Source: a virus
Length of the DNA stretch: 41,821 nucleotides
IMG/VR virus record: IMGVR_UViG_3300034190_000128
Coordinates: 1 to 41,821 of that record
Strand: one strand, 5' to 3'
This document shows positions 1 to 41,821 of the stretch, piece after piece (position 1 is the first letter of the stretch; the number at the start of each line of letters is the position of its first letter). A program made the position numbers and the translations under genes. The notes beneath the pieces were generated by a model. It saw only the letters and a list, made by a program, of their open reading frames with translations, was not told the DNA's origin and made no database searches.

Positions 1-894
1 TACAACGAATATGGCTTTCAACAGCCTGATATGTTCACTGGCGAGTCAGTGGGACAGTACATGTCTCCGTACATGCAGAATGTTGTGGACGTACAGAAGC
101 AGCAAGCTCAGTTAGACTTTGATCGCAGTCAGGCAGGTCGTGATGCAGCGGCAGTACAGGCTGGTGCATTTGGCGGCTCTCGTCAGGCAGTTGGGGATTA
201 CTTGGCTCAAGAAGGTCTCGCTCGTCAGATGGGCGACATCCAAGCTACTGGCCAACAACAGGCATTCCAACAAGCTGCCACACAGTTTGGCGCAGATCGT
301 GCCGCTCAGATGGACATGGAAAGACTTCGTGCCGCTGAACTTGCCCGTGTACAGGCAGGTCGCGCAGGTGAACTTGGTCGTGTGCAAACTGGTGAGGTTG
401 GAGAAACAGCTCGTGTCCAAGCAGCCCGTGCCGCAGAACAAGCTCGCGTACAACAAGCCATAGAACAATCTCGTCAGTTTGGCTCAGGTCAGGCTCTCGC
501 AGCAGAGCAAGCGGCTATACGCGCGGCAGGTCAGATGGGTACAATGGGACAAGGCATCGGTGCTTTAGGTATGAACGTTGGCTCTCTTGGTCAGAGCCTT
601 TCAGGGCTGGGCCAACAACAACGTGCCGCTGACATTCAGGGCGCACAGCTAATGGAAACTGTTGGTCGTGATATTCGTGCAGAAGATCAGGCTCGTCTCG
701 ATATGAACTACGAAGACTTCGTCCGTCAGCGGGACTATCCAATTCAGCAATATGAGCGGATGGCAGGCATCTTGCGCGGTGTTCCAGTGACGCCGAATGT
801 AGAAGAGCAGCGGATGGTTTCTTATAATCCTCTGCAACAGGCACTCGGTGCAGGTATTTCGGGACTTGGTCTTTATAAGGGTCTGACATCATGA
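1..894 (+). CDS. Gln/Ala-rich internal virion protein, 5'-truncated
   Basis: The frame is open from base 1, so the true start lies upstream; the first internal ATG is at 31. The visible ~297 residues are dominated by Gln, Ala, Arg and Gly. The middle (about residues 90-170) repeats AARVQ/ELARVQAG-like heptads, suggesting a long helix or coiled coil. A Gly-rich stretch (GMGTMGQGIGALG-like) follows, then a less biased C-terminus. The YMSPYMQNVVD-type N-terminal segment resembles proteins common in marine podovirus-like phages that are thought to be ejected or internal virion components; this is family recollection, not a search. The stop overlaps the next start as ATGA, so the two genes are translationally coupled. 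Function is inferred from composition and position before the giant virion protein. Confidence 0.6.
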   Translation, partial: YNEYGFQQPDMFTGESVGQYMSPYMQNVVDVQKQQAQLDFDRSQAGRDAAAVQAGAFGGSRQAVGDYLAQEGLARQMGDIQATGQQQAFQQAATQFGADRAAQMDMERLRAAELARVQAGRAGELGRVQTGEVGETARVQAARAAEQARVQQAIEQSRQFGSGQALAAEQAAIRAAGQMGTMGQGIGALGMNVGSLGQSLSGLGQQQRAADIQGAQLMETVGRDIRAEDQARLDMNYEDFVRQRDYPIQQYERMAGILRGVPVTPNVEEQRMVSYNPLQQALGAGISGLGLYKGLTS

Positions 895-3443
895 ACATAA
901 TCGACATCCAAGACAACCTAAAGAACCTGCCTGAGCAAGCTCTGATGCAGGAGATGCAGCGGCCTACTGGTAGCGCACCACAGTTTCTTGTCTTGGGTGA
1001 GTTGAAGCGCCGTAAGCAGATGCGCGAAGACTACAAACGTCAACAGAACGCAGATATGAAGACTGTCGCTGAAGAGGTAGTAACTGCAGCGGGAGCGCCA
1101 CAAGAGGGCATCATGCAGATGGCTCGTTCGTTGAATCCCAATACCAATATGGCGCAGGACACAGGTCTGGCCCAAGCTACACCTGTAACCCCAACACAAG
1201 CACCACAACCACAGGCACCTCAGATGATGTCTGATGGTGGCATTATGCGACTCCAAACGGGTGGTTATCCTGATGACTTATCAAGGGCCGTAGGTCACGC
1301 AATCAGCTACAATAGAAGTAATCAGGGCAGGGGCGTGAATACACCCAATGCTAACGTAATTGATGCCTATCTTCGAGGGGAATTAGACCCAAGCTCTACA
1401 GCCTACCGAGACATGGTTACGTTTGAACAACTGAATGGCAGGGACAAACTAAGAGAGATAAGTTCGCAAATCGTAAATCCTTTTGGACAGTCTCCTTATT
1501 ACAGCAGTCGGGATGAAATCACGCCGAGGATGTCGCAAGAAGACGCTATGGCGACCAGACGCAGGTTGGCTGGCGGTGCAGGTATCGGCAGCGTATCCGC
1601 AGACGCAGAAGATTTTGCCGCTACACCATCTTATGAACGTGGTACAGGCCGCGCCACTATGATTGATGGCACCTTTGTAGAAGTTATGCCAGACGGAAAT
1701 GTATTTAACGCTAGAACTGGCGAAATGGTTACAGGTGAATTGGCACAGGCGGCGGTTGCTAAATTAACACCTAACCTCACCGCTGATAACGCTGCGTTCG
1801 CAGAAGCTCAAGGTATGCCAAGCGTCTACAACCCAGAAGCAACCATGCCATCACAAACGGACCTTGATCTAAGAGCGCAAGAGGTTCCGGCACCAGATGT
1901 ATTTCCGAACGATATATCATCGTTTGACACCGATGCTGCGTATAACGCAGAGCAAGCACAGCGCCGCGCTGAAGCTGCTCGTATGATGGGGATAAACGAA
2001 ATCCCTACACAGCAGCCTACGTTTAAAGATGACGTACTCCCATTTGTTGGGGGCGTTGCTGGTGATCTGGCTTCTTTACCTTTCGATATTATTGCAGAGG
2101 GGATTGCAGGTAGTCCTGAAGAACGCTTGATGGCGATGCCTGTAGAGGCGGGAGACCCGACACAAGCACAGATAACAATGCTTCGACGTATCATAGATGA
2201 CCCAGAAGCAGACACCGTTGCTCGAACCAACGCCGCACAGCAGTTACAAGAATTACAGAACCGTATAGCCGTGACTCAGACTGGTGGAAACTTGTCAGCG
2301 ACAGCAGAAGATGGCGGGATAAGTATACCCGAAGGTTATGTTATGGGACCATTCGGCGTCCCAAGGGTTGATCCAAATTACAGATCACCCGGCAAGACAG
2401 GTAATAGCCTAATAGATCAAGCAGCTCTGCAGGGTACAGAAGCCCTAACTACGCTCGCCGAATCTGGTGCGGTTGATCCCGCGTTAGCTAGTGCTGCCGA
2501 GTCCATTGCGAAACAAGCTGACTTTGAGCGTGATATTTATCCTGTTAATGTGGAGATAGCACAGTTAAATGCTGCTGCAAATAATCCTTATTTGCCAGAA
2601 GACCTAAAAAGCGGTATCACCGAACAGATCACGAACCTAGAAGACCAGAAGAGCCGTATCGCTACAGCTACAGATGCAGGCTCATTGGTAGCGCCAGACG
2701 TTGATACAGCGCCAGAAATACCATCGGAGACTGTAGGTGGGTACGCAGGTCTAATAGCTCCAAATGTAATAGAGCAAGAATCGTCTCTCCCTGAAAGTAC
2801 AACAACGCAAGGAGACGCAGCTCAACGTGCAGCAGATTCTATGATGGGGACTGGCATAACAAGTATTGGTGGTCGGGGAGCGGCACCTAAAGGCGTAGCT
2901 ACAACCCCAGTTGCGACCAAAGATACAGGCGATGCAGGCTTTGGTTCTATGGACTCACGCATTGCCCAGATGCTTTCGAATCGGCAAAAAGAAGCTGAGG
3001 CTGATAAGTGGATGGCGCTGGCTGTAGCGGGTGCAGAGATGATGAAGCCAACTTCGACTATTGGCGAAGGTTTCGGGAAAGCAGCGCAGGCTGGCATTGG
3101 TTATCTTCAACAAAGTAAAAAAGGCGCACAGGCGTTCGAGACCGATATGCTCAAACTGCAGACCCAACTGGACATAGCTCGTCAACGGGCAAGAAGTAGT
3201 AAAAGTAGTAAAAATATCCCGGCAACGGCGCTTAATTCCGCTCAAGCAGATGTAGAGTCAGCGCAAACGCGTTTACTTGAGGCGCGTACAGACGCGGAGC
3301 GGCTTAGTGCAAGTAGAGCTTTAAAAATAGCTCAAGGACGGTACAACCAACTAACTCGTATGTTCGATACGCAATACGGAGTACCTATTGCCAACGCAAA
3401 TGGCGTAGGCGGGACTAAGAATATTAACTTAACAAGTACATAG
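891..3443 (+). CDS. Large virion-associated protein of unknown function (850 aa)
   Basis: It starts with an ATGA overlap with the preceding gene. The first ~60 residues are helical and charged (NLPEQALMQEMQRPTGSAP region). A Pro/Gln-rich linker and a GGIMRLQTGG motif (about residues 116-125) follow; that motif recurs in many marine phage virion proteins. The centre is acidic and low in complexity. The C-terminal ~150 residues (MLSNRQKEAEADKWMALA onward) contain a hydrophobic helix, a FGKAAQAGIGYLQQ segment and a Lys/Arg-rich helix resembling the C-termini of ejection proteins. No enzyme motif is visible. The position between the Gln/Ala-rich protein and the 2238-residue protein suggests an internal-core or DNA-ejection role; that is inference. 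Confidence 0.6.
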   Translation: MNIIDIQDNLKNLPEQALMQEMQRPTGSAPQFLVLGELKRRKQMREDYKRQQNADMKTVAEEVVTAAGAPQEGIMQMARSLNPNTNMAQDTGLAQATPVTPTQAPQPQAPQMMSDGGIMRLQTGGYPDDLSRAVGHAISYNRSNQGRGVNTPNANVIDAYLRGELDPSSTAYRDMVTFEQLNGRDKLREISSQIVNPFGQSPYYSSRDEITPRMSQEDAMATRRRLAGGAGIGSVSADAEDFAATPSYERGTGRATMIDGTFVEVMPDGNVFNARTGEMVTGELAQAAVAKLTPNLTADNAAFAEAQGMPSVYNPEATMPSQTDLDLRAQEVPAPDVFPNDISSFDTDAAYNAEQAQRRAEAARMMGINEIPTQQPTFKDDVLPFVGGVAGDLASLPFDIIAEGIAGSPEERLMAMPVEAGDPTQAQITMLRRIIDDPEADTVARTNAAQQLQELQNRIAVTQTGGNLSATAEDGGISIPEGYVMGPFGVPRVDPNYRSPGKTGNSLIDQAALQGTEALTTLAESGAVDPALASAAESIAKQADFERDIYPVNVEIAQLNAAANNPYLPEDLKSGITEQITNLEDQKSRIATATDAGSLVAPDVDTAPEIPSETVGGYAGLIAPNVIEQESSLPESTTTQGDAAQRAADSMMGTGITSIGGRGAAPKGVATTPVATKDTGDAGFGSMDSRIAQMLSNRQKEAEADKWMALAVAGAEMMKPTSTIGEGFGKAAQAGIGYLQQSKKGAQAFETDMLKLQTQLDIARQRARSSKSSKNIPATALNSAQADVESAQTRLLEARTDAERLSASRALKIAQGRYNQLTRMFDTQYGVPIANANGVGGTKNINLTST

Positions 3444-3453
3444 GTGCGCACAT

Positions 3454-6400
3454 ATGGGTGTTTATCAATACATCGACCCACAAACCGGGCAAGACTATAA
3501 CTTTACTATCGCCGGGGATGCACCTTCAAACACTGAGTTTGCTCAGATAGCTCAGATTCTTGAACAAGATAGAGCTGGTTTTTCTACTGAATTTGAAGAG
3601 ACGTTTGGTGAAGCCCCCGAAGAAATAGATGACGGCACTGCCATTGGTCGTGGCTATGAGCGCGGTACAAGGCAAATCAGGCAAGCATTCGGCGAGACAC
3701 TAGGTACTATTGGTGAACAGTCAGGTCTTGGGTTCCTTGCAAACTATGGACAAGGTGTAGAAGAACGCGCTCGTCAAGAGCTAGGCGAACTGCTTCTTGA
3801 GCAGCCAGCACGTATGCAGTCTACTGACGTTGATGGGTTTGGCTCGGCGTTAACATACGCAGGGGAACTTGTTGGTGAGCAAATCCCACAGCTTGGTCTA
3901 GGTCTCGGTGCCGCCGTTGCAGCGCCCATTTTAGCACCCGCCGCGCTAACCACCACTGCACTTGGCTCTTTTGCTGTAGGTGCTACCGCAGCAGCAGGTA
4001 TAACCGCGCCGATTTTGTTTGGTAACAACATCCAACGCCAAGAAGACGAAGTCGCCGCAGGTAAAAAAGCATCCGTTGATGTCGGCGATGCGTTGACTGC
4101 TACATTCGGCCAAGCAACACTTGAAGGTGTGTCTGACAAGTTATTGCTGGGTCTAGGTAAACCTCTTCTAGGTGTGGGTAAAGCTGGATGGAAAGGTCTG
4201 TTTTTACGAACTACAAACCGCGCGGGTACAGGTTACGCAACCGAGTCACTAACTGAAGTCGGCCAACAGATGATGGAGCGAGCGCAAGCTGGCCTACCTA
4301 TCGACAGCGAAGATGCCATTGCAGAGTATCGTGAAGCCGCTATTGCAGGTGGCCTAATCGGTGGTGGTACTCGTGCTACAATCGGATCATTCGGCGAGCG
4401 TGGCGATACCGTCCCAGTCGAAACGGGAACCACAGAGACTACTCCCCCTGCACCTGTAGAGCCAGAAGCTGAACCAGAAGCGGTGCAAGCCGCTGTAGAA
4501 ACAGCAGTTGAAGAACAAGTATCTCCAGCACAGCAGACAGGAGAACGGAACGCCGCAGACCCCGCGCCACTTGAAGGCGCAGCGGAGCAAACGGAAGAAC
4601 AGCGTGCAGTAGACGCTGCAGTAGTAGCGACAGATGCAGCTACGCCAAGCGCAGCGTTAGTTAAAGAAGAGGCTAACCTCGAAGGTGAGGTGGCCCGTAT
4701 GAAGGCCAAAGCCACTAAAGCGGCGCAAGCCAAGACTCAAGAATATTTACCGGACCTTGAACCTGTAGCACAAGAAGATCGCACCGCTGCTTTAGAGAGC
4801 GAGCAGACTGGTAAAAAGATTGAGGTGGGAGCAACCGAAACCGTTGAGGCGGCGCAAGGCACAGAAATAACTAAAGAGATGTTGGACGGTATAGGTGTAT
4901 TTGGTCGCGCTCCGTTGCGTAAACGGGTAATAGGTAAAAACCTCACCGATCCTGAAGTCCAACAGCAGCTACGGAGCTACGCAAAAAATTCAAATGTGCG
5001 GAAGAAAATACCTGAACTAGAGGCTCGGGTAGAAGGGTTGTTAGGAGGTGTCAGCGATGCTGGAACTAGACCAACAGGAACTGGAGATGGCGCTGAAGGT
5101 AGTGGACAAGGCGTGGTCGGAAGCGGAAGGGGTATACTTGAACGTGGAGATACCCCCGAGCTTGCAACACCTGACCAAGGATCAGTGGGAACAAGTGTGC
5201 CTGTTTCTGGACCACCTGCAGTGGGTGCAGGACCGCAGCCCGATACATTAGAAGCCGAACCAGAGGTAACTCCTGACGAGCAAGGCGTAGCGGCAGTCCA
5301 ACAACTCGCAGAGCAAGCCACAGCTACGCCCGTACAACAACCCATACAACAAGCCCCCGCTCCGCAGCCTGACTTACGAAACGCTGCACCGGGCCAAGAA
5401 CTAGGTACGGCGCGGCAACTTATACCGGGGACTAAAACACCTGTAAATAAACAGACATTACAGCCGACAGGGGCACCGCAATTTGTTGACGATGCGTTTG
5501 AAGCACCACGTACTGAACCAGTAATCGGCGCTTCTCTACCACAAGCTGATATACAGGCGATGGAGACTGAACAAAATGCAGTTGCCCAAGCCGAGCTTGA
5601 TCGTAGGTTTGCGTTTAAGAAAAATGAGGGGGTACGAGAGTATCACGACACGCAAGTAAATGAGCGGTCTCTACCGGACATTACCACTTCGACAGAAAAA
5701 GATACTATTTTAGCCCTACTTGAAACTCCAGATACGCAGTTGAAGGGCGAAGCAAACGCTAATGCTAGAGCAGCAAAACTGTTCTTTAAGCGGTTCCGTA
5801 GGCCCGTAGACGCCCTTGATGAAATGGGTTCGGTCAGTGCAAAGGGTCCAATTCAGCAGGCCCGAGAAGGCGAAAAAGTTTCGGGTGGGGACATAGACGG
5901 TAGGTTCTATTACGGGCCAAAAGAATTTAAGTTTTATGAGGGTATGACACAAGAAGCCGCCATGGAAGCACGTAGGTGGGTAAAGGCCAACATGTCTAAC
6001 AGCGCCATGGCTGTTACCCGTGACGCGGCTGTGTTAGCCAGACGTGATACGTCTAAGTATAACCCGTCCGATGCCTACATTGGTGTGGTTAAGGCCGCTA
6101 AGTCTATTCAGCAAAAAGAGGATAACGCCCTCAAGAACCAGCTAAACCGCTACCTTGCATCGCCAGAAGTAAACTATCAAGCCCCTGCAGACTTAGATCA
6201 ATCTTTGCGTGCTGAAGCTACAGGACAACTCGTTGGTGAACGCACCGCTGGACCCGTGACTAAAACTTTCAAGCCGGTAAAGGGCCAGACCGCGCTTGAG
6301 TCTTATTTAGCGGGAATAGATTTTAAACGGCGTAAAGTTCGTAGTAACGAAACGGTTGCCGCCGATACATATACGTATACTGACAAAGAAGGTAACGTGT

Positions 6401-9400
6401 ATGTCTACGAGGATACGCGAGCCGAGGGAAAACTACTTACAGAAGTAGACGCGCAAGAGTTCTACGACAACCTAGCATACACCCAGAACGAGATGGGCTT
6501 CTTGCTCATCGACCCCGTGCATGGTCTGGACATGGCTCTACTGCCTAGTATCCGCAACGCTCTACAACGTGGAGACTTGCAGTTTGCTCTCAACGCTATC
6601 GCGGCTACAAGCCAAGTAGACCGTATCCGTCAGATCGCAGCCAAGCTGGCCGAAGTTGTAGGCACTACGCAGGTGCAGGTGGTTGACGATCTACAGCAAA
6701 TGGTAGGGCGCAAAGCTGCTGGCATGTTTGAGCCTGAAACAAATACAATCTACATTGACGCTTCCAACGGGATGAACGTGCATACTATCTTGCACGAGAT
6801 GACCCACGCAGCTACCTCGGCGTCTTTGGCGAACCCCTCTTTGCCAGAGGTTAAACAGCTACAAACCATCTTCAACGCAGTGCGCGAGCAATTCGGCGAA
6901 GTATATGGCACAGCGAACCTTGATGAGTTCGTGGCCGAAGCCTTCAGTAACCCTGAGTTCCAGAGTGCGTTAGCTCTGACGAAGGTAGATGGCGGCAAGA
7001 TGTCAGGCTGGGAGAAGTTTACAGGTGCTATTAAACGTATAGTGCGTAAGATACTCGGTCTTTCACCTTCGGCATCGGCACTGACTGAGGTTGATCGTAT
7101 CATCGACGGTATGCTGGCTCCATCACCTGCCACACGCGCAGCGCCGAATATGCTGCTGTTGGGGCGTACTAAGCAAGGCGCGACTGACTTATACCGTAGG
7201 CACGTTACTGCGGTGCCTTTGGAGAATAAAAACCGCTACGAGCAAGCAAGAGACATTATTAACGCAAATACTCCTAGCAAACTGAAGAATATGGTTCTCA
7301 GTGTGCAGCCTGTAAACAACTTGGCACGTATAGCCTCGGATAAAATTCCTTTCGCTAACGAACTAAACGTGTTGATCGACCAAGCGTCTGGCGCTCTTCG
7401 CAAGGCTTTTGAACCTGTTGACGTAATCCATAACGACTACAGGGCTTACAAAAAAGCGAACCCTAAAGGTTACGCAAAGATGCAAGCGCTTATGAACCGT
7501 GCTACGCAAGACGAGGTTGATCCCGCGCGGCCTCGCGATACATACGCACAGTACTGGCTGTCTTACTACGACATGAAGACCGAAAAGACAGTAATGAAGT
7601 CTTTCAAGACGGCTCAAGAGCGTGACGGGCAGATTGCTGTGCTTAATACTGATCTAGCGCAAAAATATGCTGGGCAGGATTCGCCTCGTAGTAAAGCCAA
7701 GAAGGCAGGGGAGCCTTCCAGTGAAAAGGCGGCGATATGGGATGCCTTAAACAAAGAATACCAGTCGCTTGGTAAGCAGGGACAAGACCTGTACAAGATT
7801 ACACGCGACATGGGCGAAGCTGCACAAGACCGTATCATGCCTGCCATTAAGGCGCGTATTAGCGCCATGGGACTAGACGCAACGGCACAAAAAACTGCGT
7901 TCGAGAAACTATCTGATCTGCTCCATGCTCAAGGTGGGGTTATCCGCCCGTACTTTAGACTAGGCCGTCATGGTGATTTTCGGCTGTCGTATCATGCGCC
8001 TGACCCTCTCAGGAATGGCGGTATAGAACTATTTACTGAGTACTACGATACGGAAAAAGACCTCATGCAGGCGCAGGAGAATGTCGTAAAGTATCTACAG
8101 GATATTGGACGTGGGGATGATGTCAGTAAAATTGAAACTGGGAAACGTGATTCCAAGCGAGATTACGGTAAAGCTCCAAGCTCGTCGTTCGTCTTTGATG
8201 TGCTGTCCACGCTACAAGCAGCGGGAGTAGATCAGGCTTCCATAGATAGAATTATCGACCTATCGTTAGACGCAATCCCAGAACGCTCGTTTATGCAATC
8301 GTTCCGTAGTCGTAAAGAACGGAGCGATGGTAAACGCGGTATTCTAGGTGCGTTAGGGGACAGAACACCCTCTGGTATGCCGGGGATGGAAGCTGACCCT
8401 GCAACAATGTTCCGTGATAATTTCCGTGGTATTGAGAAGCAGCTTGTACAGTTGGAATACGGAGCTAGGATACAAGGTTTCCGCAATAAACTTAAAGATG
8501 GCGGATACTTCCAACGACTTGATACTACGGATATAGCCAAAAAGTTAGACAAAATTGCAGAGTTTGCTCAAGCTCCGTCAATGGCACGGTGGTCGCAGGT
8601 GGCTACTTCTATGGGTTTTGCTTGGACAATGGGTGCTAACATCTCGTCTGCGTTGAACGTAATGTTTGACATACCCATGGCTGTGCAACCTCAACTCGCT
8701 GGGGAGTACGGATTTAGGAAAGCTACATCAGCACTTGCGGACGCAACAAAACTGTTCATGGGTTCGCCAGATACCAAAATGGTTACGGTGATGGGCGCAG
8801 ATGGGCAACCTGTCACGCGAGAGGTTAAGCTCGGCAAACACAATAAAGGGTTTGATAACTACAACTTTGATGATCCGAACCTTGATCCAAATATCAGAAA
8901 ATATAAAACGCTAGTCGAAAAAGCTGGTGCGCGAGGCATGTTCAACCAGAGTATCGACCAAGAGCATGTAGATTTGTCAGATCGCCGCGATGTAATGGCG
9001 AAAATAAATCAAGTAAGTGGGTTCCTTGTACATCATGGAGAACGCTTTGGGCGTCAAATTACGTTGATGGCAACGTATGATCTGGAGCTGCAAAAACGTA
9101 GCAACGGAGGTAGGAACGAGTTGACTCAAGCCGACTATGATGCAGCGGCAGAGAAAGCCATGAATACTGCAGAGTTGACGCTTGGCTCTACCGCGTCTGC
9201 AGGGCGTCCGGTGTGGGCGCAAAACCCCGTAGGTAATGTAGTGTTCTTATTTAAGCGGTTTGCTGTGTCCAGATATTACTACATGGCGCATTTACTTGAC
9301 CAGTCCCTCGCAGGGGCAGACCCAGAAACTCGTAAGATCGCGCGTCAACAGCTTGCGTACTTTATGATGAACACCGCAGCGATAGCAGGGGCCAGCGGTA

Positions 9401-10170
9401 TGCCTCTGATGGGAGCAGTGGGCGCAATCTATGACGCGTTCGCCGATGATGACGAAGACGATTTCGACGCGATGATGCGTAAGATGATGGGTGGTACGAT
9501 GTATGATGGGTTAGCTAACGAACTACTCGGCATCGACATAGCGAGTCGTGTGTCTATGAATAGTCTGCTGTACCGTCAGCCGTTTATCGACAAAGATCAA
9601 AGTGCCTTCTTTACTCTGGTTGAGCAGTTGGGCGGTCCCGTCATTGGTGTAGGTTTGAGCGTTGAGCGAGGGTTGGGTCAAATAAGCGAGGGCAACATCC
9701 AACGTGGGTTTGAAGCCATGGCCCCTGCTGTCATGCGTAACGTGAGTAAAGCGCAACGATTTACTACAGAAGGCGCGAATACAATGCGGGGTAACCCGAT
9801 TGTGGACGATATAAACCCATACAACTCTTTCATGCAGCTACTTGGCTTTGCTCCAGCGGATTATGTGGAGAACTTAAAAATCAATAGCAATGAGCGCCGT
9901 AAGCAGAACGCTGTTGATGACAAACGTAGGAAGTTAATGCGACTGCACAATATGGCTAAAACTGAAGGCGATACCGCAGCAGTCCGTAAAGTTCTTGATA
10001 AGATACGGGAGCACAACAACTCTCTCCCTGCAGACTTCCAGAAAGACGGCAGGATTGATTCAGAAGACCTCAGAAAGTCTCTCACAGGATTTATTACAAC
10101 AACGGGTAAAATGGTAAACGGTATTGTTTACACCGATGCGATGCGCAAAAGCGCAGAAGATTACAAATAA
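3454..10170 (+). CDS. Giant polyvalent virion protein with HExxH metallopeptidase-like motif (2238 aa)
   Basis: This is the longest gene in the window. Residues about 20-320 are helical with Gly/Ala-rich hydrophobic stretches near 150-190 that could contact membrane. Residues about 320-690 are a Pro/Ala/Glu-rich linker. A zincin-like motif LHEMTHA (H1114, E1115, H1118) is followed about 45 residues later by NLDEFVAEAFSNPEF, which could supply a third ligand, as in gluzincin-like domains. The long C-terminal half ends in a region with hydrophobic helices and an Asp-rich loop (ADDDEDDFDAMM), resembling the LPD-type domains of phage 'polyvalent proteins'. Such proteins are thought to enter the host with the DNA. 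The start follows AGGTG. Exact domain names need profile searches. Confidence 0.7.
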   Translation: MGVYQYIDPQTGQDYNFTIAGDAPSNTEFAQIAQILEQDRAGFSTEFEETFGEAPEEIDDGTAIGRGYERGTRQIRQAFGETLGTIGEQSGLGFLANYGQGVEERARQELGELLLEQPARMQSTDVDGFGSALTYAGELVGEQIPQLGLGLGAAVAAPILAPAALTTTALGSFAVGATAAAGITAPILFGNNIQRQEDEVAAGKKASVDVGDALTATFGQATLEGVSDKLLLGLGKPLLGVGKAGWKGLFLRTTNRAGTGYATESLTEVGQQMMERAQAGLPIDSEDAIAEYREAAIAGGLIGGGTRATIGSFGERGDTVPVETGTTETTPPAPVEPEAEPEAVQAAVETAVEEQVSPAQQTGERNAADPAPLEGAAEQTEEQRAVDAAVVATDAATPSAALVKEEANLEGEVARMKAKATKAAQAKTQEYLPDLEPVAQEDRTAALESEQTGKKIEVGATETVEAAQGTEITKEMLDGIGVFGRAPLRKRVIGKNLTDPEVQQQLRSYAKNSNVRKKIPELEARVEGLLGGVSDAGTRPTGTGDGAEGSGQGVVGSGRGILERGDTPELATPDQGSVGTSVPVSGPPAVGAGPQPDTLEAEPEVTPDEQGVAAVQQLAEQATATPVQQPIQQAPAPQPDLRNAAPGQELGTARQLIPGTKTPVNKQTLQPTGAPQFVDDAFEAPRTEPVIGASLPQADIQAMETEQNAVAQAELDRRFAFKKNEGVREYHDTQVNERSLPDITTSTEKDTILALLETPDTQLKGEANANARAAKLFFKRFRRPVDALDEMGSVSAKGPIQQAREGEKVSGGDIDGRFYYGPKEFKFYEGMTQEAAMEARRWVKANMSNSAMAVTRDAAVLARRDTSKYNPSDAYIGVVKAAKSIQQKEDNALKNQLNRYLASPEVNYQAPADLDQSLRAEATGQLVGERTAGPVTKTFKPVKGQTALESYLAGIDFKRRKVRSNETVAADTYTYTDKEGNVYVYEDTRAEGKLLTEVDAQEFYDNLAYTQNEMGFLLIDPVHGLDMALLPSIRNALQRGDLQFALNAIAATSQVDRIRQIAAKLAEVVGTTQVQVVDDLQQMVGRKAAGMFEPETNTIYIDASNGMNVHTILHEMTHAATSASLANPSLPEVKQLQTIFNAVREQFGEVYGTANLDEFVAEAFSNPEFQSALALTKVDGGKMSGWEKFTGAIKRIVRKILGLSPSASALTEVDRIIDGMLAPSPATRAAPNMLLLGRTKQGATDLYRRHVTAVPLENKNRYEQARDIINANTPSKLKNMVLSVQPVNNLARIASDKIPFANELNVLIDQASGALRKAFEPVDVIHNDYRAYKKANPKGYAKMQALMNRATQDEVDPARPRDTYAQYWLSYYDMKTEKTVMKSFKTAQERDGQIAVLNTDLAQKYAGQDSPRSKAKKAGEPSSEKAAIWDALNKEYQSLGKQGQDLYKITRDMGEAAQDRIMPAIKARISAMGLDATAQKTAFEKLSDLLHAQGGVIRPYFRLGRHGDFRLSYHAPDPLRNGGIELFTEYYDTEKDLMQAQENVVKYLQDIGRGDDVSKIETGKRDSKRDYGKAPSSSFVFDVLSTLQAAGVDQASIDRIIDLSLDAIPERSFMQSFRSRKERSDGKRGILGALGDRTPSGMPGMEADPATMFRDNFRGIEKQLVQLEYGARIQGFRNKLKDGGYFQRLDTTDIAKKLDKIAEFAQAPSMARWSQVATSMGFAWTMGANISSALNVMFDIPMAVQPQLAGEYGFRKATSALADATKLFMGSPDTKMVTVMGADGQPVTREVKLGKHNKGFDNYNFDDPNLDPNIRKYKTLVEKAGARGMFNQSIDQEHVDLSDRRDVMAKINQVSGFLVHHGERFGRQITLMATYDLELQKRSNGGRNELTQADYDAAAEKAMNTAELTLGSTASAGRPVWAQNPVGNVVFLFKRFAVSRYYYMAHLLDQSLAGADPETRKIARQQLAYFMMNTAAIAGASGMPLMGAVGAIYDAFADDDEDDFDAMMRKMMGGTMYDGLANELLGIDIASRVSMNSLLYRQPFIDKDQSAFFTLVEQLGGPVIGVGLSVERGLGQISEGNIQRGFEAMAPAVMRNVSKAQRFTTEGANTMRGNPIVDDINPYNSFMQLLGFAPADYVENLKINSNERRKQNAVDDKRRKLMRLHNMAKTEGDTAAVRKVLDKIREHNNSLPADFQKDGRIDSEDLRKSLTGFITTTGKMVNGIVYTDAMRKSAEDYK

Positions 10171-10200
10171 AAAAGCCCCGCATAGTTTTATATGCGGGGC
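10169..10200 (-). terminator. Intrinsic terminator of the leftward operon
   Basis: A perfect 10-bp stem GCCCCGCATA/TATGCGGGGC (10175-10184 with 10191-10200) with a 6-nt loop. On the - strand it is followed by TTTTTTATTT. The uridine tract lies on the - strand side, so it ends the leftward early transcript just past the gene at 10250. It also lies at the end of the converging 2238-residue gene. Confidence 0.85.
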
Positions 10201-10249
10201 AGTATGAGTGGAGAACAACACTGAGAACAATGTCGTAATGAGGAATGTA

Positions 10250-10477
10250 TCACACAGTTCTCCATACGCGTAAACCTAATTTTTTGTTTTCGATGCAAAC
10301 TTGCATGTCAAACTCCCATTTCTTACGTTCTGCGAGCTTCTGTAATTGGTTTTTAGCCTTTTCGGTATTGATACATGGGACAAATATAGACGACTTAACG
10401 CCCATATCGTCCCAGTTTACCGTCACCCGTAACCCGTCAGGGTTCAGATCATCAATTTTCAATACCTTCTGGTCCAT
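10250..10477 (-). CDS. Small conserved-looking phage protein (75 aa), unknown function
   Basis: Last gene of the leftward operon, overlapping the end of the primase-helicase gene by about 26 bases. The protein (MDQKVLKIDDLNPDG...) has alternating polar and hydrophobic segments typical of a small beta-rich fold, then a basic helix (KAKNQLQKLAERKKWEF). No motif is recognised. The ATG at 10477 lies 10 nt from a GGAG; upstream in-frame ATGs at 10483 and 10486 lie closer to it and are possible. The frame also runs further up to a TTG. The terminator follows about 50 bases downstream. Confidence 0.6.
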   Translation of the reverse strand: MDQKVLKIDDLNPDGLRVTVNWDDMGVKSSIFVPCINTEKAKNQLQKLAERKKWEFDMQVCIENKKLGLRVWRTV

Positions 10478-13274
10478 CACCATCATGCTCCATCTCTGCA
10501 AACTCCATCTCCAGCACCCAATCAGGTGGTAGGTTAAAGTCCGTGCCTTTAGTCAGGCGCTTCTTAACGCGCTTGGCCCCTAGCTTTTCTTTCAAGTCAT
10601 CTACTACGCCTTGGTAATTTATTTGCTGGTCAACACACCATTCTCGGAATGGCTTGAGGCGCAGGAATAGCAGCTTGGTATCTGGCTCGTAGCGTGCAAC
10701 TAGATGACCGCGTGGCGATGCACCGACAGGTACAAGCTGATCCAGCCCGTTGTCGTTCTTACCACGCAAGTCCTCAGTGCTTTCGATCTTGAGCATGTTA
10801 TTGTAGTTCTCTGACAAGTAGTTGTTCAGTGTCTGCGTAACTGATGCACCGACATCGTTAACAAAGCTGTTACGAGAAATAAGCTCGCTCACAACCCACC
10901 TGTATACTGCGCCTACATCATAGTTTACGAAACCCAGTTTCTTAGCGATGATTAGCCCTGCAATGATTACTGAGTTACCGCTCGACCAAAAGCGGTTCTC
11001 TGGCCCAAGCCTAGCCGCTTTATCTAAGCGCACCTGTACAGACTCCACTGTGCGCTTCACCTCTTCCTTGTTGTTTATGACCCATTGAATGTACTCTGGC
11101 CCGATGTGGCCGTAGTTCGTTTTAAAGTCGTTTATTAGGTTGGCCGTGGCAGTGTTGTCACCTTTTACAAAGTTCATCTTCTTAACATGTATCTCAAACA
11201 TCCGCATCATCTCTGCTTTCGGCGCTGCTTTGTGCCGACTCAAGACTTCCCACGCGCTGGTGTTACCTGAACTCAACGCAAGAAGATGCCAAGGTTTACC
11301 CCGCGCACGCTCGGTGTTGCCGTTAGAAGACATACGGTTTTTCTGGCGTCCGCCCGATACTTGGTAAACATAGTCAGACATCTGCTCACCTGTTACGTTT
11401 GTCATCTCATCCGACACCAACGGAATGTTGTGCATGACCTCGCCACGAAGCATCCGAGAGTTGTGTGTATCTTCGGGCTTGTTCATCAGATCATCAGGAC
11501 TGCCCCATATACCAAGTGCCGCCATCTGTGCAGTTGTTTTACCTACGCCAGAACCACCATAAAGATGGACCGCCATACTGTTCAGACCTGTCAAAGCCAT
11601 GAGCGGTGAGCCGAAACCGATGCCGACCACGTACTGGTGCAGTTCAAACCCCGGCTTGTCGTAGAACGCCAGCAGATCAATGTTCTTCTCACGCGTACCT
11701 TTAGGCTCGAACGCATCTATTAGCCCTGCTGTGGCGGACGAAGACGGGTTGAAGTCAACACTCGACGCAGTTACTAACTTGTCGCCCAGCACGAACGACT
11801 CCATATCGTCACCAGCCCAACCGAATTGGCGGTGCGCTTCATCAGCCGTAGTAGTGCGCTGTAGTTCGTCTATCCATTTTGTTGTGTATACCATCAGTTT
11901 ATCTAACGCCTTTCCCCATGCGGTTACGCCCTCCTTAGCCATGCACTTACGGAACTCCTCACGAGAAGTTACATGGGTAAGGGGTACATTGAATTGCCGT
12001 ACACCATCTCTTGGAAGATGCAGACGAAACACTAACGTCTCGCCTAGTTCAAAATCATGCAGTCGCCGCGTGATATAGATGTCGTGGTGATATACGACCT
12101 CCTCTTCAATATCCCCATCGGCGTTGCTACTACGCAGGAACACGCCCCCCGCAGCGCCACGAAAGTACGGCGCAGGGTATTCTGGTATCTCAAACTGTTC
12201 CGACTTCTTTACACCAGCTTTAGTGATCGATGCAGACACCACCACTTCGCCTTCGCTCGGTCGAATACGTTTACCCAATACAATCGGCGATTTGATCTCA
12301 CCCCATAGTGGGCAGTCCCTGCATGTGCCTTCGTTTAGTTCGTCAAACCGTGCGCAAGTGTACGGCCCTTTAATCTCGTCCAACTTCTTGCGCATCTCTG
12401 CTTCATTATAGTTGGGGTGTCTGTTGGATATTTTCTCTGCGCCCTTGTCACCGTCTACGCAGAACTTCGCGATAGACAGTCCTGCTCTCCACAAAGGTTC
12501 GCTCACCTCGGATTGGTTCATCGCTATAAACTTTAGCTGATTGCACCCGCGCCCTTCGATAGTCTTCTTAATAATAGTTTTAAAAACATTCTCAGAGTTG
12601 TCTGCGTAGGCTTCGTAAAGTGCGTCAGTGCCTAGATCAAGCGTAGTAACTGGTTTCAAAACTACGCCCAGCTTGGACGTGAACTCGTCAAGCACCACAG
12701 GCTCGGGCATAGAAACGCCAAAAAAATCTACGGGCAACGGTGGATCGCCCTTATAGTTGTGTGTGAATGGCACGCGTAGGATACGAACTACGTCAGCCGT
12801 AACCGCAGGGTCAGCGAGTAGACCGTTATCAGCACAAGCTCGCTTCAATCGCTCCGCTGCATCTAGCCATTGCTCTGCCGAAACCGCTTCGGTAAGGGGC
12901 CAATACACATGCACACCTCTACCGCTGTTGACCATCATAGGCTTAGGCAGGGAGAGTTGTTTACAGAAAGTTCGTAAGGCATCGACTGCTGCCTTCTGCG
13001 TTGGATATTCTTTCGACGGACCACAATCCAAGTCAAGAAACAAGGATTTCAACTCGTGTGCGTTTGGGCCTTTACGATTAGTTGGCTCTTTAAATGTACT
13101 AAGGGCGAAGTACGCGTCAAACCCATCCGCATCGAACTTGAGCGCGGCACGCTCTACTTCCTCAAGGGTATCGTAAAACTTCTGTATACGGGTGTCGTCC
13201 CTGCTCCTAGCGGCGAATACGCAGTAGTGGCCTTTACTACTTAGTACCCCCTCTAAAAATTCTAATGTTTTCAT
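10452..13274 (-). CDS. Primase-helicase: AEP-type primase fused to DUF927-like P-loop helicase (940 aa)
   Basis: The N-terminal ~250 residues look like an archaeo-eukaryotic primase/PrimPol domain, with FLDLDCG (D81, D83) and NSGRGVHVYW (H122) matching the metal-binding and catalytic positions. A Cys-rich stretch around residues 305-325 (CARF...GTCRDCPLW) may bind zinc. A DUF927-like P-loop ATPase follows, with Walker A GGSGVGKTT (K579). Such fusions prime and unwind DNA at phage and plasmid origins. The ATG at 13274 was chosen because GGAG lies 8 nt upstream; the frame continues 14 codons further without a ribosome binding site. A strong 11-bp hairpin lies just upstream. It probably works with the SSB-like protein upstream, the family A polymerase and the repeat-rich origin candidate near 29.8 kb. 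Confidence 0.85.
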   Translation of the reverse strand: MKTLEFLEGVLSSKGHYCVFAARSRDDTRIQKFYDTLEEVERAALKFDADGFDAYFALSTFKEPTNRKGPNAHELKSLFLDLDCGPSKEYPTQKAAVDALRTFCKQLSLPKPMMVNSGRGVHVYWPLTEAVSAEQWLDAAERLKRACADNGLLADPAVTADVVRILRVPFTHNYKGDPPLPVDFFGVSMPEPVVLDEFTSKLGVVLKPVTTLDLGTDALYEAYADNSENVFKTIIKKTIEGRGCNQLKFIAMNQSEVSEPLWRAGLSIAKFCVDGDKGAEKISNRHPNYNEAEMRKKLDEIKGPYTCARFDELNEGTCRDCPLWGEIKSPIVLGKRIRPSEGEVVVSASITKAGVKKSEQFEIPEYPAPYFRGAAGGVFLRSSNADGDIEEEVVYHHDIYITRRLHDFELGETLVFRLHLPRDGVRQFNVPLTHVTSREEFRKCMAKEGVTAWGKALDKLMVYTTKWIDELQRTTTADEAHRQFGWAGDDMESFVLGDKLVTASSVDFNPSSSATAGLIDAFEPKGTREKNIDLLAFYDKPGFELHQYVVGIGFGSPLMALTGLNSMAVHLYGGSGVGKTTAQMAALGIWGSPDDLMNKPEDTHNSRMLRGEVMHNIPLVSDEMTNVTGEQMSDYVYQVSGGRQKNRMSSNGNTERARGKPWHLLALSSGNTSAWEVLSRHKAAPKAEMMRMFEIHVKKMNFVKGDNTATANLINDFKTNYGHIGPEYIQWVINNKEEVKRTVESVQVRLDKAARLGPENRFWSSGNSVIIAGLIIAKKLGFVNYDVGAVYRWVVSELISRNSFVNDVGASVTQTLNNYLSENYNNMLKIESTEDLRGKNDNGLDQLVPVGASPRGHLVARYEPDTKLLFLRLKPFREWCVDQQINYQGVVDDLKEKLGAKRVKKRLTKGTDFNLPPDWVLEMEFAEMEHDGDGPEGIEN

Positions 13275-13293
13275 TGCTGCTGCTCCAAAGTGT

Positions 13294-13330
13294 GCCGTGG
13301 TGGGTTGAAAGGACAAAGCCCCACCACGGC
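13294..13330 (-). other. Strong 11-bp hairpin in the leader of the primase-helicase gene
   Basis: GCCGTGGTGGG (13294-13304) pairs perfectly with CCCACCACGGC (13320-13330) around a 15-nt loop. No T-run follows on either strand, so it does not look like a terminator. On the - strand it ends about 8 nt before the GGAG of the primase-helicase gene, where it could affect translation or RNA stability. A second inverted repeat (CGACTAA/TTAGTCG, 13348-13369) covers the stop codon of the SSB-like gene. Confidence 0.6.
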
Positions 13331-13362
13331 AATCTACCGTTAACTAACGACTAACCGCTAAA

Positions 13363-14244
13363 TTAGTCGTCCCAATCGTCAACGATAGATGAAAGGTCCG
13401 CCTCTTCAGAGGAGGGAGCAGCTACCTCTTTCTTCTTGGCGACCTTCTTAGGCGCAGGTGCTGTCTCCCCGATGTCCACCTCATCGTCAGCAACTGCGCC
13501 ATCTCGAATTGCCTGTACCTTATCTGTTTGGGATACAGTCAATGTTATTGCTTTGATAGCATCTTCGCTATCTTTTGAAGCTACCGCTTGTTGTAGCTCT
13601 TCTTCTGACAGTGGGCGATGAGCCTTAAACAGTAGCTTCGGCGTGGCGCTATTCTCGTCAAAAGTTATCTGTGTGACCACGGCGATGGATGGGGTCTTAT
13701 GCGCTTTGAGGTACTTAGCGTATGCTTGCATACCCATCTTGCCATCCTTTGCATCACCAAAAATAGATGTGGCAGGGAGTTGTAGTTGGTAGACCTCATC
13801 CATGTTACCCTCAAGAAACACCGCGATGCGTTGGTTGAAACGACACGCACGGCTTTCACCTTGGCCTGACCCTTTGATATTCTGCGGACAGTCCATGCAG
13901 CGAGAGGCTTGACGTTGGTCTGCGGGAACCTCGGATGCAGGTGCTTGTGTGTCTGCCGACCAGCAAGTCGGTGCTGATGGGTTCTCAGCGTCATACGCAC
14001 CGGAGTAGTAAGTGCGAGATAACTTAGCGGCGTTAAGGATAATGACATTTAAGAAGCCATCGCTCTTTACGTTGACTTGTTCGCCGCCAACCATTTCGCG
14101 GAAGCGACCACCACGCAAACTGATTCGACGCGCACCGCCGCCGCCAGTGCCACCTGACAAGTTATCGTCAGTGTCCTGTAGTTGCTTGAAAAGATCGCTG
14201 TTTGCGAGGGAGTTGCCGCCCTCAAATAGTGTCATGTCCGACAT
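13363..14244 (-). CDS. Probable single-stranded DNA-binding protein (293 aa)
   Basis: The protein has a Gly-rich N-terminal linker (residues about 30-45), a central domain with four Cys that may bind zinc (C94, C116, C119, C134; the last three in SRCMDCPQN and RACRF), and a segment FKAHRPLSEEEL. It ends with a Lys-rich stretch and a strongly acidic tip, SSIVDDWDD. An acidic tail is a hallmark of phage SSBs, which use it to contact polymerase and primase. It lies directly upstream of the primase-helicase. The ATG at 14244 follows GGAGAATAAT; the in-frame ATG 12 bases earlier is part of that leader. The stop of the previous gene (TAA) lies inside the same leader. No OB-fold can be proved by eye. 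Confidence 0.6.
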   Translation of the reverse strand: MSDMTLFEGGNSLANSDLFKQLQDTDDNLSGGTGGGGARRISLRGGRFREMVGGEQVNVKSDGFLNVIILNAAKLSRTYYSGAYDAENPSAPTCWSADTQAPASEVPADQRQASRCMDCPQNIKGSGQGESRACRFNQRIAVFLEGNMDEVYQLQLPATSIFGDAKDGKMGMQAYAKYLKAHKTPSIAVVTQITFDENSATPKLLFKAHRPLSEEELQQAVASKDSEDAIKAITLTVSQTDKVQAIRDGAVADDEVDIGETAPAPKKVAKKKEVAAPSSEEADLSSIVDDWDD

Positions 14245-14245
14245 A

Positions 14246-14476
14246 TTATTCTCCATTGGTTTCTGATTTTGAGGCTTTAGATTGCCCTTTTGCCGCGTTC
14301 TTTGTCAACGCAGTATCTACTTCGCCTAGCCTAAATCTATAGACTTCGCCGATTTTAATGTAAGTATCGGGGGGTATATGCCCCGACTTAATCCAGTTAC
14401 GGATAGTTGTTATGGACACTTGGAAGTACTTAGCAACCTCCGGCGTACCCACATACGGTGTTTCGGTATCGTTCAT
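14246..14476 (-). CDS. Excisionase/MerR-like helix-turn-helix protein (76 aa)
   Basis: Residues about 8-55 (YVGTPEVAKYFQVSITTIRNWIKSG region) form a MerR/excisionase-type winged HTH: helix, turn, recognition helix, then a basic beta hairpin (IKIGEVYRFRLGEVD). The C-terminus is Lys/Ser-rich and probably disordered. The start overlaps the upstream stop as ATGA. Its stop TAA is built into the GGAGAATAAT ribosome binding site of the SSB-like gene. It may regulate phage transcription or act as an accessory DNA-bending factor. No integrase lies nearby to make an excisionase role likely. Confidence 0.75.
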   Translation of the reverse strand: MNDTETPYVGTPEVAKYFQVSITTIRNWIKSGHIPPDTYIKIGEVYRFRLGEVDTALTKNAAKGQSKASKSETNGE

Positions 14477-14862
14477 TTTTTCCTCACAGAGATGACGTAC
14501 TCCGAGTCCACGTTTAACCCCGCAGGTATTAGATCAGGGTTCTCTTCTATGAACTGACGTACATTGGTTTGATTGAGACGTTTCTCAAAGAAGTCGGGGA
14601 GGTTATGATCCATAATGAACGCGTGCATAGAAGACCAATCGCTTGTCCAATATCGTTGCTTGACTGTACGATAGAATAGCCCTGATGCTGTACGCACGCT
14701 ATCCACGCCTTGGTCTTTGCAATAATCCAACAAAGCACGTTTGATCTTATCCTGCTGTTCTGCAAGATTACCGTCTTCCTCTTTGAACTTGGCCGATATT
14801 TCTGAACGCTTATCGCGTATCTTTGTATAGGCACCGACGAGCTTTTCGACAGGGATTGTCAT
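14473..14862 (-). CDS. Phage protein of unknown function, coiled-coil N-terminus (129 aa)
   Basis: Residues 1-50 are helical and charged (IRDKRSEISAKFKEEDG...), followed by a compact domain with YCKDQGVDSVRT, RYWTSDWSS and a C-terminal VRQFIEENPDLIPAGLNV. The layout of an N-terminal coiled coil plus small beta domain loosely recalls siphovirus Gp157-type proteins, but I do not claim membership. It is the first gene after an internal promoter (14895-14922) and is followed by the HTH, SSB and primase genes, so a replication accessory role is plausible. Its ATG follows GGAGAACAGCT. Confidence 0.65.
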   Translation of the reverse strand: MTIPVEKLVGAYTKIRDKRSEISAKFKEEDGNLAEQQDKIKRALLDYCKDQGVDSVRTASGLFYRTVKQRYWTSDWSSMHAFIMDHNLPDFFEKRLNQTNVRQFIEENPDLIPAGLNVDSEYVISVRKK

Positions 14863-14894
14863 AGCTGTTCTCCGTTTTATAGTTATATTTATGA

Positions 14895-14922
14895 CATATA
14901 GTAACTTATACTACCTAGTCAA
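14895..14922 (-). promoter_or_regulatory. Internal sigma70-like promoter on the - strand
   Basis: TTGACT (14917-14922) and TATATG (14895-14900) are separated by 16 bp on the - strand, about 30 bases before the ATG at 14862. The -35 box overlaps the TAG stop of the SNF2 helicase gene. The -10 box lies in TGACATATA, a motif shared with sites at 29707 and 31352. It would give the HTH, SSB and primase genes a second transcript. Confidence 0.5.
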
Positions 14923-16450
14923 GCACTTCTTTGTATAAATCTATCATTGCTGTGTGTATGTTGATGCGCTCGTCTAACATACGATAAATCCGTTTTTCCG
15001 CAGCGGACCCAGCCAGTTGAATTACAGTACACTTATGCGTTTGCCCTGCACGGTGAATACGCGCGTTAGCTTGTGCGTATGTCTCAAGAGAAGATGTTGG
15101 TCCCCACCACACGATTGTATTAGCCGCCGTCAGTGTTACACCATGTGCCGCACTTTGCGGTTGGATAACCAGCACGCGAGGATCAGGGTCGTTCTGGAAC
15201 CGTTGGAATATGTCCGTGCGATTACCCGCAGAAACATCTCCCCGTATGACCTCAGTAGTAACGCCGTCTTTGCGTAGCCTTTCGGTTAGCATATCTATCG
15301 TGTGTCTAAACGGCACAAACACCAGAACCTTCTGGCTGCTCTCGTCTATTGTTTCTTTGAGGGCTTGGTAGCGGTTCTTAATATCGAACTCCACCGAGTC
15401 GCCATCGTCGGTGTAGACTGCACCCGCACTGATTTGAAGTAGTTTGTTCATGTTGATCGCAGCATTTGCTGCTGTCACGGACTCGCCAGCTACTTCCATC
15501 ATCATCTTCTTACGCAGAGTATCGTAGTACTTCTTCTGCTGCGCGGTCATTTCGACGAAGCGTTTGCTGTAAACCATGTCGGGCAGGTCAAGACATTCGT
15601 CTTTGGTAAACCTGATCGCAGGTTGCAACGCTCGAAACACTGTGTCCTTGGAGTTTTCCTTCGGCTTGTAAGTGAACTGTGTCACCTTCCACATCACCAT
15701 ATCACGCCATGATCCAAAGAACCTCGGCACTGCCATAGGGTTGACTAACTTAGCTAGGCCATACGCATCGACAGGACTTTGCGCGGCGGGAGTACCCGTC
15801 ATCATCCACAGCCAATCGTTTTCACCGACCAGCTTGTTCAGTGTCTTCCATCGTTTAGTCTGCACATTCTTGTAGTGTGTAGCCTCGTCAACAATAAACA
15901 AATCAAAGCCACCTTTGGCAATCTCGTCGCTGACAACCTCGACCCCATCGTAGTTGATGATTACGAACTCTGCCCCACTGTTGATGATCTTCTTGCGCTT
16001 CTCTTTGCCACCGTGCGCTACATCCACCGTGCGGTGCATAGCAAAGGAGAACAAGTCTGCACGCCATGCACTGTCCATGATGGAGAGCGGGCATATAACC
16101 AGCACACGTTTAACCTTGCCTTGGGTCATAAGATAGTCTGCGGCCCAGATAGCCGATGCAGTCTTGCCCGTACCCTGCTCGTTAAAGCAAAATGACTTCT
16201 TGTTCATAGTCATAAAAGATGCCGTATCTTTCTGATGATCGAACGGCTTGTACTGTCCCGGCCAGTTATAACGTTTAGTTATAGGTGACGGTACGTTTAT
16301 ATTTAATCCTTTTAGGGTATGCGCTTCGTCCACACCCCAATTAACGACGACTTTGTTCATTGGTAATTCCTTACTTTTAGGGATTACTGCTGTGATTTGC
16401 TTAGGGTTACGAACCTTCAGCAGTAATGCTTTATCCCGTAGAATTTTCAT
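14915..16450 (-). CDS. SNF2-family DNA helicase/translocase (511 aa)
   Basis: All core superfamily 2 motifs are visible: motif I QGTGKT (K96), Ia VLVICPLS, motif II DEAT (188-191), motif III TGTP (218-221), and in the second RecA-like lobe VLVFVPF, QPQSAAHGVTLTAA and motif VI ARIHRAGQ. Spacing and the HRAGQ motif indicate the SNF2/Rad54-like group, close to the minimal forms encoded by many phages. Such proteins remodel or translocate on DNA during replication and recombination. The neighbours are a RecB-like nuclease and the polymerase. The ATG at 16450 follows GGAGAACAAC, with a copy of the 15-bp palindrome only three bases further upstream. Confidence 0.9.
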   Translation of the reverse strand: MKILRDKALLLKVRNPKQITAVIPKSKELPMNKVVVNWGVDEAHTLKGLNINVPSPITKRYNWPGQYKPFDHQKDTASFMTMNKKSFCFNEQGTGKTASAIWAADYLMTQGKVKRVLVICPLSIMDSAWRADLFSFAMHRTVDVAHGGKEKRKKIINSGAEFVIINYDGVEVVSDEIAKGGFDLFIVDEATHYKNVQTKRWKTLNKLVGENDWLWMMTGTPAAQSPVDAYGLAKLVNPMAVPRFFGSWRDMVMWKVTQFTYKPKENSKDTVFRALQPAIRFTKDECLDLPDMVYSKRFVEMTAQQKKYYDTLRKKMMMEVAGESVTAANAAINMNKLLQISAGAVYTDDGDSVEFDIKNRYQALKETIDESSQKVLVFVPFRHTIDMLTERLRKDGVTTEVIRGDVSAGNRTDIFQRFQNDPDPRVLVIQPQSAAHGVTLTAANTIVWWGPTSSLETYAQANARIHRAGQTHKCTVIQLAGSAAEKRIYRMLDERINIHTAMIDLYKEVLD

Positions 16451-16463
16451 GTTGTTCTCCGTA

Positions 16464-16478
16464 GTAGTGAGACACTAC
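16464..16478. repeat. 15-bp palindrome copy 1 (intergenic)
   Basis: GTAGTGAGACACTAC on the + strand. On the - strand it includes the TAG stop codon of the 16475-16762 gene and ends three bases before the ribosome binding site of the SNF2 gene. Confidence 0.9.
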
Positions 16479-16762
16479 CGTTTCTTCTTCGGGCTGCTCA
16501 TAGCCCCACCCGCTGCGCGGTTCTTTTTACGGCTTTGTACTTTTACACCGTCTTTATTTGTCCCGCCTTTACTTAGCGGTTTCTTGTGGGCAATGTCTTT
16601 GCCTTCTCGTTTGTCGGCTTTGCCATTCTTGTTGGCATCTTTGCCTGTCTTATCCATCTTGCGCCTAGCCTTCTGGCGCTCCATGCGGTCTTCGTGTTCG
16701 CCGCGTTTCTTCTGTTGCTCGTACTCTTTCTTATACGGGCGAGGTTTCTTTGTGTATGGCAT
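16475..16762 (-). CDS. Lys/Arg-rich small protein with HNH-like motif (95 aa)
   Basis: Very basic throughout. Residues about 56-85 (DIAHKKPLSKGG...SRKKNRAAGG) match the histidine-loop-asparagine pattern of short phage HNH-like proteins, but the second conserved His segment is not obvious, so catalysis is uncertain. It could instead be a nucleic-acid-binding protein. It overlaps the nuclease gene upstream by one base (TGATG), and its TAG stop lies inside the dispersed palindrome. Its place between a RecB-like nuclease and an SNF2 helicase suggests a DNA-processing role. Confidence 0.6.
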   Translation of the reverse strand: MPYTKKPRPYKKEYEQQKKRGEHEDRMERQKARRKMDKTGKDANKNGKADKREGKDIAHKKPLSKGGTNKDGVKVQSRKKNRAAGGAMSSPKKKR

Positions 16763-17436
16763 CAGTTTGCTCCGTTATGTGGGCATTCGGTTACTTGGCA
16801 GTGGCGTTTGCAAAGGCCCGATGGACGGGGATTCCATACATCTACCTCAAACGCTTTCTCCATCTTAGCATAGTTTGCTAACCATTTGCTCCAAAGAAGT
16901 TGCTGTAAGTCAATTTCGTATTCCGCTTTGACAAGGCTCTTAGCTACCACAAACAACAGACCTGCGTTTAGCTTTGTAACTTTCGGGTAGTGCTTAAAGA
17001 TTGTCAGCGCCATCAACTCAAGCTGCCCCTTGTCGGCATACTTGGCAGACCTGCCTGTCTTGTAGTCGATGATCCAACCTACACCTGTTTCCTCGTCGAT
17101 GATCGCAAGGTCAACGATACCACGGAACCATACATCTTTAGCAAAGAAGCTGCACGGTTCTAGGTCAGCGGTCAGACCTAGCTTCTGTTCGACAATCTTC
17201 TTACCCTTCTTGCGGTTCAGCGCATCCAGTGTCGGCTTGATGAAGTCAAACTTCTTAGGGATCGGCGTACCTTCACCGATGTAATCCTCACACGCCTTGT
17301 GAAAATCAGTACCGTAGCGCATGGCATCAGTCTCTTTAAACGGGTACTGCTTCAGCACCTTCTCGTGGTAGAACTGCTTGGGGCATTGCTCGAATGCTTT
17401 GATCCGGCTGAAGGACCATGGCGCTGCTTTACTCAT
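16762..17436 (-). CDS. RecB/Cas4-like PD-(D/E)XK exonuclease with probable Fe-S cluster (224 aa)
   Basis: Motifs of the RecB nuclease family are in order: GTDFHKACE (H46, E50), GIVDLAIID (D109), WIIDYKTG (D124, K126) and GQLELMAL (Q138). C18 near the N-terminus plus C209, C213 and C218 at the C-terminus are spaced like the four cysteines that hold a 4Fe-4S cluster in AddB/Cas4-type enzymes. It would degrade or resect DNA ends, giving recombination substrates or recycling host DNA. The start overlaps the polymerase stop as ATGA, so the two are coupled. Confidence in the nuclease fold is high; the Fe-S cluster is inferred. Confidence 0.85.
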   Translation of the reverse strand: MSKAAPWSFSRIKAFEQCPKQFYHEKVLKQYPFKETDAMRYGTDFHKACEDYIGEGTPIPKKFDFIKPTLDALNRKKGKKIVEQKLGLTADLEPCSFFAKDVWFRGIVDLAIIDEETGVGWIIDYKTGRSAKYADKGQLELMALTIFKHYPKVTKLNAGLLFVVAKSLVKAEYEIDLQQLLWSKWLANYAKMEKAFEVDVWNPRPSGLCKRHCQVTECPHNGAN

Positions 17437-19259
17437 TCACAATCTCCATATGATTTGCCCGTGCCGCTCTCGCAATCGACGGGTAGCCCCTCGGCCCAAT
17501 CAGGCGTCCAACGCATACAACTCTCCACGAACGCTTGTGCTTCAGCGACCTCGGCGTCAGGTACACAGCATACGATAGAGTCATGCACAGTCAACACGAC
17601 TTGATATTTCTTACTAATCTTTAGCATTTGTTCGCCTATAATGCACCTCGCTATTGCTTGGCACACGTTCTCTATCACCTTACCACCGTATATTCTGGTA
17701 CGCCCTCTACGAGTTTTATAGCTGTACTCCAGACCTTTTTCGGTCTGCTCTCCGTACAACTGATCGTAGAAAATACTCAGGCCGCTCGGCACAATCAGTG
17801 CTTGGTTGGCAGCGTCTACTTTAATGATACCCTTCCGCCCAAACGTAACCGCGCGGTTATTGGCAAGCTGCTGCACCATGTAGTTCGCATCGCGCCACCC
17901 CTTGCTGATCTTGTAGTTTGCATCGCGGTAGATGTTTATGATCCGCCGGGCTTCGTCAGGCGCTACCTCATACCCAAACGTCTTTAGCTGCACGCCAAAC
18001 TTCTCGGCACCCATACCGTACCCTGCGCCAAGGATCGTAGTCTTCCCGACGAACCGCTGATTTTTTGTAACGTCCTCTTCTTGGCAACCGTAGATACGCG
18101 CCGCCATCTTTATGTAAACATCTTCCCCTCTGGCAAACGCAGAGGTCAGATCATCTTGCCCTGTGAACCACGCCAAGACCCTCGCTTCGATCTGGGAACT
18201 ATCGGCTTCGACAATGGTGTGTCCTTCGGGAGCAATGATCGCCCTCTTTAACTTCTTACCGTTCATGCCACGGCTCGGTAGGTTTTGTAGGTTGATCTTA
18301 TCGGCACCGCCCCAACGACCAGTGTGCGCTGCGTAGTATCTAACGGGTACTGGCAGTAGGCCACGTTTAGATATGCCTATAAACCTCTCTGTGCGTGTCT
18401 CCTCTAAGGTACTTTTGCTACCCAGACGTGCCGCCACCAAAGATTGTACCCGATCATCCTCGTGTTCTTGCAGTGCCTTGAAGTCCTCGTCCGACTTTGC
18501 AAATGCGTAAGTCTCTTTGCCTGTCGCAGGGCTGATCTTCATAGGCGGAATTACGCCTAGACCCCGCAGCATGTCTGCAAACTTCGGGTTGGACATCAGG
18601 TCTTTCTTGTCCTCTATCCCTGCGTCTACCAACAACTTGTCCTTGCGGTCACGAGTATCCTCAAGGTGCTGCTCTAACAATCCGAGGTCTAGATCAAGCA
18701 CAGGATCAATAAACATCCGCAGGGTCAAATCAATTATCTTTAACTCTTGGCGGGGAAACTTAGCCCCCATCATCTTAAACAACTTGTAGGTCAACTCTAC
18801 ATCGTTCTTGGCATACTCGCCGTACCGAGCCGCCTCTTCTGCGGTGAAATCGGCACGGTGTTTACCCTTGGCATTGTGTACTTCGTGACCTTTGACGCCC
18901 ACGCCGTACCGTTCTGCTGTAGCTTTGAGCGACACACTTGTCTCCACGCCGTGCAGCGCACGAGCCATGCACATAGTATCGAACCAAACCTTGGGCTTAA
19001 CTCCGTAGCGCCAGCTAAGTATAGCGCCATCAAACATCGTATTGTGACATAAGATGGCGCTATTAGAGAAGTCTATGTGTGATAGAAGACGCTCTATCAA
19101 CGCCGGATCATTAACATACTTAGTGGCCTTATCGTTTTTCTTGATCGCAAGGCCGATTACTTCAAAGCGTGGATCACGCACATACTCTTCGGTTGTGATC
19201 TTAGACAACGAGTACTCTTGGTCATAGTACGTCTCAAAATCTAGCGTATATACATCCAT
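17433..19259 (-). CDS. Family A DNA polymerase with 3'-5' exonuclease domain (608 aa)
   Basis: The N-terminal proofreading domain has DFET (D7, E9), HNTMFD (D77) and YAKND (Y149, D153). The polymerase domain has motif A EADSSQIEA (D353), O-helix motif B R402-K406-L410-Y414-G415, and motif C HDS (H559, D560, S561). There is no 5'-3' exonuclease domain, as in T7-like phages. The O-helix position equivalent to E. coli Pol I Phe762 is Leu410; viral ecology links Leu at this site to slower or temperate lifestyles. Motif C has Ser where E. coli has Glu, a variant seen in some phage enzymes. It is coupled to genes on both sides by short overlaps (ATGA, TAATG). Confidence 0.95.
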   Translation of the reverse strand: MDVYTLDFETYYDQEYSLSKITTEEYVRDPRFEVIGLAIKKNDKATKYVNDPALIERLLSHIDFSNSAILCHNTMFDGAILSWRYGVKPKVWFDTMCMARALHGVETSVSLKATAERYGVGVKGHEVHNAKGKHRADFTAEEAARYGEYAKNDVELTYKLFKMMGAKFPRQELKIIDLTLRMFIDPVLDLDLGLLEQHLEDTRDRKDKLLVDAGIEDKKDLMSNPKFADMLRGLGVIPPMKISPATGKETYAFAKSDEDFKALQEHEDDRVQSLVAARLGSKSTLEETRTERFIGISKRGLLPVPVRYYAAHTGRWGGADKINLQNLPSRGMNGKKLKRAIIAPEGHTIVEADSSQIEARVLAWFTGQDDLTSAFARGEDVYIKMAARIYGCQEEDVTKNQRFVGKTTILGAGYGMGAEKFGVQLKTFGYEVAPDEARRIINIYRDANYKISKGWRDANYMVQQLANNRAVTFGRKGIIKVDAANQALIVPSGLSIFYDQLYGEQTEKGLEYSYKTRRGRTRIYGGKVIENVCQAIARCIIGEQMLKISKKYQVVLTVHDSIVCCVPDAEVAEAQAFVESCMRWTPDWAEGLPVDCESGTGKSYGDCE

Positions 19260-19699
19260 TAGCCTTTACCCACTATCTCGCCGCCACATGCCATATACCC
19301 ACAGGCATCTACCCAGTTGTCCATGTGTGTAGGGTTAGAATGTATGCGAGCGATTTTGAGTAACGCCATCATAGCTGCAACATCTTTTGTCTTTATGAAA
19401 TCAATCAATCCAAGATGTGCGTTCCAGTATAGGGCGATACGCTGAAAATTATCTTCCATGTCGCCATGATCTGATGCACGGTCTTTTGTGACGTACTCCT
19501 TTGCAGTGTCCAGCACTTGGCCACGCGTCACCTTCTTCGCTTCCTTCTCGAACACTTCTTTTGGTGTGCCGATCTTACTCATCAGCGCGTGAACGTAGTT
19601 GTACGACGATTTAGTGGCCTTAGCGATTTCGCTCGTGGTGGCCTGTGGGTATCTGATCTTATACGCCCAGATTTTATCCGCTTTACTCTTCTTAGCCAT
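19259..19699 (-). CDS. HTH plus DUF6378-like protein (146 aa)
   Basis: Residues about 1-45 (KIRYPQATTSEIAKATKSSYNYVHALMSKI) form a helix-turn-helix. Residues about 60-140 contain DRASDHGDMEDNFQRIALYWNAHLG-type text, then MMALLKIAR and DNWVDACGYMACGGE, the pattern of the all-helical phage domain DUF6378, recognised from memory. That fold is related in general look to MazG-like all-alpha NTP pyrophosphatases, but no activity should be assumed. It overlaps the polymerase start as TAATG. Its own ATG follows GGAGAATAGC, which contains the previous gene's TAG stop. Confidence 0.65.
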   Translation of the reverse strand: MAKKSKADKIWAYKIRYPQATTSEIAKATKSSYNYVHALMSKIGTPKEVFEKEAKKVTRGQVLDTAKEYVTKDRASDHGDMEDNFQRIALYWNAHLGLIDFIKTKDVAAMMALLKIARIHSNPTHMDNWVDACGYMACGGEIVGKG

Positions 19700-19700
19700 G

Positions 19701-20204
19701 CTATTCTCCTACTGCTTTATTTTTATCATCGCGCAGCGTATGCACAATGTCTTCCAACGGGGTCATGTCTAACCCAATATGCTCCGCGCAACCACGGAAC
19801 CGTTCAAGCCATGCGGCTAGGCTAGTACCTGCTTGCCTACGCAACTCTGCCTGTGAGTTGGCATCAGTTGGGTCAAACGGTTCGTACCCGCCACCCTCTC
19901 TGCGTTTGGACACAGGAGATATATACGCAGGATACTCCGTCACTTTGATAGCGACCACAGAACTATCTACGTCTTCCGCTTTGGCAACAATCCGTAATCC
20001 AGACGCCATCTGACGCGCCATTTGTATGCGGTGCTGCCGTGCTGCTTCTGCATCATCCATACCGTAGAAGGCAGGGTATGCTTCATGTTCTGGTTGTGTC
20101 GCCAACCAATCAACAAAGTCCGCTGGCACAAACATGTTTGCACCTGTATTTTGCAGGTAATCATCTATGATACGCTGCTTGGTCTTCTTATTAAAACTAG
20201 ACAT
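19701..20204 (-). CDS. Phage protein of unknown function (167 aa)
   Basis: Begins MSSFNKKTKQRIIDDYLQ; the ATG at 20204 follows a good GGAGG. The frame stays open about 320 bases further upstream, but only through the pentamer-periodic tract, whose translation is Arg/Gly-rich nonsense, so the longer version is rejected. The mature sequence is mixed alpha/beta with VPADFVDWLATQPEHEAY and a C-terminal helix RRQAGTSLAAWLERFRG. No family is recognised. It is followed by the DUF6378-like and polymerase genes in the same operon. A palindrome copy (20237-20251) lies in its leader. Confidence 0.6.
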   Translation of the reverse strand: MSSFNKKTKQRIIDDYLQNTGANMFVPADFVDWLATQPEHEAYPAFYGMDDAEAARQHRIQMARQMASGLRIVAKAEDVDSSVVAIKVTEYPAYISPVSKRREGGGYEPFDPTDANSQAELRRQAGTSLAAWLERFRGCAEHIGLDMTPLEDIVHTLRDDKNKAVGE

Positions 20205-20236
20205 ATACTGTCCTCCAAAAAGTTTCTTATGTTTGT

Positions 20237-20251
20237 GTAGTGGGCCACTAC
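20237..20251. repeat. 15-bp palindrome copy 2 (leader)
   Basis: GTAGTGGGCCACTAC; symmetry extends one base each side (T...A). It lies about 20 nt upstream of the GGAGG of the 20204 gene on the - strand. Confidence 0.85.
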
Positions 20252-20280
20252 AGCCCACCACTTGTTTATTAGCTTGACCG

Positions 20281-20820
20281 CCAGAACTGACCGCGCCTCT
20301 CCGAACCATGCCCCGCCTCGACCGCCTAACCCCGCTCCGCCTTAACAGACCAAACCTGAACCGCCTAGACAGACCGCAACTTTCCATACCGTACCCCGCC
20401 TTGACCGCCTCGCCCTGCCTTGACTGACCATACCGAACCTGAACCGCCTCGACCGCCTCGCCCAATCTTGCCTCTCCTCTCCACGACCGCCTTGCCCTGC
20501 CTTGACTGACCATACCATACCTCACAATACCAAGCCTTCCTTATCAGGCCGTAACTCACCAGAACCGCCATGCCACGCCGAACCGTGCCGGACCTCGCCG
20601 TACCCAACCTAAACCGCCCAGCCACACCATACCGCGCCAAAACAAACCGCGCCGAACCGCACCGCACCTAGACCGCCTTGCCAGAACTGATCGCGCCTCG
20701 CCATATCTCTCCTAGCCCCGCCTCGACCGCCGTGCCACGCCAAAACCTACGCCGCCTTGCCTGTCCTATCCATGACCGCCTTTCCTCGCCTAACCTCGCC
20801 CTGCCGCACCGTACCCTGAC
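20281..20820. repeat. ~540-bp pentamer-periodic degenerate repeat tract
   Basis: On the + strand the tract is C-rich and reads as strings of CCNNN five-base units, such as ccgcg-cctct-ccgaa-ccatg-ccccg and ccgaa-ccgca-ccgca. The phase shifts occasionally. Longer blocks recur, for example GCCTTGACTGACCATACC at about 20417 and 20499. Reading frames through it give Arg/Gly/Trp/Tyr-rich text in more than one frame and have no ribosome binding site. I see no gene. It lies inside the leftward operon between the 255-residue protein gene and the 20204 gene. Confidence 0.75.
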
Positions 20821-20843
20821 CGTCTTACCTTGTCCGTGAATTA

Positions 20844-20861
20844 GGGCGGCGTTAACCGCCC
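20844..20861 (-). other. Intercistronic GC hairpin (GGGCGG family)
   Basis: GGGCGG and CCGCCC pair around the 6-nt loop CGTTAA, 7 bases beyond the stop of the gene ending at 20869. No U-tract follows on the - strand. Similar hairpins occur at 22913-22930 and 30642-30663, each shortly after a - strand gene end, suggesting an RNA-stability or processing element. Confidence 0.55.
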
Positions 20862-20868
20862 CTCTTCT

Positions 20869-21636
20869 TTAGGCTGCTCTGCGCAACCGCTCTTCTTGAA
20901 TGAACTGCATCAACTCTCGTGTCTGATCGTCAGCGCACTCTGGATGTTCCATAGCCAACTCTTGAACCTCACGCGCTTCCTGCGTGATGTCATCCCAGAT
21001 TTCTTGCTGATCTCCCATGTCCTCAGAACTTGCTACAGAGAAAGTGCCGTATGAACCGCGACCCTTCTCCTGTCTGAAGTCACCGATACCGACAATCGTA
21101 CCAGCGTTCTGTAACAGGGACACAATAGAGAACGCACTCAGAGTTGGCGTCACGAACTTTATATCCACCTCTGCACACCAGTTGGGTAAGTACGCACGGG
21201 TACGCACATCAGGTGTCTTGTTCATATCCGCAGACCGAACGATATCCATCTTCAAGTAAGGCTTACCCCAGATTTGGATTTGGCTCTCCGGTAAGAAGAT
21301 TAACCGCTGAACACTTGTTTTCTTGATGCCTTCTGTCTCAAGCGCAGCGGTAGCCATCGCGCCCTTTACACCCGCAGCAGGGAAGCACAGATGTGTATCA
21401 CCTGTAGACTTCTTGTACACACTATCCCGAAACTCCTGCTCGGGGTTGTGCTTTATGTTCTTCTTCTCAGCCGCAGTTTTCTTGCCGCCGCCGACTAACA
21501 GGTCACGCCACGCCTTTGCGCCCATGCTGTTAAAGTACATCGGGGTTTGCCCGATCATCCGCAACTTGATACGTCCTTGCTTTAACGCATGGATTTCCAT
21601 TGTAGCTGGTGCGGTTGGTTTCTTTAATATAGCCAT
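20869..21636 (-). CDS. Conserved-looking phage protein, possible RAMP-like fold (255 aa)
   Basis: Starts MAILKKPTAPATMEIHALKQG after GGAGAATGAC; the in-frame ATG 12 bases earlier is part of the leader. Features include QTPMYFNSMGAKAWRDLL, a FPAAGVKGAMATAAL block and a Gly-rich GIGDFRQEKGRGSYGTF motif at about residues 190-206. The FPAAGVKGAM block and the late Gly-rich loop recall RAMP/Cas7-like ferredoxin folds, but this is weak pattern resemblance. The C-terminal 40 residues are acidic and helical. The gene is large for this part of the operon and sits just upstream of the pentamer tract. No catalytic residues are evident. Confidence 0.65.
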   Translation of the reverse strand: MAILKKPTAPATMEIHALKQGRIKLRMIGQTPMYFNSMGAKAWRDLLVGGGKKTAAEKKNIKHNPEQEFRDSVYKKSTGDTHLCFPAAGVKGAMATAALETEGIKKTSVQRLIFLPESQIQIWGKPYLKMDIVRSADMNKTPDVRTRAYLPNWCAEVDIKFVTPTLSAFSIVSLLQNAGTIVGIGDFRQEKGRGSYGTFSVASSEDMGDQQEIWDDITQEAREVQELAMEHPECADDQTRELMQFIQEERLRRAA

Positions 21637-21647
21637 GTCATTCTCCA

Positions 21648-21836
21648 TTATATATTGACACCTTGTTTCCGCAGGTTTGCGGTAAACTCTCGTAGTTCCC
21701 CCCTCGCGCGTTGCAGGTCTTGCTGCACGTTGGGGTGTTGCTCGGCGCGATTAACCTCACGCTCGTATTTATTAACTTCATTTCTTAGGAACCTCAGTTC
21801 CGCTTGCTGCTGCAAGTTCAACGCTTCGTCACCCAT
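21648..21836 (-). CDS. Small coiled-coil protein (62 aa)
   Basis: Almost entirely charged helix (LQQQAELRFLRNEVNKYER...), consistent with a short coiled coil. The ATG overlaps the previous gene's stop by 8 bases (ATGGGTGA) and follows AAGGG. Its TAA stop lies directly before the GGAGAATGAC leader of the 255-residue protein gene. It could be a small adaptor or inhibitor; function unknown. Confidence 0.6.
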   Translation of the reverse strand: MGDEALNLQQQAELRFLRNEVNKYEREVNRAEQHPNVQQDLQRARGELREFTANLRKQGVNI

Positions 21837-22056
21837 TGCCCAACCCTTTCGGCCTTGTTTTTGGACGTATAGATGAACTCGCTTTATCTGATTGAGTGCA
21901 GTTCATGTGAACATCTTTTGGGTTGTCGTAGATAGCGAGAAGCGCATCAGACCTGAGAACCTGTTCACATTTAGCGTAGTTCTCGAACCAAATCTCACCC
22001 CGCATATCCATGTCTTGCAGCGGGTAATATATTAGCAAGGCAGTAAAAAATTCCAT
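21829..22056 (-). CDS. Small protein with hydrophobic N-terminus (75 aa)
   Basis: Begins MEFFTALLIYYPLQDMDMRGEI, a short hydrophobic stretch that could be a weak signal or membrane anchor, followed by a polar region with two Cys. The ATG at 22056 overlaps the upstream TAA stop as TAATG and has GGAG 8 nt before it. A GTG two codons earlier is possible but less likely. Function unknown; it belongs to the small-gene cluster at 21.6-22.3 kb. Confidence 0.55.
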   Translation of the reverse strand: MEFFTALLIYYPLQDMDMRGEIWFENYAKCEQVLRSDALLAIYDNPKDVHMNCTQSDKASSSIRPKTRPKGLGNG

Positions 22057-22124
22057 TACCACTTCTCCCCAAACACTTTTCGGAATGCCTCATCCAAAAT
22101 CTTTTCCATGTCATCTTTACTCAT
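22056..22124 (-). CDS. Very small gene (22 aa)
   Basis: Encodes MSKDDMEKILDEAFRKVFGE plus KW. It has a strong ribosome binding site (GGAG, 6 nt before ATG), overlaps the upstream gene by 8 bases (ATGAGTAA) and the downstream ATG as TAATG. The amphipathic helix and tidy couplings suggest a real microprotein, although it could also serve mainly to couple translation. Confidence 0.5.
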   Translation of the reverse strand: MSKDDMEKILDEAFRKVFGEKW

Positions 22125-22266
22125 CACGTTCTCCTCTCATCCACTTTATGTCCCGTAGTAACTCGGTTTTTTCTTTAGTTAACCTCTCTAACTTCTGGGT
22201 TAACCTTGCAATCTCAGTGCGCTGAATAGCTATCTTGCTTTGCAGCTTCGCGTTTTCTTTATTCAT
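22117..22266 (-). CDS. Small leucine-zipper-like protein (49 aa)
   Basis: Begins MNKENAKLQSKIAIQRTEIA and continues with leucines and isoleucines at heptad spacing, a clear short coiled coil. It overlaps the HTH gene's end by 8 bases (ATGAATAA) and the 22-residue gene by 8 bases. The ribosome binding site is weak, so coupling to the upstream gene is likely. It could dimerise with the HTH protein encoded just before it; that is inference. Confidence 0.6.
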   Translation of the reverse strand: MNKENAKLQSKIAIQRTEIARLTQKLERLTKEKTELLRDIKWMRGERDE

Positions 22267-22588
22267 CGTCCAACTTTTTTGTAGGTAGGTTATGCCGCTT
22301 CTTTATTTTAGAGACGGTGTACTGGCTGACCTTCAGCAATCTAGCTATATCCTTCTGGTGTATCTTGCTCTGCAAGAACCCGTCTATTTGAGCGACAATC
22401 TCTGGGTTGTCCGCAGCGCCGCTGCTAGGACGCAAAGCCCCAAACCCCGCACTCTTCCTTCGCGCTTCTTGAATCTTGTGGTTGGGTATCTGGTTTTCTG
22501 CTCTAGCCAATTGCTGCATACAAAAACCGTATGCCCTCTCGAAACTAGCCCCATGCAGCATGAGTTGTTTTACTCTGCTCAAGTCCAC
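22259..22588 (-). CDS. Helix-turn-helix DNA-binding protein, GTG start (109 aa)
   Basis: A C-terminal HTH (residues about 70-102: IVAQIDGFLQSKIHQKDIARLL...VSQYTVSKIKKR, quoted in part) resembles the Hin/resolvase-like or HTH_23 type: helix, turn, recognition helix, Lys/Arg-rich end. The N-terminal 60 residues are helical and basic. GTG at 22588 is preferred because GGAGAATAACT precedes it and contains the upstream TAA stop. An ATG at 22609 is in frame but has no good ribosome binding site. Likely a phage regulator or replication-site binder. Confidence 0.65.
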   Translation of the reverse strand: MDLSRVKQLMLHGASFERAYGFCMQQLARAENQIPNHKIQEARRKSAGFGALRPSSGAADNPEIVAQIDGFLQSKIHQKDIARLLKVSQYTVSKIKKRHNLPTKKLDDE

Positions 22589-22590
22589 AG

Positions 22591-22875
22591 TTATTCTCCC
22601 TCCAAACATTTCTTGACATCTGCAATATTATCTTCGTTGACAACCATCGCAATTCCACCTGCCACTTCGATGTCCTGCAAGTTCTTTTCCTGTAAGGGTG
22701 TCGGCTTATTTTTACCTGCCTTGCATTCGATCCCGATAAAACGACCAGCATGACATACGATTATATCTGGTACACCACTCCGACCAAAGCCCCCCGTCAC
22801 AGGGTAGAAATAATATGCGCCATGTTCTTTGAGTACGGCAACAATTTTCTTTTTAACTTTGGCTTCAGGTGTCAT
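22591..22875 (-). CDS. VRR-NUC-type nuclease (94 aa)
   Basis: A complete small VRR-NUC domain: TPEAKVKKKIVAVLKEHG at the N-terminus (E4), GRSGVPDIIV (D37), IGIECKAG (E50, K52) and a final helix PLQEKNLQDIE. These match the PD-(D/E)XK core of phage VRR-NUC enzymes, often implicated in Holliday-junction or branched DNA cleavage. Length is normal for the stand-alone phage form. ATG follows GAGGAAGCCT. The HTH gene begins within the leader that holds its stop. Confidence 0.88.
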   Translation of the reverse strand: MTPEAKVKKKIVAVLKEHGAYYFYPVTGGFGRSGVPDIIVCHAGRFIGIECKAGKNKPTPLQEKNLQDIEVAGGIAMVVNEDNIADVKKCLEGE

Positions 22876-22912
22876 AGGCTTCCTCGTAGTAACTGGCTTC
22901 GGTTGATAGGTA

Positions 22913-22930
22913 GGGGCGGCGAACCGCCCC
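22913..22930 (-). other. Intercistronic GC hairpin (GGGGCGG family)
   Basis: GGGGCGG and CCGCCCC pair perfectly (7 bp) around CGAA. It lies between the 22950-23213 gene and the VRR-NUC gene, four bases from a palindrome copy. No U-tract. Confidence 0.6.
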
Positions 22931-22934
22931 CATG

Positions 22935-22949
22935 GTAGTGAGCCACTAC
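22935..22949. repeat. 15-bp palindrome copy 3 (intergenic)
   Basis: GTAGTGAGCCACTAC, directly abutting the stop codon (22950-22952) of the 87-residue gene. Confidence 0.9.
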
Positions 22950-23213
22950 CTAATCGTAATATACCCAGTAAGTATTACTATCTATTCGGCGACCCACGCC
23001 ATCGACAGGTTCAGTCGGCGGTGTTCCATTGGTCATCATCAAGACAGCTACCCTCTCCTGTACCCACATAGGTGTGTCGTGTATACTGTCATATAACCCT
23101 AAAGCTGACGCGTCAATAGCTTCAAGACCAAAACATAATATATCTACCTCGTTGGTAGTCGGGTGTATTGAGACGCGATAATTCTTGTTATCGCATACTT
23201 CCACGCTACTCAC
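22950..23213 (-). CDS. Unknown small protein, GTG start (87 aa)
   Basis: GTG start overlapping the upstream stop as GTGA. The sequence (SSVEVCDNKNYRVSIHPTTN...) looks like a small beta-rich domain followed by a helix with WVQERVAVLMM and a final beta hairpin ending NTYWVYYD. No motif is recognised. It is translationally coupled to the 296-residue gene; the stop directly abuts a palindrome copy and the GC hairpin. Confidence 0.6.
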   Translation of the reverse strand: MSSVEVCDNKNYRVSIHPTTNEVDILCFGLEAIDASALGLYDSIHDTPMWVQERVAVLMMTNGTPPTEPVDGVGRRIDSNTYWVYYD

Positions 23214-24100
23214 CCACGCACATAGAATACGTTATCGGCTGCGCGATAGCCCACGCCTTCGACATAGCCTTCCAATTCGAGCATACTCAGAACAGATAAC
23301 TTACCTGCCAGCTCGTCCGGTAGGTTATGTTGGTCATACAAAGAGGTGTTGTCAGGAAGCTCCGACACACTCCTAGTAATCGAGTAGTGAGTTGACGCGT
23401 CTACATCGGTATGTACTCGGAACATCTGCCTACCTGTTGGAGATACTATTGCCTCAACAAACGTGAACGTGTTGTCCACGACTTGGCGCGCGGCTTCAAG
23501 CTCATTCAGTCCACCAAACATCTTGTGCAGTTTATCGCCAAGGTCTTTATCTAAGAACTCATAGCCCGACTCGACCAGATGTTTTAGTTCTCTCTGCAAC
23601 GGATTTGGTCTCGGCGCTGAGTAGGTACTCGTATCAAAGAAGTTGTTGACCAACTCACGTCTTAGCTCACCCGTGTTGTCTCGTATCTTTGACACTACCT
23701 CTTGGGCCGCACGGTGGCATTGCCGTAGCGACAGCTTCATAGTCTGCTCTACGGTCAACGGACGTATATACTTCATGGCGTTCTTCACAGCTTTGTCCTG
23801 CTTCAGTGCTAGGGACATGTTTTGCTGTAGCCCATGGCTGTACTTCATGTTCTTTATGTTCGGCGACCACACAGCGTAACGATCATTCCCATCACCGCTA
23901 GTTTGAAAGTCGCCGTAGCCAATTATACCCATGACGTAATTGTCACCTCCTCGGTAGACGTACAGCATGTTGTGCTTCTTAGACACAGAGACTTTGTAAC
24001 CCTTCATCTGTTGCGTCAGCTTGTGTGCAAAATCCATCAGGCCGATAGGTTGTTGACCATTCGACGGTTCACCTAGAGTGCTTACTTGTTCAAGTTTCAT
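23210..24100 (-). CDS. Phage protein of unknown function (296 aa)
   Basis: Starts MKLEQVSTLGEPSNGQQPIG after GGAGAATAAC; the upstream in-frame ATG belongs to that leader. The first third is beta-rich and Gly/Tyr-rich (LYVYRGGDNYVMGIIGYGDF), the middle helical (MKYIRPLTVEQTMKLSLRQ) and the C-terminal ~60 residues compact again. No catalytic signature is evident. It follows the 331-residue gene, with a palindrome copy in the short gap, and lies in the same transcript as the MoxR/VWA module. Confidence 0.6.
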   Translation of the reverse strand: MKLEQVSTLGEPSNGQQPIGLMDFAHKLTQQMKGYKVSVSKKHNMLYVYRGGDNYVMGIIGYGDFQTSGDGNDRYAVWSPNIKNMKYSHGLQQNMSLALKQDKAVKNAMKYIRPLTVEQTMKLSLRQCHRAAQEVVSKIRDNTGELRRELVNNFFDTSTYSAPRPNPLQRELKHLVESGYEFLDKDLGDKLHKMFGGLNELEAARQVVDNTFTFVEAIVSPTGRQMFRVHTDVDASTHYSITRSVSELPDNTSLYDQHNLPDELAGKLSVLSMLELEGYVEGVGYRAADNVFYVRG

Positions 24101-24116
24101 GTTATTCTCCAATTGC

Positions 24117-24131
24117 GTAGTGTGTCACTAC
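24117..24131. repeat. 15-bp palindrome copy 4 (intergenic)
   Basis: GTAGTGTGTCACTAC. On the - strand it contains the TAG stop of the 331-residue gene and lies six bases before the GGAG of the 296-residue gene. Confidence 0.9.
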
Positions 24132-25123
24132 TGTTTCATAAAGCCCGCGTTGACGTTGAAGAACGAGTTGAACCTCGCCCTAACACGCCGCAGATCATCT
24201 TCTGTTTGTACATCTTTTACCGCATACGATGGGTTCCAACCGTATCCATCGGTAGCTTGGGACGCAAACTGAACCCATAGGTGCAACCGCATAGGGTGAT
24301 CCTCGTCTACTAAAATCACACGCGACCACTCAGGGTTCCATGGCTGATAGCCTGTTGTTGGGTAGAAGTGCTTACGCAGTTCATCCATACGTTCCATGAT
24401 GTATTGTTGCTCCAAAGGCAGCAGGGGGGACATAGTCATACCCCACTCAAAGAACTTCTTGAGTGCGCCCCTGTATTTAGCCTTTAGTTCTTTGTTCACT
24501 TGTGGGCCTTTAGGTACTTTCTTCCCAGTTGTTGGGTTATGTATCCAATTACCTCCACCCCTAGTAAACACCAACGCCGCATTGTCATCTTTACGCTGCG
24601 ACCATGAATGCCTACCCGGATAGTGAATGCTATCTTCATAGTATTTTTGTTCGTCGGCGGTTACAGTTTTGCCCTTGGCTAGGAATATCGCATCCTCTCT
24701 TAACCCACTCGTAGAGATATATTGACGTGCGTTACCTTGTATAAAATGTAAGCCACGCGGTGTATGCCTATCTATAAAACTGTAACGTGAAGGTTCGCAT
24801 CCGCTGTCTGGCCCTGTCATATTCATAATCCTGACGCTCTCGACACCATCCTTATGTTTACGCCACACGATAGGTGCGTAGTACTCCATCTTACCATCCC
24901 TCCCAAACCAACGGGGGAACATAGGATCACCACGGTGATACCCATCACTCAGTGCGTAGCAGTTTCGGCTTAACTTAACGATGCGTTCGTGCTTACGGTT
25001 ACGGTCTCCGATAGGTCTGATGTCGTCCTCACGTGTGTGAAGTTTAGATACAAGGGGTTTGATGCTTTCGTAGTGAGCCACTACCGATGCAAATGAGGTA
25101 TAGTTTGTACTGTATAGTGCCAT
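24128..25123 (-). CDS. Phage protein of unknown function with an internal palindrome (331 aa)
   Basis: Begins MALYSTNYTSFASVVAHYES; codons 14-18 (VVAHY) are exactly one copy of the 15-bp palindrome, in frame. The protein is rich in aromatic and charged residues (MFPRWFGRDGKMEYYAPIVWR, FEWGMTMSPLLPLEQQYIM in parts), suggesting a globular fold; no known family is recognised. The stop TAG is supplied by a second palindrome copy. The leader TCAAGGGATATGTAAA also occurs in near-identical form before the previous gene (25526). Confidence 0.6.
   Translation of the reverse strand: MALYSTNYTSFASVVAHYESIKPLVSKLHTREDDIRPIGDRNRKHERIVKLSRNCYALSDGYHRGDPMFPRWFGRDGKMEYYAPIVWRKHKDGVESVRIMNMTGPDSGCEPSRYSFIDRHTPRGLHFIQGNARQYISTSGLREDAIFLAKGKTVTADEQKYYEDSIHYPGRHSWSQRKDDNAALVFTRGGGNWIHNPTTGKKVPKGPQVNKELKAKYRGALKKFFEWGMTMSPLLPLEQQYIMERMDELRKHFYPTTGYQPWNPEWSRVILVDEDHPMRLHLWVQFASQATDGYGWNPSYAVKDVQTEDDLRRVRARFNSFFNVNAGFMKQ
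25070..25084. repeat. 15-bp palindrome copy 5 (inside gene)
   Basis: GTAGTGAGCCACTAC; read on the - strand as GTA GTG GCT CAC TAC, coding VVAHY at residues 14-18 of the 331-residue protein. Confidence 0.9.
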
Positions 25124-25124
25124 T

Positions 25125-25526
25125 TTACATATCCCTTGACATAAGTTTTTTGATAGCTTCTAATTTGGCTTTCAACTCTCTGTTTTCTGCGCAAGACTCT
25201 TTGTAAAGTTTTTCGAACCATGCTTCGCGGCCTCGCGCTCTTTTCAGCCTATCCGCAAGATCATTTATGTTTTGCTTCTGGAAAGCGTCAGAGTAATCAA
25301 ACCTGTGAATACCTCCAACGGCGGTATACTCCACAACCAGATCAACGCGGCACAGACGCAAATCTTTGATAGCTTCGCTTCGACACTGCGATTTACTACT
25401 TGCTAAATATTCCTCACCAAGATCATTCCGGTAGGTCCAAATTCTATTCGCCTTGTCGCTGCCGCTTGCTTCGTGGCGTAATACTCTACCACAGATAACA
25501 TTGTCGTCTTTTAGGTATTCAAGCAT
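25125..25526 (-). CDS. Unknown protein, C-terminal coiled coil (133 aa)
   Basis: Begins MLEYLKDDNVICGRVLRHEA. An N-terminal beta-rich domain (NRIWTYRNDLGEEYLAS, VDLVVEYTAVGG) is followed by a long charged helix (KRARGREAWFEKLYKESC...LKAKLEAIKKL). The ATG at 25526 follows AAGGGAT two bases from the VWA gene's stop; the frame extends 13 codons further into that gene without better support. Both this protein and the VWA protein end in SRDM because the same ribosome-binding sequence is built into both 3' ends. Confidence 0.6.
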   Translation of the reverse strand: MLEYLKDDNVICGRVLRHEASGSDKANRIWTYRNDLGEEYLASSKSQCRSEAIKDLRLCRVDLVVEYTAVGGIHRFDYSDAFQKQNINDLADRLKRARGREAWFEKLYKESCAENRELKAKLEAIKKLMSRDM

Positions 25527-25527
25527 A

Positions 25528-26766
25528 TTACATATCCCTTGATTTGATGTGTACTGTCTTGCCAACGTCTGCGGTCTTGCCGCTGTCCATCACGCACCAC
25601 AACACAGGCATAGTCCACTGACCCCAGCCACCAAACAGGTGACCATCTGTCAGCACGATACATGCTTGCGCGTTGATGTTGTTGTCCCGAATGTAATCGG
25701 TAACGCAATCGACATCAGTGCCGCCGCCACCCGCTGGCTTGGTTGATTGTACGAGAGTATCGAGATCACTAGCGTCATACGTCTCGTCACGACATATCCT
25801 CGTGTCCCAATACATCAGGCGTACTTTCTCAGGGTGTACAGTATCGCATATCGATTTGACCTCGGACAGAAACGCAGACAACTCACGCTGCCCAATAGAC
25901 CCAGATGTGTCGATAGCCACGATCAACTCACCGACCTGTTCGGTGATACCGCTTGGCATATACATACCACTCGACAAGTATCTGCGGTTGGGTCTGCGGT
26001 AAGTAGAGTAGTCGCTACCCGTGCAAGTATTCTGCACAAACTCACGCAGTGCTTCACGCCAATCGACCTGTGGCTGTAACAGTTCGGCTAGGTCACGATC
26101 ACCACCGCTGCCCATCTTACCTGCAACCAACGCACCTTGGCGGATAGCCTCGTCAATCTCGCGTGCAAGATCGCGCTGCTCGTCGGCTGTTAGTTCTTGC
26201 GCACCATCCCAATCATGCTCGTCGAATGGCTGCTGTCCATTAGGTAGTGAGCCACTACCACCGCCATCGTCGCCATCATCGTTACCTTGTCCGCCACCGT
26301 CGCCATCTTGGTCATCACGCAGAGAGTTGTAGACCTGTGCGCTGTCCATGCCAGCATACTTGGGGTCATAGCATCCGTTCTCCAACACGCCTGTCATAGT
26401 TGCGAAGCCATCTTTGTTGTCGTCAACGATCTTGAGGTTGATAACGTAGTCGTTCGCCATGTTCGCGAGATGTGGGTCTTGCTCGTATAGGTGACGCCAC
26501 GTTGTCAGGTGCTTGAACAGTTTGTGATACACCTCATGCAGTACCAAGAACCTAAGCTCTGCATCGTTAAGCTGCTTTACAAACTCACGTCCATACATCT
26601 CGTCACGCCCATTGGTACATGCGGTTGGTACGGAGTCATCGTCCACTACATTACGGTCACCGATCATCAGCACCCCTGCGAGTGCCGTGTACTTCGGGTT
26701 CCCCATGATAGAGACAACGGCTTTGGTTAGCCGCTGCTCTTCTGTTAGGTTGTTCAACATTAGCAT
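25528..26766 (-). CDS. DUF2201-like metallopeptidase fused to VWA-like domain (412 aa)
   Basis: Residues about 10-150 look like the DUF2201 putative metallopeptidase, with FLVLHEVYHKLFKH (H77, E78, H81) and NMANDYVINLKI. An Asp/Gly linker (151-175) contains an in-frame palindrome copy. Residues about 275-400 form a VWA-like domain with MIDAS residues DTSGSIG (D286, S288, S290), T350-D351 and TDG (D374). Such proteins pair with MoxR-type AAA+ ATPases, which remodel metal-dependent partners; the MoxR gene is two genes upstream. ATG 26766 follows GGAGAAAACAAA. The target in this phage is unknown. Confidence 0.85.
   Translation of the reverse strand: MLMLNNLTEEQRLTKAVVSIMGNPKYTALAGVLMIGDRNVVDDDSVPTACTNGRDEMYGREFVKQLNDAELRFLVLHEVYHKLFKHLTTWRHLYEQDPHLANMANDYVINLKIVDDNKDGFATMTGVLENGCYDPKYAGMDSAQVYNSLRDDQDGDGGGQGNDDGDDGGGSGSLPNGQQPFDEHDWDGAQELTADEQRDLAREIDEAIRQGALVAGKMGSGGDRDLAELLQPQVDWREALREFVQNTCTGSDYSTYRRPNRRYLSSGMYMPSGITEQVGELIVAIDTSGSIGQRELSAFLSEVKSICDTVHPEKVRLMYWDTRICRDETYDASDLDTLVQSTKPAGGGGTDVDCVTDYIRDNNINAQACIVLTDGHLFGGWGQWTMPVLWCVMDSGKTADVGKTVHIKSRDM
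26244..26258. repeat. 15-bp palindrome copy 6 (inside gene)
   Basis: GTAGTGAGCCACTAC in the flexible Asp/Gly-rich linker between the metallopeptidase and VWA domains. It codes within GSGSLP (residues 170-175), a different phase from copy 5. Confidence 0.9.
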
Positions 26767-26927
26767 TTTGTTTTCTCCTCATACGATGAGACAAATACAG
26801 CGTTCAGTGCGCCAGCTTGTGACATGAACTTTGCCTTGGCCTCGACCATTGCTTTTGCTAGGCTGTCGGCCTCGACACGTTCGACACGCGAGACCAGCCC
26901 TTCCACAGTTACATAGAATGTACGCAT
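26760..26927 (-). CDS. Small protein between MoxR and VWA genes (55 aa)
   Basis: Encodes MRTFYVTVEGLVSRVERVEA followed by a helical ADSLAKAMVEAKAKFMSQAG segment and an end ...SSYEEKTKC. ATG overlaps the MoxR stop as TAATG, and the stop overlaps the start of the VWA gene, so translation is coupled on both sides. The pattern (beta strand, then Ala-rich helices) resembles small phage proteins of unknown role. Its position suggests it belongs to the MoxR/VWA module. Confidence 0.6.
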   Translation of the reverse strand: MRTFYVTVEGLVSRVERVEADSLAKAMVEAKAKFMSQAGALNAVFVSSYEEKTKC

Positions 26928-28021
26928 TACTTTTTATCCGCTGTGTACAGGTGGTTGTTTTGCATAGCCCACGCTGTGAACTTCTTGTTGGTCATCACCA
27001 TCGCTTGCTTGGAATACTTCGGTGCGCGTACACCATTAGCAAACATAGCTTGTGCCTCGGTGTCGAGACGCGGCAAGTAATCCATCCAAGCGTCGAGCCA
27101 GTCTTTCTCCAACGCAGCCAGAGTTCTATACACAACCATACATACGGCTGCTGCGGAGCTGGGTACTTTGGCGTTCTTCGGATCATCTTTGATCGACTGT
27201 AAGCTGGGTAGCTGATCGGATAGTGACACAAACGCCATCAAGTCCATCGCACCACGATCACCGATTGTACCCATGAGCGCAGCGGTTAGCGTCACATCGT
27301 CAATCAAGTGCCGCTGCTTGAGTATGTCAGATGCAGAGTGCAGAGACCGAGGCGTCACGAAGGCGGCACGCTGCTGTTTGGGGTGAAAGATGTATGGGTT
27401 CTCGTCGGGGTCTTTCACATCCTCAAACGATGCCATCAGGTGCGGGTTGTCTTTGATCCAGCCCAACATGCTGTGATCCCAACCATCGTTGATACCAAAC
27501 TCAATCAAGGCCATGTGGTCGGTTTTCTTGATCTGCACCACAGTCATACGGTTCCGTGCGTGTGGTGGTAAGATGTCACCAACTCCCTCGCTGCCTTTGT
27601 TGGTCGTGGCAAAGACAATGCTGTCGGGGTGTAGTGAGTAACTACCAACTTTACGCTCCAACATCAGACGCAGCATGGCGTTCTTCACAGCGGGGTTCGC
27701 CTTGCCATACTCGTCAAGCATCAGGATGATCGGCCCTTCGATATGCAGACCGAGTTCTTCGTGTGGGATCATACGCACACAGCCATCCGTTTCGATAGAC
27801 TGCATGGACGGGATCATGATGTCGCCAAGGTCTTTGGTCGTGCCATCAAAGTATATGGGCCGATGCGTGGGGAGTTGTTCTGCCAAGGTGGTGAGCATCG
27901 ACGACTTGCCGTTACCCATGTCACCCTGTGCTAGGACGGTACGTTTGCTACCCACCGCCTTGATAAGATCAACGCATTGGTCGAGGTTCAGTGCATACAT
28001 TGCTTGTGCTTGATTAGTCAT
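26927..28021 (-). CDS. MoxR-like AAA+ ATPase (364 aa)
   Basis: Walker A GDMGNGKSS (K39, S40), Walker B IILMLDEYGKA (D103, E104), sensor-1 FATTN (N141) and a candidate arginine finger in PPHARNRM identify an AAA+ ATPase. The ERKVG...DSIVFATTN region matches the pre-sensor hairpin typical of MoxR/CobS-type ATPases. It is paired with a VWA protein and a DUF3150-like protein, the classic MoxR-VWA arrangement. The ATG follows GGAGAACAAC; the in-frame ATG 12 bases earlier is leader. An imperfect palindrome copy falls at the hairpin turn (residues 126-131). Confidence 0.88.
   Translation of the reverse strand: MTNQAQAMYALNLDQCVDLIKAVGSKRTVLAQGDMGNGKSSMLTTLAEQLPTHRPIYFDGTTKDLGDIMIPSMQSIETDGCVRMIPHEELGLHIEGPIILMLDEYGKANPAVKNAMLRLMLERKVGSYSLHPDSIVFATTNKGSEGVGDILPPHARNRMTVVQIKKTDHMALIEFGINDGWDHSMLGWIKDNPHLMASFEDVKDPDENPYIFHPKQQRAAFVTPRSLHSASDILKQRHLIDDVTLTAALMGTIGDRGAMDLMAFVSLSDQLPSLQSIKDDPKNAKVPSSAAAVCMVVYRTLAALEKDWLDAWMDYLPRLDTEAQAMFANGVRAPKYSKQAMVMTNKKFTAWAMQNNHLYTADKK
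27631..27645. repeat. 15-bp palindrome copy 7, imperfect (inside gene)
   Basis: GTAGTGAGTAACTAC; one arm base differs from the consensus. It codes within GSYSLH (residues 126-131) of the MoxR-like ATPase. Confidence 0.75.
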
Positions 28022-28037
28022 GTTGTTCTCCAATTGT

Positions 28038-28052
28038 GTAGTGAGTCACTAC
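28038..28052. repeat. 15-bp palindrome copy 8 (intergenic)
   Basis: GTAGTGAGTCACTAC, just after the stop of the 49-residue gene and six bases before the GGAGAACAAC leader of the MoxR gene. Confidence 0.9.
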
Positions 28053-28053
28053 T

Positions 28054-28203
28054 TTATTTTTTAATTTTAGCCGTTGCGTTCAAGTACTCGTTGCACAGAC
28101 GTTGGATTGCCTGTTCAGCGGTTACACTAAAGTTAAGTTCATCGCTCATAGCTTCTGCCACAAGATCGATAGGTGTCGGTTCTTTTTTCATTAGGCGTTT
28201 CAT
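28054..28203 (-). CDS. Small protein in the MoxR/VWA module (49 aa)
   Basis: Encodes MKRLMKKEPTPIDLVAEAMS, then DELNFSVTAEQAIQRLCNEY and LNATAKIKK. It has a good ribosome binding site (AGGAGAACAGT) and a helical, charged composition. It lies between the DUF3150-like and MoxR genes and ends two bases before a palindrome copy. No family is recognised; it may be an accessory subunit. Confidence 0.6.
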   Translation of the reverse strand: MKRLMKKEPTPIDLVAEAMSDELNFSVTAEQAIQRLCNEYLNATAKIKK

Positions 28204-28213
28204 ACTGTTCTCC

Positions 28214-29158
28214 TTATATATCCAAACTTGGTAGTGCTTTGATCGCGGCGTCTACTGCCGCTTTGGTTTCGGCGCGGAAGGTATCGTCTTCACGCAAGGC
28301 GTCAGGGGTCACACCAGACATTGCCTCTTCGAGACTGTTTGCCATGGCGTTCATCTGGCTTGAGTTCGTCACGTTACACACACGAAGAAGTTCTATCATG
28401 TCGGTGACGTTGCCAACCAAGCTGTCGCGGAACACCTTCTTGTCTTCCTTGCTGCCGTAGTCGAGGCGCTCACTCATGCTGGTCAGTGCCTTGTGCAAAC
28501 GTGTCCACACGTCATTCATCGCGGTGTTGTACTGCTTGGCGTAAAACTCGCTGTACTTCTCCTGCACTTCGGCTAGGGCATCGTTGCCAATGTCCACACG
28601 GAAGTCACCTGCATCAGGTAGTGGCATATAGTTCATACCGAACCCAAACTTGCGCTGTAGTGTTTCGACTGTCGGATAGTCATCGCGTGAAAACAAGTCG
28701 CCTAGCTTGAGTTGTACATCCACAACCTCATCGTTGTAGCTGCCGAGGAAGTTGGACACGAGGCGTTCAAACTCATTCTGCATCTCGGACATAGCTTGGC
28801 TGTACTTGAAGTATTGCGCGGTGGGTAACAGACGCAGACCGGAGTTCGACCACGGCATTGTCATGTTCGCGTGCATGGCACGAGTTGCTGTCACATGTGT
28901 CTGTATAGCTTTGAGTGTGTCGGAGTTAGCGAGTAGCTTTTTGTTCACGCTTGCTACACCAGTATCGGCATGGTTTTGCGTGGTGACATCGGCAGAGGCA
29001 CGCTTGTCTTTCTTGCGTCCAACCCAGTTAGAGATGTTGACTTCGACGAGCATCGCAGAGGATGCAAGTGTCGGAGCGGTGGATTGAGGCACGCTTGGCG
29101 TGACTGTTTCGGTTTGTGGTAGTGTGTCACTACCTTTTACTTCGATCATCATGTTCAT
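28214..29158 (-). CDS. DUF3150-like protein, partner of the MoxR/VWA module (314 aa)
   Basis: After a disordered N-terminus (Thr/Pro/Ser-rich, residues 8-35) comes LVEVNISNWVGRKKDKRASADVT, resembling the start of the DUF3150 family (isxWxGrkk pattern), then a mainly helical body. DUF3150 genes often sit beside CobS/MoxR ATPases and VWA proteins on plasmids and in phages, as here. The exact function is unknown. ATG at 29158 follows AGGAGAAGAACT and overlaps the upstream stop. A palindrome copy lies in the disordered N-terminus (residues 9-14, GSDTLP). Confidence 0.65.
   Translation of the reverse strand: MNMMIEVKGSDTLPQTETVTPSVPQSTAPTLASSAMLVEVNISNWVGRKKDKRASADVTTQNHADTGVASVNKKLLANSDTLKAIQTHVTATRAMHANMTMPWSNSGLRLLPTAQYFKYSQAMSEMQNEFERLVSNFLGSYNDEVVDVQLKLGDLFSRDDYPTVETLQRKFGFGMNYMPLPDAGDFRVDIGNDALAEVQEKYSEFYAKQYNTAMNDVWTRLHKALTSMSERLDYGSKEDKKVFRDSLVGNVTDMIELLRVCNVTNSSQMNAMANSLEEAMSGVTPDALREDDTFRAETKAAVDAAIKALPSLDI
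29119..29133. repeat. 15-bp palindrome copy 9 (inside gene)
   Basis: GTAGTGTGTCACTAC; codes within GSDTLP at residues 9-14 of the DUF3150-like protein, in the same codon phase as copies 6 and 7. Confidence 0.9.
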
Positions 29159-29352
29159 AGTTCTTCTCCTGTGTGCCGCATATAGCGGGGTTTGGGTTGT
29201 TCAACTTTTGCGAGTTCGTCCTTACTCATCGGTTTGTGAACGTACTCAATCGTGTCAAACTCCTGCCACGCTTGACACACGACACAATCGGCATCGTGGT
29301 CAGGGCAGCGTTCGCCATAGTAATCTTTAATGGCCTCTTCGATCATCTTCAT
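29155..29352 (-). CDS. Small Cys/His-containing protein (65 aa)
   Basis: Begins MKMIEEAIKDYYGERCPDHD, with ADCVVCQAW following; Cys and His spacing (C, H, C, C) suggests a zinc knuckle. The upstream stop TGA is part of TGAGGGG, which serves as ribosome binding site 6 nt before this ATG; an ATG at 29358 is also in frame but too close to it. It overlaps the DUF3150-like start by four bases. Function unknown. Confidence 0.55.
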   Translation of the reverse strand: MKMIEEAIKDYYGERCPDHDADCVVCQAWQEFDTIEYVHKPMSKDELAKVEQPKPRYMRHTGEEL

Positions 29353-29362
29353 CTTCATCCCC

Positions 29363-29575
29363 TCACAGCGCGTACTTGTTGAGACCCTTGAGGTCGGCTT
29401 TGTTCGTGACGAGTGTTGCGCCTTGCTTGTGCGCGATAGGTGCAACGCACCAGCTTGATCGGATTTGTTGGGCGCGGAAGTCGCCGCAGTCTAGGCAGAA
29501 GTTGTAGCCTAGTTGACGACGACGATGGTCGTACTGTTCGCCGCATGAACGGCAGGTGACGGTCTTTAGTGCCAT
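29363..29575 (-). CDS. Zinc-ribbon protein, first gene of the leftward operon (70 aa)
   Basis: Two CxxC pairs, CRSC (residues 8-11) and CLDC (residues 27-30), form a treble-clef or zinc-ribbon, followed by a basic tail. ATG 29575 follows GGAGAACAAGACT; the in-frame ATG 15 bases earlier is leader. It is the first gene downstream of the promoter at 29672-29700. A palindrome copy and a GCGCAG/CTGCGC hairpin (29628-29640) lie in its leader. It could be a nucleic-acid-binding early protein. Confidence 0.65.
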   Translation of the reverse strand: MALKTVTCRSCGEQYDHRRRQLGYNFCLDCGDFRAQQIRSSWCVAPIAHKQGATLVTNKADLKGLNKYAL

Positions 29576-29598
29576 AGTCTTGTTCTCCATTGTTTGAG

Positions 29599-29613
29599 TA
29601 GTGAGTCACTACA
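29599..29613. repeat. 15-bp palindrome copy 10 (leader)
   Basis: GTAGTGAGTCACTAC in the 5' leader of the leftward operon, nine bases before the GGAG of the first gene. Confidence 0.9.
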
Positions 29614-29671
29614 ATTTTGGTTGTTGGCGCAGGCTGCGCGGTACGTTGTTCATTTCGTGACAACATATACT

Positions 29672-29700
29672 AATGTACCACGTATAGTGACAAATGTCAA
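29672..29700 (-). promoter_or_regulatory. Main leftward early promoter
   Basis: Consensus -35 TTGACA (29695-29700) and -10 TACATT (29672-29677), 17 bp apart on the - strand, about 95 bases before the first gene. GTGACAA occurs at 29658 and again at 29688 inside the promoter, a possible operator. TTTTCTGACATATA lies just upstream at 29702-29715. This is probably the main start of the 19-kb leftward operon. Confidence 0.65.
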
Positions 29701-29719
29701 GTTTTCTGACATATAAGAT

Positions 29720-30059
29720 AATGTTCCATCTTATGGTATCGTATGGTGATATATAGCTACAAATATATGGTTAAGTGTTTGTAATATAAGGAATGTTCCA
29801 TTTGTTCCATAATGTTCCACGCTAAGTGCTTGTAATGCAAGGAATGTTCCAATGTTCCGTTGGTATCGGGGAAACACCGGCAATTTTTGGATTTGTGGTG
29901 GGACATGGAATCGCGTGGGAAGGGGGGTCTCTCACGTAGTCAGACTTTTAAACTATGGAACATTAGGAACATTAGGAACATTATAAATAAAACAGTTACT
30001 TGCAAATGGCCTTTTTGGAACTTCTTGCGGGACATTAGGAACATTATTGTGGAACATTA
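29720..30059. other. Candidate replication origin: opposed arrays of AATGTTCCA / TGGAACATT repeats
   Basis: Left arm, AATGTTCCA-type on the + strand: 29720, 29792, 29801 (variant TTTGTTCCA), 29811, 29843 and 29851. Right arm, reversed GGAACATTA: tandem at 29957, 29966 and 29975, then 30029 (variant), 30038 and 30051. Two longer direct repeats (AAGTGYTTGTAATRYAAGG, 29773 and 29824) precede left-arm sites. AT-rich DNA lies at 29730-29790. The arrangement of iteron-like repeats around a ~100-bp centre, next to divergent units, resembles iteron-type origins. No gene is supported here; the NVPNVPNVP frame is a by-product of the repeat. Confidence 0.6.
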
Positions 30060-30129
30060 TAAAAATAAGAGTTCTATCACTGCATACATGCTGTGACGCA
30101 ATGCTGCTCTGATAACTGGCTTCAATCGG

Positions 30130-30144
30130 GTAGTGACTCACTAC
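30130..30144. repeat. 15-bp palindrome copy 11
   Basis: GTAGTGACTCACTAC, with the centre ACT on the + strand. Copies just left of the origin have ACT on the - strand. Confidence 0.9.
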
Positions 30145-30251
30145 ACTACGCGCGGTGTGACAAGATTCTCCGTACCACCACACACGACAACATCTCGCTA
30201 CGTGTCGCCGGCCTGACGCGCGAAGCTGCTTGGAGAACTGGCATCATTTGG

Positions 30252-30266
30252 GTAGTGACTCACTAC
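30252..30266. repeat. 15-bp palindrome copy 12
   Basis: GTAGTGACTCACTAC, at the end of the second long direct repeat. Confidence 0.9.
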
Positions 30267-30378
30267 TTCTTTCTGTGTGGGTGGTTTGGTGGCCGCGCCG
30301 AATCCGATGCGTGACGCGCGAAGCTGCTTCGAGAACTGGCTTCAATCGGGTAGTGAGATTCGTACAGAAATGTAGACA

Positions 30379-30411
30379 CAAAAAAACCCCGCAACCAAAA
30401 GGCTGCGGGGT
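30379..30411 (-). terminator. Intrinsic terminator of the 30.4-31.2 kb unit
   Basis: ACCCCGCA pairs with TGCGGGGT (30386-30393, 30404-30411), extended by CC/GG after one mismatch around an AAAA loop. On the - strand a run of seven T follows. It closes the two-gene - strand unit and insulates the origin region. Confidence 0.85.
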
Positions 30412-30417
30412 CAGGTC

Positions 30418-30612
30418 TTAGCGTTGGATCAAAGTGAAAGCGGCTTGGCGTGGGAATGTGCTGCCATGCTCCGCCATGATGCGGCGTTTGTTTAAGATGT
30501 ATTCAATATCGTCTGGCGACATGTTGTCTCGCATGTATCCAATCATGGCGTCAAACTTATCGTCTGGCCATTTGGCGATAACGTCGAGGGCGGCTTGGAA
30601 GATATGTTGCAT
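30418..30612 (-). CDS. Small helical protein (64 aa)
   Basis: Begins MQHIFQAALDVIAKWPDDKF; all-helical, with MIGYMRDNMSPDDIEYILNK in the middle. The ATG at 30612 follows GAAAGGACACACA; the frame extends upstream only through this leader and the GC hairpin. It is the second gene of the right-hand - strand unit, directly before the terminator. Function unknown. Confidence 0.6.
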   Translation of the reverse strand: MQHIFQAALDVIAKWPDDKFDAMIGYMRDNMSPDDIEYILNKRRIMAEHGSTFPRQAAFTLIQR

Positions 30613-30641
30613 TGTGTGTCCTTTCAAAGACGTGATGGTTA

Positions 30642-30663
30642 GGGGCGGCGTGATTGCCGCCCC
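30642..30663 (-). other. Intercistronic GC hairpin (GGGGCGGC family)
   Basis: GGGGCGGC pairs perfectly with GCCGCCCC (8 bp) around GTGATT, between the two genes of the right-hand unit. No U-tract follows, so it is probably a processing or stability element. Confidence 0.6.
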
Positions 30664-30670
30664 GTGGTGG

Positions 30671-31213
30671 TTAGCCGATTGTCTTGGCAAGGTTCGCCAA
30701 TCCGGTGGTCAGATCATCCAGATCGATTGAGCAATCAAACTCATCTGCTTTCTGGATGCGCTTGATTGCATCATTGAGCAATTCGCGGACCTTGGTTTCA
30801 ACCGACACTGTGCGAGTGTCTGGGCCAGTCTTGCCCGATGCGATCTCCGCGTCGATATCCTCACGATGCTTCAATTGCTTCTTGATGTCGGCAATCACCG
30901 CGTTCGCTTGGCGCATCCAATATGCCCGCGTCTGGCCGTTTACAGTCTTATCGCCGCAAACCTTGGCGCTCATTTCCATCATGGCCTGAGCCTGTTTCGG
31001 GAAACCTGAGTTGATGGTATTTTTCAGGAAAGCCCAGCTCTCGTCGCTGGCCGCGCTGCCATCTGACTTGGGGCTGATACAATGTGCCGATGTCCAGCCT
31101 GCGCTGCGTAAGATGTCGGTGCGCTTGATGCGGGCGATGTCAGTCTTGACTGTTGTCGCTGCCCAATCGCGAACGGCGGTTTCGATTTCAGTGTTGATTG
31201 TGACGTGTGTCAT
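30671..31213 (-). CDS. Helical protein of unknown function (180 aa)
   Basis: Begins MTHVTINTEIETAVRDWAAT. It is mostly helical, with basic stretches (TDIARIKRTDILRSAGWTS) that could contact DNA and a C-terminal acidic helix (FDCSIDLDDLTTGLANLA). No family is recognised. It is the first gene of a separate - strand unit with its own promoter, typical of an early regulator or host-takeover protein; that is inference. The ATG follows the 18-nt leader GTCTTTGAAAGGACACAC, shared with the next gene. Confidence 0.65.
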   Translation of the reverse strand: MTHVTINTEIETAVRDWAATTVKTDIARIKRTDILRSAGWTSAHCISPKSDGSAASDESWAFLKNTINSGFPKQAQAMMEMSAKVCGDKTVNGQTRAYWMRQANAVIADIKKQLKHREDIDAEIASGKTGPDTRTVSVETKVRELLNDAIKRIQKADEFDCSIDLDDLTTGLANLAKTIG

Positions 31214-31275
31214 AGTGTGTCCTTTCAAAGACATTAGGTTAATCAAGTCCCGGTGTTTGCCGTCTTGATGTAACC

Positions 31276-31304
31276 AGTATACATCTTTTGGTGTCTCTTG
31301 TCTC
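31276..31304 (-). promoter_or_regulatory. Promoter of the right-hand - strand unit
   Basis: -35 GAGACA (31299-31304) and -10 TATACT (31276-31281), 17 bp apart on the - strand, about 60 bases before the ATG at 31213. The region 31214-31652 has no supported gene. It also holds a palindrome copy, TTTTCTGACATATA (31347-31360), a C-rich tract (31365-31387) and a lone TATAAT on the + strand at 31415. Confidence 0.5.
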
Positions 31305-31330
31305 GTTATCAGCCGTCATATGACGCAATA

Positions 31331-31345
31331 GTAGTGACTCACTAC
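31331..31345. repeat. 15-bp palindrome copy 13
   Basis: GTAGTGACTCACTAC, upstream of the right-hand unit's promoter. It is preceded by TGACGCAATA, the same start as the long direct repeat at 30094, and followed by TTTTCTGACATATA. Confidence 0.9.
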
Positions 31346-31600
31346 CTTTTCTGACATATAGCGACCCCCACCTACCCCCGACCCCCCTGTATGGCGACAC
31401 GCGTGGCACATCTGTATAATAAAGATTTGCGCGAATTTTTTCGTTTTCCACGAAATCGGGCTTCGAAGAAGAGTATGCATTAGCAGGGTTCGGTGCTAGA
31501 CTACCTAATGCAATCAATAACTTAGACACCCCCCACCCTGTTTCGGCGCGCTATGCGTACCCCACCCCCTAGTTTGAAAAAAGCAGTTAGGAGTCCCAGA

Positions 31601-31629
31601 TTGAAAAGATGGAAAAAATTTTTTATACT
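31601..31629 (+). promoter_or_regulatory. Late promoter before the terminase genes
   Basis: TTGAAA (31601-31606) and TATACT (31624-31629), each 5/6 to the sigma70 consensus, 17 bp apart on the + strand. The expected start would give a leader of only about 17 nt before the small terminase ATG at 31653. Confidence 0.65.
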
Positions 31630-31652
31630 CAAATGAAATAGGGGTGGATGGA

Positions 31653-32237
31653 ATGGCGATACATATAGAACCAGAACGTGGGGTGCCTATGCGCCCTGCA
31701 CCAGAGATGAAAGACCTAAGTGTCAAAGCTGCCGCTGCCGCTCAGACGGTAGAGTACTTGCACGCCAATGGCTTAGAGGTAAAACCGAGCAACGCTGATA
31801 AGGATGCTGCCGCTGCACTGGCTGTAGCGTATGCGGGTGATCCTGATAAAACGTCTAAGGCCGCAACCCCGAAACGGGTGGCAAACTTGACTCCTGCAAC
31901 CCTGCTGATGACGGACAAAATCCTGAAAGACTTCGGGCATTCGGTGGTCAAGAGCGCGACACAGGTTAGGTATCTCGTTACAAACAAGCTGATAGAAGAG
32001 ACAGAAAACCCTGATCCACGTATCCGCATCCGTGCTTTGGAGCTGCTGGGTAAGATCAGTGATGTAGGGTTGTTCGCGGAGAAGTCTGAGGTGACAGTTA
32101 CCCACCAGACTACAGATGACCTGAAGGACAAACTGCGGGAGAAGCTGTCACGGCTAGTGAATCCAGAGGTCGAGGACGCCGTAGTTTTAGACGCCGATGC
32201 CATCGACGTTGACAAGGAGCTAGGGCTGGATGGTTAG
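31653..32237 (+). CDS. terS: Probable small terminase subunit (194 aa)
   Basis: Located directly upstream of, and overlapping by 8 bases, the large terminase gene. After an Ala-rich N-terminal helix it has LTPATLLMTDKILKDFGHSV and ALELLGKISDVGLFAEKSEV, a pattern found in small terminases of P22-like marine phages; the C-terminus is acidic. It would recognise the packaging site and recruit the large subunit. ATG 31653 has AGGGG upstream; a GTG three codons earlier is possible. Assignment rests mainly on position. Confidence 0.7.
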   Translation: MAIHIEPERGVPMRPAPEMKDLSVKAAAAAQTVEYLHANGLEVKPSNADKDAAAALAVAYAGDPDKTSKAATPKRVANLTPATLLMTDKILKDFGHSVVKSATQVRYLVTNKLIEETENPDPRIRIRALELLGKISDVGLFAEKSEVTVTHQTTDDLKDKLREKLSRLVNPEVEDAVVLDADAIDVDKELGLDG

Positions 32238-33792
32238 TTTAGCTAATTTAGCTAAGGATATGGATTTCTCTCCCGTCGAAGTACAGCACATGCTGGACAA
32301 CTTGGACTCGTTCAGTCCTGAAGAGTTGGCAGAGATAGACAAGATCGTGGGAGAACTCTCCACGAGACAGTATAATCAGTCAGCACATGACGATCTCATT
32401 GAGTTCTGCAAACGAATGCAGCCTGACTACAAGGTGGGTAGACACCATAGGATACTGGCAGATCAGCTCATGGCGTTGGAAGACGGCTCCAAAGACCGTG
32501 TGTGCGTCAACATACCTCCACGGCACGGGAAATCGCAGCTTGTGTCTATATTCTACCCAGCTTGGTTCTTGGGGCGTAACCCTGATAAGAAGGTGATGAT
32601 GGTCTCGCACACCACAGACCTCGCGGTGGACTTCGGGCGGAAGGTGCGGAACCTGATCTCTATCGATGCGTATAAAGATATATTCCCAGAGGTCTCGCTG
32701 GCGGTTGACTCGAAGTCTGCGGGGCGGTGGAACACGAACTTTGGGGGTGAGTACTTCGCCTGTGGTATTGGGTCAGCCCTTGCTGGCCGTGGTGCAGACT
32801 TACTTCTGGTTGACGACCCACACTCCGAGCAGGATGTTATCAACGGTAACTTCTCAGTATTTGAAAAAGCCTATGAATGGTTCACCTTTGGCGCTCGTAC
32901 ACGTCTGATGCCCGGTGGACGGGTAGCTATTGTGCAGACACGTTGGCATATGGACGACCTTACAGGCCGTGTAACTAACGATATGATTAAGAATCCACTG
33001 TCTGACCAGTATGAGATCGTTGAGTTTCCGGCGATTCTAGACGCAGAAGACGCAGATGGTAAGCCAATACAGAAGCCATTGTGGCCTGAGTTCTTTGATC
33101 TGGTGGCTTTGGAGCGTACAAAAGCGTCTATGCCTGCGTTCCAGTGGAACTCGCAGTATCAGCAGAAGCCTACGTCCGAAGCAGCGTCGATTGTTAAGCG
33201 TGAGTGGTGGAATATATGGCCCGGTGACACTCCACCAGCCGTAGAATATGTCATTATGTCTCTCGATGCGGCGGCAGAGAAGCATAACCGCGCCGATTAC
33301 ACCGCGCTGACAACGTGGGGGGTGTTCTATAACGAGAATGAGAACGCACATCAGCTTATTCTCATGGATTCTATCAAGAAACGACTGGAATTTCCTGAGT
33401 TAAAGACACTTGCCATGGAAGAATACAACAAATGGGAGCCAGATTCGTTTATTGTGGAGAAAAAGTCCTCTGGAACTGCGCTTTACCAAGAAATGAGGCG
33501 GATGGGCCTGCCCGTGCAGGAGTATACACCCCACAGAGGCACTGGGGACAAGCTCGCAAGGCTTAATTCTGTGGCGGATATCATTGCATCGGGGCTTGTA
33601 TGGGTGCCAGCCACCCGTTGGGCGGACGAGCTAGTGGAGGAAGTGGCTGGATTTCCGTTTATGTCCAACGATGACCTTGTTGACTCCACGGTTATGGCGC
33701 TACTGCGGTTCAGGCAGGGTGGTTTTATCCGTCTTCCGACTGATGAAATGGATGATGAGCCAACTTATCAGCACCGCAGAGAGTATTATTAG
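32230..33792 (+). CDS. terL: Terminase large subunit (520 aa)
   Basis: The N-terminal packaging ATPase has Walker A PPRHGKS (K101) and Walker B LLLVDDPH (D195, D196), with VMMVSHT and VQTRWHMDD as further motor motifs. The C-terminal RNase H-like nuclease shows IMSLDAAA (D345) and SNDDLVDS (D481, D482, D485). Length is normal. It cuts and pumps the genome into the prohead through the portal. AAGGAG precedes the ATG. The stop overlaps the end of a convergent small gene on the other strand. Confidence 0.95.
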   Translation: MVSLANLAKDMDFSPVEVQHMLDNLDSFSPEELAEIDKIVGELSTRQYNQSAHDDLIEFCKRMQPDYKVGRHHRILADQLMALEDGSKDRVCVNIPPRHGKSQLVSIFYPAWFLGRNPDKKVMMVSHTTDLAVDFGRKVRNLISIDAYKDIFPEVSLAVDSKSAGRWNTNFGGEYFACGIGSALAGRGADLLLVDDPHSEQDVINGNFSVFEKAYEWFTFGARTRLMPGGRVAIVQTRWHMDDLTGRVTNDMIKNPLSDQYEIVEFPAILDAEDADGKPIQKPLWPEFFDLVALERTKASMPAFQWNSQYQQKPTSEAASIVKREWWNIWPGDTPPAVEYVIMSLDAAAEKHNRADYTALTTWGVFYNENENAHQLILMDSIKKRLEFPELKTLAMEEYNKWEPDSFIVEKKSSGTALYQEMRRMGLPVQEYTPHRGTGDKLARLNSVADIIASGLVWVPATRWADELVEEVAGFPFMSNDDLVDSTVMALLRFRQGGFIRLPTDEMDDEPTYQHRREYY

Positions 33793-34019
33793 TGTTTTTC
33801 TGCCAACTTGTCGATTTTGCCTTCTAGGCGAAGTAGGTGATCTACGACTCGATTCAGTTCTGATTGGTGATCTTCCCGCTTCATATAGTTTTCGCGGGTC
33901 ATGTTTAGGAGGATGTTAAGGCGTTTAACTTCATTGTTGAGTTGGCTAAACCACCAAGCCAGTGGGGTTATGATTAACACCAGCACAATATCCCAAATCA
34001 TCGGTATAGAAACTTCCAT
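33789..34019 (-). CDS. Membrane-anchored coiled-coil protein, reverse-strand insertion (76 aa)
   Basis: Begins MEVSIPMIWDIVLVLIITPL, one transmembrane helix, followed by a charged coiled coil (FSQLNNEVKRLNILLNM...) ending DKLAEKH. It is on the opposite strand to the packaging genes and has its own candidate promoter. GAGG lies 7 nt before the ATG. The topology resembles small lysis accessory proteins or superinfection-exclusion proteins; neither can be proved. The convergent overlap with the terminase stop suggests a later insertion. Confidence 0.65.
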   Translation of the reverse strand: MEVSIPMIWDIVLVLIITPLAWWFSQLNNEVKRLNILLNMTRENYMKREDHQSELNRVVDHLLRLEGKIDKLAEKH

Positions 34020-34043
34020 AGACAACCTCACTGCTCAACCTCT

Positions 34044-34072
34044 ACTGTACACAAAATAATTCTTCGATTCAA
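34044..34072 (-). promoter_or_regulatory. Promoter for the reverse-strand membrane protein gene
   Basis: TTGAAT (34067-34072) and TACAGT (34044-34049), 17 bp apart on the - strand, 25 bases before the ATG at 34019. Confidence 0.45.
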
Positions 34073-34098
34073 CAGGGGTCTTTATAGCCCTGTTTTTT
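34071..34098 (+). terminator. Terminator downstream of the terminase genes
   Basis: AACAGGG pairs with CCCTGTT (7 bp, 10-nt loop), followed by a TTTTTT run on the + strand. Terminase transcripts would run antisense through the small reverse gene and end here. Confidence 0.7.
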
Positions 34099-34144
34099 CT
34101 GTTATAGTGCAGTTTGAAGCGTGTATCTCCCAAACGCGTTTCAC

Positions 34145-34181
34145 GGCGAGGTGGGCGTCCCACCCAATGGTCCGCCTCGCC
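34145..34181 (+). other. Structured leader upstream of the portal gene
   Basis: Outer arms GGCGAGG/CCTCGCC enclose an inner TGGG-CGT-CCCA hairpin. A 10-bp palindrome AAACGCGTTT (34132-34141) lies just before and TATAAT (34198-34203) just after. The 220-base gap holds no gene; it may carry the portal operon's promoter or a packaging signal. Confidence 0.4.
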
Positions 34182-34242
34182 ACTAGACGAATGGCAGTAT
34201 AATCTGCTATTGTTTCAGTGTGTACACAGTTAGGAGACTGTA

Positions 34243-36657
34243 ATGGCCGTCGAGAGACAGATAGAACCCTCAGATTTAGACATCGAAGGCACAGGCGCGG
34301 AAGAGATCGAAGTAGAGATCGTAAATCCTGAAGCGGTGTCCATCGATACGGGTGATGGTGGGGTTATTATTGATTTTGAAGGTACTATCTCTGACGAACT
34401 TATGGGTGGAAGCCATGACGAGAACCTCGCAGAAGTAATCGAAGAGGGTGTTCTGGAGTCTATGGCGTCAGAACTTGTGGGAGATTTTGAATCTGACCGT
34501 GAATCCCGCCGTGATTGGGCCAGAGCCTACGTCAAAGGCTTGGATTTGCTAGGTATGAAGATCGAAGATCGCAGTCAACCATGGCAGGGCGCGTCCGGTG
34601 TGTTTCATCCAGTACTAACTGAAGCTGTTGTACGCTTCCAAGCACAGGCTATGGGGGAGCTTTTCCCTGCATCTGGACCGTGCCGTACTAAGATTATGGG
34701 TAAAATGACCCCTGAGAAGCTAGATCAAGCTGATCGTATCCAGACAGAAATGAATTACCTCCTCACAGAGGAGATGACTGAGTACCGCGATGAGACAGAG
34801 CAGATGCTATTTAAGCTCCCGCTCGCTGGTTCTGCATTCAAGAAGGTCTACTACGATCCGATTATGGAGCGTCCGGCGTCTATGTTTGTCCCTGCAGAGG
34901 ACTTTGTAGCGTCTTACGGGGCATCAGATTTGATGACCTGCCCACGATATACGCACATAATGAAGAAAACATCTAATGAAATCTTGGAGTTACAGGTAGC
35001 AGGGTTCTACAGAGACGTTGACCTGCCTGATCCAGAGCCAGATTTCTCAGATATACAAGAAAAATATGACGAGCTAGATGGGGAGAGCGCCGTCATAGAA
35101 GATGATGATCGGCATACGATTCTAGAGATGCACGTTACCATGAACATGCCAGAAGAGTTTGACGATCCTGATGGGATTGCACGCCCGTATATCGTTACTA
35201 TTGATAAGTCCTCCCGTGAAATTTTATCTATTAGAAGGAATTGGTACGAGGATGACCGTAAGAAAAAGAAACGCGCACATTTTGTCCATTACAAGTATCT
35301 GCCGGGACTGGGTTTCTATGGTACGGGCCTTATTCATCTCATCGGTGGTCTCGCCAAGTCTGCCACTTCAATTCTTCGCCAGCTTATTGATGCTGGTACA
35401 CTATCGAACTTGCCTGCTGGCCTTAAAGCTAGGGGAATGCGTATTAAAGGGGACGACAGTCCGCTTATGCCGGGTGAGTTTAGGGACGTTGATGTACCGG
35501 GCGGTGCTATTCGGGATTCGATTACGTTCATCCCTTACAAAGAGCCATCGTCTGTACTCTACTCGTTACTGGGCAACATTGTCGAAGAAGGAAGACGCAT
35601 TGGTTCGGTTGCGGACATTCAAGTAGGTGACATGAACGCACAGGCACCTGTGGGTACAACTCTCGCTTTGATGGAACGCTCCATGAAAGTTATGTCCGGC
35701 GTTCAGGCTCGTATGCACGCAGCTATGAAGAAAGAGCTACGCCTCTTGTCTAGCATTATCCGTGACTACATGCCGTCAGAGTATGCTTACGAGATGGATG
35801 GTGACTTTGATCGTCAGAAGGATTTTGACTCTCGTGTAGACGTTATACCTGTGTCTGACCCCAACGCTGCGACAATGTCCCAGCGGATTATGCAGTATCA
35901 AGCGGCCCTTCAATTGTCTCAACAGGCTCCACAGCTCTACGACTTGGGTAAGCTACACCGTCAGATGCTTGAGGTTCTGGGTATTCAGGACGCTGGGGAT
36001 ATCATTAAGCTGCCTGAAGACATCAAACCCTCTGATCCTGTTACAGAAAATATGATGCTGCTCAAGCAAGAGCCTGTCAAAGCCTTCAAGTATCAGGACC
36101 ACGAGGCACATATCGCTGTGCATATGGCAGCGATGCAAGACCCCAAAATGCGGGAAATGGTTGGTCAGTCTCCGTTTGCTCAAGCAATTGGTCAGGCTAT
36201 GGCCGCTCACATCACAGAACATGTTGCGTTCCAGTATCGTCGTGAAATTGAGAAGATGCTTGGTGTTGAGATGCCAAATGAAGATCAGCCTTTGCCAGAA
36301 GACGTAGAGGTTCAAATCTCTAGGCTCGCTAAGGATGCTGCTGAGAAGCTACTCCAAAAAGATCAGATGGAAGCGCAGCAGAAGCAGATACAACAACAGC
36401 AGCAAGACCCAGTTGTTCAGATGCAGCAGATGGAATTGCAGATGAAGCAGCAAGAATTGCAGCATAAGATTCAGATGGATACCGCGAAACTGCAGCTTGA
36501 TGCAGAGCGAATTTCTTCTGAGAACCAGAGAGAGGGCGCACGTTTGGGTGTTAAACTTGCCACTGATCTGGATGAAGCACAGCGCAAAGATCAAGCAGAG
36601 GGCGCTAAACTAGGTATTGAAGTAGCAAAGGAGCTTGCTAAGGGAGATGGACGATAA
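34243..36657 (+). CDS. Portal protein (804 aa)
   Basis: Length, position after terminase and sequence fit P22-like portal proteins. It has an acidic N-terminus, a core with SRRDWARAYVKGLDLLG, FHPVLTEAVVRFQAQAMGEL and FKLPLAGSAFKKVYYDP, and a Gln-rich helical C-terminus (residues about 700-760, QQKQIQQQQQDPVVQMQQ), a likely coiled coil at the barrel end. The portal forms the 12-subunit ring for DNA entry and connects head to tail. AGGAG lies 6 nt before the ATG. It overlaps the next gene by 11 bases. Confidence 0.85.
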   Translation: MAVERQIEPSDLDIEGTGAEEIEVEIVNPEAVSIDTGDGGVIIDFEGTISDELMGGSHDENLAEVIEEGVLESMASELVGDFESDRESRRDWARAYVKGLDLLGMKIEDRSQPWQGASGVFHPVLTEAVVRFQAQAMGELFPASGPCRTKIMGKMTPEKLDQADRIQTEMNYLLTEEMTEYRDETEQMLFKLPLAGSAFKKVYYDPIMERPASMFVPAEDFVASYGASDLMTCPRYTHIMKKTSNEILELQVAGFYRDVDLPDPEPDFSDIQEKYDELDGESAVIEDDDRHTILEMHVTMNMPEEFDDPDGIARPYIVTIDKSSREILSIRRNWYEDDRKKKKRAHFVHYKYLPGLGFYGTGLIHLIGGLAKSATSILRQLIDAGTLSNLPAGLKARGMRIKGDDSPLMPGEFRDVDVPGGAIRDSITFIPYKEPSSVLYSLLGNIVEEGRRIGSVADIQVGDMNAQAPVGTTLALMERSMKVMSGVQARMHAAMKKELRLLSSIIRDYMPSEYAYEMDGDFDRQKDFDSRVDVIPVSDPNAATMSQRIMQYQAALQLSQQAPQLYDLGKLHRQMLEVLGIQDAGDIIKLPEDIKPSDPVTENMMLLKQEPVKAFKYQDHEAHIAVHMAAMQDPKMREMVGQSPFAQAIGQAMAAHITEHVAFQYRREIEKMLGVEMPNEDQPLPEDVEVQISRLAKDAAEKLLQKDQMEAQQKQIQQQQQDPVVQMQQMELQMKQQELQHKIQMDTAKLQLDAERISSENQREGARLGVKLATDLDEAQRKDQAEGAKLGIEVAKELAKGDGR

Positions 36658-36835
36658 CGTATTTACGCTGGTGGGTCGTAAACTAGACGAGTACGAGGAC
36701 GAATTAAAAACGTACCTCGCGTCTGGCGCGGCGGATAGTATGGAACTCTATAATCGTATGGTGGGGCGAATAGAGGCTCTGAGGTTCATCAGGGATGACC
36801 TCAAAGATATTGAGACACGGTATATTGAAAGATAA
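36647..36835 (+). CDS. Small helical protein after portal (62 aa)
   Basis: Begins MDDNVFTLVGRKLDEYEDEL, all charged helices. It overlaps the portal end and sits before the GroES-like gene. Similar tiny helical proteins occur beside portal genes of marine podovirus-like phages, possibly in head assembly. The start at 36647 has AGGGAG adjacent and AAGGAG further upstream; the first in-frame alternative is four codons earlier. Confidence 0.6.
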   Translation: MDDNVFTLVGRKLDEYEDELKTYLASGAADSMELYNRMVGRIEALRFIRDDLKDIETRYIER

Positions 36836-36922
36836 CATGTTCTAGTGTACCGTACCCTTGGGAGAACTACGCAGGCAACTGCGCAGGGTATCTGTGAACC
36901 TTTAATCACTGCAGGAAGAGAT

Positions 36923-37291
36923 ATGTATACAGGGAATAAGAAGACAGAGGAAAAGGTGGCCTCTAAACTACCGAAACCACAAGGATATAAAATCCTTATT
37001 GGTGTACCCGAAACAAGTGATAAGACCGAAGGTGGGGTCATAATGCCTGACGGGATTCGTTCCGCAGAAGAGACCGCATCTATTATTGGTTTTGTCATGG
37101 AGCTAGGCGCTGACGCCTACGCAGATGAATCTAAGTTTCCACATGGACCGTACTGCAAGAAGGGGGATTTCGTAATCTTCCGTTCGTATTCTGGCACTCG
37201 GTTCAAGGTTTATGGGAAAGAGTTTCGTTTAATCAATGATGACACTGTAGAGGCAGTTGTCGATGATCCACGGGGGTACGCAAGAGCATGA
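36923..37291 (+). CDS. GroES-like co-chaperonin (122 aa)
   Basis: The core KPQGYKILIGVPETSDKTEG, then GGVIMPDGIRSAEE (mobile-loop-like region), GFVMELGADAY, CKKGDFVIFRSYSGTRF and FRLINDDTVEAVV, follows the Cpn10/GroES beta-barrel pattern. Phage versions (for example T4 gp31) replace host GroES so that GroEL can fold the capsid protein. Its place just before scaffold and head genes fits. ATG 36923 has GGAAGAG before it; a GTG 78 bases upstream lacks a ribosome binding site. It overlaps the scaffold start as ATGA. Confidence 0.8.
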   Translation: MYTGNKKTEEKVASKLPKPQGYKILIGVPETSDKTEGGVIMPDGIRSAEETASIIGFVMELGADAYADESKFPHGPYCKKGDFVIFRSYSGTRFKVYGKEFRLINDDTVEAVVDDPRGYARA

Positions 37292-38247
37292 ATCAATTAG
37301 CAGAACAAACAGAGTTTCAAGACGAAACAGTCGCTGAAGCTCTAGCCAACTCACAGCCAGAAGAGTCTGACAGTGATGATGGATTTGAAATCGAGGTTAT
37401 AGACGACACGCCAGAAGAAGATAAGGGCAAGCCTCGTCGCGCCGAAAGCGCCCAACCTAATGTCCCAGACGACGATGAGGTTGAGAAGTACAGTGAAGGC
37501 GTACAGAAACGTATCAAGCAACTAAAGTTTGAATACCACGAAGAGCGTCGAGCAAAAGAAGAATCTGCTCGGTTGCAAGAAGAAGCCTTACGCTTTGCCC
37601 AGCAAGTAAAGGCTGAGAACGAACAGCTACGCAAGACCCTCTCAGAGGGTGAAGGTGTACTTGTCAATCAGGCTAAGGGGCGCGTAAGCGCAGAGATGGA
37701 TAAGGCTAAGTCTGCTTTTAAGACGGCATATGAGTCTGGTGACCCCGATGCGTTACTAGAGGCTCAGGAAAAACTTAACGCGCTTCAAAGCGAGAAGATG
37801 CGTTACGAAAGCTACAAGCCTCAACCAGTTCAACAGAAAGCACCTGAACCACAATATCAGGCACCAGCAGTGCAACCGCCTAAGCCGGATAAACGCGCTA
37901 TGGAGTGGGCCAGCAAGAACGAATGGTTTGAGAAAGACCCTGAGATGACAGGGTATGCTTACGGCCTTCACGAGAAGCTCGTGAAAAGCGGTATTGATCC
38001 AAGGACGGAAGAATACTACAATGAGTTAGACACTGCGGTTCGCCGCGTGTTCCCAGATAAGTTTGGCGATGAGATTATTGAGGAATCTGCACCTCAACGC
38101 CAAGCGGGTAACGTAGTCGCCCCCGCTGCTCGCAGTGGAAAAAGACCACGCAAAGTGCAACTGACCTCAACGCAGGTTTCTCTCGCCAAGAGACTTGGTC
38201 TGTCAAATGAACAATATGCGGCGCAATTGATGAAGGAAATGAAATAA
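37288..38247 (+). CDS. Scaffolding protein (319 aa)
   Basis: An acidic N-terminus (ESDSDDGFEIEVIDDTPEED), a long central coiled coil (KQLKFEYHEERRAKEES...), a Pro/Gln linker and a basic C-terminal helix (RSGKRPRKVQL, SLAKRLGLS). This layout, between the portal and head proteins, is typical of phage scaffolds, which guide prohead assembly and leave before packaging. ATGA overlap with the GroES-like gene; its stop overlaps the next ATG (TAATG). Confidence 0.8.
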   Translation: MNQLAEQTEFQDETVAEALANSQPEESDSDDGFEIEVIDDTPEEDKGKPRRAESAQPNVPDDDEVEKYSEGVQKRIKQLKFEYHEERRAKEESARLQEEALRFAQQVKAENEQLRKTLSEGEGVLVNQAKGRVSAEMDKAKSAFKTAYESGDPDALLEAQEKLNALQSEKMRYESYKPQPVQQKAPEPQYQAPAVQPPKPDKRAMEWASKNEWFEKDPEMTGYAYGLHEKLVKSGIDPRTEEYYNELDTAVRRVFPDKFGDEIIEESAPQRQAGNVVAPAARSGKRPRKVQLTSTQVSLAKRLGLSNEQYAAQLMKEMK

Positions 38248-38690
38248 TGTCGAATAGGAACTCACGCACTACAGAGACCCGCGAGTCGGGTCAACGCAAG
38301 GTGTCATGGCAGAGACCGTCAATGTTACCAACCCCCGAACCCAGACCCGGTATTGAGTACCGCTGGATTCGCACCGCTACTCTTGGGAAAAATGATAACA
38401 CCAACGTCTCTTCTAAATTTCGTGAGGGATGGACACCCGTTCGTTCAGAAGATCATCCAAACCTTCAAGTTGTGTCTGATATCGAGTCTCGATTTACAGA
38501 CAACATAGAGGTCGGTGGATTACTGCTTTGTCAAAATTCAACCGAAAATGTGCAAGCTCGCCGTGAAGCCCAGCTCGATCAGGCCCAAAACCAGATGAGT
38601 GCTGTGGACAATAGCTACTTGCGCAATTCCGATCCGCGTATGCCCGTACTAGACCCAGAACGGTCAACGCGTTCTTCATTCGGCAAGTAA
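38247..38690 (+). CDS. Head-associated protein of unknown function (147 aa)
   Basis: Polar and probably partly disordered: a Thr/Arg/Ser-rich N-terminus, a central PGIEYRWIRTATLGKNDNTN segment and a C-terminal NSYLRNSDPRMPVL. It is coupled to the scaffold gene by TAATG. Proteins like this lie between scaffold and capsid genes in several marine phages; a capsid-linked role is inferred from position only. Confidence 0.65.
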   Translation: MSNRNSRTTETRESGQRKVSWQRPSMLPTPEPRPGIEYRWIRTATLGKNDNTNVSSKFREGWTPVRSEDHPNLQVVSDIESRFTDNIEVGGLLLCQNSTENVQARREAQLDQAQNQMSAVDNSYLRNSDPRMPVLDPERSTRSSFGK

Positions 38691-38733
38691 CCTGAAAGGG
38701 GAGCTTGTCTAACTTAAATTAGGAGTAAGAGAG

Positions 38734-39348
38734 ATGGCTACTACAGCAGCTCCCTATGGCCTACGTCCTGTCAAACGTGCGGACGGAATGCCATATGCTG
38801 GGGCAACGTCCCAGTTTCTCATCGACCCCGCTGGTGAAGCGACTAACCTGTTCTACGGGCAAGTTGTTCACATCGGAGCCGATGGCTATATCGCCCTGTC
38901 AACAGCGACAGGTGCCGATGGAACCACAAATGCGTTCCCAACAGGTACAACCTTAACAGGTTCTCTTGGTGTGTTCGTTGGTTGTGAATATGTCAACTCA
39001 TCGGGCCAATTGGTTCAGGCTCAGTATTACCCATCTGGTACGTCCAATGGTGATGCTATCAAAGCCTATGTTGTTGACGATCCAAACGTACTGTTTCAAG
39101 TACAAGCCGATGGTGCGATGGATCAATCTGACATTGGTGCAAACACGTTCTTTGCAGCAGCGCAGTCTACCTCTACTGGTTCTACCACAACAGGTAACTC
39201 AACTTCTGCAGTAGACGCTACCACTGTCACAACAACCGCCGCCTTCCGTATCGTGTCTGCAGTATCCCCAATTACGGATGCTTTCCCCGATCTGTTGGTT
39301 AAATTCAACCCCGGTTATAACAGCATGACAAATGCTGTTGGCTTGTAA
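38734..39348 (+). CDS. Probable head decoration/structural protein (204 aa)
   Basis: Begins MATTAAPYGLRPVKRADGMP; beta-rich, with many Gly, Thr and Ser and a Thr/Ser-rich loop at about residues 148-170. The APYGLRPV start is common in structural proteins encoded just before marine phage capsid genes. GGAGTAAGAG precedes the ATG. It probably covers or stabilises the capsid, like a decoration protein. Confidence 0.7.
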   Translation: MATTAAPYGLRPVKRADGMPYAGATSQFLIDPAGEATNLFYGQVVHIGADGYIALSTATGADGTTNAFPTGTTLTGSLGVFVGCEYVNSSGQLVQAQYYPSGTSNGDAIKAYVVDDPNVLFQVQADGAMDQSDIGANTFFAAAQSTSTGSTTTGNSTSAVDATTVTTTAAFRIVSAVSPITDAFPDLLVKFNPGYNSMTNAVGL

Positions 39349-39360
39349 GGAGGCTAACTA

Positions 39361-40266
39361 ATGGCTATTTCACGCGCCCAGCTCCTTAAAGAGCTATTGC
39401 CCGGTCTTAACGCTCTCTTTGGGCTTGAGTACGGCAAGTACGAAAACGAACATGCAGAAATCTATGAGACTGAAAACTCAGAACGTAGTTTTGAGGAAGA
39501 AGTAAAATTATCAGGATTTGGCGCAGCCCCAGTTAAAGCTGAAGGCTCTTCCATCTCTTATGATAATGCTCAAGAATCGTTTACAGCTCGTTACAATCAC
39601 GAGACTGTTGGCATGGGTTTCTCCATCACTGAAGAAGCGATGGAAGATAACTTGTACGATTCTCTGTCTGCTCGTTATACTAAAGCCTTGGCTCGCGCTA
39701 TGGCATACACCAAGCAGGTTAAAGCAGCTTCGTTGCTGAACACAGGCTTCACCACATTCAACTCTGGTGATGGCACTACACTGTTCTCAACAACACACGG
39801 CACTGTGGCTGGCACTAATAACGCCAACCGCCCTGCAGTTGCTGCAGACTTGAACGAAACCTCGCTTGAGCAAGCAGTAATTGACATCGCAGCGTACACT
39901 GATGAACGCGGCCTGTTGATTGCAGCTCGCCCACGCAAGCTCATCGTTCCACCTGCGTTGATGTTTGTTGCAACTCGTTTGCTTCAGACTGAACTGCGTG
40001 TAGGTACAGCGGATAACGACATTAATGCTATCAACACTAATGGTTCGATCCCTGAAGGTTATCGCGTCAACCACTATCTGACTGACGCAGACGCCTTCTT
40101 CCTGACTACAGATGTTCCAAACGGCATGAAGCACTTTGTGCGTACAGCCATGCAGACATCTATGGACGGTGACTTCGATACAGGTAACGTGCGCTACAAA
40201 GCGCGTGAGCGTTATTCTTTCGGTGTATCCGATCCGCTTGGGATGTACGGTTCGCCCGGTGCATAA
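39361..40266 (+). CDS. Major capsid protein (301 aa)
   Basis: Features of HK97-fold capsid proteins: N-terminal LLPGLNALFGLEY, SRSF-like EEVKLSGFG-AAPVKAEGSS (quoted in parts), SYDNAQESFTARYNHETVG (a Mu gpT-like E-loop/P-domain pattern), the FSTTHGTVAGTNNANRP segment and a C-terminal YKARERYSFGVSDPLGMYG strand. The size and the following strong terminator fit an abundant protein. GGAGGCTAACTA is an excellent ribosome binding site. Confidence 0.85.
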   Translation: MAISRAQLLKELLPGLNALFGLEYGKYENEHAEIYETENSERSFEEEVKLSGFGAAPVKAEGSSISYDNAQESFTARYNHETVGMGFSITEEAMEDNLYDSLSARYTKALARAMAYTKQVKAASLLNTGFTTFNSGDGTTLFSTTHGTVAGTNNANRPAVAADLNETSLEQAVIDIAAYTDERGLLIAARPRKLIVPPALMFVATRLLQTELRVGTADNDINAINTNGSIPEGYRVNHYLTDADAFFLTTDVPNGMKHFVRTAMQTSMDGDFDTGNVRYKARERYSFGVSDPLGMYGSPGA

Positions 40267-40287
40267 AGCGAGTTGTAGACTAAATAG

Positions 40288-40315
40288 AAGGGGCTGCTTA
40301 ACGCGGCCCCTTTTT
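40288..40315 (+). terminator. Strong terminator after the major capsid gene
   Basis: GGGGCTGC and GCGGCCCC pair (8 bp, one wobble) around TTAAC, flanked by AA/TT, then TTTTT on the + strand. Downstream genes must rely on read-through or another promoter. Confidence 0.85.
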
Positions 40316-40328
40316 CATGGAGGAAGAG

Positions 40329-40892
40329 ATGAAAAAACTTATCTTGGCTTTGATATTGCTGGGCGGAACCGCTCAGGCGGGTATCACCACTTGTACAGGC
40401 GAATACGCACTGTGTGCTGCATCGACGTGCAAACCCACTGGGAAAATGATTACTGGGACCAGCGGAATCGCCTACCCAGAAGTAGCGTGCAAATGCCCTA
40501 TCCTCAACGGGGAAGCTATCGCAGACACCACAATGGGCAACATGCAGGGTTCATGCGATCCGACCGATAGCGAGCATGTATGGAGCTTATTTGCCCCCAA
40601 GAAATACTACCCGCAAGAGGCCAGCAACTTTAGCAAGCTGATGCGAAACATGAAGGTAACTGTGCAAGAATGCGATGCCAGCCTCAACCAAGGCGCTAGG
40701 GCCAGCAACTGCTTTAGCTGGAACTGCGAGATAGGCCCAAACGGAATAGCTGAGTGCAAGTGTCCTATGGGGCAACAGCCACCTGCGACTACGTTTCTGA
40801 CTGAAGCGGGTCAGGGAAACCCAGAGGCGTGCTACCAGCACCCGGTGAGCCTTCCTATTGCCACAGAAGTTATGGAGGTTGAGCAAGAATAA
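40329..40892 (+). CDS. Secreted Cys-rich protein after the capsid gene (187 aa)
   Basis: Begins MKKLILALILLGGTAQA, a classic signal peptide with a likely signal peptidase I site after AQA. The mature part has many Cys (TTCTGEYALCAASTC, CKCPILN, NCFSWNCE, ECKCPMG), pointing to a disulphide-rich periplasmic or extracellular protein. GGAGGAAGAG precedes the ATG; the in-frame ATG 12 bases upstream is leader. It sits 14 bases after a strong terminator, between capsid and small virion genes. Such a gene in a head operon resembles a moron that alters the host envelope. Confidence 0.75.
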   Translation: MKKLILALILLGGTAQAGITTCTGEYALCAASTCKPTGKMITGTSGIAYPEVACKCPILNGEAIADTTMGNMQGSCDPTDSEHVWSLFAPKKYYPQEASNFSKLMRNMKVTVQECDASLNQGARASNCFSWNCEIGPNGIAECKCPMGQQPPATTFLTEAGQGNPEACYQHPVSLPIATEVMEVEQE

Positions 40893-41025
40893 AGAGGCTC
40901 TTTCTTTTTGTTTAAACCTAGTGTATTCTGTCCTTACTAGGGCAAACATCAGCTTTGTAGACAGGTTACCGCCCTCCTGACGTTGCATAGACTACAAAGC
41001 GAATCCTTATGCAAAGGGTACTAAA

Positions 41026-41250
41026 ATGGCTTCGACTACATTTTCAGGTCCAGTGACCTCAACCGCTGGTTTCATTGGCGATATCAAAGTTCCAACATAC
41101 ACAGTTGCGAACGCTCCTTCCGCTTCCGATGCTGGAGCTGGTACGCTTGTGTACGTTTCTAACGGCGCAGCAGGCGCAGCTATCTTGGCCTTCTCTGACG
41201 GCACTGATTGGAAGCGTTCCGACACAGGTGCTACAATCGCCGCAGCATAA
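41026..41250 (+). CDS. Small virion protein (74 aa)
   Basis: Begins MASTTFSGPVTSTAGFIGDI; small residues and a GTLVYVSNGAAGAAILAFSD beta pattern typical of short structural or fibre-like head proteins in marine phages. AAAGGG lies upstream. The 130-base gap before it contains an inverted repeat CCTAGT/ACTAGG (40918-40942) but no gene. Confidence 0.65.
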   Translation: MASTTFSGPVTSTAGFIGDIKVPTYTVANAPSASDAGAGTLVYVSNGAAGAAILAFSDGTDWKRSDTGATIAAA

Positions 41251-41261
41251 GGGGTTAGGTT

Positions 41262-41471
41262 ATGAGTAGGTTTAAAGCACCCTCTACCGAAGAACTCGCC
41301 CGGCGTGGACTATATCCTGATGGGTCTCCCATCAAAACTATTCCTGTTCGCGCTCGAAATGATAACGGTACGCTTAAAGCAGACGACCCTTCCACACCTG
41401 ATGTGAATGAGGCTTGGGAAGAGAAACCTGTTAAAAAGAAGCGTGGCCGTCCCTCAAAAAAGAAGGACTAG
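41262..41471 (+). CDS. Small basic protein with AT-hook-like tail (69 aa)
   Basis: Ends EKPVKKKRGRPSKKKD; the KRGRPSK core is the AT-hook pattern that binds the DNA minor groove. The N-terminus (FKAPSTEELARRGLYPDG) is polar. It may coat or contact packaged DNA, or bind the capsid. ATG follows AGGTT in a leader like that of the next gene. Confidence 0.65.
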   Translation: MSRFKAPSTEELARRGLYPDGSPIKTIPVRARNDNGTLKADDPSTPDVNEAWEEKPVKKKRGRPSKKKD

Positions 41472-41474
41472 GTT

Positions 41475-41759
41475 ATGGCTGGACAAGAGGTTCGAGCATT
41501 CAACTTCGCAGTGGGCGACACCCCTGCAGTTGTAGGACCGTCACGGGGTAGGCTTCAGGGGGTTCTGGTAAACGCCGCTGCAGCCGCCGCCTTCACTATT
41601 CGTAATGGCAGTGCCACAGGTGATATCATACTTGATTTGACCCTACCTACGGGCTGGAATGACGTATATATCCCTAATGATGGTATACTCGCTGATAACG
41701 GTTGTTTTGTTTCCGCCTTTACCGGAGCGGGCAGCAAGATGACGTTACTTATAGAGTGA
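41475..41759 (+). CDS. Small beta-rich virion protein (94 aa)
   Basis: Begins MAGQEVRAFNFAVGDTPAVV, with Gly/Ala-rich beta strands (GRLQGVLVNAAAAAAFTIR) and an ending SKMTLLIE; typical of short head or head-tail proteins in marine phages. The leader GACTAGGTTATG resembles the leader of the previous gene. Confidence 0.6.
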   Translation: MAGQEVRAFNFAVGDTPAVVGPSRGRLQGVLVNAAAAAAFTIRNGSATGDIILDLTLPTGWNDVYIPNDGILADNGCFVSAFTGAGSKMTLLIE

Positions 41760-41765
41760 TACGTT

Positions 41766-41821
41766 ATGGCTGGTCGGGAAGTAAGTTCAATATCCAGAGT
41801 TGGGACTAGCGAGCCGTTTGA
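41766..41821 (+). CDS. Small virion protein, 3'-truncated
   Basis: Starts MAGREVSSISRVGTSEPF and is cut by the window edge. The MAG(Q/R)EV start resembles the preceding gene, suggesting paralogous small structural proteins. Confidence 0.5.
   Translation, partial: MAGREVSSISRVGTSEPF

Follow-up and report, generated by a model that had tools for sequence, protein, structure and literature searches.

Early-region palindromes of a marine phage group as very probable docking sites of a phage protein from an undescribed family

Results

A dispersed palindrome in the early block

The window, i.e. the whole stretch of 41,821 nucleotides analyzed here (virus record IMGVR_UViG_3300034190_000128), contains an early block whose first gene is termed REG and in which copies of the palindrome GTAGTGNNNCACTAC are dispersed (Table 1). 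A pattern search of the whole window returned 12 exact copies and one copy with a single mismatch, the same count that the initial annotation had given; twelve of its 13 positions were also right, while the copy placed at 29599 begins one nucleotide earlier. Every copy lies between 16.4 and 31.4 kb, in agreement with the claimed confinement to the early region, and the comparison with shuffled sequence that had been proposed gave a mean of 0.00 and a maximum of 0 copies of GTAGTGNNNCACTAC in 100 dinucleotide-preserving shuffles. A de novo palindrome search recovered 12 copies within the early block, and no palindrome occurs more than once in positions 1-10200 and 31701-41821. When the early block was resampled 20 times with a Markov model, no palindrome was ever repeated.

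Seven of the 13 sites are located at most 60 nt from a gene start, compared to 2.4 expected (p 0.005; starts from a gene list compiled for this analysis), and four (26244, 27631, 30130 and 30252) are more than 300 nt away from the nearest start. Most sites other than site 1 are found 20-70 nt 5' of a start codon, or within a gene or its first codons.

Table 1 Features of the early block and occupation of the corresponding slots in relatives (positions in the window)
Feature	Position	Strand	Description	Slot in relatives
Site	16464..16478	.	exact; centre 21 nt 5' of SNF2 helicase start; includes stop codon of gene 16475-16762	19/20 type-A contexts; occupied in G001, G003, G004, G006 (type D), G007 (type B); type-A motif in G002
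Site	20237..20251	.	exact; ~40 nt ahead of probable ATG at 20204	
Site	22935..22949	.	exact; 67 nt 5' of Hjc-like nuclease gene	32/33 type-A contexts
Site	24117..24131	.	exact; 24 nt 5' of gene 23210-24100; includes stop codon of gene 24128-25123	8/14 type-A contexts
Site	25070..25084	.	exact; 46 nt into gene 24128-25123, encoding VVAHY	32/36 type-A contexts
Site	26244..26258	.	exact; within DUF2201 gene, Gly/Ser-rich part	
Site	27631..27645	.	one mismatch; within ATPase gene	
Site	28038..28052	.	exact; 24 nt 5' of ATPase start	16/38 type-A, 20/30 type-B, 7/7 type-D contexts
Site	29119..29133	.	exact; 32 nt into DUF3150 gene	19/19 type-A contexts
Site	29598..29612	.	exact; 30 nt 5' of zinc-ribbon gene	29/32 type-A, 5/5 type-C, 7/7 type-D, 0/9 type-B contexts
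Promoter-like element TTGACA-17-TACATT, with TG	29672..29700	-	ahead of main early operon; site 29598 in its leader	
Site	30130..30144	.	exact; intergenic, inside ~110-bp repeat	
Site	30252..30266	.	exact; intergenic, inside following copy of ~110-bp repeat	
Intrinsic-terminator-like hairpin	30385..30412	-	12 pairs and T run; 3' of REG transcription unit	
REG	30671..31213	-	candidate cognate regulator, 180 aa; first early-block gene; predicted all-helical; no known domain	
REG promoter-like element GAGACA-17-TATACT	31276..31304	-	recurs in type-A and type-C relatives	
Site 1	31331..31345	.	exact; first site; upstream of REG promoter-like element, between that and divergent late promoter-like element	
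C-rich element (G-rich on minus strand)	31364..31388	+	adjoins site 1	present in most relatives
TATAAT with preceding TG	31415..31420	+	possible -10 of divergent late (terminase) promoter, predicted from sequence	

Motif types in relatives

A near-identity search among phages gave no match to the window. Relatives with the GTAGTGNNNCACTAC-type motif (type A) contributed 272 distinct site windows, and in more distant relatives another dispersed palindrome occupies the same gene slots; that of genome G002 (type C) is GTAGTTNNNAACTAC. Across the types the sites are symmetric and 13-18 bp long, and the spacing at their centre differs between types. In these counts several loci can come from one contig, as only identical proteins or identical contexts were removed as duplicates. 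Some slots are empty in particular types, for example that of the zinc-ribbon gene in type B. Six relatives of 58-65 kb, examined over all or nearly all of their length, likewise have the motif of their type restricted to the early block, and the de novo search reached a maximum palindrome count of 2 in seven late-region pieces from relatives. Stray matches of another type do occur: G004 has one of GTAGTT type in its late part (at 8723), G003 has a single one in its early block, and G002, itself of GTAGTT type, has two of GTAGTG type. A candidate binding protein, the link between sites and gene starts, and the further motif types go beyond the initial annotation, and no paper on this palindromic element was among the literature matches listed.

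A promoter scan of the window gave 16 matches, the REG element among them, compared to 18.2 in shuffles and thus no excess; the promoter assignments therefore lean on conservation. The TATA-like element of REG, for which, as for the other promoter elements, the pattern was picked after the rows had been inspected, is present in 24 of 28 type-A and 6 of 6 type-C rows, but in only 6 of 40 type-B and 1 of 9 type-D rows, where it is no commoner than in shuffles. No promoter hexamer at a constant distance from the sites was seen in the 272 type-A windows.

The candidate regulator REG

REG had no significant match in Pfam, PHROG or PDB (best E in the PDB sequence search 0.79), and its fold had no convincing counterpart among solved structures (Foldseek best E 1.2; VIA best Z 4.7). 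With 25 K+R and 25 D+E, the protein is not net basic. PHROG 228, an Arc-like repressor family, matched a distant B-type relative at E 0.065. Homology between types was scored at 99.8% for A-B and 96.8% for A-C; that of the type-D protein is weak (5% and 29% to A or B), its AlphaFold model reached a pLDDT of only 47, and the F- and G-type proteins were assigned by position and resemblance. REG of types A and B had no match among 50,697 phage records. Searches of a bacterial and archaeal genome collection gave 172 and 59 pattern matches, none of which was confirmed, and consequently neither a prophage form nor a host was found.

The type of REG goes along with the type of palindrome. Among distinct REG proteins with at least 2 kb of downstream sequence, 72 of 78 carry the main motif of their subfamily, a count that is partly circular because the subfamily profiles were seeded from loci with known motif. 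Recruitment by the REG protein gave 142 loci, of which 57 had less than 2 kb downstream and 15 no regulator ORF (at least 100 aa); 28 of the 70 usable loci, including both type-G loci, lay on sequence already in the dataset. All 42 new loci, found through this protein alone, contain a dispersed palindrome of at least three copies, and the motif type was as predicted in 35, ambiguous between A and B in two and of another type in five.

When the motif label was placed on gene trees, REG was at the minimum, i.e. a perfect fit, in 13 of 13 comparisons. Ten of the 13 other genes fitted worse, several of them by a single change: zn (11), DUF3150 (11), ATPase (12), DUF2201 (10) and g24128 (10) compared to 7 for REG, hjc (8) and g22950 (7) compared to 6, pol 6 versus 5, exo 5 versus 4, and g30418 3 versus 2. 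Three genes tied with REG, namely g23210, g19259 (n=13) and g16475 (n=10), and for SNF2, g14473, HTH17 and g13363 the number of rows was too small for this test.

Replacement of REG between two sister genomes

In the sister genomes G004 and G002 the REG gene is replaced: REG of G004 has no blast match in G002, alone among the genes that G004 has in common with other relatives. Both arms are altered in eight of ten aligned sites and the old motif is retained at the other two. At three of the eight altered sites, 35-38 of 40 flanking positions are identical; at the other five the flanks have changed as well, in the extreme case to 20 of 40. One altered site (GTAGTC..AACTAC) has lost its symmetry, and at one coding site the change turns VVAHY into VVYNY. 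Most early genes of the pair are 88-100% identical, which suggests that the two phages have a similar host. Further differences concern the ATPase (65%), a g30418-like gene (42%) and three ORFs (71-80%). In addition, G004 has two small ORFs (37644 and 44073) without a match in any relative compared.

Discussion

Nature of the sites and of their binder

The initial annotation had offered two readings of the palindrome, an RNA hairpin and a binding site on the DNA for a dimeric protein. Conservation favors the second. Beside centres of 1-2 nt, at positions not dictated by the search pattern, the inner pair is A..T in all 20 F, all 14 G and all 13 E sites and in 27 of 28 D sites, and one-mismatch variants show no preference for G-U (3 of 80, compared to 42 of 252 possible substitutions). 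Since inner pairs that could not form in RNA are invariant and G-U is not favored among the variants, the conservation is of the DNA type. Translational repression through hairpins in mRNA leaders would agree with the position of several sites just 5' of Shine-Dalgarno sequences on the sense strand, and a stem of 6 bp closing a 3-nt loop could form. However, the inner pairs and the G-U counts do not show a stem conserved by pairing, G-U included, and the promoter-like element of REG lies downstream of site 1, so that we regard hairpins as very unlikely. We give even less credence to sites for partition, replication or packaging (parS-like or iteron-like) or to weak antisense terminators. Partition can use dispersed palindromes, as in phage N15, and 8 of the 24 terminator-like matches in 16000-32300 are palindromes with an A-rich flank, all on the plus (antisense) strand. 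Yet the sites are linked to particular gene starts and missing from late genes, and a terminator would not need a fixed 12-base sequence. Moreover, the profile for ParA relatives (PF13614) matched 0 of 14 records, all given without a completeness estimate and some of them fragments. The integrase profiles PF00589 and PF00239 likewise matched none of these 14 records.

From these comparisons we infer, with fairly good confidence, that REG, encoded by the first early gene, is a dimeric regulator that binds the palindromes as DNA operators, with roadblock-type repression and autoregulation as the net effect. More generally, this group of marine phages carries about a dozen early-region palindromes, which are very probably docking sites of a phage protein whose family is undescribed. 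In related viruses the signal set has very probably been rewritten repeatedly, together with the regulator protein. A host protein or a different phage protein might instead recognize the sites while REG merely travels with the motif: the link between REG and motif is an association, g23210, g19259 and g16475 equal REG on the trees, and G002 and G004 differ in further genes besides REG. We consider this quite unlikely, as the motif differs between these two phages although most of their early genes are 88-100% identical and a similar host is suggested, and REG is the first gene and adjoins site 1. Two HTH proteins were rejected as binders: in the excisionase-like one encoded at 14246-14476 the recognition helix hardly differs between types A and C, and likewise between B and D; in the HTH-DUF6378 protein (19259-19699) the HTH hardly differs between A- and G-type loci, and this protein is 94% identical in G002 and G004. 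Of the other candidate genes, 22259-22609 was found at 11 loci, all of type A, yet was not found in the type-A relatives G001, G003 and G004; a frame overlapping g23210 is 96% identical in the sister pair, which counts against this gene.

REG might also bind the palindromes mainly as an activator, contacting RNA polymerase from upstream class I positions and driving early or divergent late transcription. In 24 of 29 type-A rows, site 1 is centred about -60 (11 rows), -70 (11) or -80 (2) from where REG transcription is predicted to start; the other five (two at -40, three without the element) were excluded from the phasing test, in which, for related rows and three spacing classes, random three-spacing sets were phased as well in 3% of trials. 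Type D falls into two classes 10 bp apart, with four rows each. Such distances are activator-like, and they fit activation and repression equally. Against a mainly activating role, there is little space for a downstream promoter at most other sites, which are placed within the gene or 20-45 nt ahead of its start codon, the type-A windows lack a promoter hexamer at constant distance, the TATA-like element is at shuffle level in types B and D, and the spacing on the late side is less regular. We therefore judge activation unlikely, albeit with an appreciable chance.

With REG as a repressor, regulation might proceed as follows. Across related phages the putative operators keep to the 5' ends of the same early genes, and those in leaders and first codons would lie downstream of any plausible promoter, so that a bound dimer could slow or stop RNA polymerase. 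The early operon would thus be turned down after REG has accumulated. REG is probably autoregulated as well, because its promoter-like element has site 1 upstream. Replacement of REG would then lead to rewriting of the sites across the early block, with regulator and operators co-evolving.

Implications

If REG binds the sites, it would add a regulator family without a recognized domain and provide about eight protein-operator pairs (A-H) matched by nature, with close genomes that differ in the pair. The old question of how the specificity of a regulator can change when a dozen operators need to follow would become testable. Furthermore, a stoperator-like network in lytic-looking phages would serve early shut-off or superinfection exclusion and not lysogeny, and, as a rule for annotation, dispersed early palindromes would indicate the first early gene. 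Tentatively, and at somewhat less than even confidence, we propose that a widespread marine phage family without detected integrase has an immunity-like regulator-operator network of early genes, run by a DNA-binding family of new fold, and that its operator code, centre spacing included, has undergone at least seven rewritings, with G002-like genomes caught part-way and carrying new sites beside old ones.

Comparison with known systems

Of the phage records searched, that of Rhizobium phage RHph_TM3_14A matched best in its polymerase (36% identity). This phage has a dispersed palindrome of its own, GTTACC-6-GGTAAC, and the 41.9 kb examined contain 12 exact copies and 19 with one mismatch. In contrast to the window, its spacer is 6 and its sites are also found outside the early block; homology between REG and EVB41_028, the first early protein of comparable size in that phage, was not detected with hhalign. 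A dispersed palindrome was not found in the 38.8 kb of Pseudomonas phage KPP25 examined.

In cluster K mycobacteriophages, start-associated sequences (SAS) are tied to the starts of non-structural genes; they are 13 bp long, non-palindromic and usually separated from the start codon by 3-7 bp, the ESAS form imperfect inverted repeats of 17 bp whose spacer varies, and a cognate protein is not named in the passages on cluster K considered here (PMC3203893). Unlike SAS as described there, the sites of this study are palindromic and lie mostly 20-70 nt before starts or within genes. The repressor of Streptomyces phage R4 acts at many genome sites (PMC10276819). One regulator for many phage-genome sites is likewise proposed here, a likeness by architecture alone to what that source describes for the temperate R4. 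In the temperate Streptomyces phage phiC31, the repressor binds dispersed conserved inverted repeats of the early region; the likeness to this general background lies in the dispersal of early inverted repeats alone.

The initial annotation knew of no described element that matches. This holds for the symmetry of the sites, the protein and the life style, but not for the architecture, which works like the repressor-stoperators of L5 and R4 as the sources consulted portray them. According to the parts of the reports used here, cluster A mycobacteriophages (L5, Bxb1, TipsytheTRex) carry many dispersed regulator sites in short intergenic spaces, a site for the repressor at its own gene led to the proposal of autoregulation, and motifs and repressors vary jointly among heteroimmune phages (PMC9283540, PMC6550527). 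In both systems, a single phage genome carries numerous scattered sites of nearly identical sequence. The cluster A sites described there are 13 bp long, asymmetric, oriented with transcription and genome-wide, whereas those found here are 13-18 bp long, symmetric and restricted to the early block, and their changes, unlike those in cluster A, include the centre spacing. The cluster A repressor is portrayed as a monomer with an N-terminal HTH and a Stoperator domain that halts elongation at its sites, while REG is predicted to be helical and has no significant Pfam match, and cluster A phages are temperate and have an integrase or ParABS, in contrast to phages without detected integrase. Overall, the system is best read as one that works like the repressor-stoperators of mycobacteriophages, but with palindromic sites and in phages without a detected integrase.

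Distribution of the palindrome in the window and its relatives

The palindrome GTAGTGNNNCACTAC occurs in the window, a virus record of 41.8 kb classed as linear, in 12 exact copies and one with an arm mismatch, all of them within 16.4-31.4 kb. The number of copies and the confinement to the early region described in the initial annotation were reproduced, as was the excess over chance, since shuffled sequence yielded zero copies; the positions hold as a set, except that one copy had been placed a base too far to the right (29599). The site-bearing block is transcribed leftwards and encodes a primase-like protein, an SNF2 helicase, a PD-(D/E)XK exonuclease, DNA polymerase A, an Hjc-like nuclease, DUF2201, an ATPase, and DUF3150; the terminase and portal genes lie on the opposite strand. 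Seven of the 13 sites are located at most 60 nt from a gene start (2.4 expected, p 0.005) and four lie more than 300 nt from any start. Further repeats were observed, among which the GGAACAT / ATGTTCC copies before the main early operon are possibly iterons or a second operator family.

Coordinates of features in the window
Feature	Position	Strand	Description
Corrected palindrome copy	29598		true start
Terminator-like hairpins	16464, 20240, 24117, 28038, 29118, 29598, 30250, 31331	+ (antisense)	eight palindromes with flank
REG	30671-31213	minus	first gene of the early block
Site 1	31331-31345		palindrome between the promoter-like elements of REG and of the divergent late side
G-rich element	31364-31388	REG strand	GGGGGGTNGGGGGTAGGTGGGG; beside divergent TATAAT
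GGAACAT / ATGTTCC	29728-30060		intergenic, before main early operon; many direct and inverted copies
Repeat of ~110 bp, three copies	30080-30365		CTGGCTTCAATCGG...; exact palindrome at the end of two copies, broken palindrome at the end of the third (about 30350)
HTH-DUF6378 gene	19259-19699		HTH-like N-terminus fused to DUF6378

A search in related phages, suggested by the initial annotation, found the window's motif in many of 160 loci drawn from two protein searches of IMG/VR, and more distant loci carry another dispersed palindrome. In six relatives (58-65 kb), the motif of the respective type is again confined to the early block, with stray matches of other types present. L230, a locus with a distant relative of the B-type regulators, contains a further palindrome, TATAAC-4-GTTATA, in five copies.

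Motif types (arm and centre length), proteins carrying the main motif of their subfamily, and rows with a G-rich element adjoining site 1
Type	Motif	Agreement	G-rich element
A	GTAGTG-3	25/25	28/28
B	GTTAGTG-3	30/35	37/40
C	GTAGTT-3	5/6	6/6
D	TTAGGGA-2	7/7	8/9
E	TAGGGAA-1	1/1	
F	TTCGGGCA-2	3/3	0/1
G	GTTGGTCA-2	1/1	
H	TAGGGA-1		3/4

Association of the motif type with a candidate regulator

Profile scores of the family of REG, the candidate cognate regulator, cluster by motif type. Of 185 loci with a regulator, 127 extend at least 2 kb downstream of it and provide 78 distinct proteins, 72 of which carry the main motif of their own subfamily. Three of the six others are distant B relatives with TAGGGA-1, and the rest are the loci L295 (TTAGGG-4), L230 (TATAAC-4), and L129 (one A and one C copy). 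A stricter count considered loci recruited by the protein alone. Of 142 such loci, 57 were set aside because too little sequence followed downstream and 15 because they lacked a regulator ORF, which left 70; 28 of these lay on previously analysed sequence and 42, with 36 distinct proteins, were new. At all 42 new loci a palindrome is present in at least three copies, and 35 match the prediction (6 of type A, 25 of B, 3 of D, 1 of C); two of the other seven show only the common core of A and B, and five, distant B relatives, have other types.

When motif labels were mapped on gene trees, REG was at the minimum number of changes in 13 of 13 gene comparisons (four genes with too few rows excluded), tied by g23210, g19259, and g16475. 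The zinc-ribbon gene, DUF3150, ATPase, DUF2201, and g24128 exceeded it by 3-5 changes, the Hjc-like gene by 2, and g22950, the polymerase, the exonuclease, and g30418 by 1. On one shared set of 50 loci, 7 changes were counted for REG, 11 for the zinc-ribbon gene, 12 for DUF3150, and 13 for the ATPase. Among homologues of the HTH-DUF6378 gene, the HTH part varies between phages independently of motif type.

REG (180 aa) gave a helical AlphaFold model (pLDDT 90.2, pTM 0.71). It had no significant match in Pfam or PHROG, fold and sequence searches of PDB returned nothing convincing, and relatives were absent from 50,697 phage records and from the genome collection. The A and B subfamilies are homologous and A and C very likely so; the type D profile retrieves type E, and the D, F, and G regulators are tied to A mainly through position and a short common signature.

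The sister relatives G004 (type A) and G002 (type C) differ in both regulator and sites. Most conserved early genes are 88-100% identical. When the genes that G004 has in common with other relatives are compared, the first of the early block has no BLAST match in G002, where a different protein sits. Identity is also lower for three ORFs (71-80%), the ATPase (65%), and a g30418-like gene (42%), and for two small ORFs of G004 none of the genomes compared has a match. Ten of 11 type-A sites of G004 could be aligned to G002. Both arms are changed in eight, seven to GTAGTT..AACTAC and one to GTAGTC..AACTAC, with 20-38 of 40 flanking bases identical, most clearly at 33941, 38162, and 40364 (35-38/40 identical per side); the old motif is retained at two, both within tracts >99% identical. 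Site 38162 is coding, and its change turns VVAHY into VVYNY.

DNA site or RNA hairpin

The initial annotation had considered both an RNA hairpin and a DNA site for a dimeric protein. In types with a centre of 1-2 nt, the innermost pair is unable to form in RNA; this free pair is A..T in 20/20 F, 14/14 G, and 27/28 D sites (D-G sites from few contigs), and both inner pairs, left free in the pattern, are A..T in 13/13 type E sites, likewise from few contigs. Among 80 one-mismatch variants pooled from types A, B, C, D, F, and G, G-U occurs in 3 and A-C in 5. Both results speak for the DNA site and against the hairpin, and agree with recognition of DNA by a protein of two-fold symmetry.

Site positions and putative mode of action

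Sites of different motif types occupy the same slots relative to conserved starts. These precede the zinc-ribbon gene (median -24 to -41 in seven types; B type 0/9), the Hjc-like gene (32/33 A, median -67), and REG (23/26 A, 27/29 B, 3/3 H; median -126 to -147), fall within the first codons of DUF3150 (19/19 A, at +32) and g24128 (32/36 A, at +46), and are found at the starts of the ATPase (16/38 A, 20/30 B, 7/7 D) and SNF2 genes (19/20 A, 2/2 B). In this comparison, the starts of g22950, the polymerase, the exonuclease, g16475, g14473, the HTH gene, g13363, and the primase had no site slot, and a fixed-distance promoter element was absent from 272 type-A site windows.

Site 1 lies on the upstream side of the promoter-like element of REG, with its centre near -60, -70 or -80 of the predicted REG start in 24/29 type-A rows, and its spacing in type D falls into two classes 10 bp apart; helical phasing is suggestive only. 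A TATA-like element before REG was not enriched in types B or D. The G-rich element adjoining site 1 may belong to the late promoter. The REG unit is followed by a 12-pair terminator-like hairpin.

In the shortest account, REG would be a dimeric regulator made early in infection, predicted to bind a dozen operators placed at the starts of early genes and close to the promoter of REG itself. Since most sites appear to fall within transcripts, a roadblock of elongation would be its likeliest action; in addition, REG bound at site 1 may activate its own promoter. Neither integrase nor ParA was found among 14 records, and early shut-off or superinfection exclusion is therefore a likelier use of the network than lysogeny.

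Comparison with known systems

In its way of working, the system would resemble repressor-stoperator control in L5-type mycobacteriophages and in Streptomyces phage R4. We do not class it with them, since its sites are symmetric and confined to the early block and the records searched yielded no integrase. A cultured analogue is Rhizobium phage RHph_TM3_14A (L304), whose annotation table has no entry for a dispersed palindrome. Its own 18-bp palindrome, GTTACC-6-GGTAAC, is present 12 times exactly and 19 times as a near copy, and 14 of these 31 lie at most 80 nt from a gene start, in zones that make up 25% of the phage sequence analysed.

What the first reader, a model, noticed from the sequence alone, without database searches (positions are those of the whole stretch)
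20281..20820. 540-bp tract with degenerate five-base periodicity
The + strand runs as CCNNN units with drifting phase and a few longer recurrent blocks. No frame gives a credible protein; codon structure is absent although an open frame runs through part of it. Such a tract inside a compact phage operon is unusual. It may act as RNA (spacer, protein-binding array, transcription roadblock), as a recombination site or as a structural DNA element.
Basis: seen in the sequence. Interest (0 to 1): 0.75.

Follow-up and report, generated by a model that had tools for sequence, protein, structure and literature searches.

The report
VIPR guide-RNA array in marine phage
The odd five-letter-rhythm stretch is, on the opposite strand, a row of about a dozen guide-RNA units of the newly described CRISPR-like VIPR system, sitting next to its RNA-binding protein gene; one guide spells out a conserved piece of the integrase gene carried by rival integrating elements, so the phage probably uses it to silence competitors.

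Summary
In detail: the tract has strong five-base periodicity (lag-5 identity 0.475 against 0.311 +/- 0.018 in shuffles). It is best read on the minus strand, as G(G/T)Y-NN units whose phase slips at four-base GGCG units. It splits into about a dozen modules; across relatives 299 of 351 modules are exactly 5n+4 nt long.

The gene just upstream on that strand (20869-21636) encodes a RAMP protein. Its model matches CRISPR Csm3/Cas7 chains, and its profile matches the solved SUSP1 Vipr (PDB 36pp, E=3e-9). This is therefore a VIPR locus (PMC13142463): Vipr, vrRNA-type guide array and a conserved neighbour gene (19701-20201) that may be the accessory gene.

One 11-unit module, read with the published one-base skip, matches 22 of 22 bases of the antisense of the tyrosine-integrase motif HTIANKAEAAY in two unrelated contigs. 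Guides of sister phages match two more integrase motifs at protein level. Arrays turn over quickly while vipr stays about 96% identical.

VIPR is already published. New here are a tail-less, GGCG-punctuated array in marine phages, its turnover and integrase targets. Expression, binding and silencing are inferred, not shown.

The parts
20869..21636 (-). vipr gene: 255-aa RAMP (Cas7/Csm3-like) protein with C-terminal glycine-rich loop GIGDFRQEKGRGSYG
   Evidence: AF2 model pLDDT 84.1; all 50 listed PDB fold hits are CRISPR effector entries, best 6ifn_F E=2.7e-5 prob 1.00; hhalign to SUSP1 Vipr prob 97.4, E 9e-12; profile hit to PDB 36pp 'SUSP1 Vipr protein' E=3.3e-9
20843..20862 (-). hairpin between the vipr stop codon and the array
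   Evidence: -15.3 kcal/mol, z=-3.8; a G-rich hairpin of changing sequence stands at this place in most relatives
20821..20835 (-). array leader GGACAAGGTAAGACG (ends with the first four-base unit, GACG)
   Evidence: same position in close relatives
20279..20820 (-). array of about 12-13 guide modules: first unit GT[C/T]NN, then G(G/T)YNN units, closed by the four-base unit GGCG
20777..20820 (-). module M1, NN = AG AC GC AG GA TA GA AA
20728..20776 (-). modules M2/M3, irregular; internal GGCG
20674..20727 (-). module M4, NN = GA GG TA GA AT GA GC CA CT AA; identical in L003/L004
   Evidence: no target in 395 genomes
20615..20673 (-). module M5, NN = TA GC GC TC GC TT TT GC AT GT TG; antisense of integrase motif H-T-I-A-N-K-A-E-A-A-Y
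   Evidence: 22/22 specified bases in L239 and L247, both Pfam-confirmed integrase genes; three 2-mismatch hits among 395 genomes, all integrases
20566..20614 (-). module M6, NN = TA TG AC GA CC AC TC GT AT
   Evidence: no full-length target found
20488..20565 (-). modules M7/M8 (78 nt, internal four-base unit GGAA)
20454..20487 (-). module M9 (6 units)
20406..20444 (-). module M11, NN = CA TC AT CA AA AG GA (preceded by a 9-nt remnant, 20445-20453)
20362..20405 (-). module M12, NN = AA GG AC AT AA GC CT TA
20323..20361 (-). module M13
20279..20322 (-). module M14, NN = GA GG AT TC GA GC CA CT (reads as DGISDAQL)
   Evidence: a match in the DUF2201 homologue of L380 is only suggestive
20237..20261 (-). 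hairpin after the array
   Evidence: -17.8 kcal/mol, z=-4.4
19701..20201 (-). candidate vipr-accessory protein gene (166 aa): helical N-terminus, beta hairpin, long helix
   Evidence: homologue downstream of vipr in 80 of 95 loci, down to about 36-42% Vipr identity; AF2 pLDDT 88; no Pfam, PDB or SUSP1-vap1 match

Best explanation
The tract is a VIPR guide-RNA array of a marine (probably alphaproteobacterial) phage, transcribed on the minus strand together with the adjacent vipr gene. Each module is a vrRNA-type guide: the fixed G(G/T)Y positions are gripped by Vipr subunits, and the two free bases of every unit pair with DNA in steps of three (one base skipped). A four-base GGCG unit ends each guide and resets the phase. 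The complex probably binds genes of competing integrating elements and blocks their transcription; module M5 is aimed at a tyrosine integrase gene, with the skipped base on the wobble position. SHOWN here by sequence: unit and module structure, the RAMP protein, the integrase match, the turnover of guides. INFERRED from the SUSP1 and P. fulva experiments in PMC13142463: transcription, processing, RNP formation, DNA binding, silencing.
For: Unit composition over 2597 units of the family: position 1 G 95%, position 2 G 71%/T 23%, position 3 C/T 95%, positions 4-5 near uniform; 299 of 351 modules are 5n+4 nt. Adjacent RAMP: fold, hhalign to SUSP1 Vipr, PDB 36pp E=3e-9. In 86 of 95 vipr loci such modules lie downstream on the vipr strand. 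Reading SUSP1 itself shows the GGYNN runs on both sides of its vipr gene, as published. Guide M5: of 94 viral loci matching 8 units, only two match all 11, both integrases; in 395 genomes the three hits with 2 mismatches are also integrases, backwards control 0. Among 230 family guides scanned against 8.3 million six-frame residues, only integrase genes were hit, by two different guides at two motifs; shuffled guides 0. Rapid guide turnover at 96% vipr identity.
Against: No RNA data. Targets are found for one window guide only; M4, M6 and M14 gave none that is convincing. A related-phage target test across all guides was at chance. No structured tail lies between guides, unlike the type II vrRNAs of the paper. 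Several modules (6-8 units) are shorter than the published 9-16. The L003 box II guide had no exact DNA match in viral contigs.
Confidence: 0.92

Rival explanations
1. It is a Vipr-bound RNA array, but its targets are mRNAs (integrase transcripts), or the array serves as a decoy or autoregulator, not DNA silencing.
For: Vipr resembles type III Csm3, whose CRISPR complexes bind RNA. M5 reads as the antisense strand of the integrase gene, so it could pair with that mRNA.
Against: The published SUSP1 Vipr complex binds double-stranded DNA and silences from either strand (PMC13142463). The L024/L027 guide matches in sense orientation, which could not pair with the mRNA, though that match is weaker (8 of 10).
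Confidence: 0.06
2. The integrase match of M5 is a coincidence; the array is VIPR but its targets are unknown.
For: Integrases are very common, and only one of about a dozen window guides was decoded.
Against: 22/22 bases in two unrelated contigs where 0.02 were expected among the 94 candidates; all other candidates score at most 4 of 6 in the extension; guides of sister phages hit other integrase motifs, shuffles never.
Confidence: 0.08
3. Structural DNA element, recombination site or transcription roadblock made of CCNNN repeats.
For: Strong periodicity and G-rich strand.
Against: Tied to a RAMP gene in 86 of 95 relatives, with free NN positions and 5n+4 modules; nearly always on the vipr strand.
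Confidence: 0.01
4. Degenerate or repetitive protein-coding sequence.
For: An open minus-strand frame crosses part of it.
Against: Units of 5 and modules of 5n+4 scramble any frame; no family hit; the true downstream gene starts after the array, as in relatives.
Confidence: 0.005

Closest known systems
VIPR system of Escherichia phage SUSP1 (type II; PMC13142463, PDB 36pp)
   Same: RAMP protein with the same C-terminal G-loop block; guide RNAs of GGY-NN units beside it; phage-borne; matches an integrating element under the one-base skip.
   Different: Here guides are packed head to tail without the 3' structured tail, separated by GGCG; unit consensus relaxed to G(G/T)Y; partner gene unrelated in sequence to SUSP1 vap1.
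VIPR with 'staggered arrays with overlapping vrRNAs' (mentioned in PMC13142463, fig. S18)
   Same: Possibly the same architecture.
Gordonia phages UmaThurman and Ecliptus, Vipr-like gp39/gp19 with GGNNN tracts
   Same: Distant Vipr homologue (26-29% identity) followed by a GGYNN array.
   Different: Four-base units read GGCA, not GGCG.
Type III CRISPR-Cas (Csm3)
   Same: RAMP fold; RNA-guided.
   Different: No CRISPR repeats, no cas operon, guide read discontinuously.

Membership tests
VIPR | Vipr RAMP protein (RRM core, G-loop) | tested here: met
VIPR | Non-coding tandem GGY/NN pentamers next to vipr | tested here: met
   consensus relaxed to G(G/T)Y
VIPR | 9-16 repeats per vrRNA | tested here: inconclusive
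   family modules mostly 7-12 units; window mostly 6-11; true RNA ends unknown
VIPR | Hypervariable NN, conserved GGY | tested here: met
VIPR | Target recognition with one skipped base | tested here: inconclusive
   met for M5 by sequence; other window guides undecoded; other skip lengths were compared only on related-phage loci, all near chance apart from an excess at skip 3 that is probably leftover array
VIPR | vap accessory gene | tested here: inconclusive
   conserved neighbour in 80 of 95 loci but no match to SUSP1 vap1; vap2-6 sequences not available
VIPR | vrRNA expressed and bound by Vipr | not testable with these tools
   needs sRNA-seq and pull-down
VIPR | Transcriptional repression of target | not testable with these tools
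   needs reporter assay
VIPR type II (SUSP1-like) | Invariant structured 3' tail on each vrRNA | tested here: not met
   modules abut directly via GGCG; hairpins only at the two ends of the array
CRISPR array | Identical repeats separating unique spacers | tested here: not met
Hammerhead-interspersed VIPR array | Hammerhead ribozymes between guides | tested here: not met
   no Rfam match to a hammerhead family

The most novel reading that the evidence does not exclude
A distinct VIPR array class in marine phages in which a single four-base unit (GGCG; GGCA elsewhere) replaces repeat, handle and tail as the guide boundary, with spacer-like gain and loss of guides that track the integrases of resident satellites or prophages, implying an undescribed way of acquiring new guides.
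Probability: 0.35. Interest if true: 0.85.

Novelty: new member of a known kind. Interest (0 to 1): 0.7.

Why it matters
It adds an independent, natural example of the VIPR code from environmental phages, with the skipped base on the codon wobble position and a target (integrase) that makes sense for warfare between mobile elements. The many arrays with near-identical vipr genes but different guides make the open question of how guides are acquired directly testable, and the 5n+4 / GGCG rule gives a simple way to find and parse such arrays in metagenomes.

Tried and rejected
(1) Plain Fourier peak: absent because of phase slips; replaced by autocorrelation. (2) blastn of the tract against phages: no match, as expected for free NN positions. 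(3) Targets among related phages: none above chance at skips 0-4; the excess at skip 3 is most likely leftover unmasked array. An earlier run was discarded as circular, because loci fetched with the guides were in the target set. (4) M14 and the DUF2201 gene of L380: only one of 27 hits, not repeated elsewhere, kept as a lead. (5) M6 and M4 in viral contigs: no full-length match; M4 in 395 genomes: none. (6) L003 box II guide, exact DNA: none. (7) Rfam: nothing at gathering thresholds. (8) Fold of the neighbour protein: no PDB match at E<0.001.

Full report
OBSERVATION. The tract at 20281-20820 is genuinely periodic. Lag-5 identity is 0.475 against 0.311 +/- 0.018 in 2000 dinucleotide shuffles, and no other 540-bp stretch of the window exceeds 0.310. 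A whole-tract Fourier test at period 5 fails because the phase slips. Read on the minus strand, which is the coding strand of both flanking genes, it is a chain of G(G/T)Y-NN pentamers; the slips are four-base units GGCG (once GACG, once GGAA) followed by a unit that is usually GT[C/T]NN.

FAMILY. Homologues of the upstream gene (20869-21636) were found in 80 viral loci and 54 genome loci. In 86 of the 95 loci examined in detail, modules of this kind lie downstream on the same strand. Of 351 distinct modules, 299 are exactly 5n+4 nt long and most others 5n+3 (two four-base units). Unit positions 1-3 are G 95%, G/T 94%, C/T 95%; positions 4-5 are free. Loci that my first GG-based scan scored as 'none' turned out on reading to have, in most cases, the same array with more GT units. 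A G-rich hairpin of varying sequence separates the vipr stop codon from the array in most relatives; in the window, hairpins stand at both ends of the array.

PROTEIN. The upstream gene has no Pfam match and no NCBIfam match above cut-off and one PHROG of unknown function. Its AlphaFold2 model (pLDDT 84) matches CRISPR effector RAMPs: all 50 listed PDB hits are CRISPR entries, best Csm3 6ifn_F, E=2.7e-5, probability 1.00, though TM-scores are modest (about 0.4). A literature search for pentanucleotide repeats in phages found the VIPR preprint PMC13142463: Vipr is an ancestral RAMP, and its vrRNAs are GGY/NN pentamers that read DNA with one skipped base per unit. hhalign of our family against SUSP1 Vipr gives probability 97.4, E 9e-12, and a profile search of the PDB finds exactly one entry, 36pp 'SUSP1 Vipr protein', E=3.3e-9. 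The SUSP1 genes and its repeat runs were read directly.

TARGET. Module M5 decodes to xTA xGC xGC xTC xGC xTT xTT xGC xAT xGT xTG. A viral-contig scan with 8 of the units gave 94 loci; extension to all 11 units was met by two only, L239 and L247, none scored 5 of 6 and the rest at most 4. Chance expectation for full extension is 94/4096 = 0.02. Both sites are antisense to integrase genes (PF00589, PF22022, PF13356), in the motif HTIANKAEAAY, with skipped bases on codon wobble positions. L239's integrase lies near a VapE-like primase-helicase gene and a bacterial SURF1 gene; L247's lies near a Prim-Pol gene and phage tail genes. That suggests an integrated satellite or prophage, which is an inference. 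In 395 genomes of the Pararhodobacter family the pattern with up to 2 mismatches gave three hits, all integrases, against zero for the reversed pattern. Scanning family guides at protein level, only integrases were hit: TVHGFRSTFRDW (box II; L003 guide 11 of 12, L005 10 of 12) and ADWSEIDMDK (L024/L027, 8 of 10, weaker); shuffled guides gave none. The integrase set tested was itself chosen through M5, so the additional motifs are not fully independent evidence, but their guides were not used to choose it.

LIMITS. The other window guides stay undecoded. M4, M6 and M14 had no convincing target, and no enrichment was seen in related phages. The L003 guide had no exact DNA match. The one-base-skip rule is therefore supported by one window guide, and alternative skips were not scanned on the large collections.

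TURNOVER. Window and L003 share 96.2% of vipr at DNA level but only one of 11 modules is near-identical; with L005 (94.9%) none is. L002 is identical throughout. This resembles spacer turnover; how guides arise is unknown.

PARTNER. The next gene (19701-20201) has a homologue downstream of vipr in 80 of 95 loci, including genomes whose Vipr is about 36-54% identical, many of the missing ones being contig ends. It is the natural vap candidate, but it matches neither SUSP1 vap1 nor any solved fold.

CONCLUSION. This is a VIPR locus and the tract is its guide array. The system is published, so this is a new member; the array style may be a variant, but the paper mentions staggered and other array types that I could not inspect.

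Noticed in passing
L082-L201 (viral contigs matching ten GGNNN units): GGNNN tracts are widespread in viral contigs (scan stopped at 120); four-base units inside them are mostly GGCA (182 of 259), suggesting GGCR as a general guide boundary.
   Followed up: partly
window 14242, 16448, 21634, 24098, 28019 (minus): Shared translation-start box TGGAGAANAAYATG before five early genes (expected 0.14), so true starts are probably the second Met of MENNM.
   Followed up: partly
window 25531-26766 (minus): DUF2201 metallopeptidase/VWA gene; module M14 matches a homologue in L380 (VDGISDAQLRF) but not the phage's own allele.
   Followed up: partly
window 29728-30060: Cluster of short repeats around GGAACATTA (periods 8-10 and 22) in a stretch without long genes; unexplained.
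   Followed up: no
L203 3621-4000, L204 3609-3870 (Gordonia phages): Cultured Gordonia phages carry a Vipr-like gene followed by a GGYNN tract; in UmaThurman it overlaps annotated hypothetical gene 40, which may be spurious.
   Followed up: partly
L310-L320 (Rhizobiales, Nannocystis, Binatia and other genomes): Vipr homologues at 36-53% identity in bacterial genomes, most with the same 166-aa partner gene, some with GGCA-type arrays between the two genes.
   Followed up: partly
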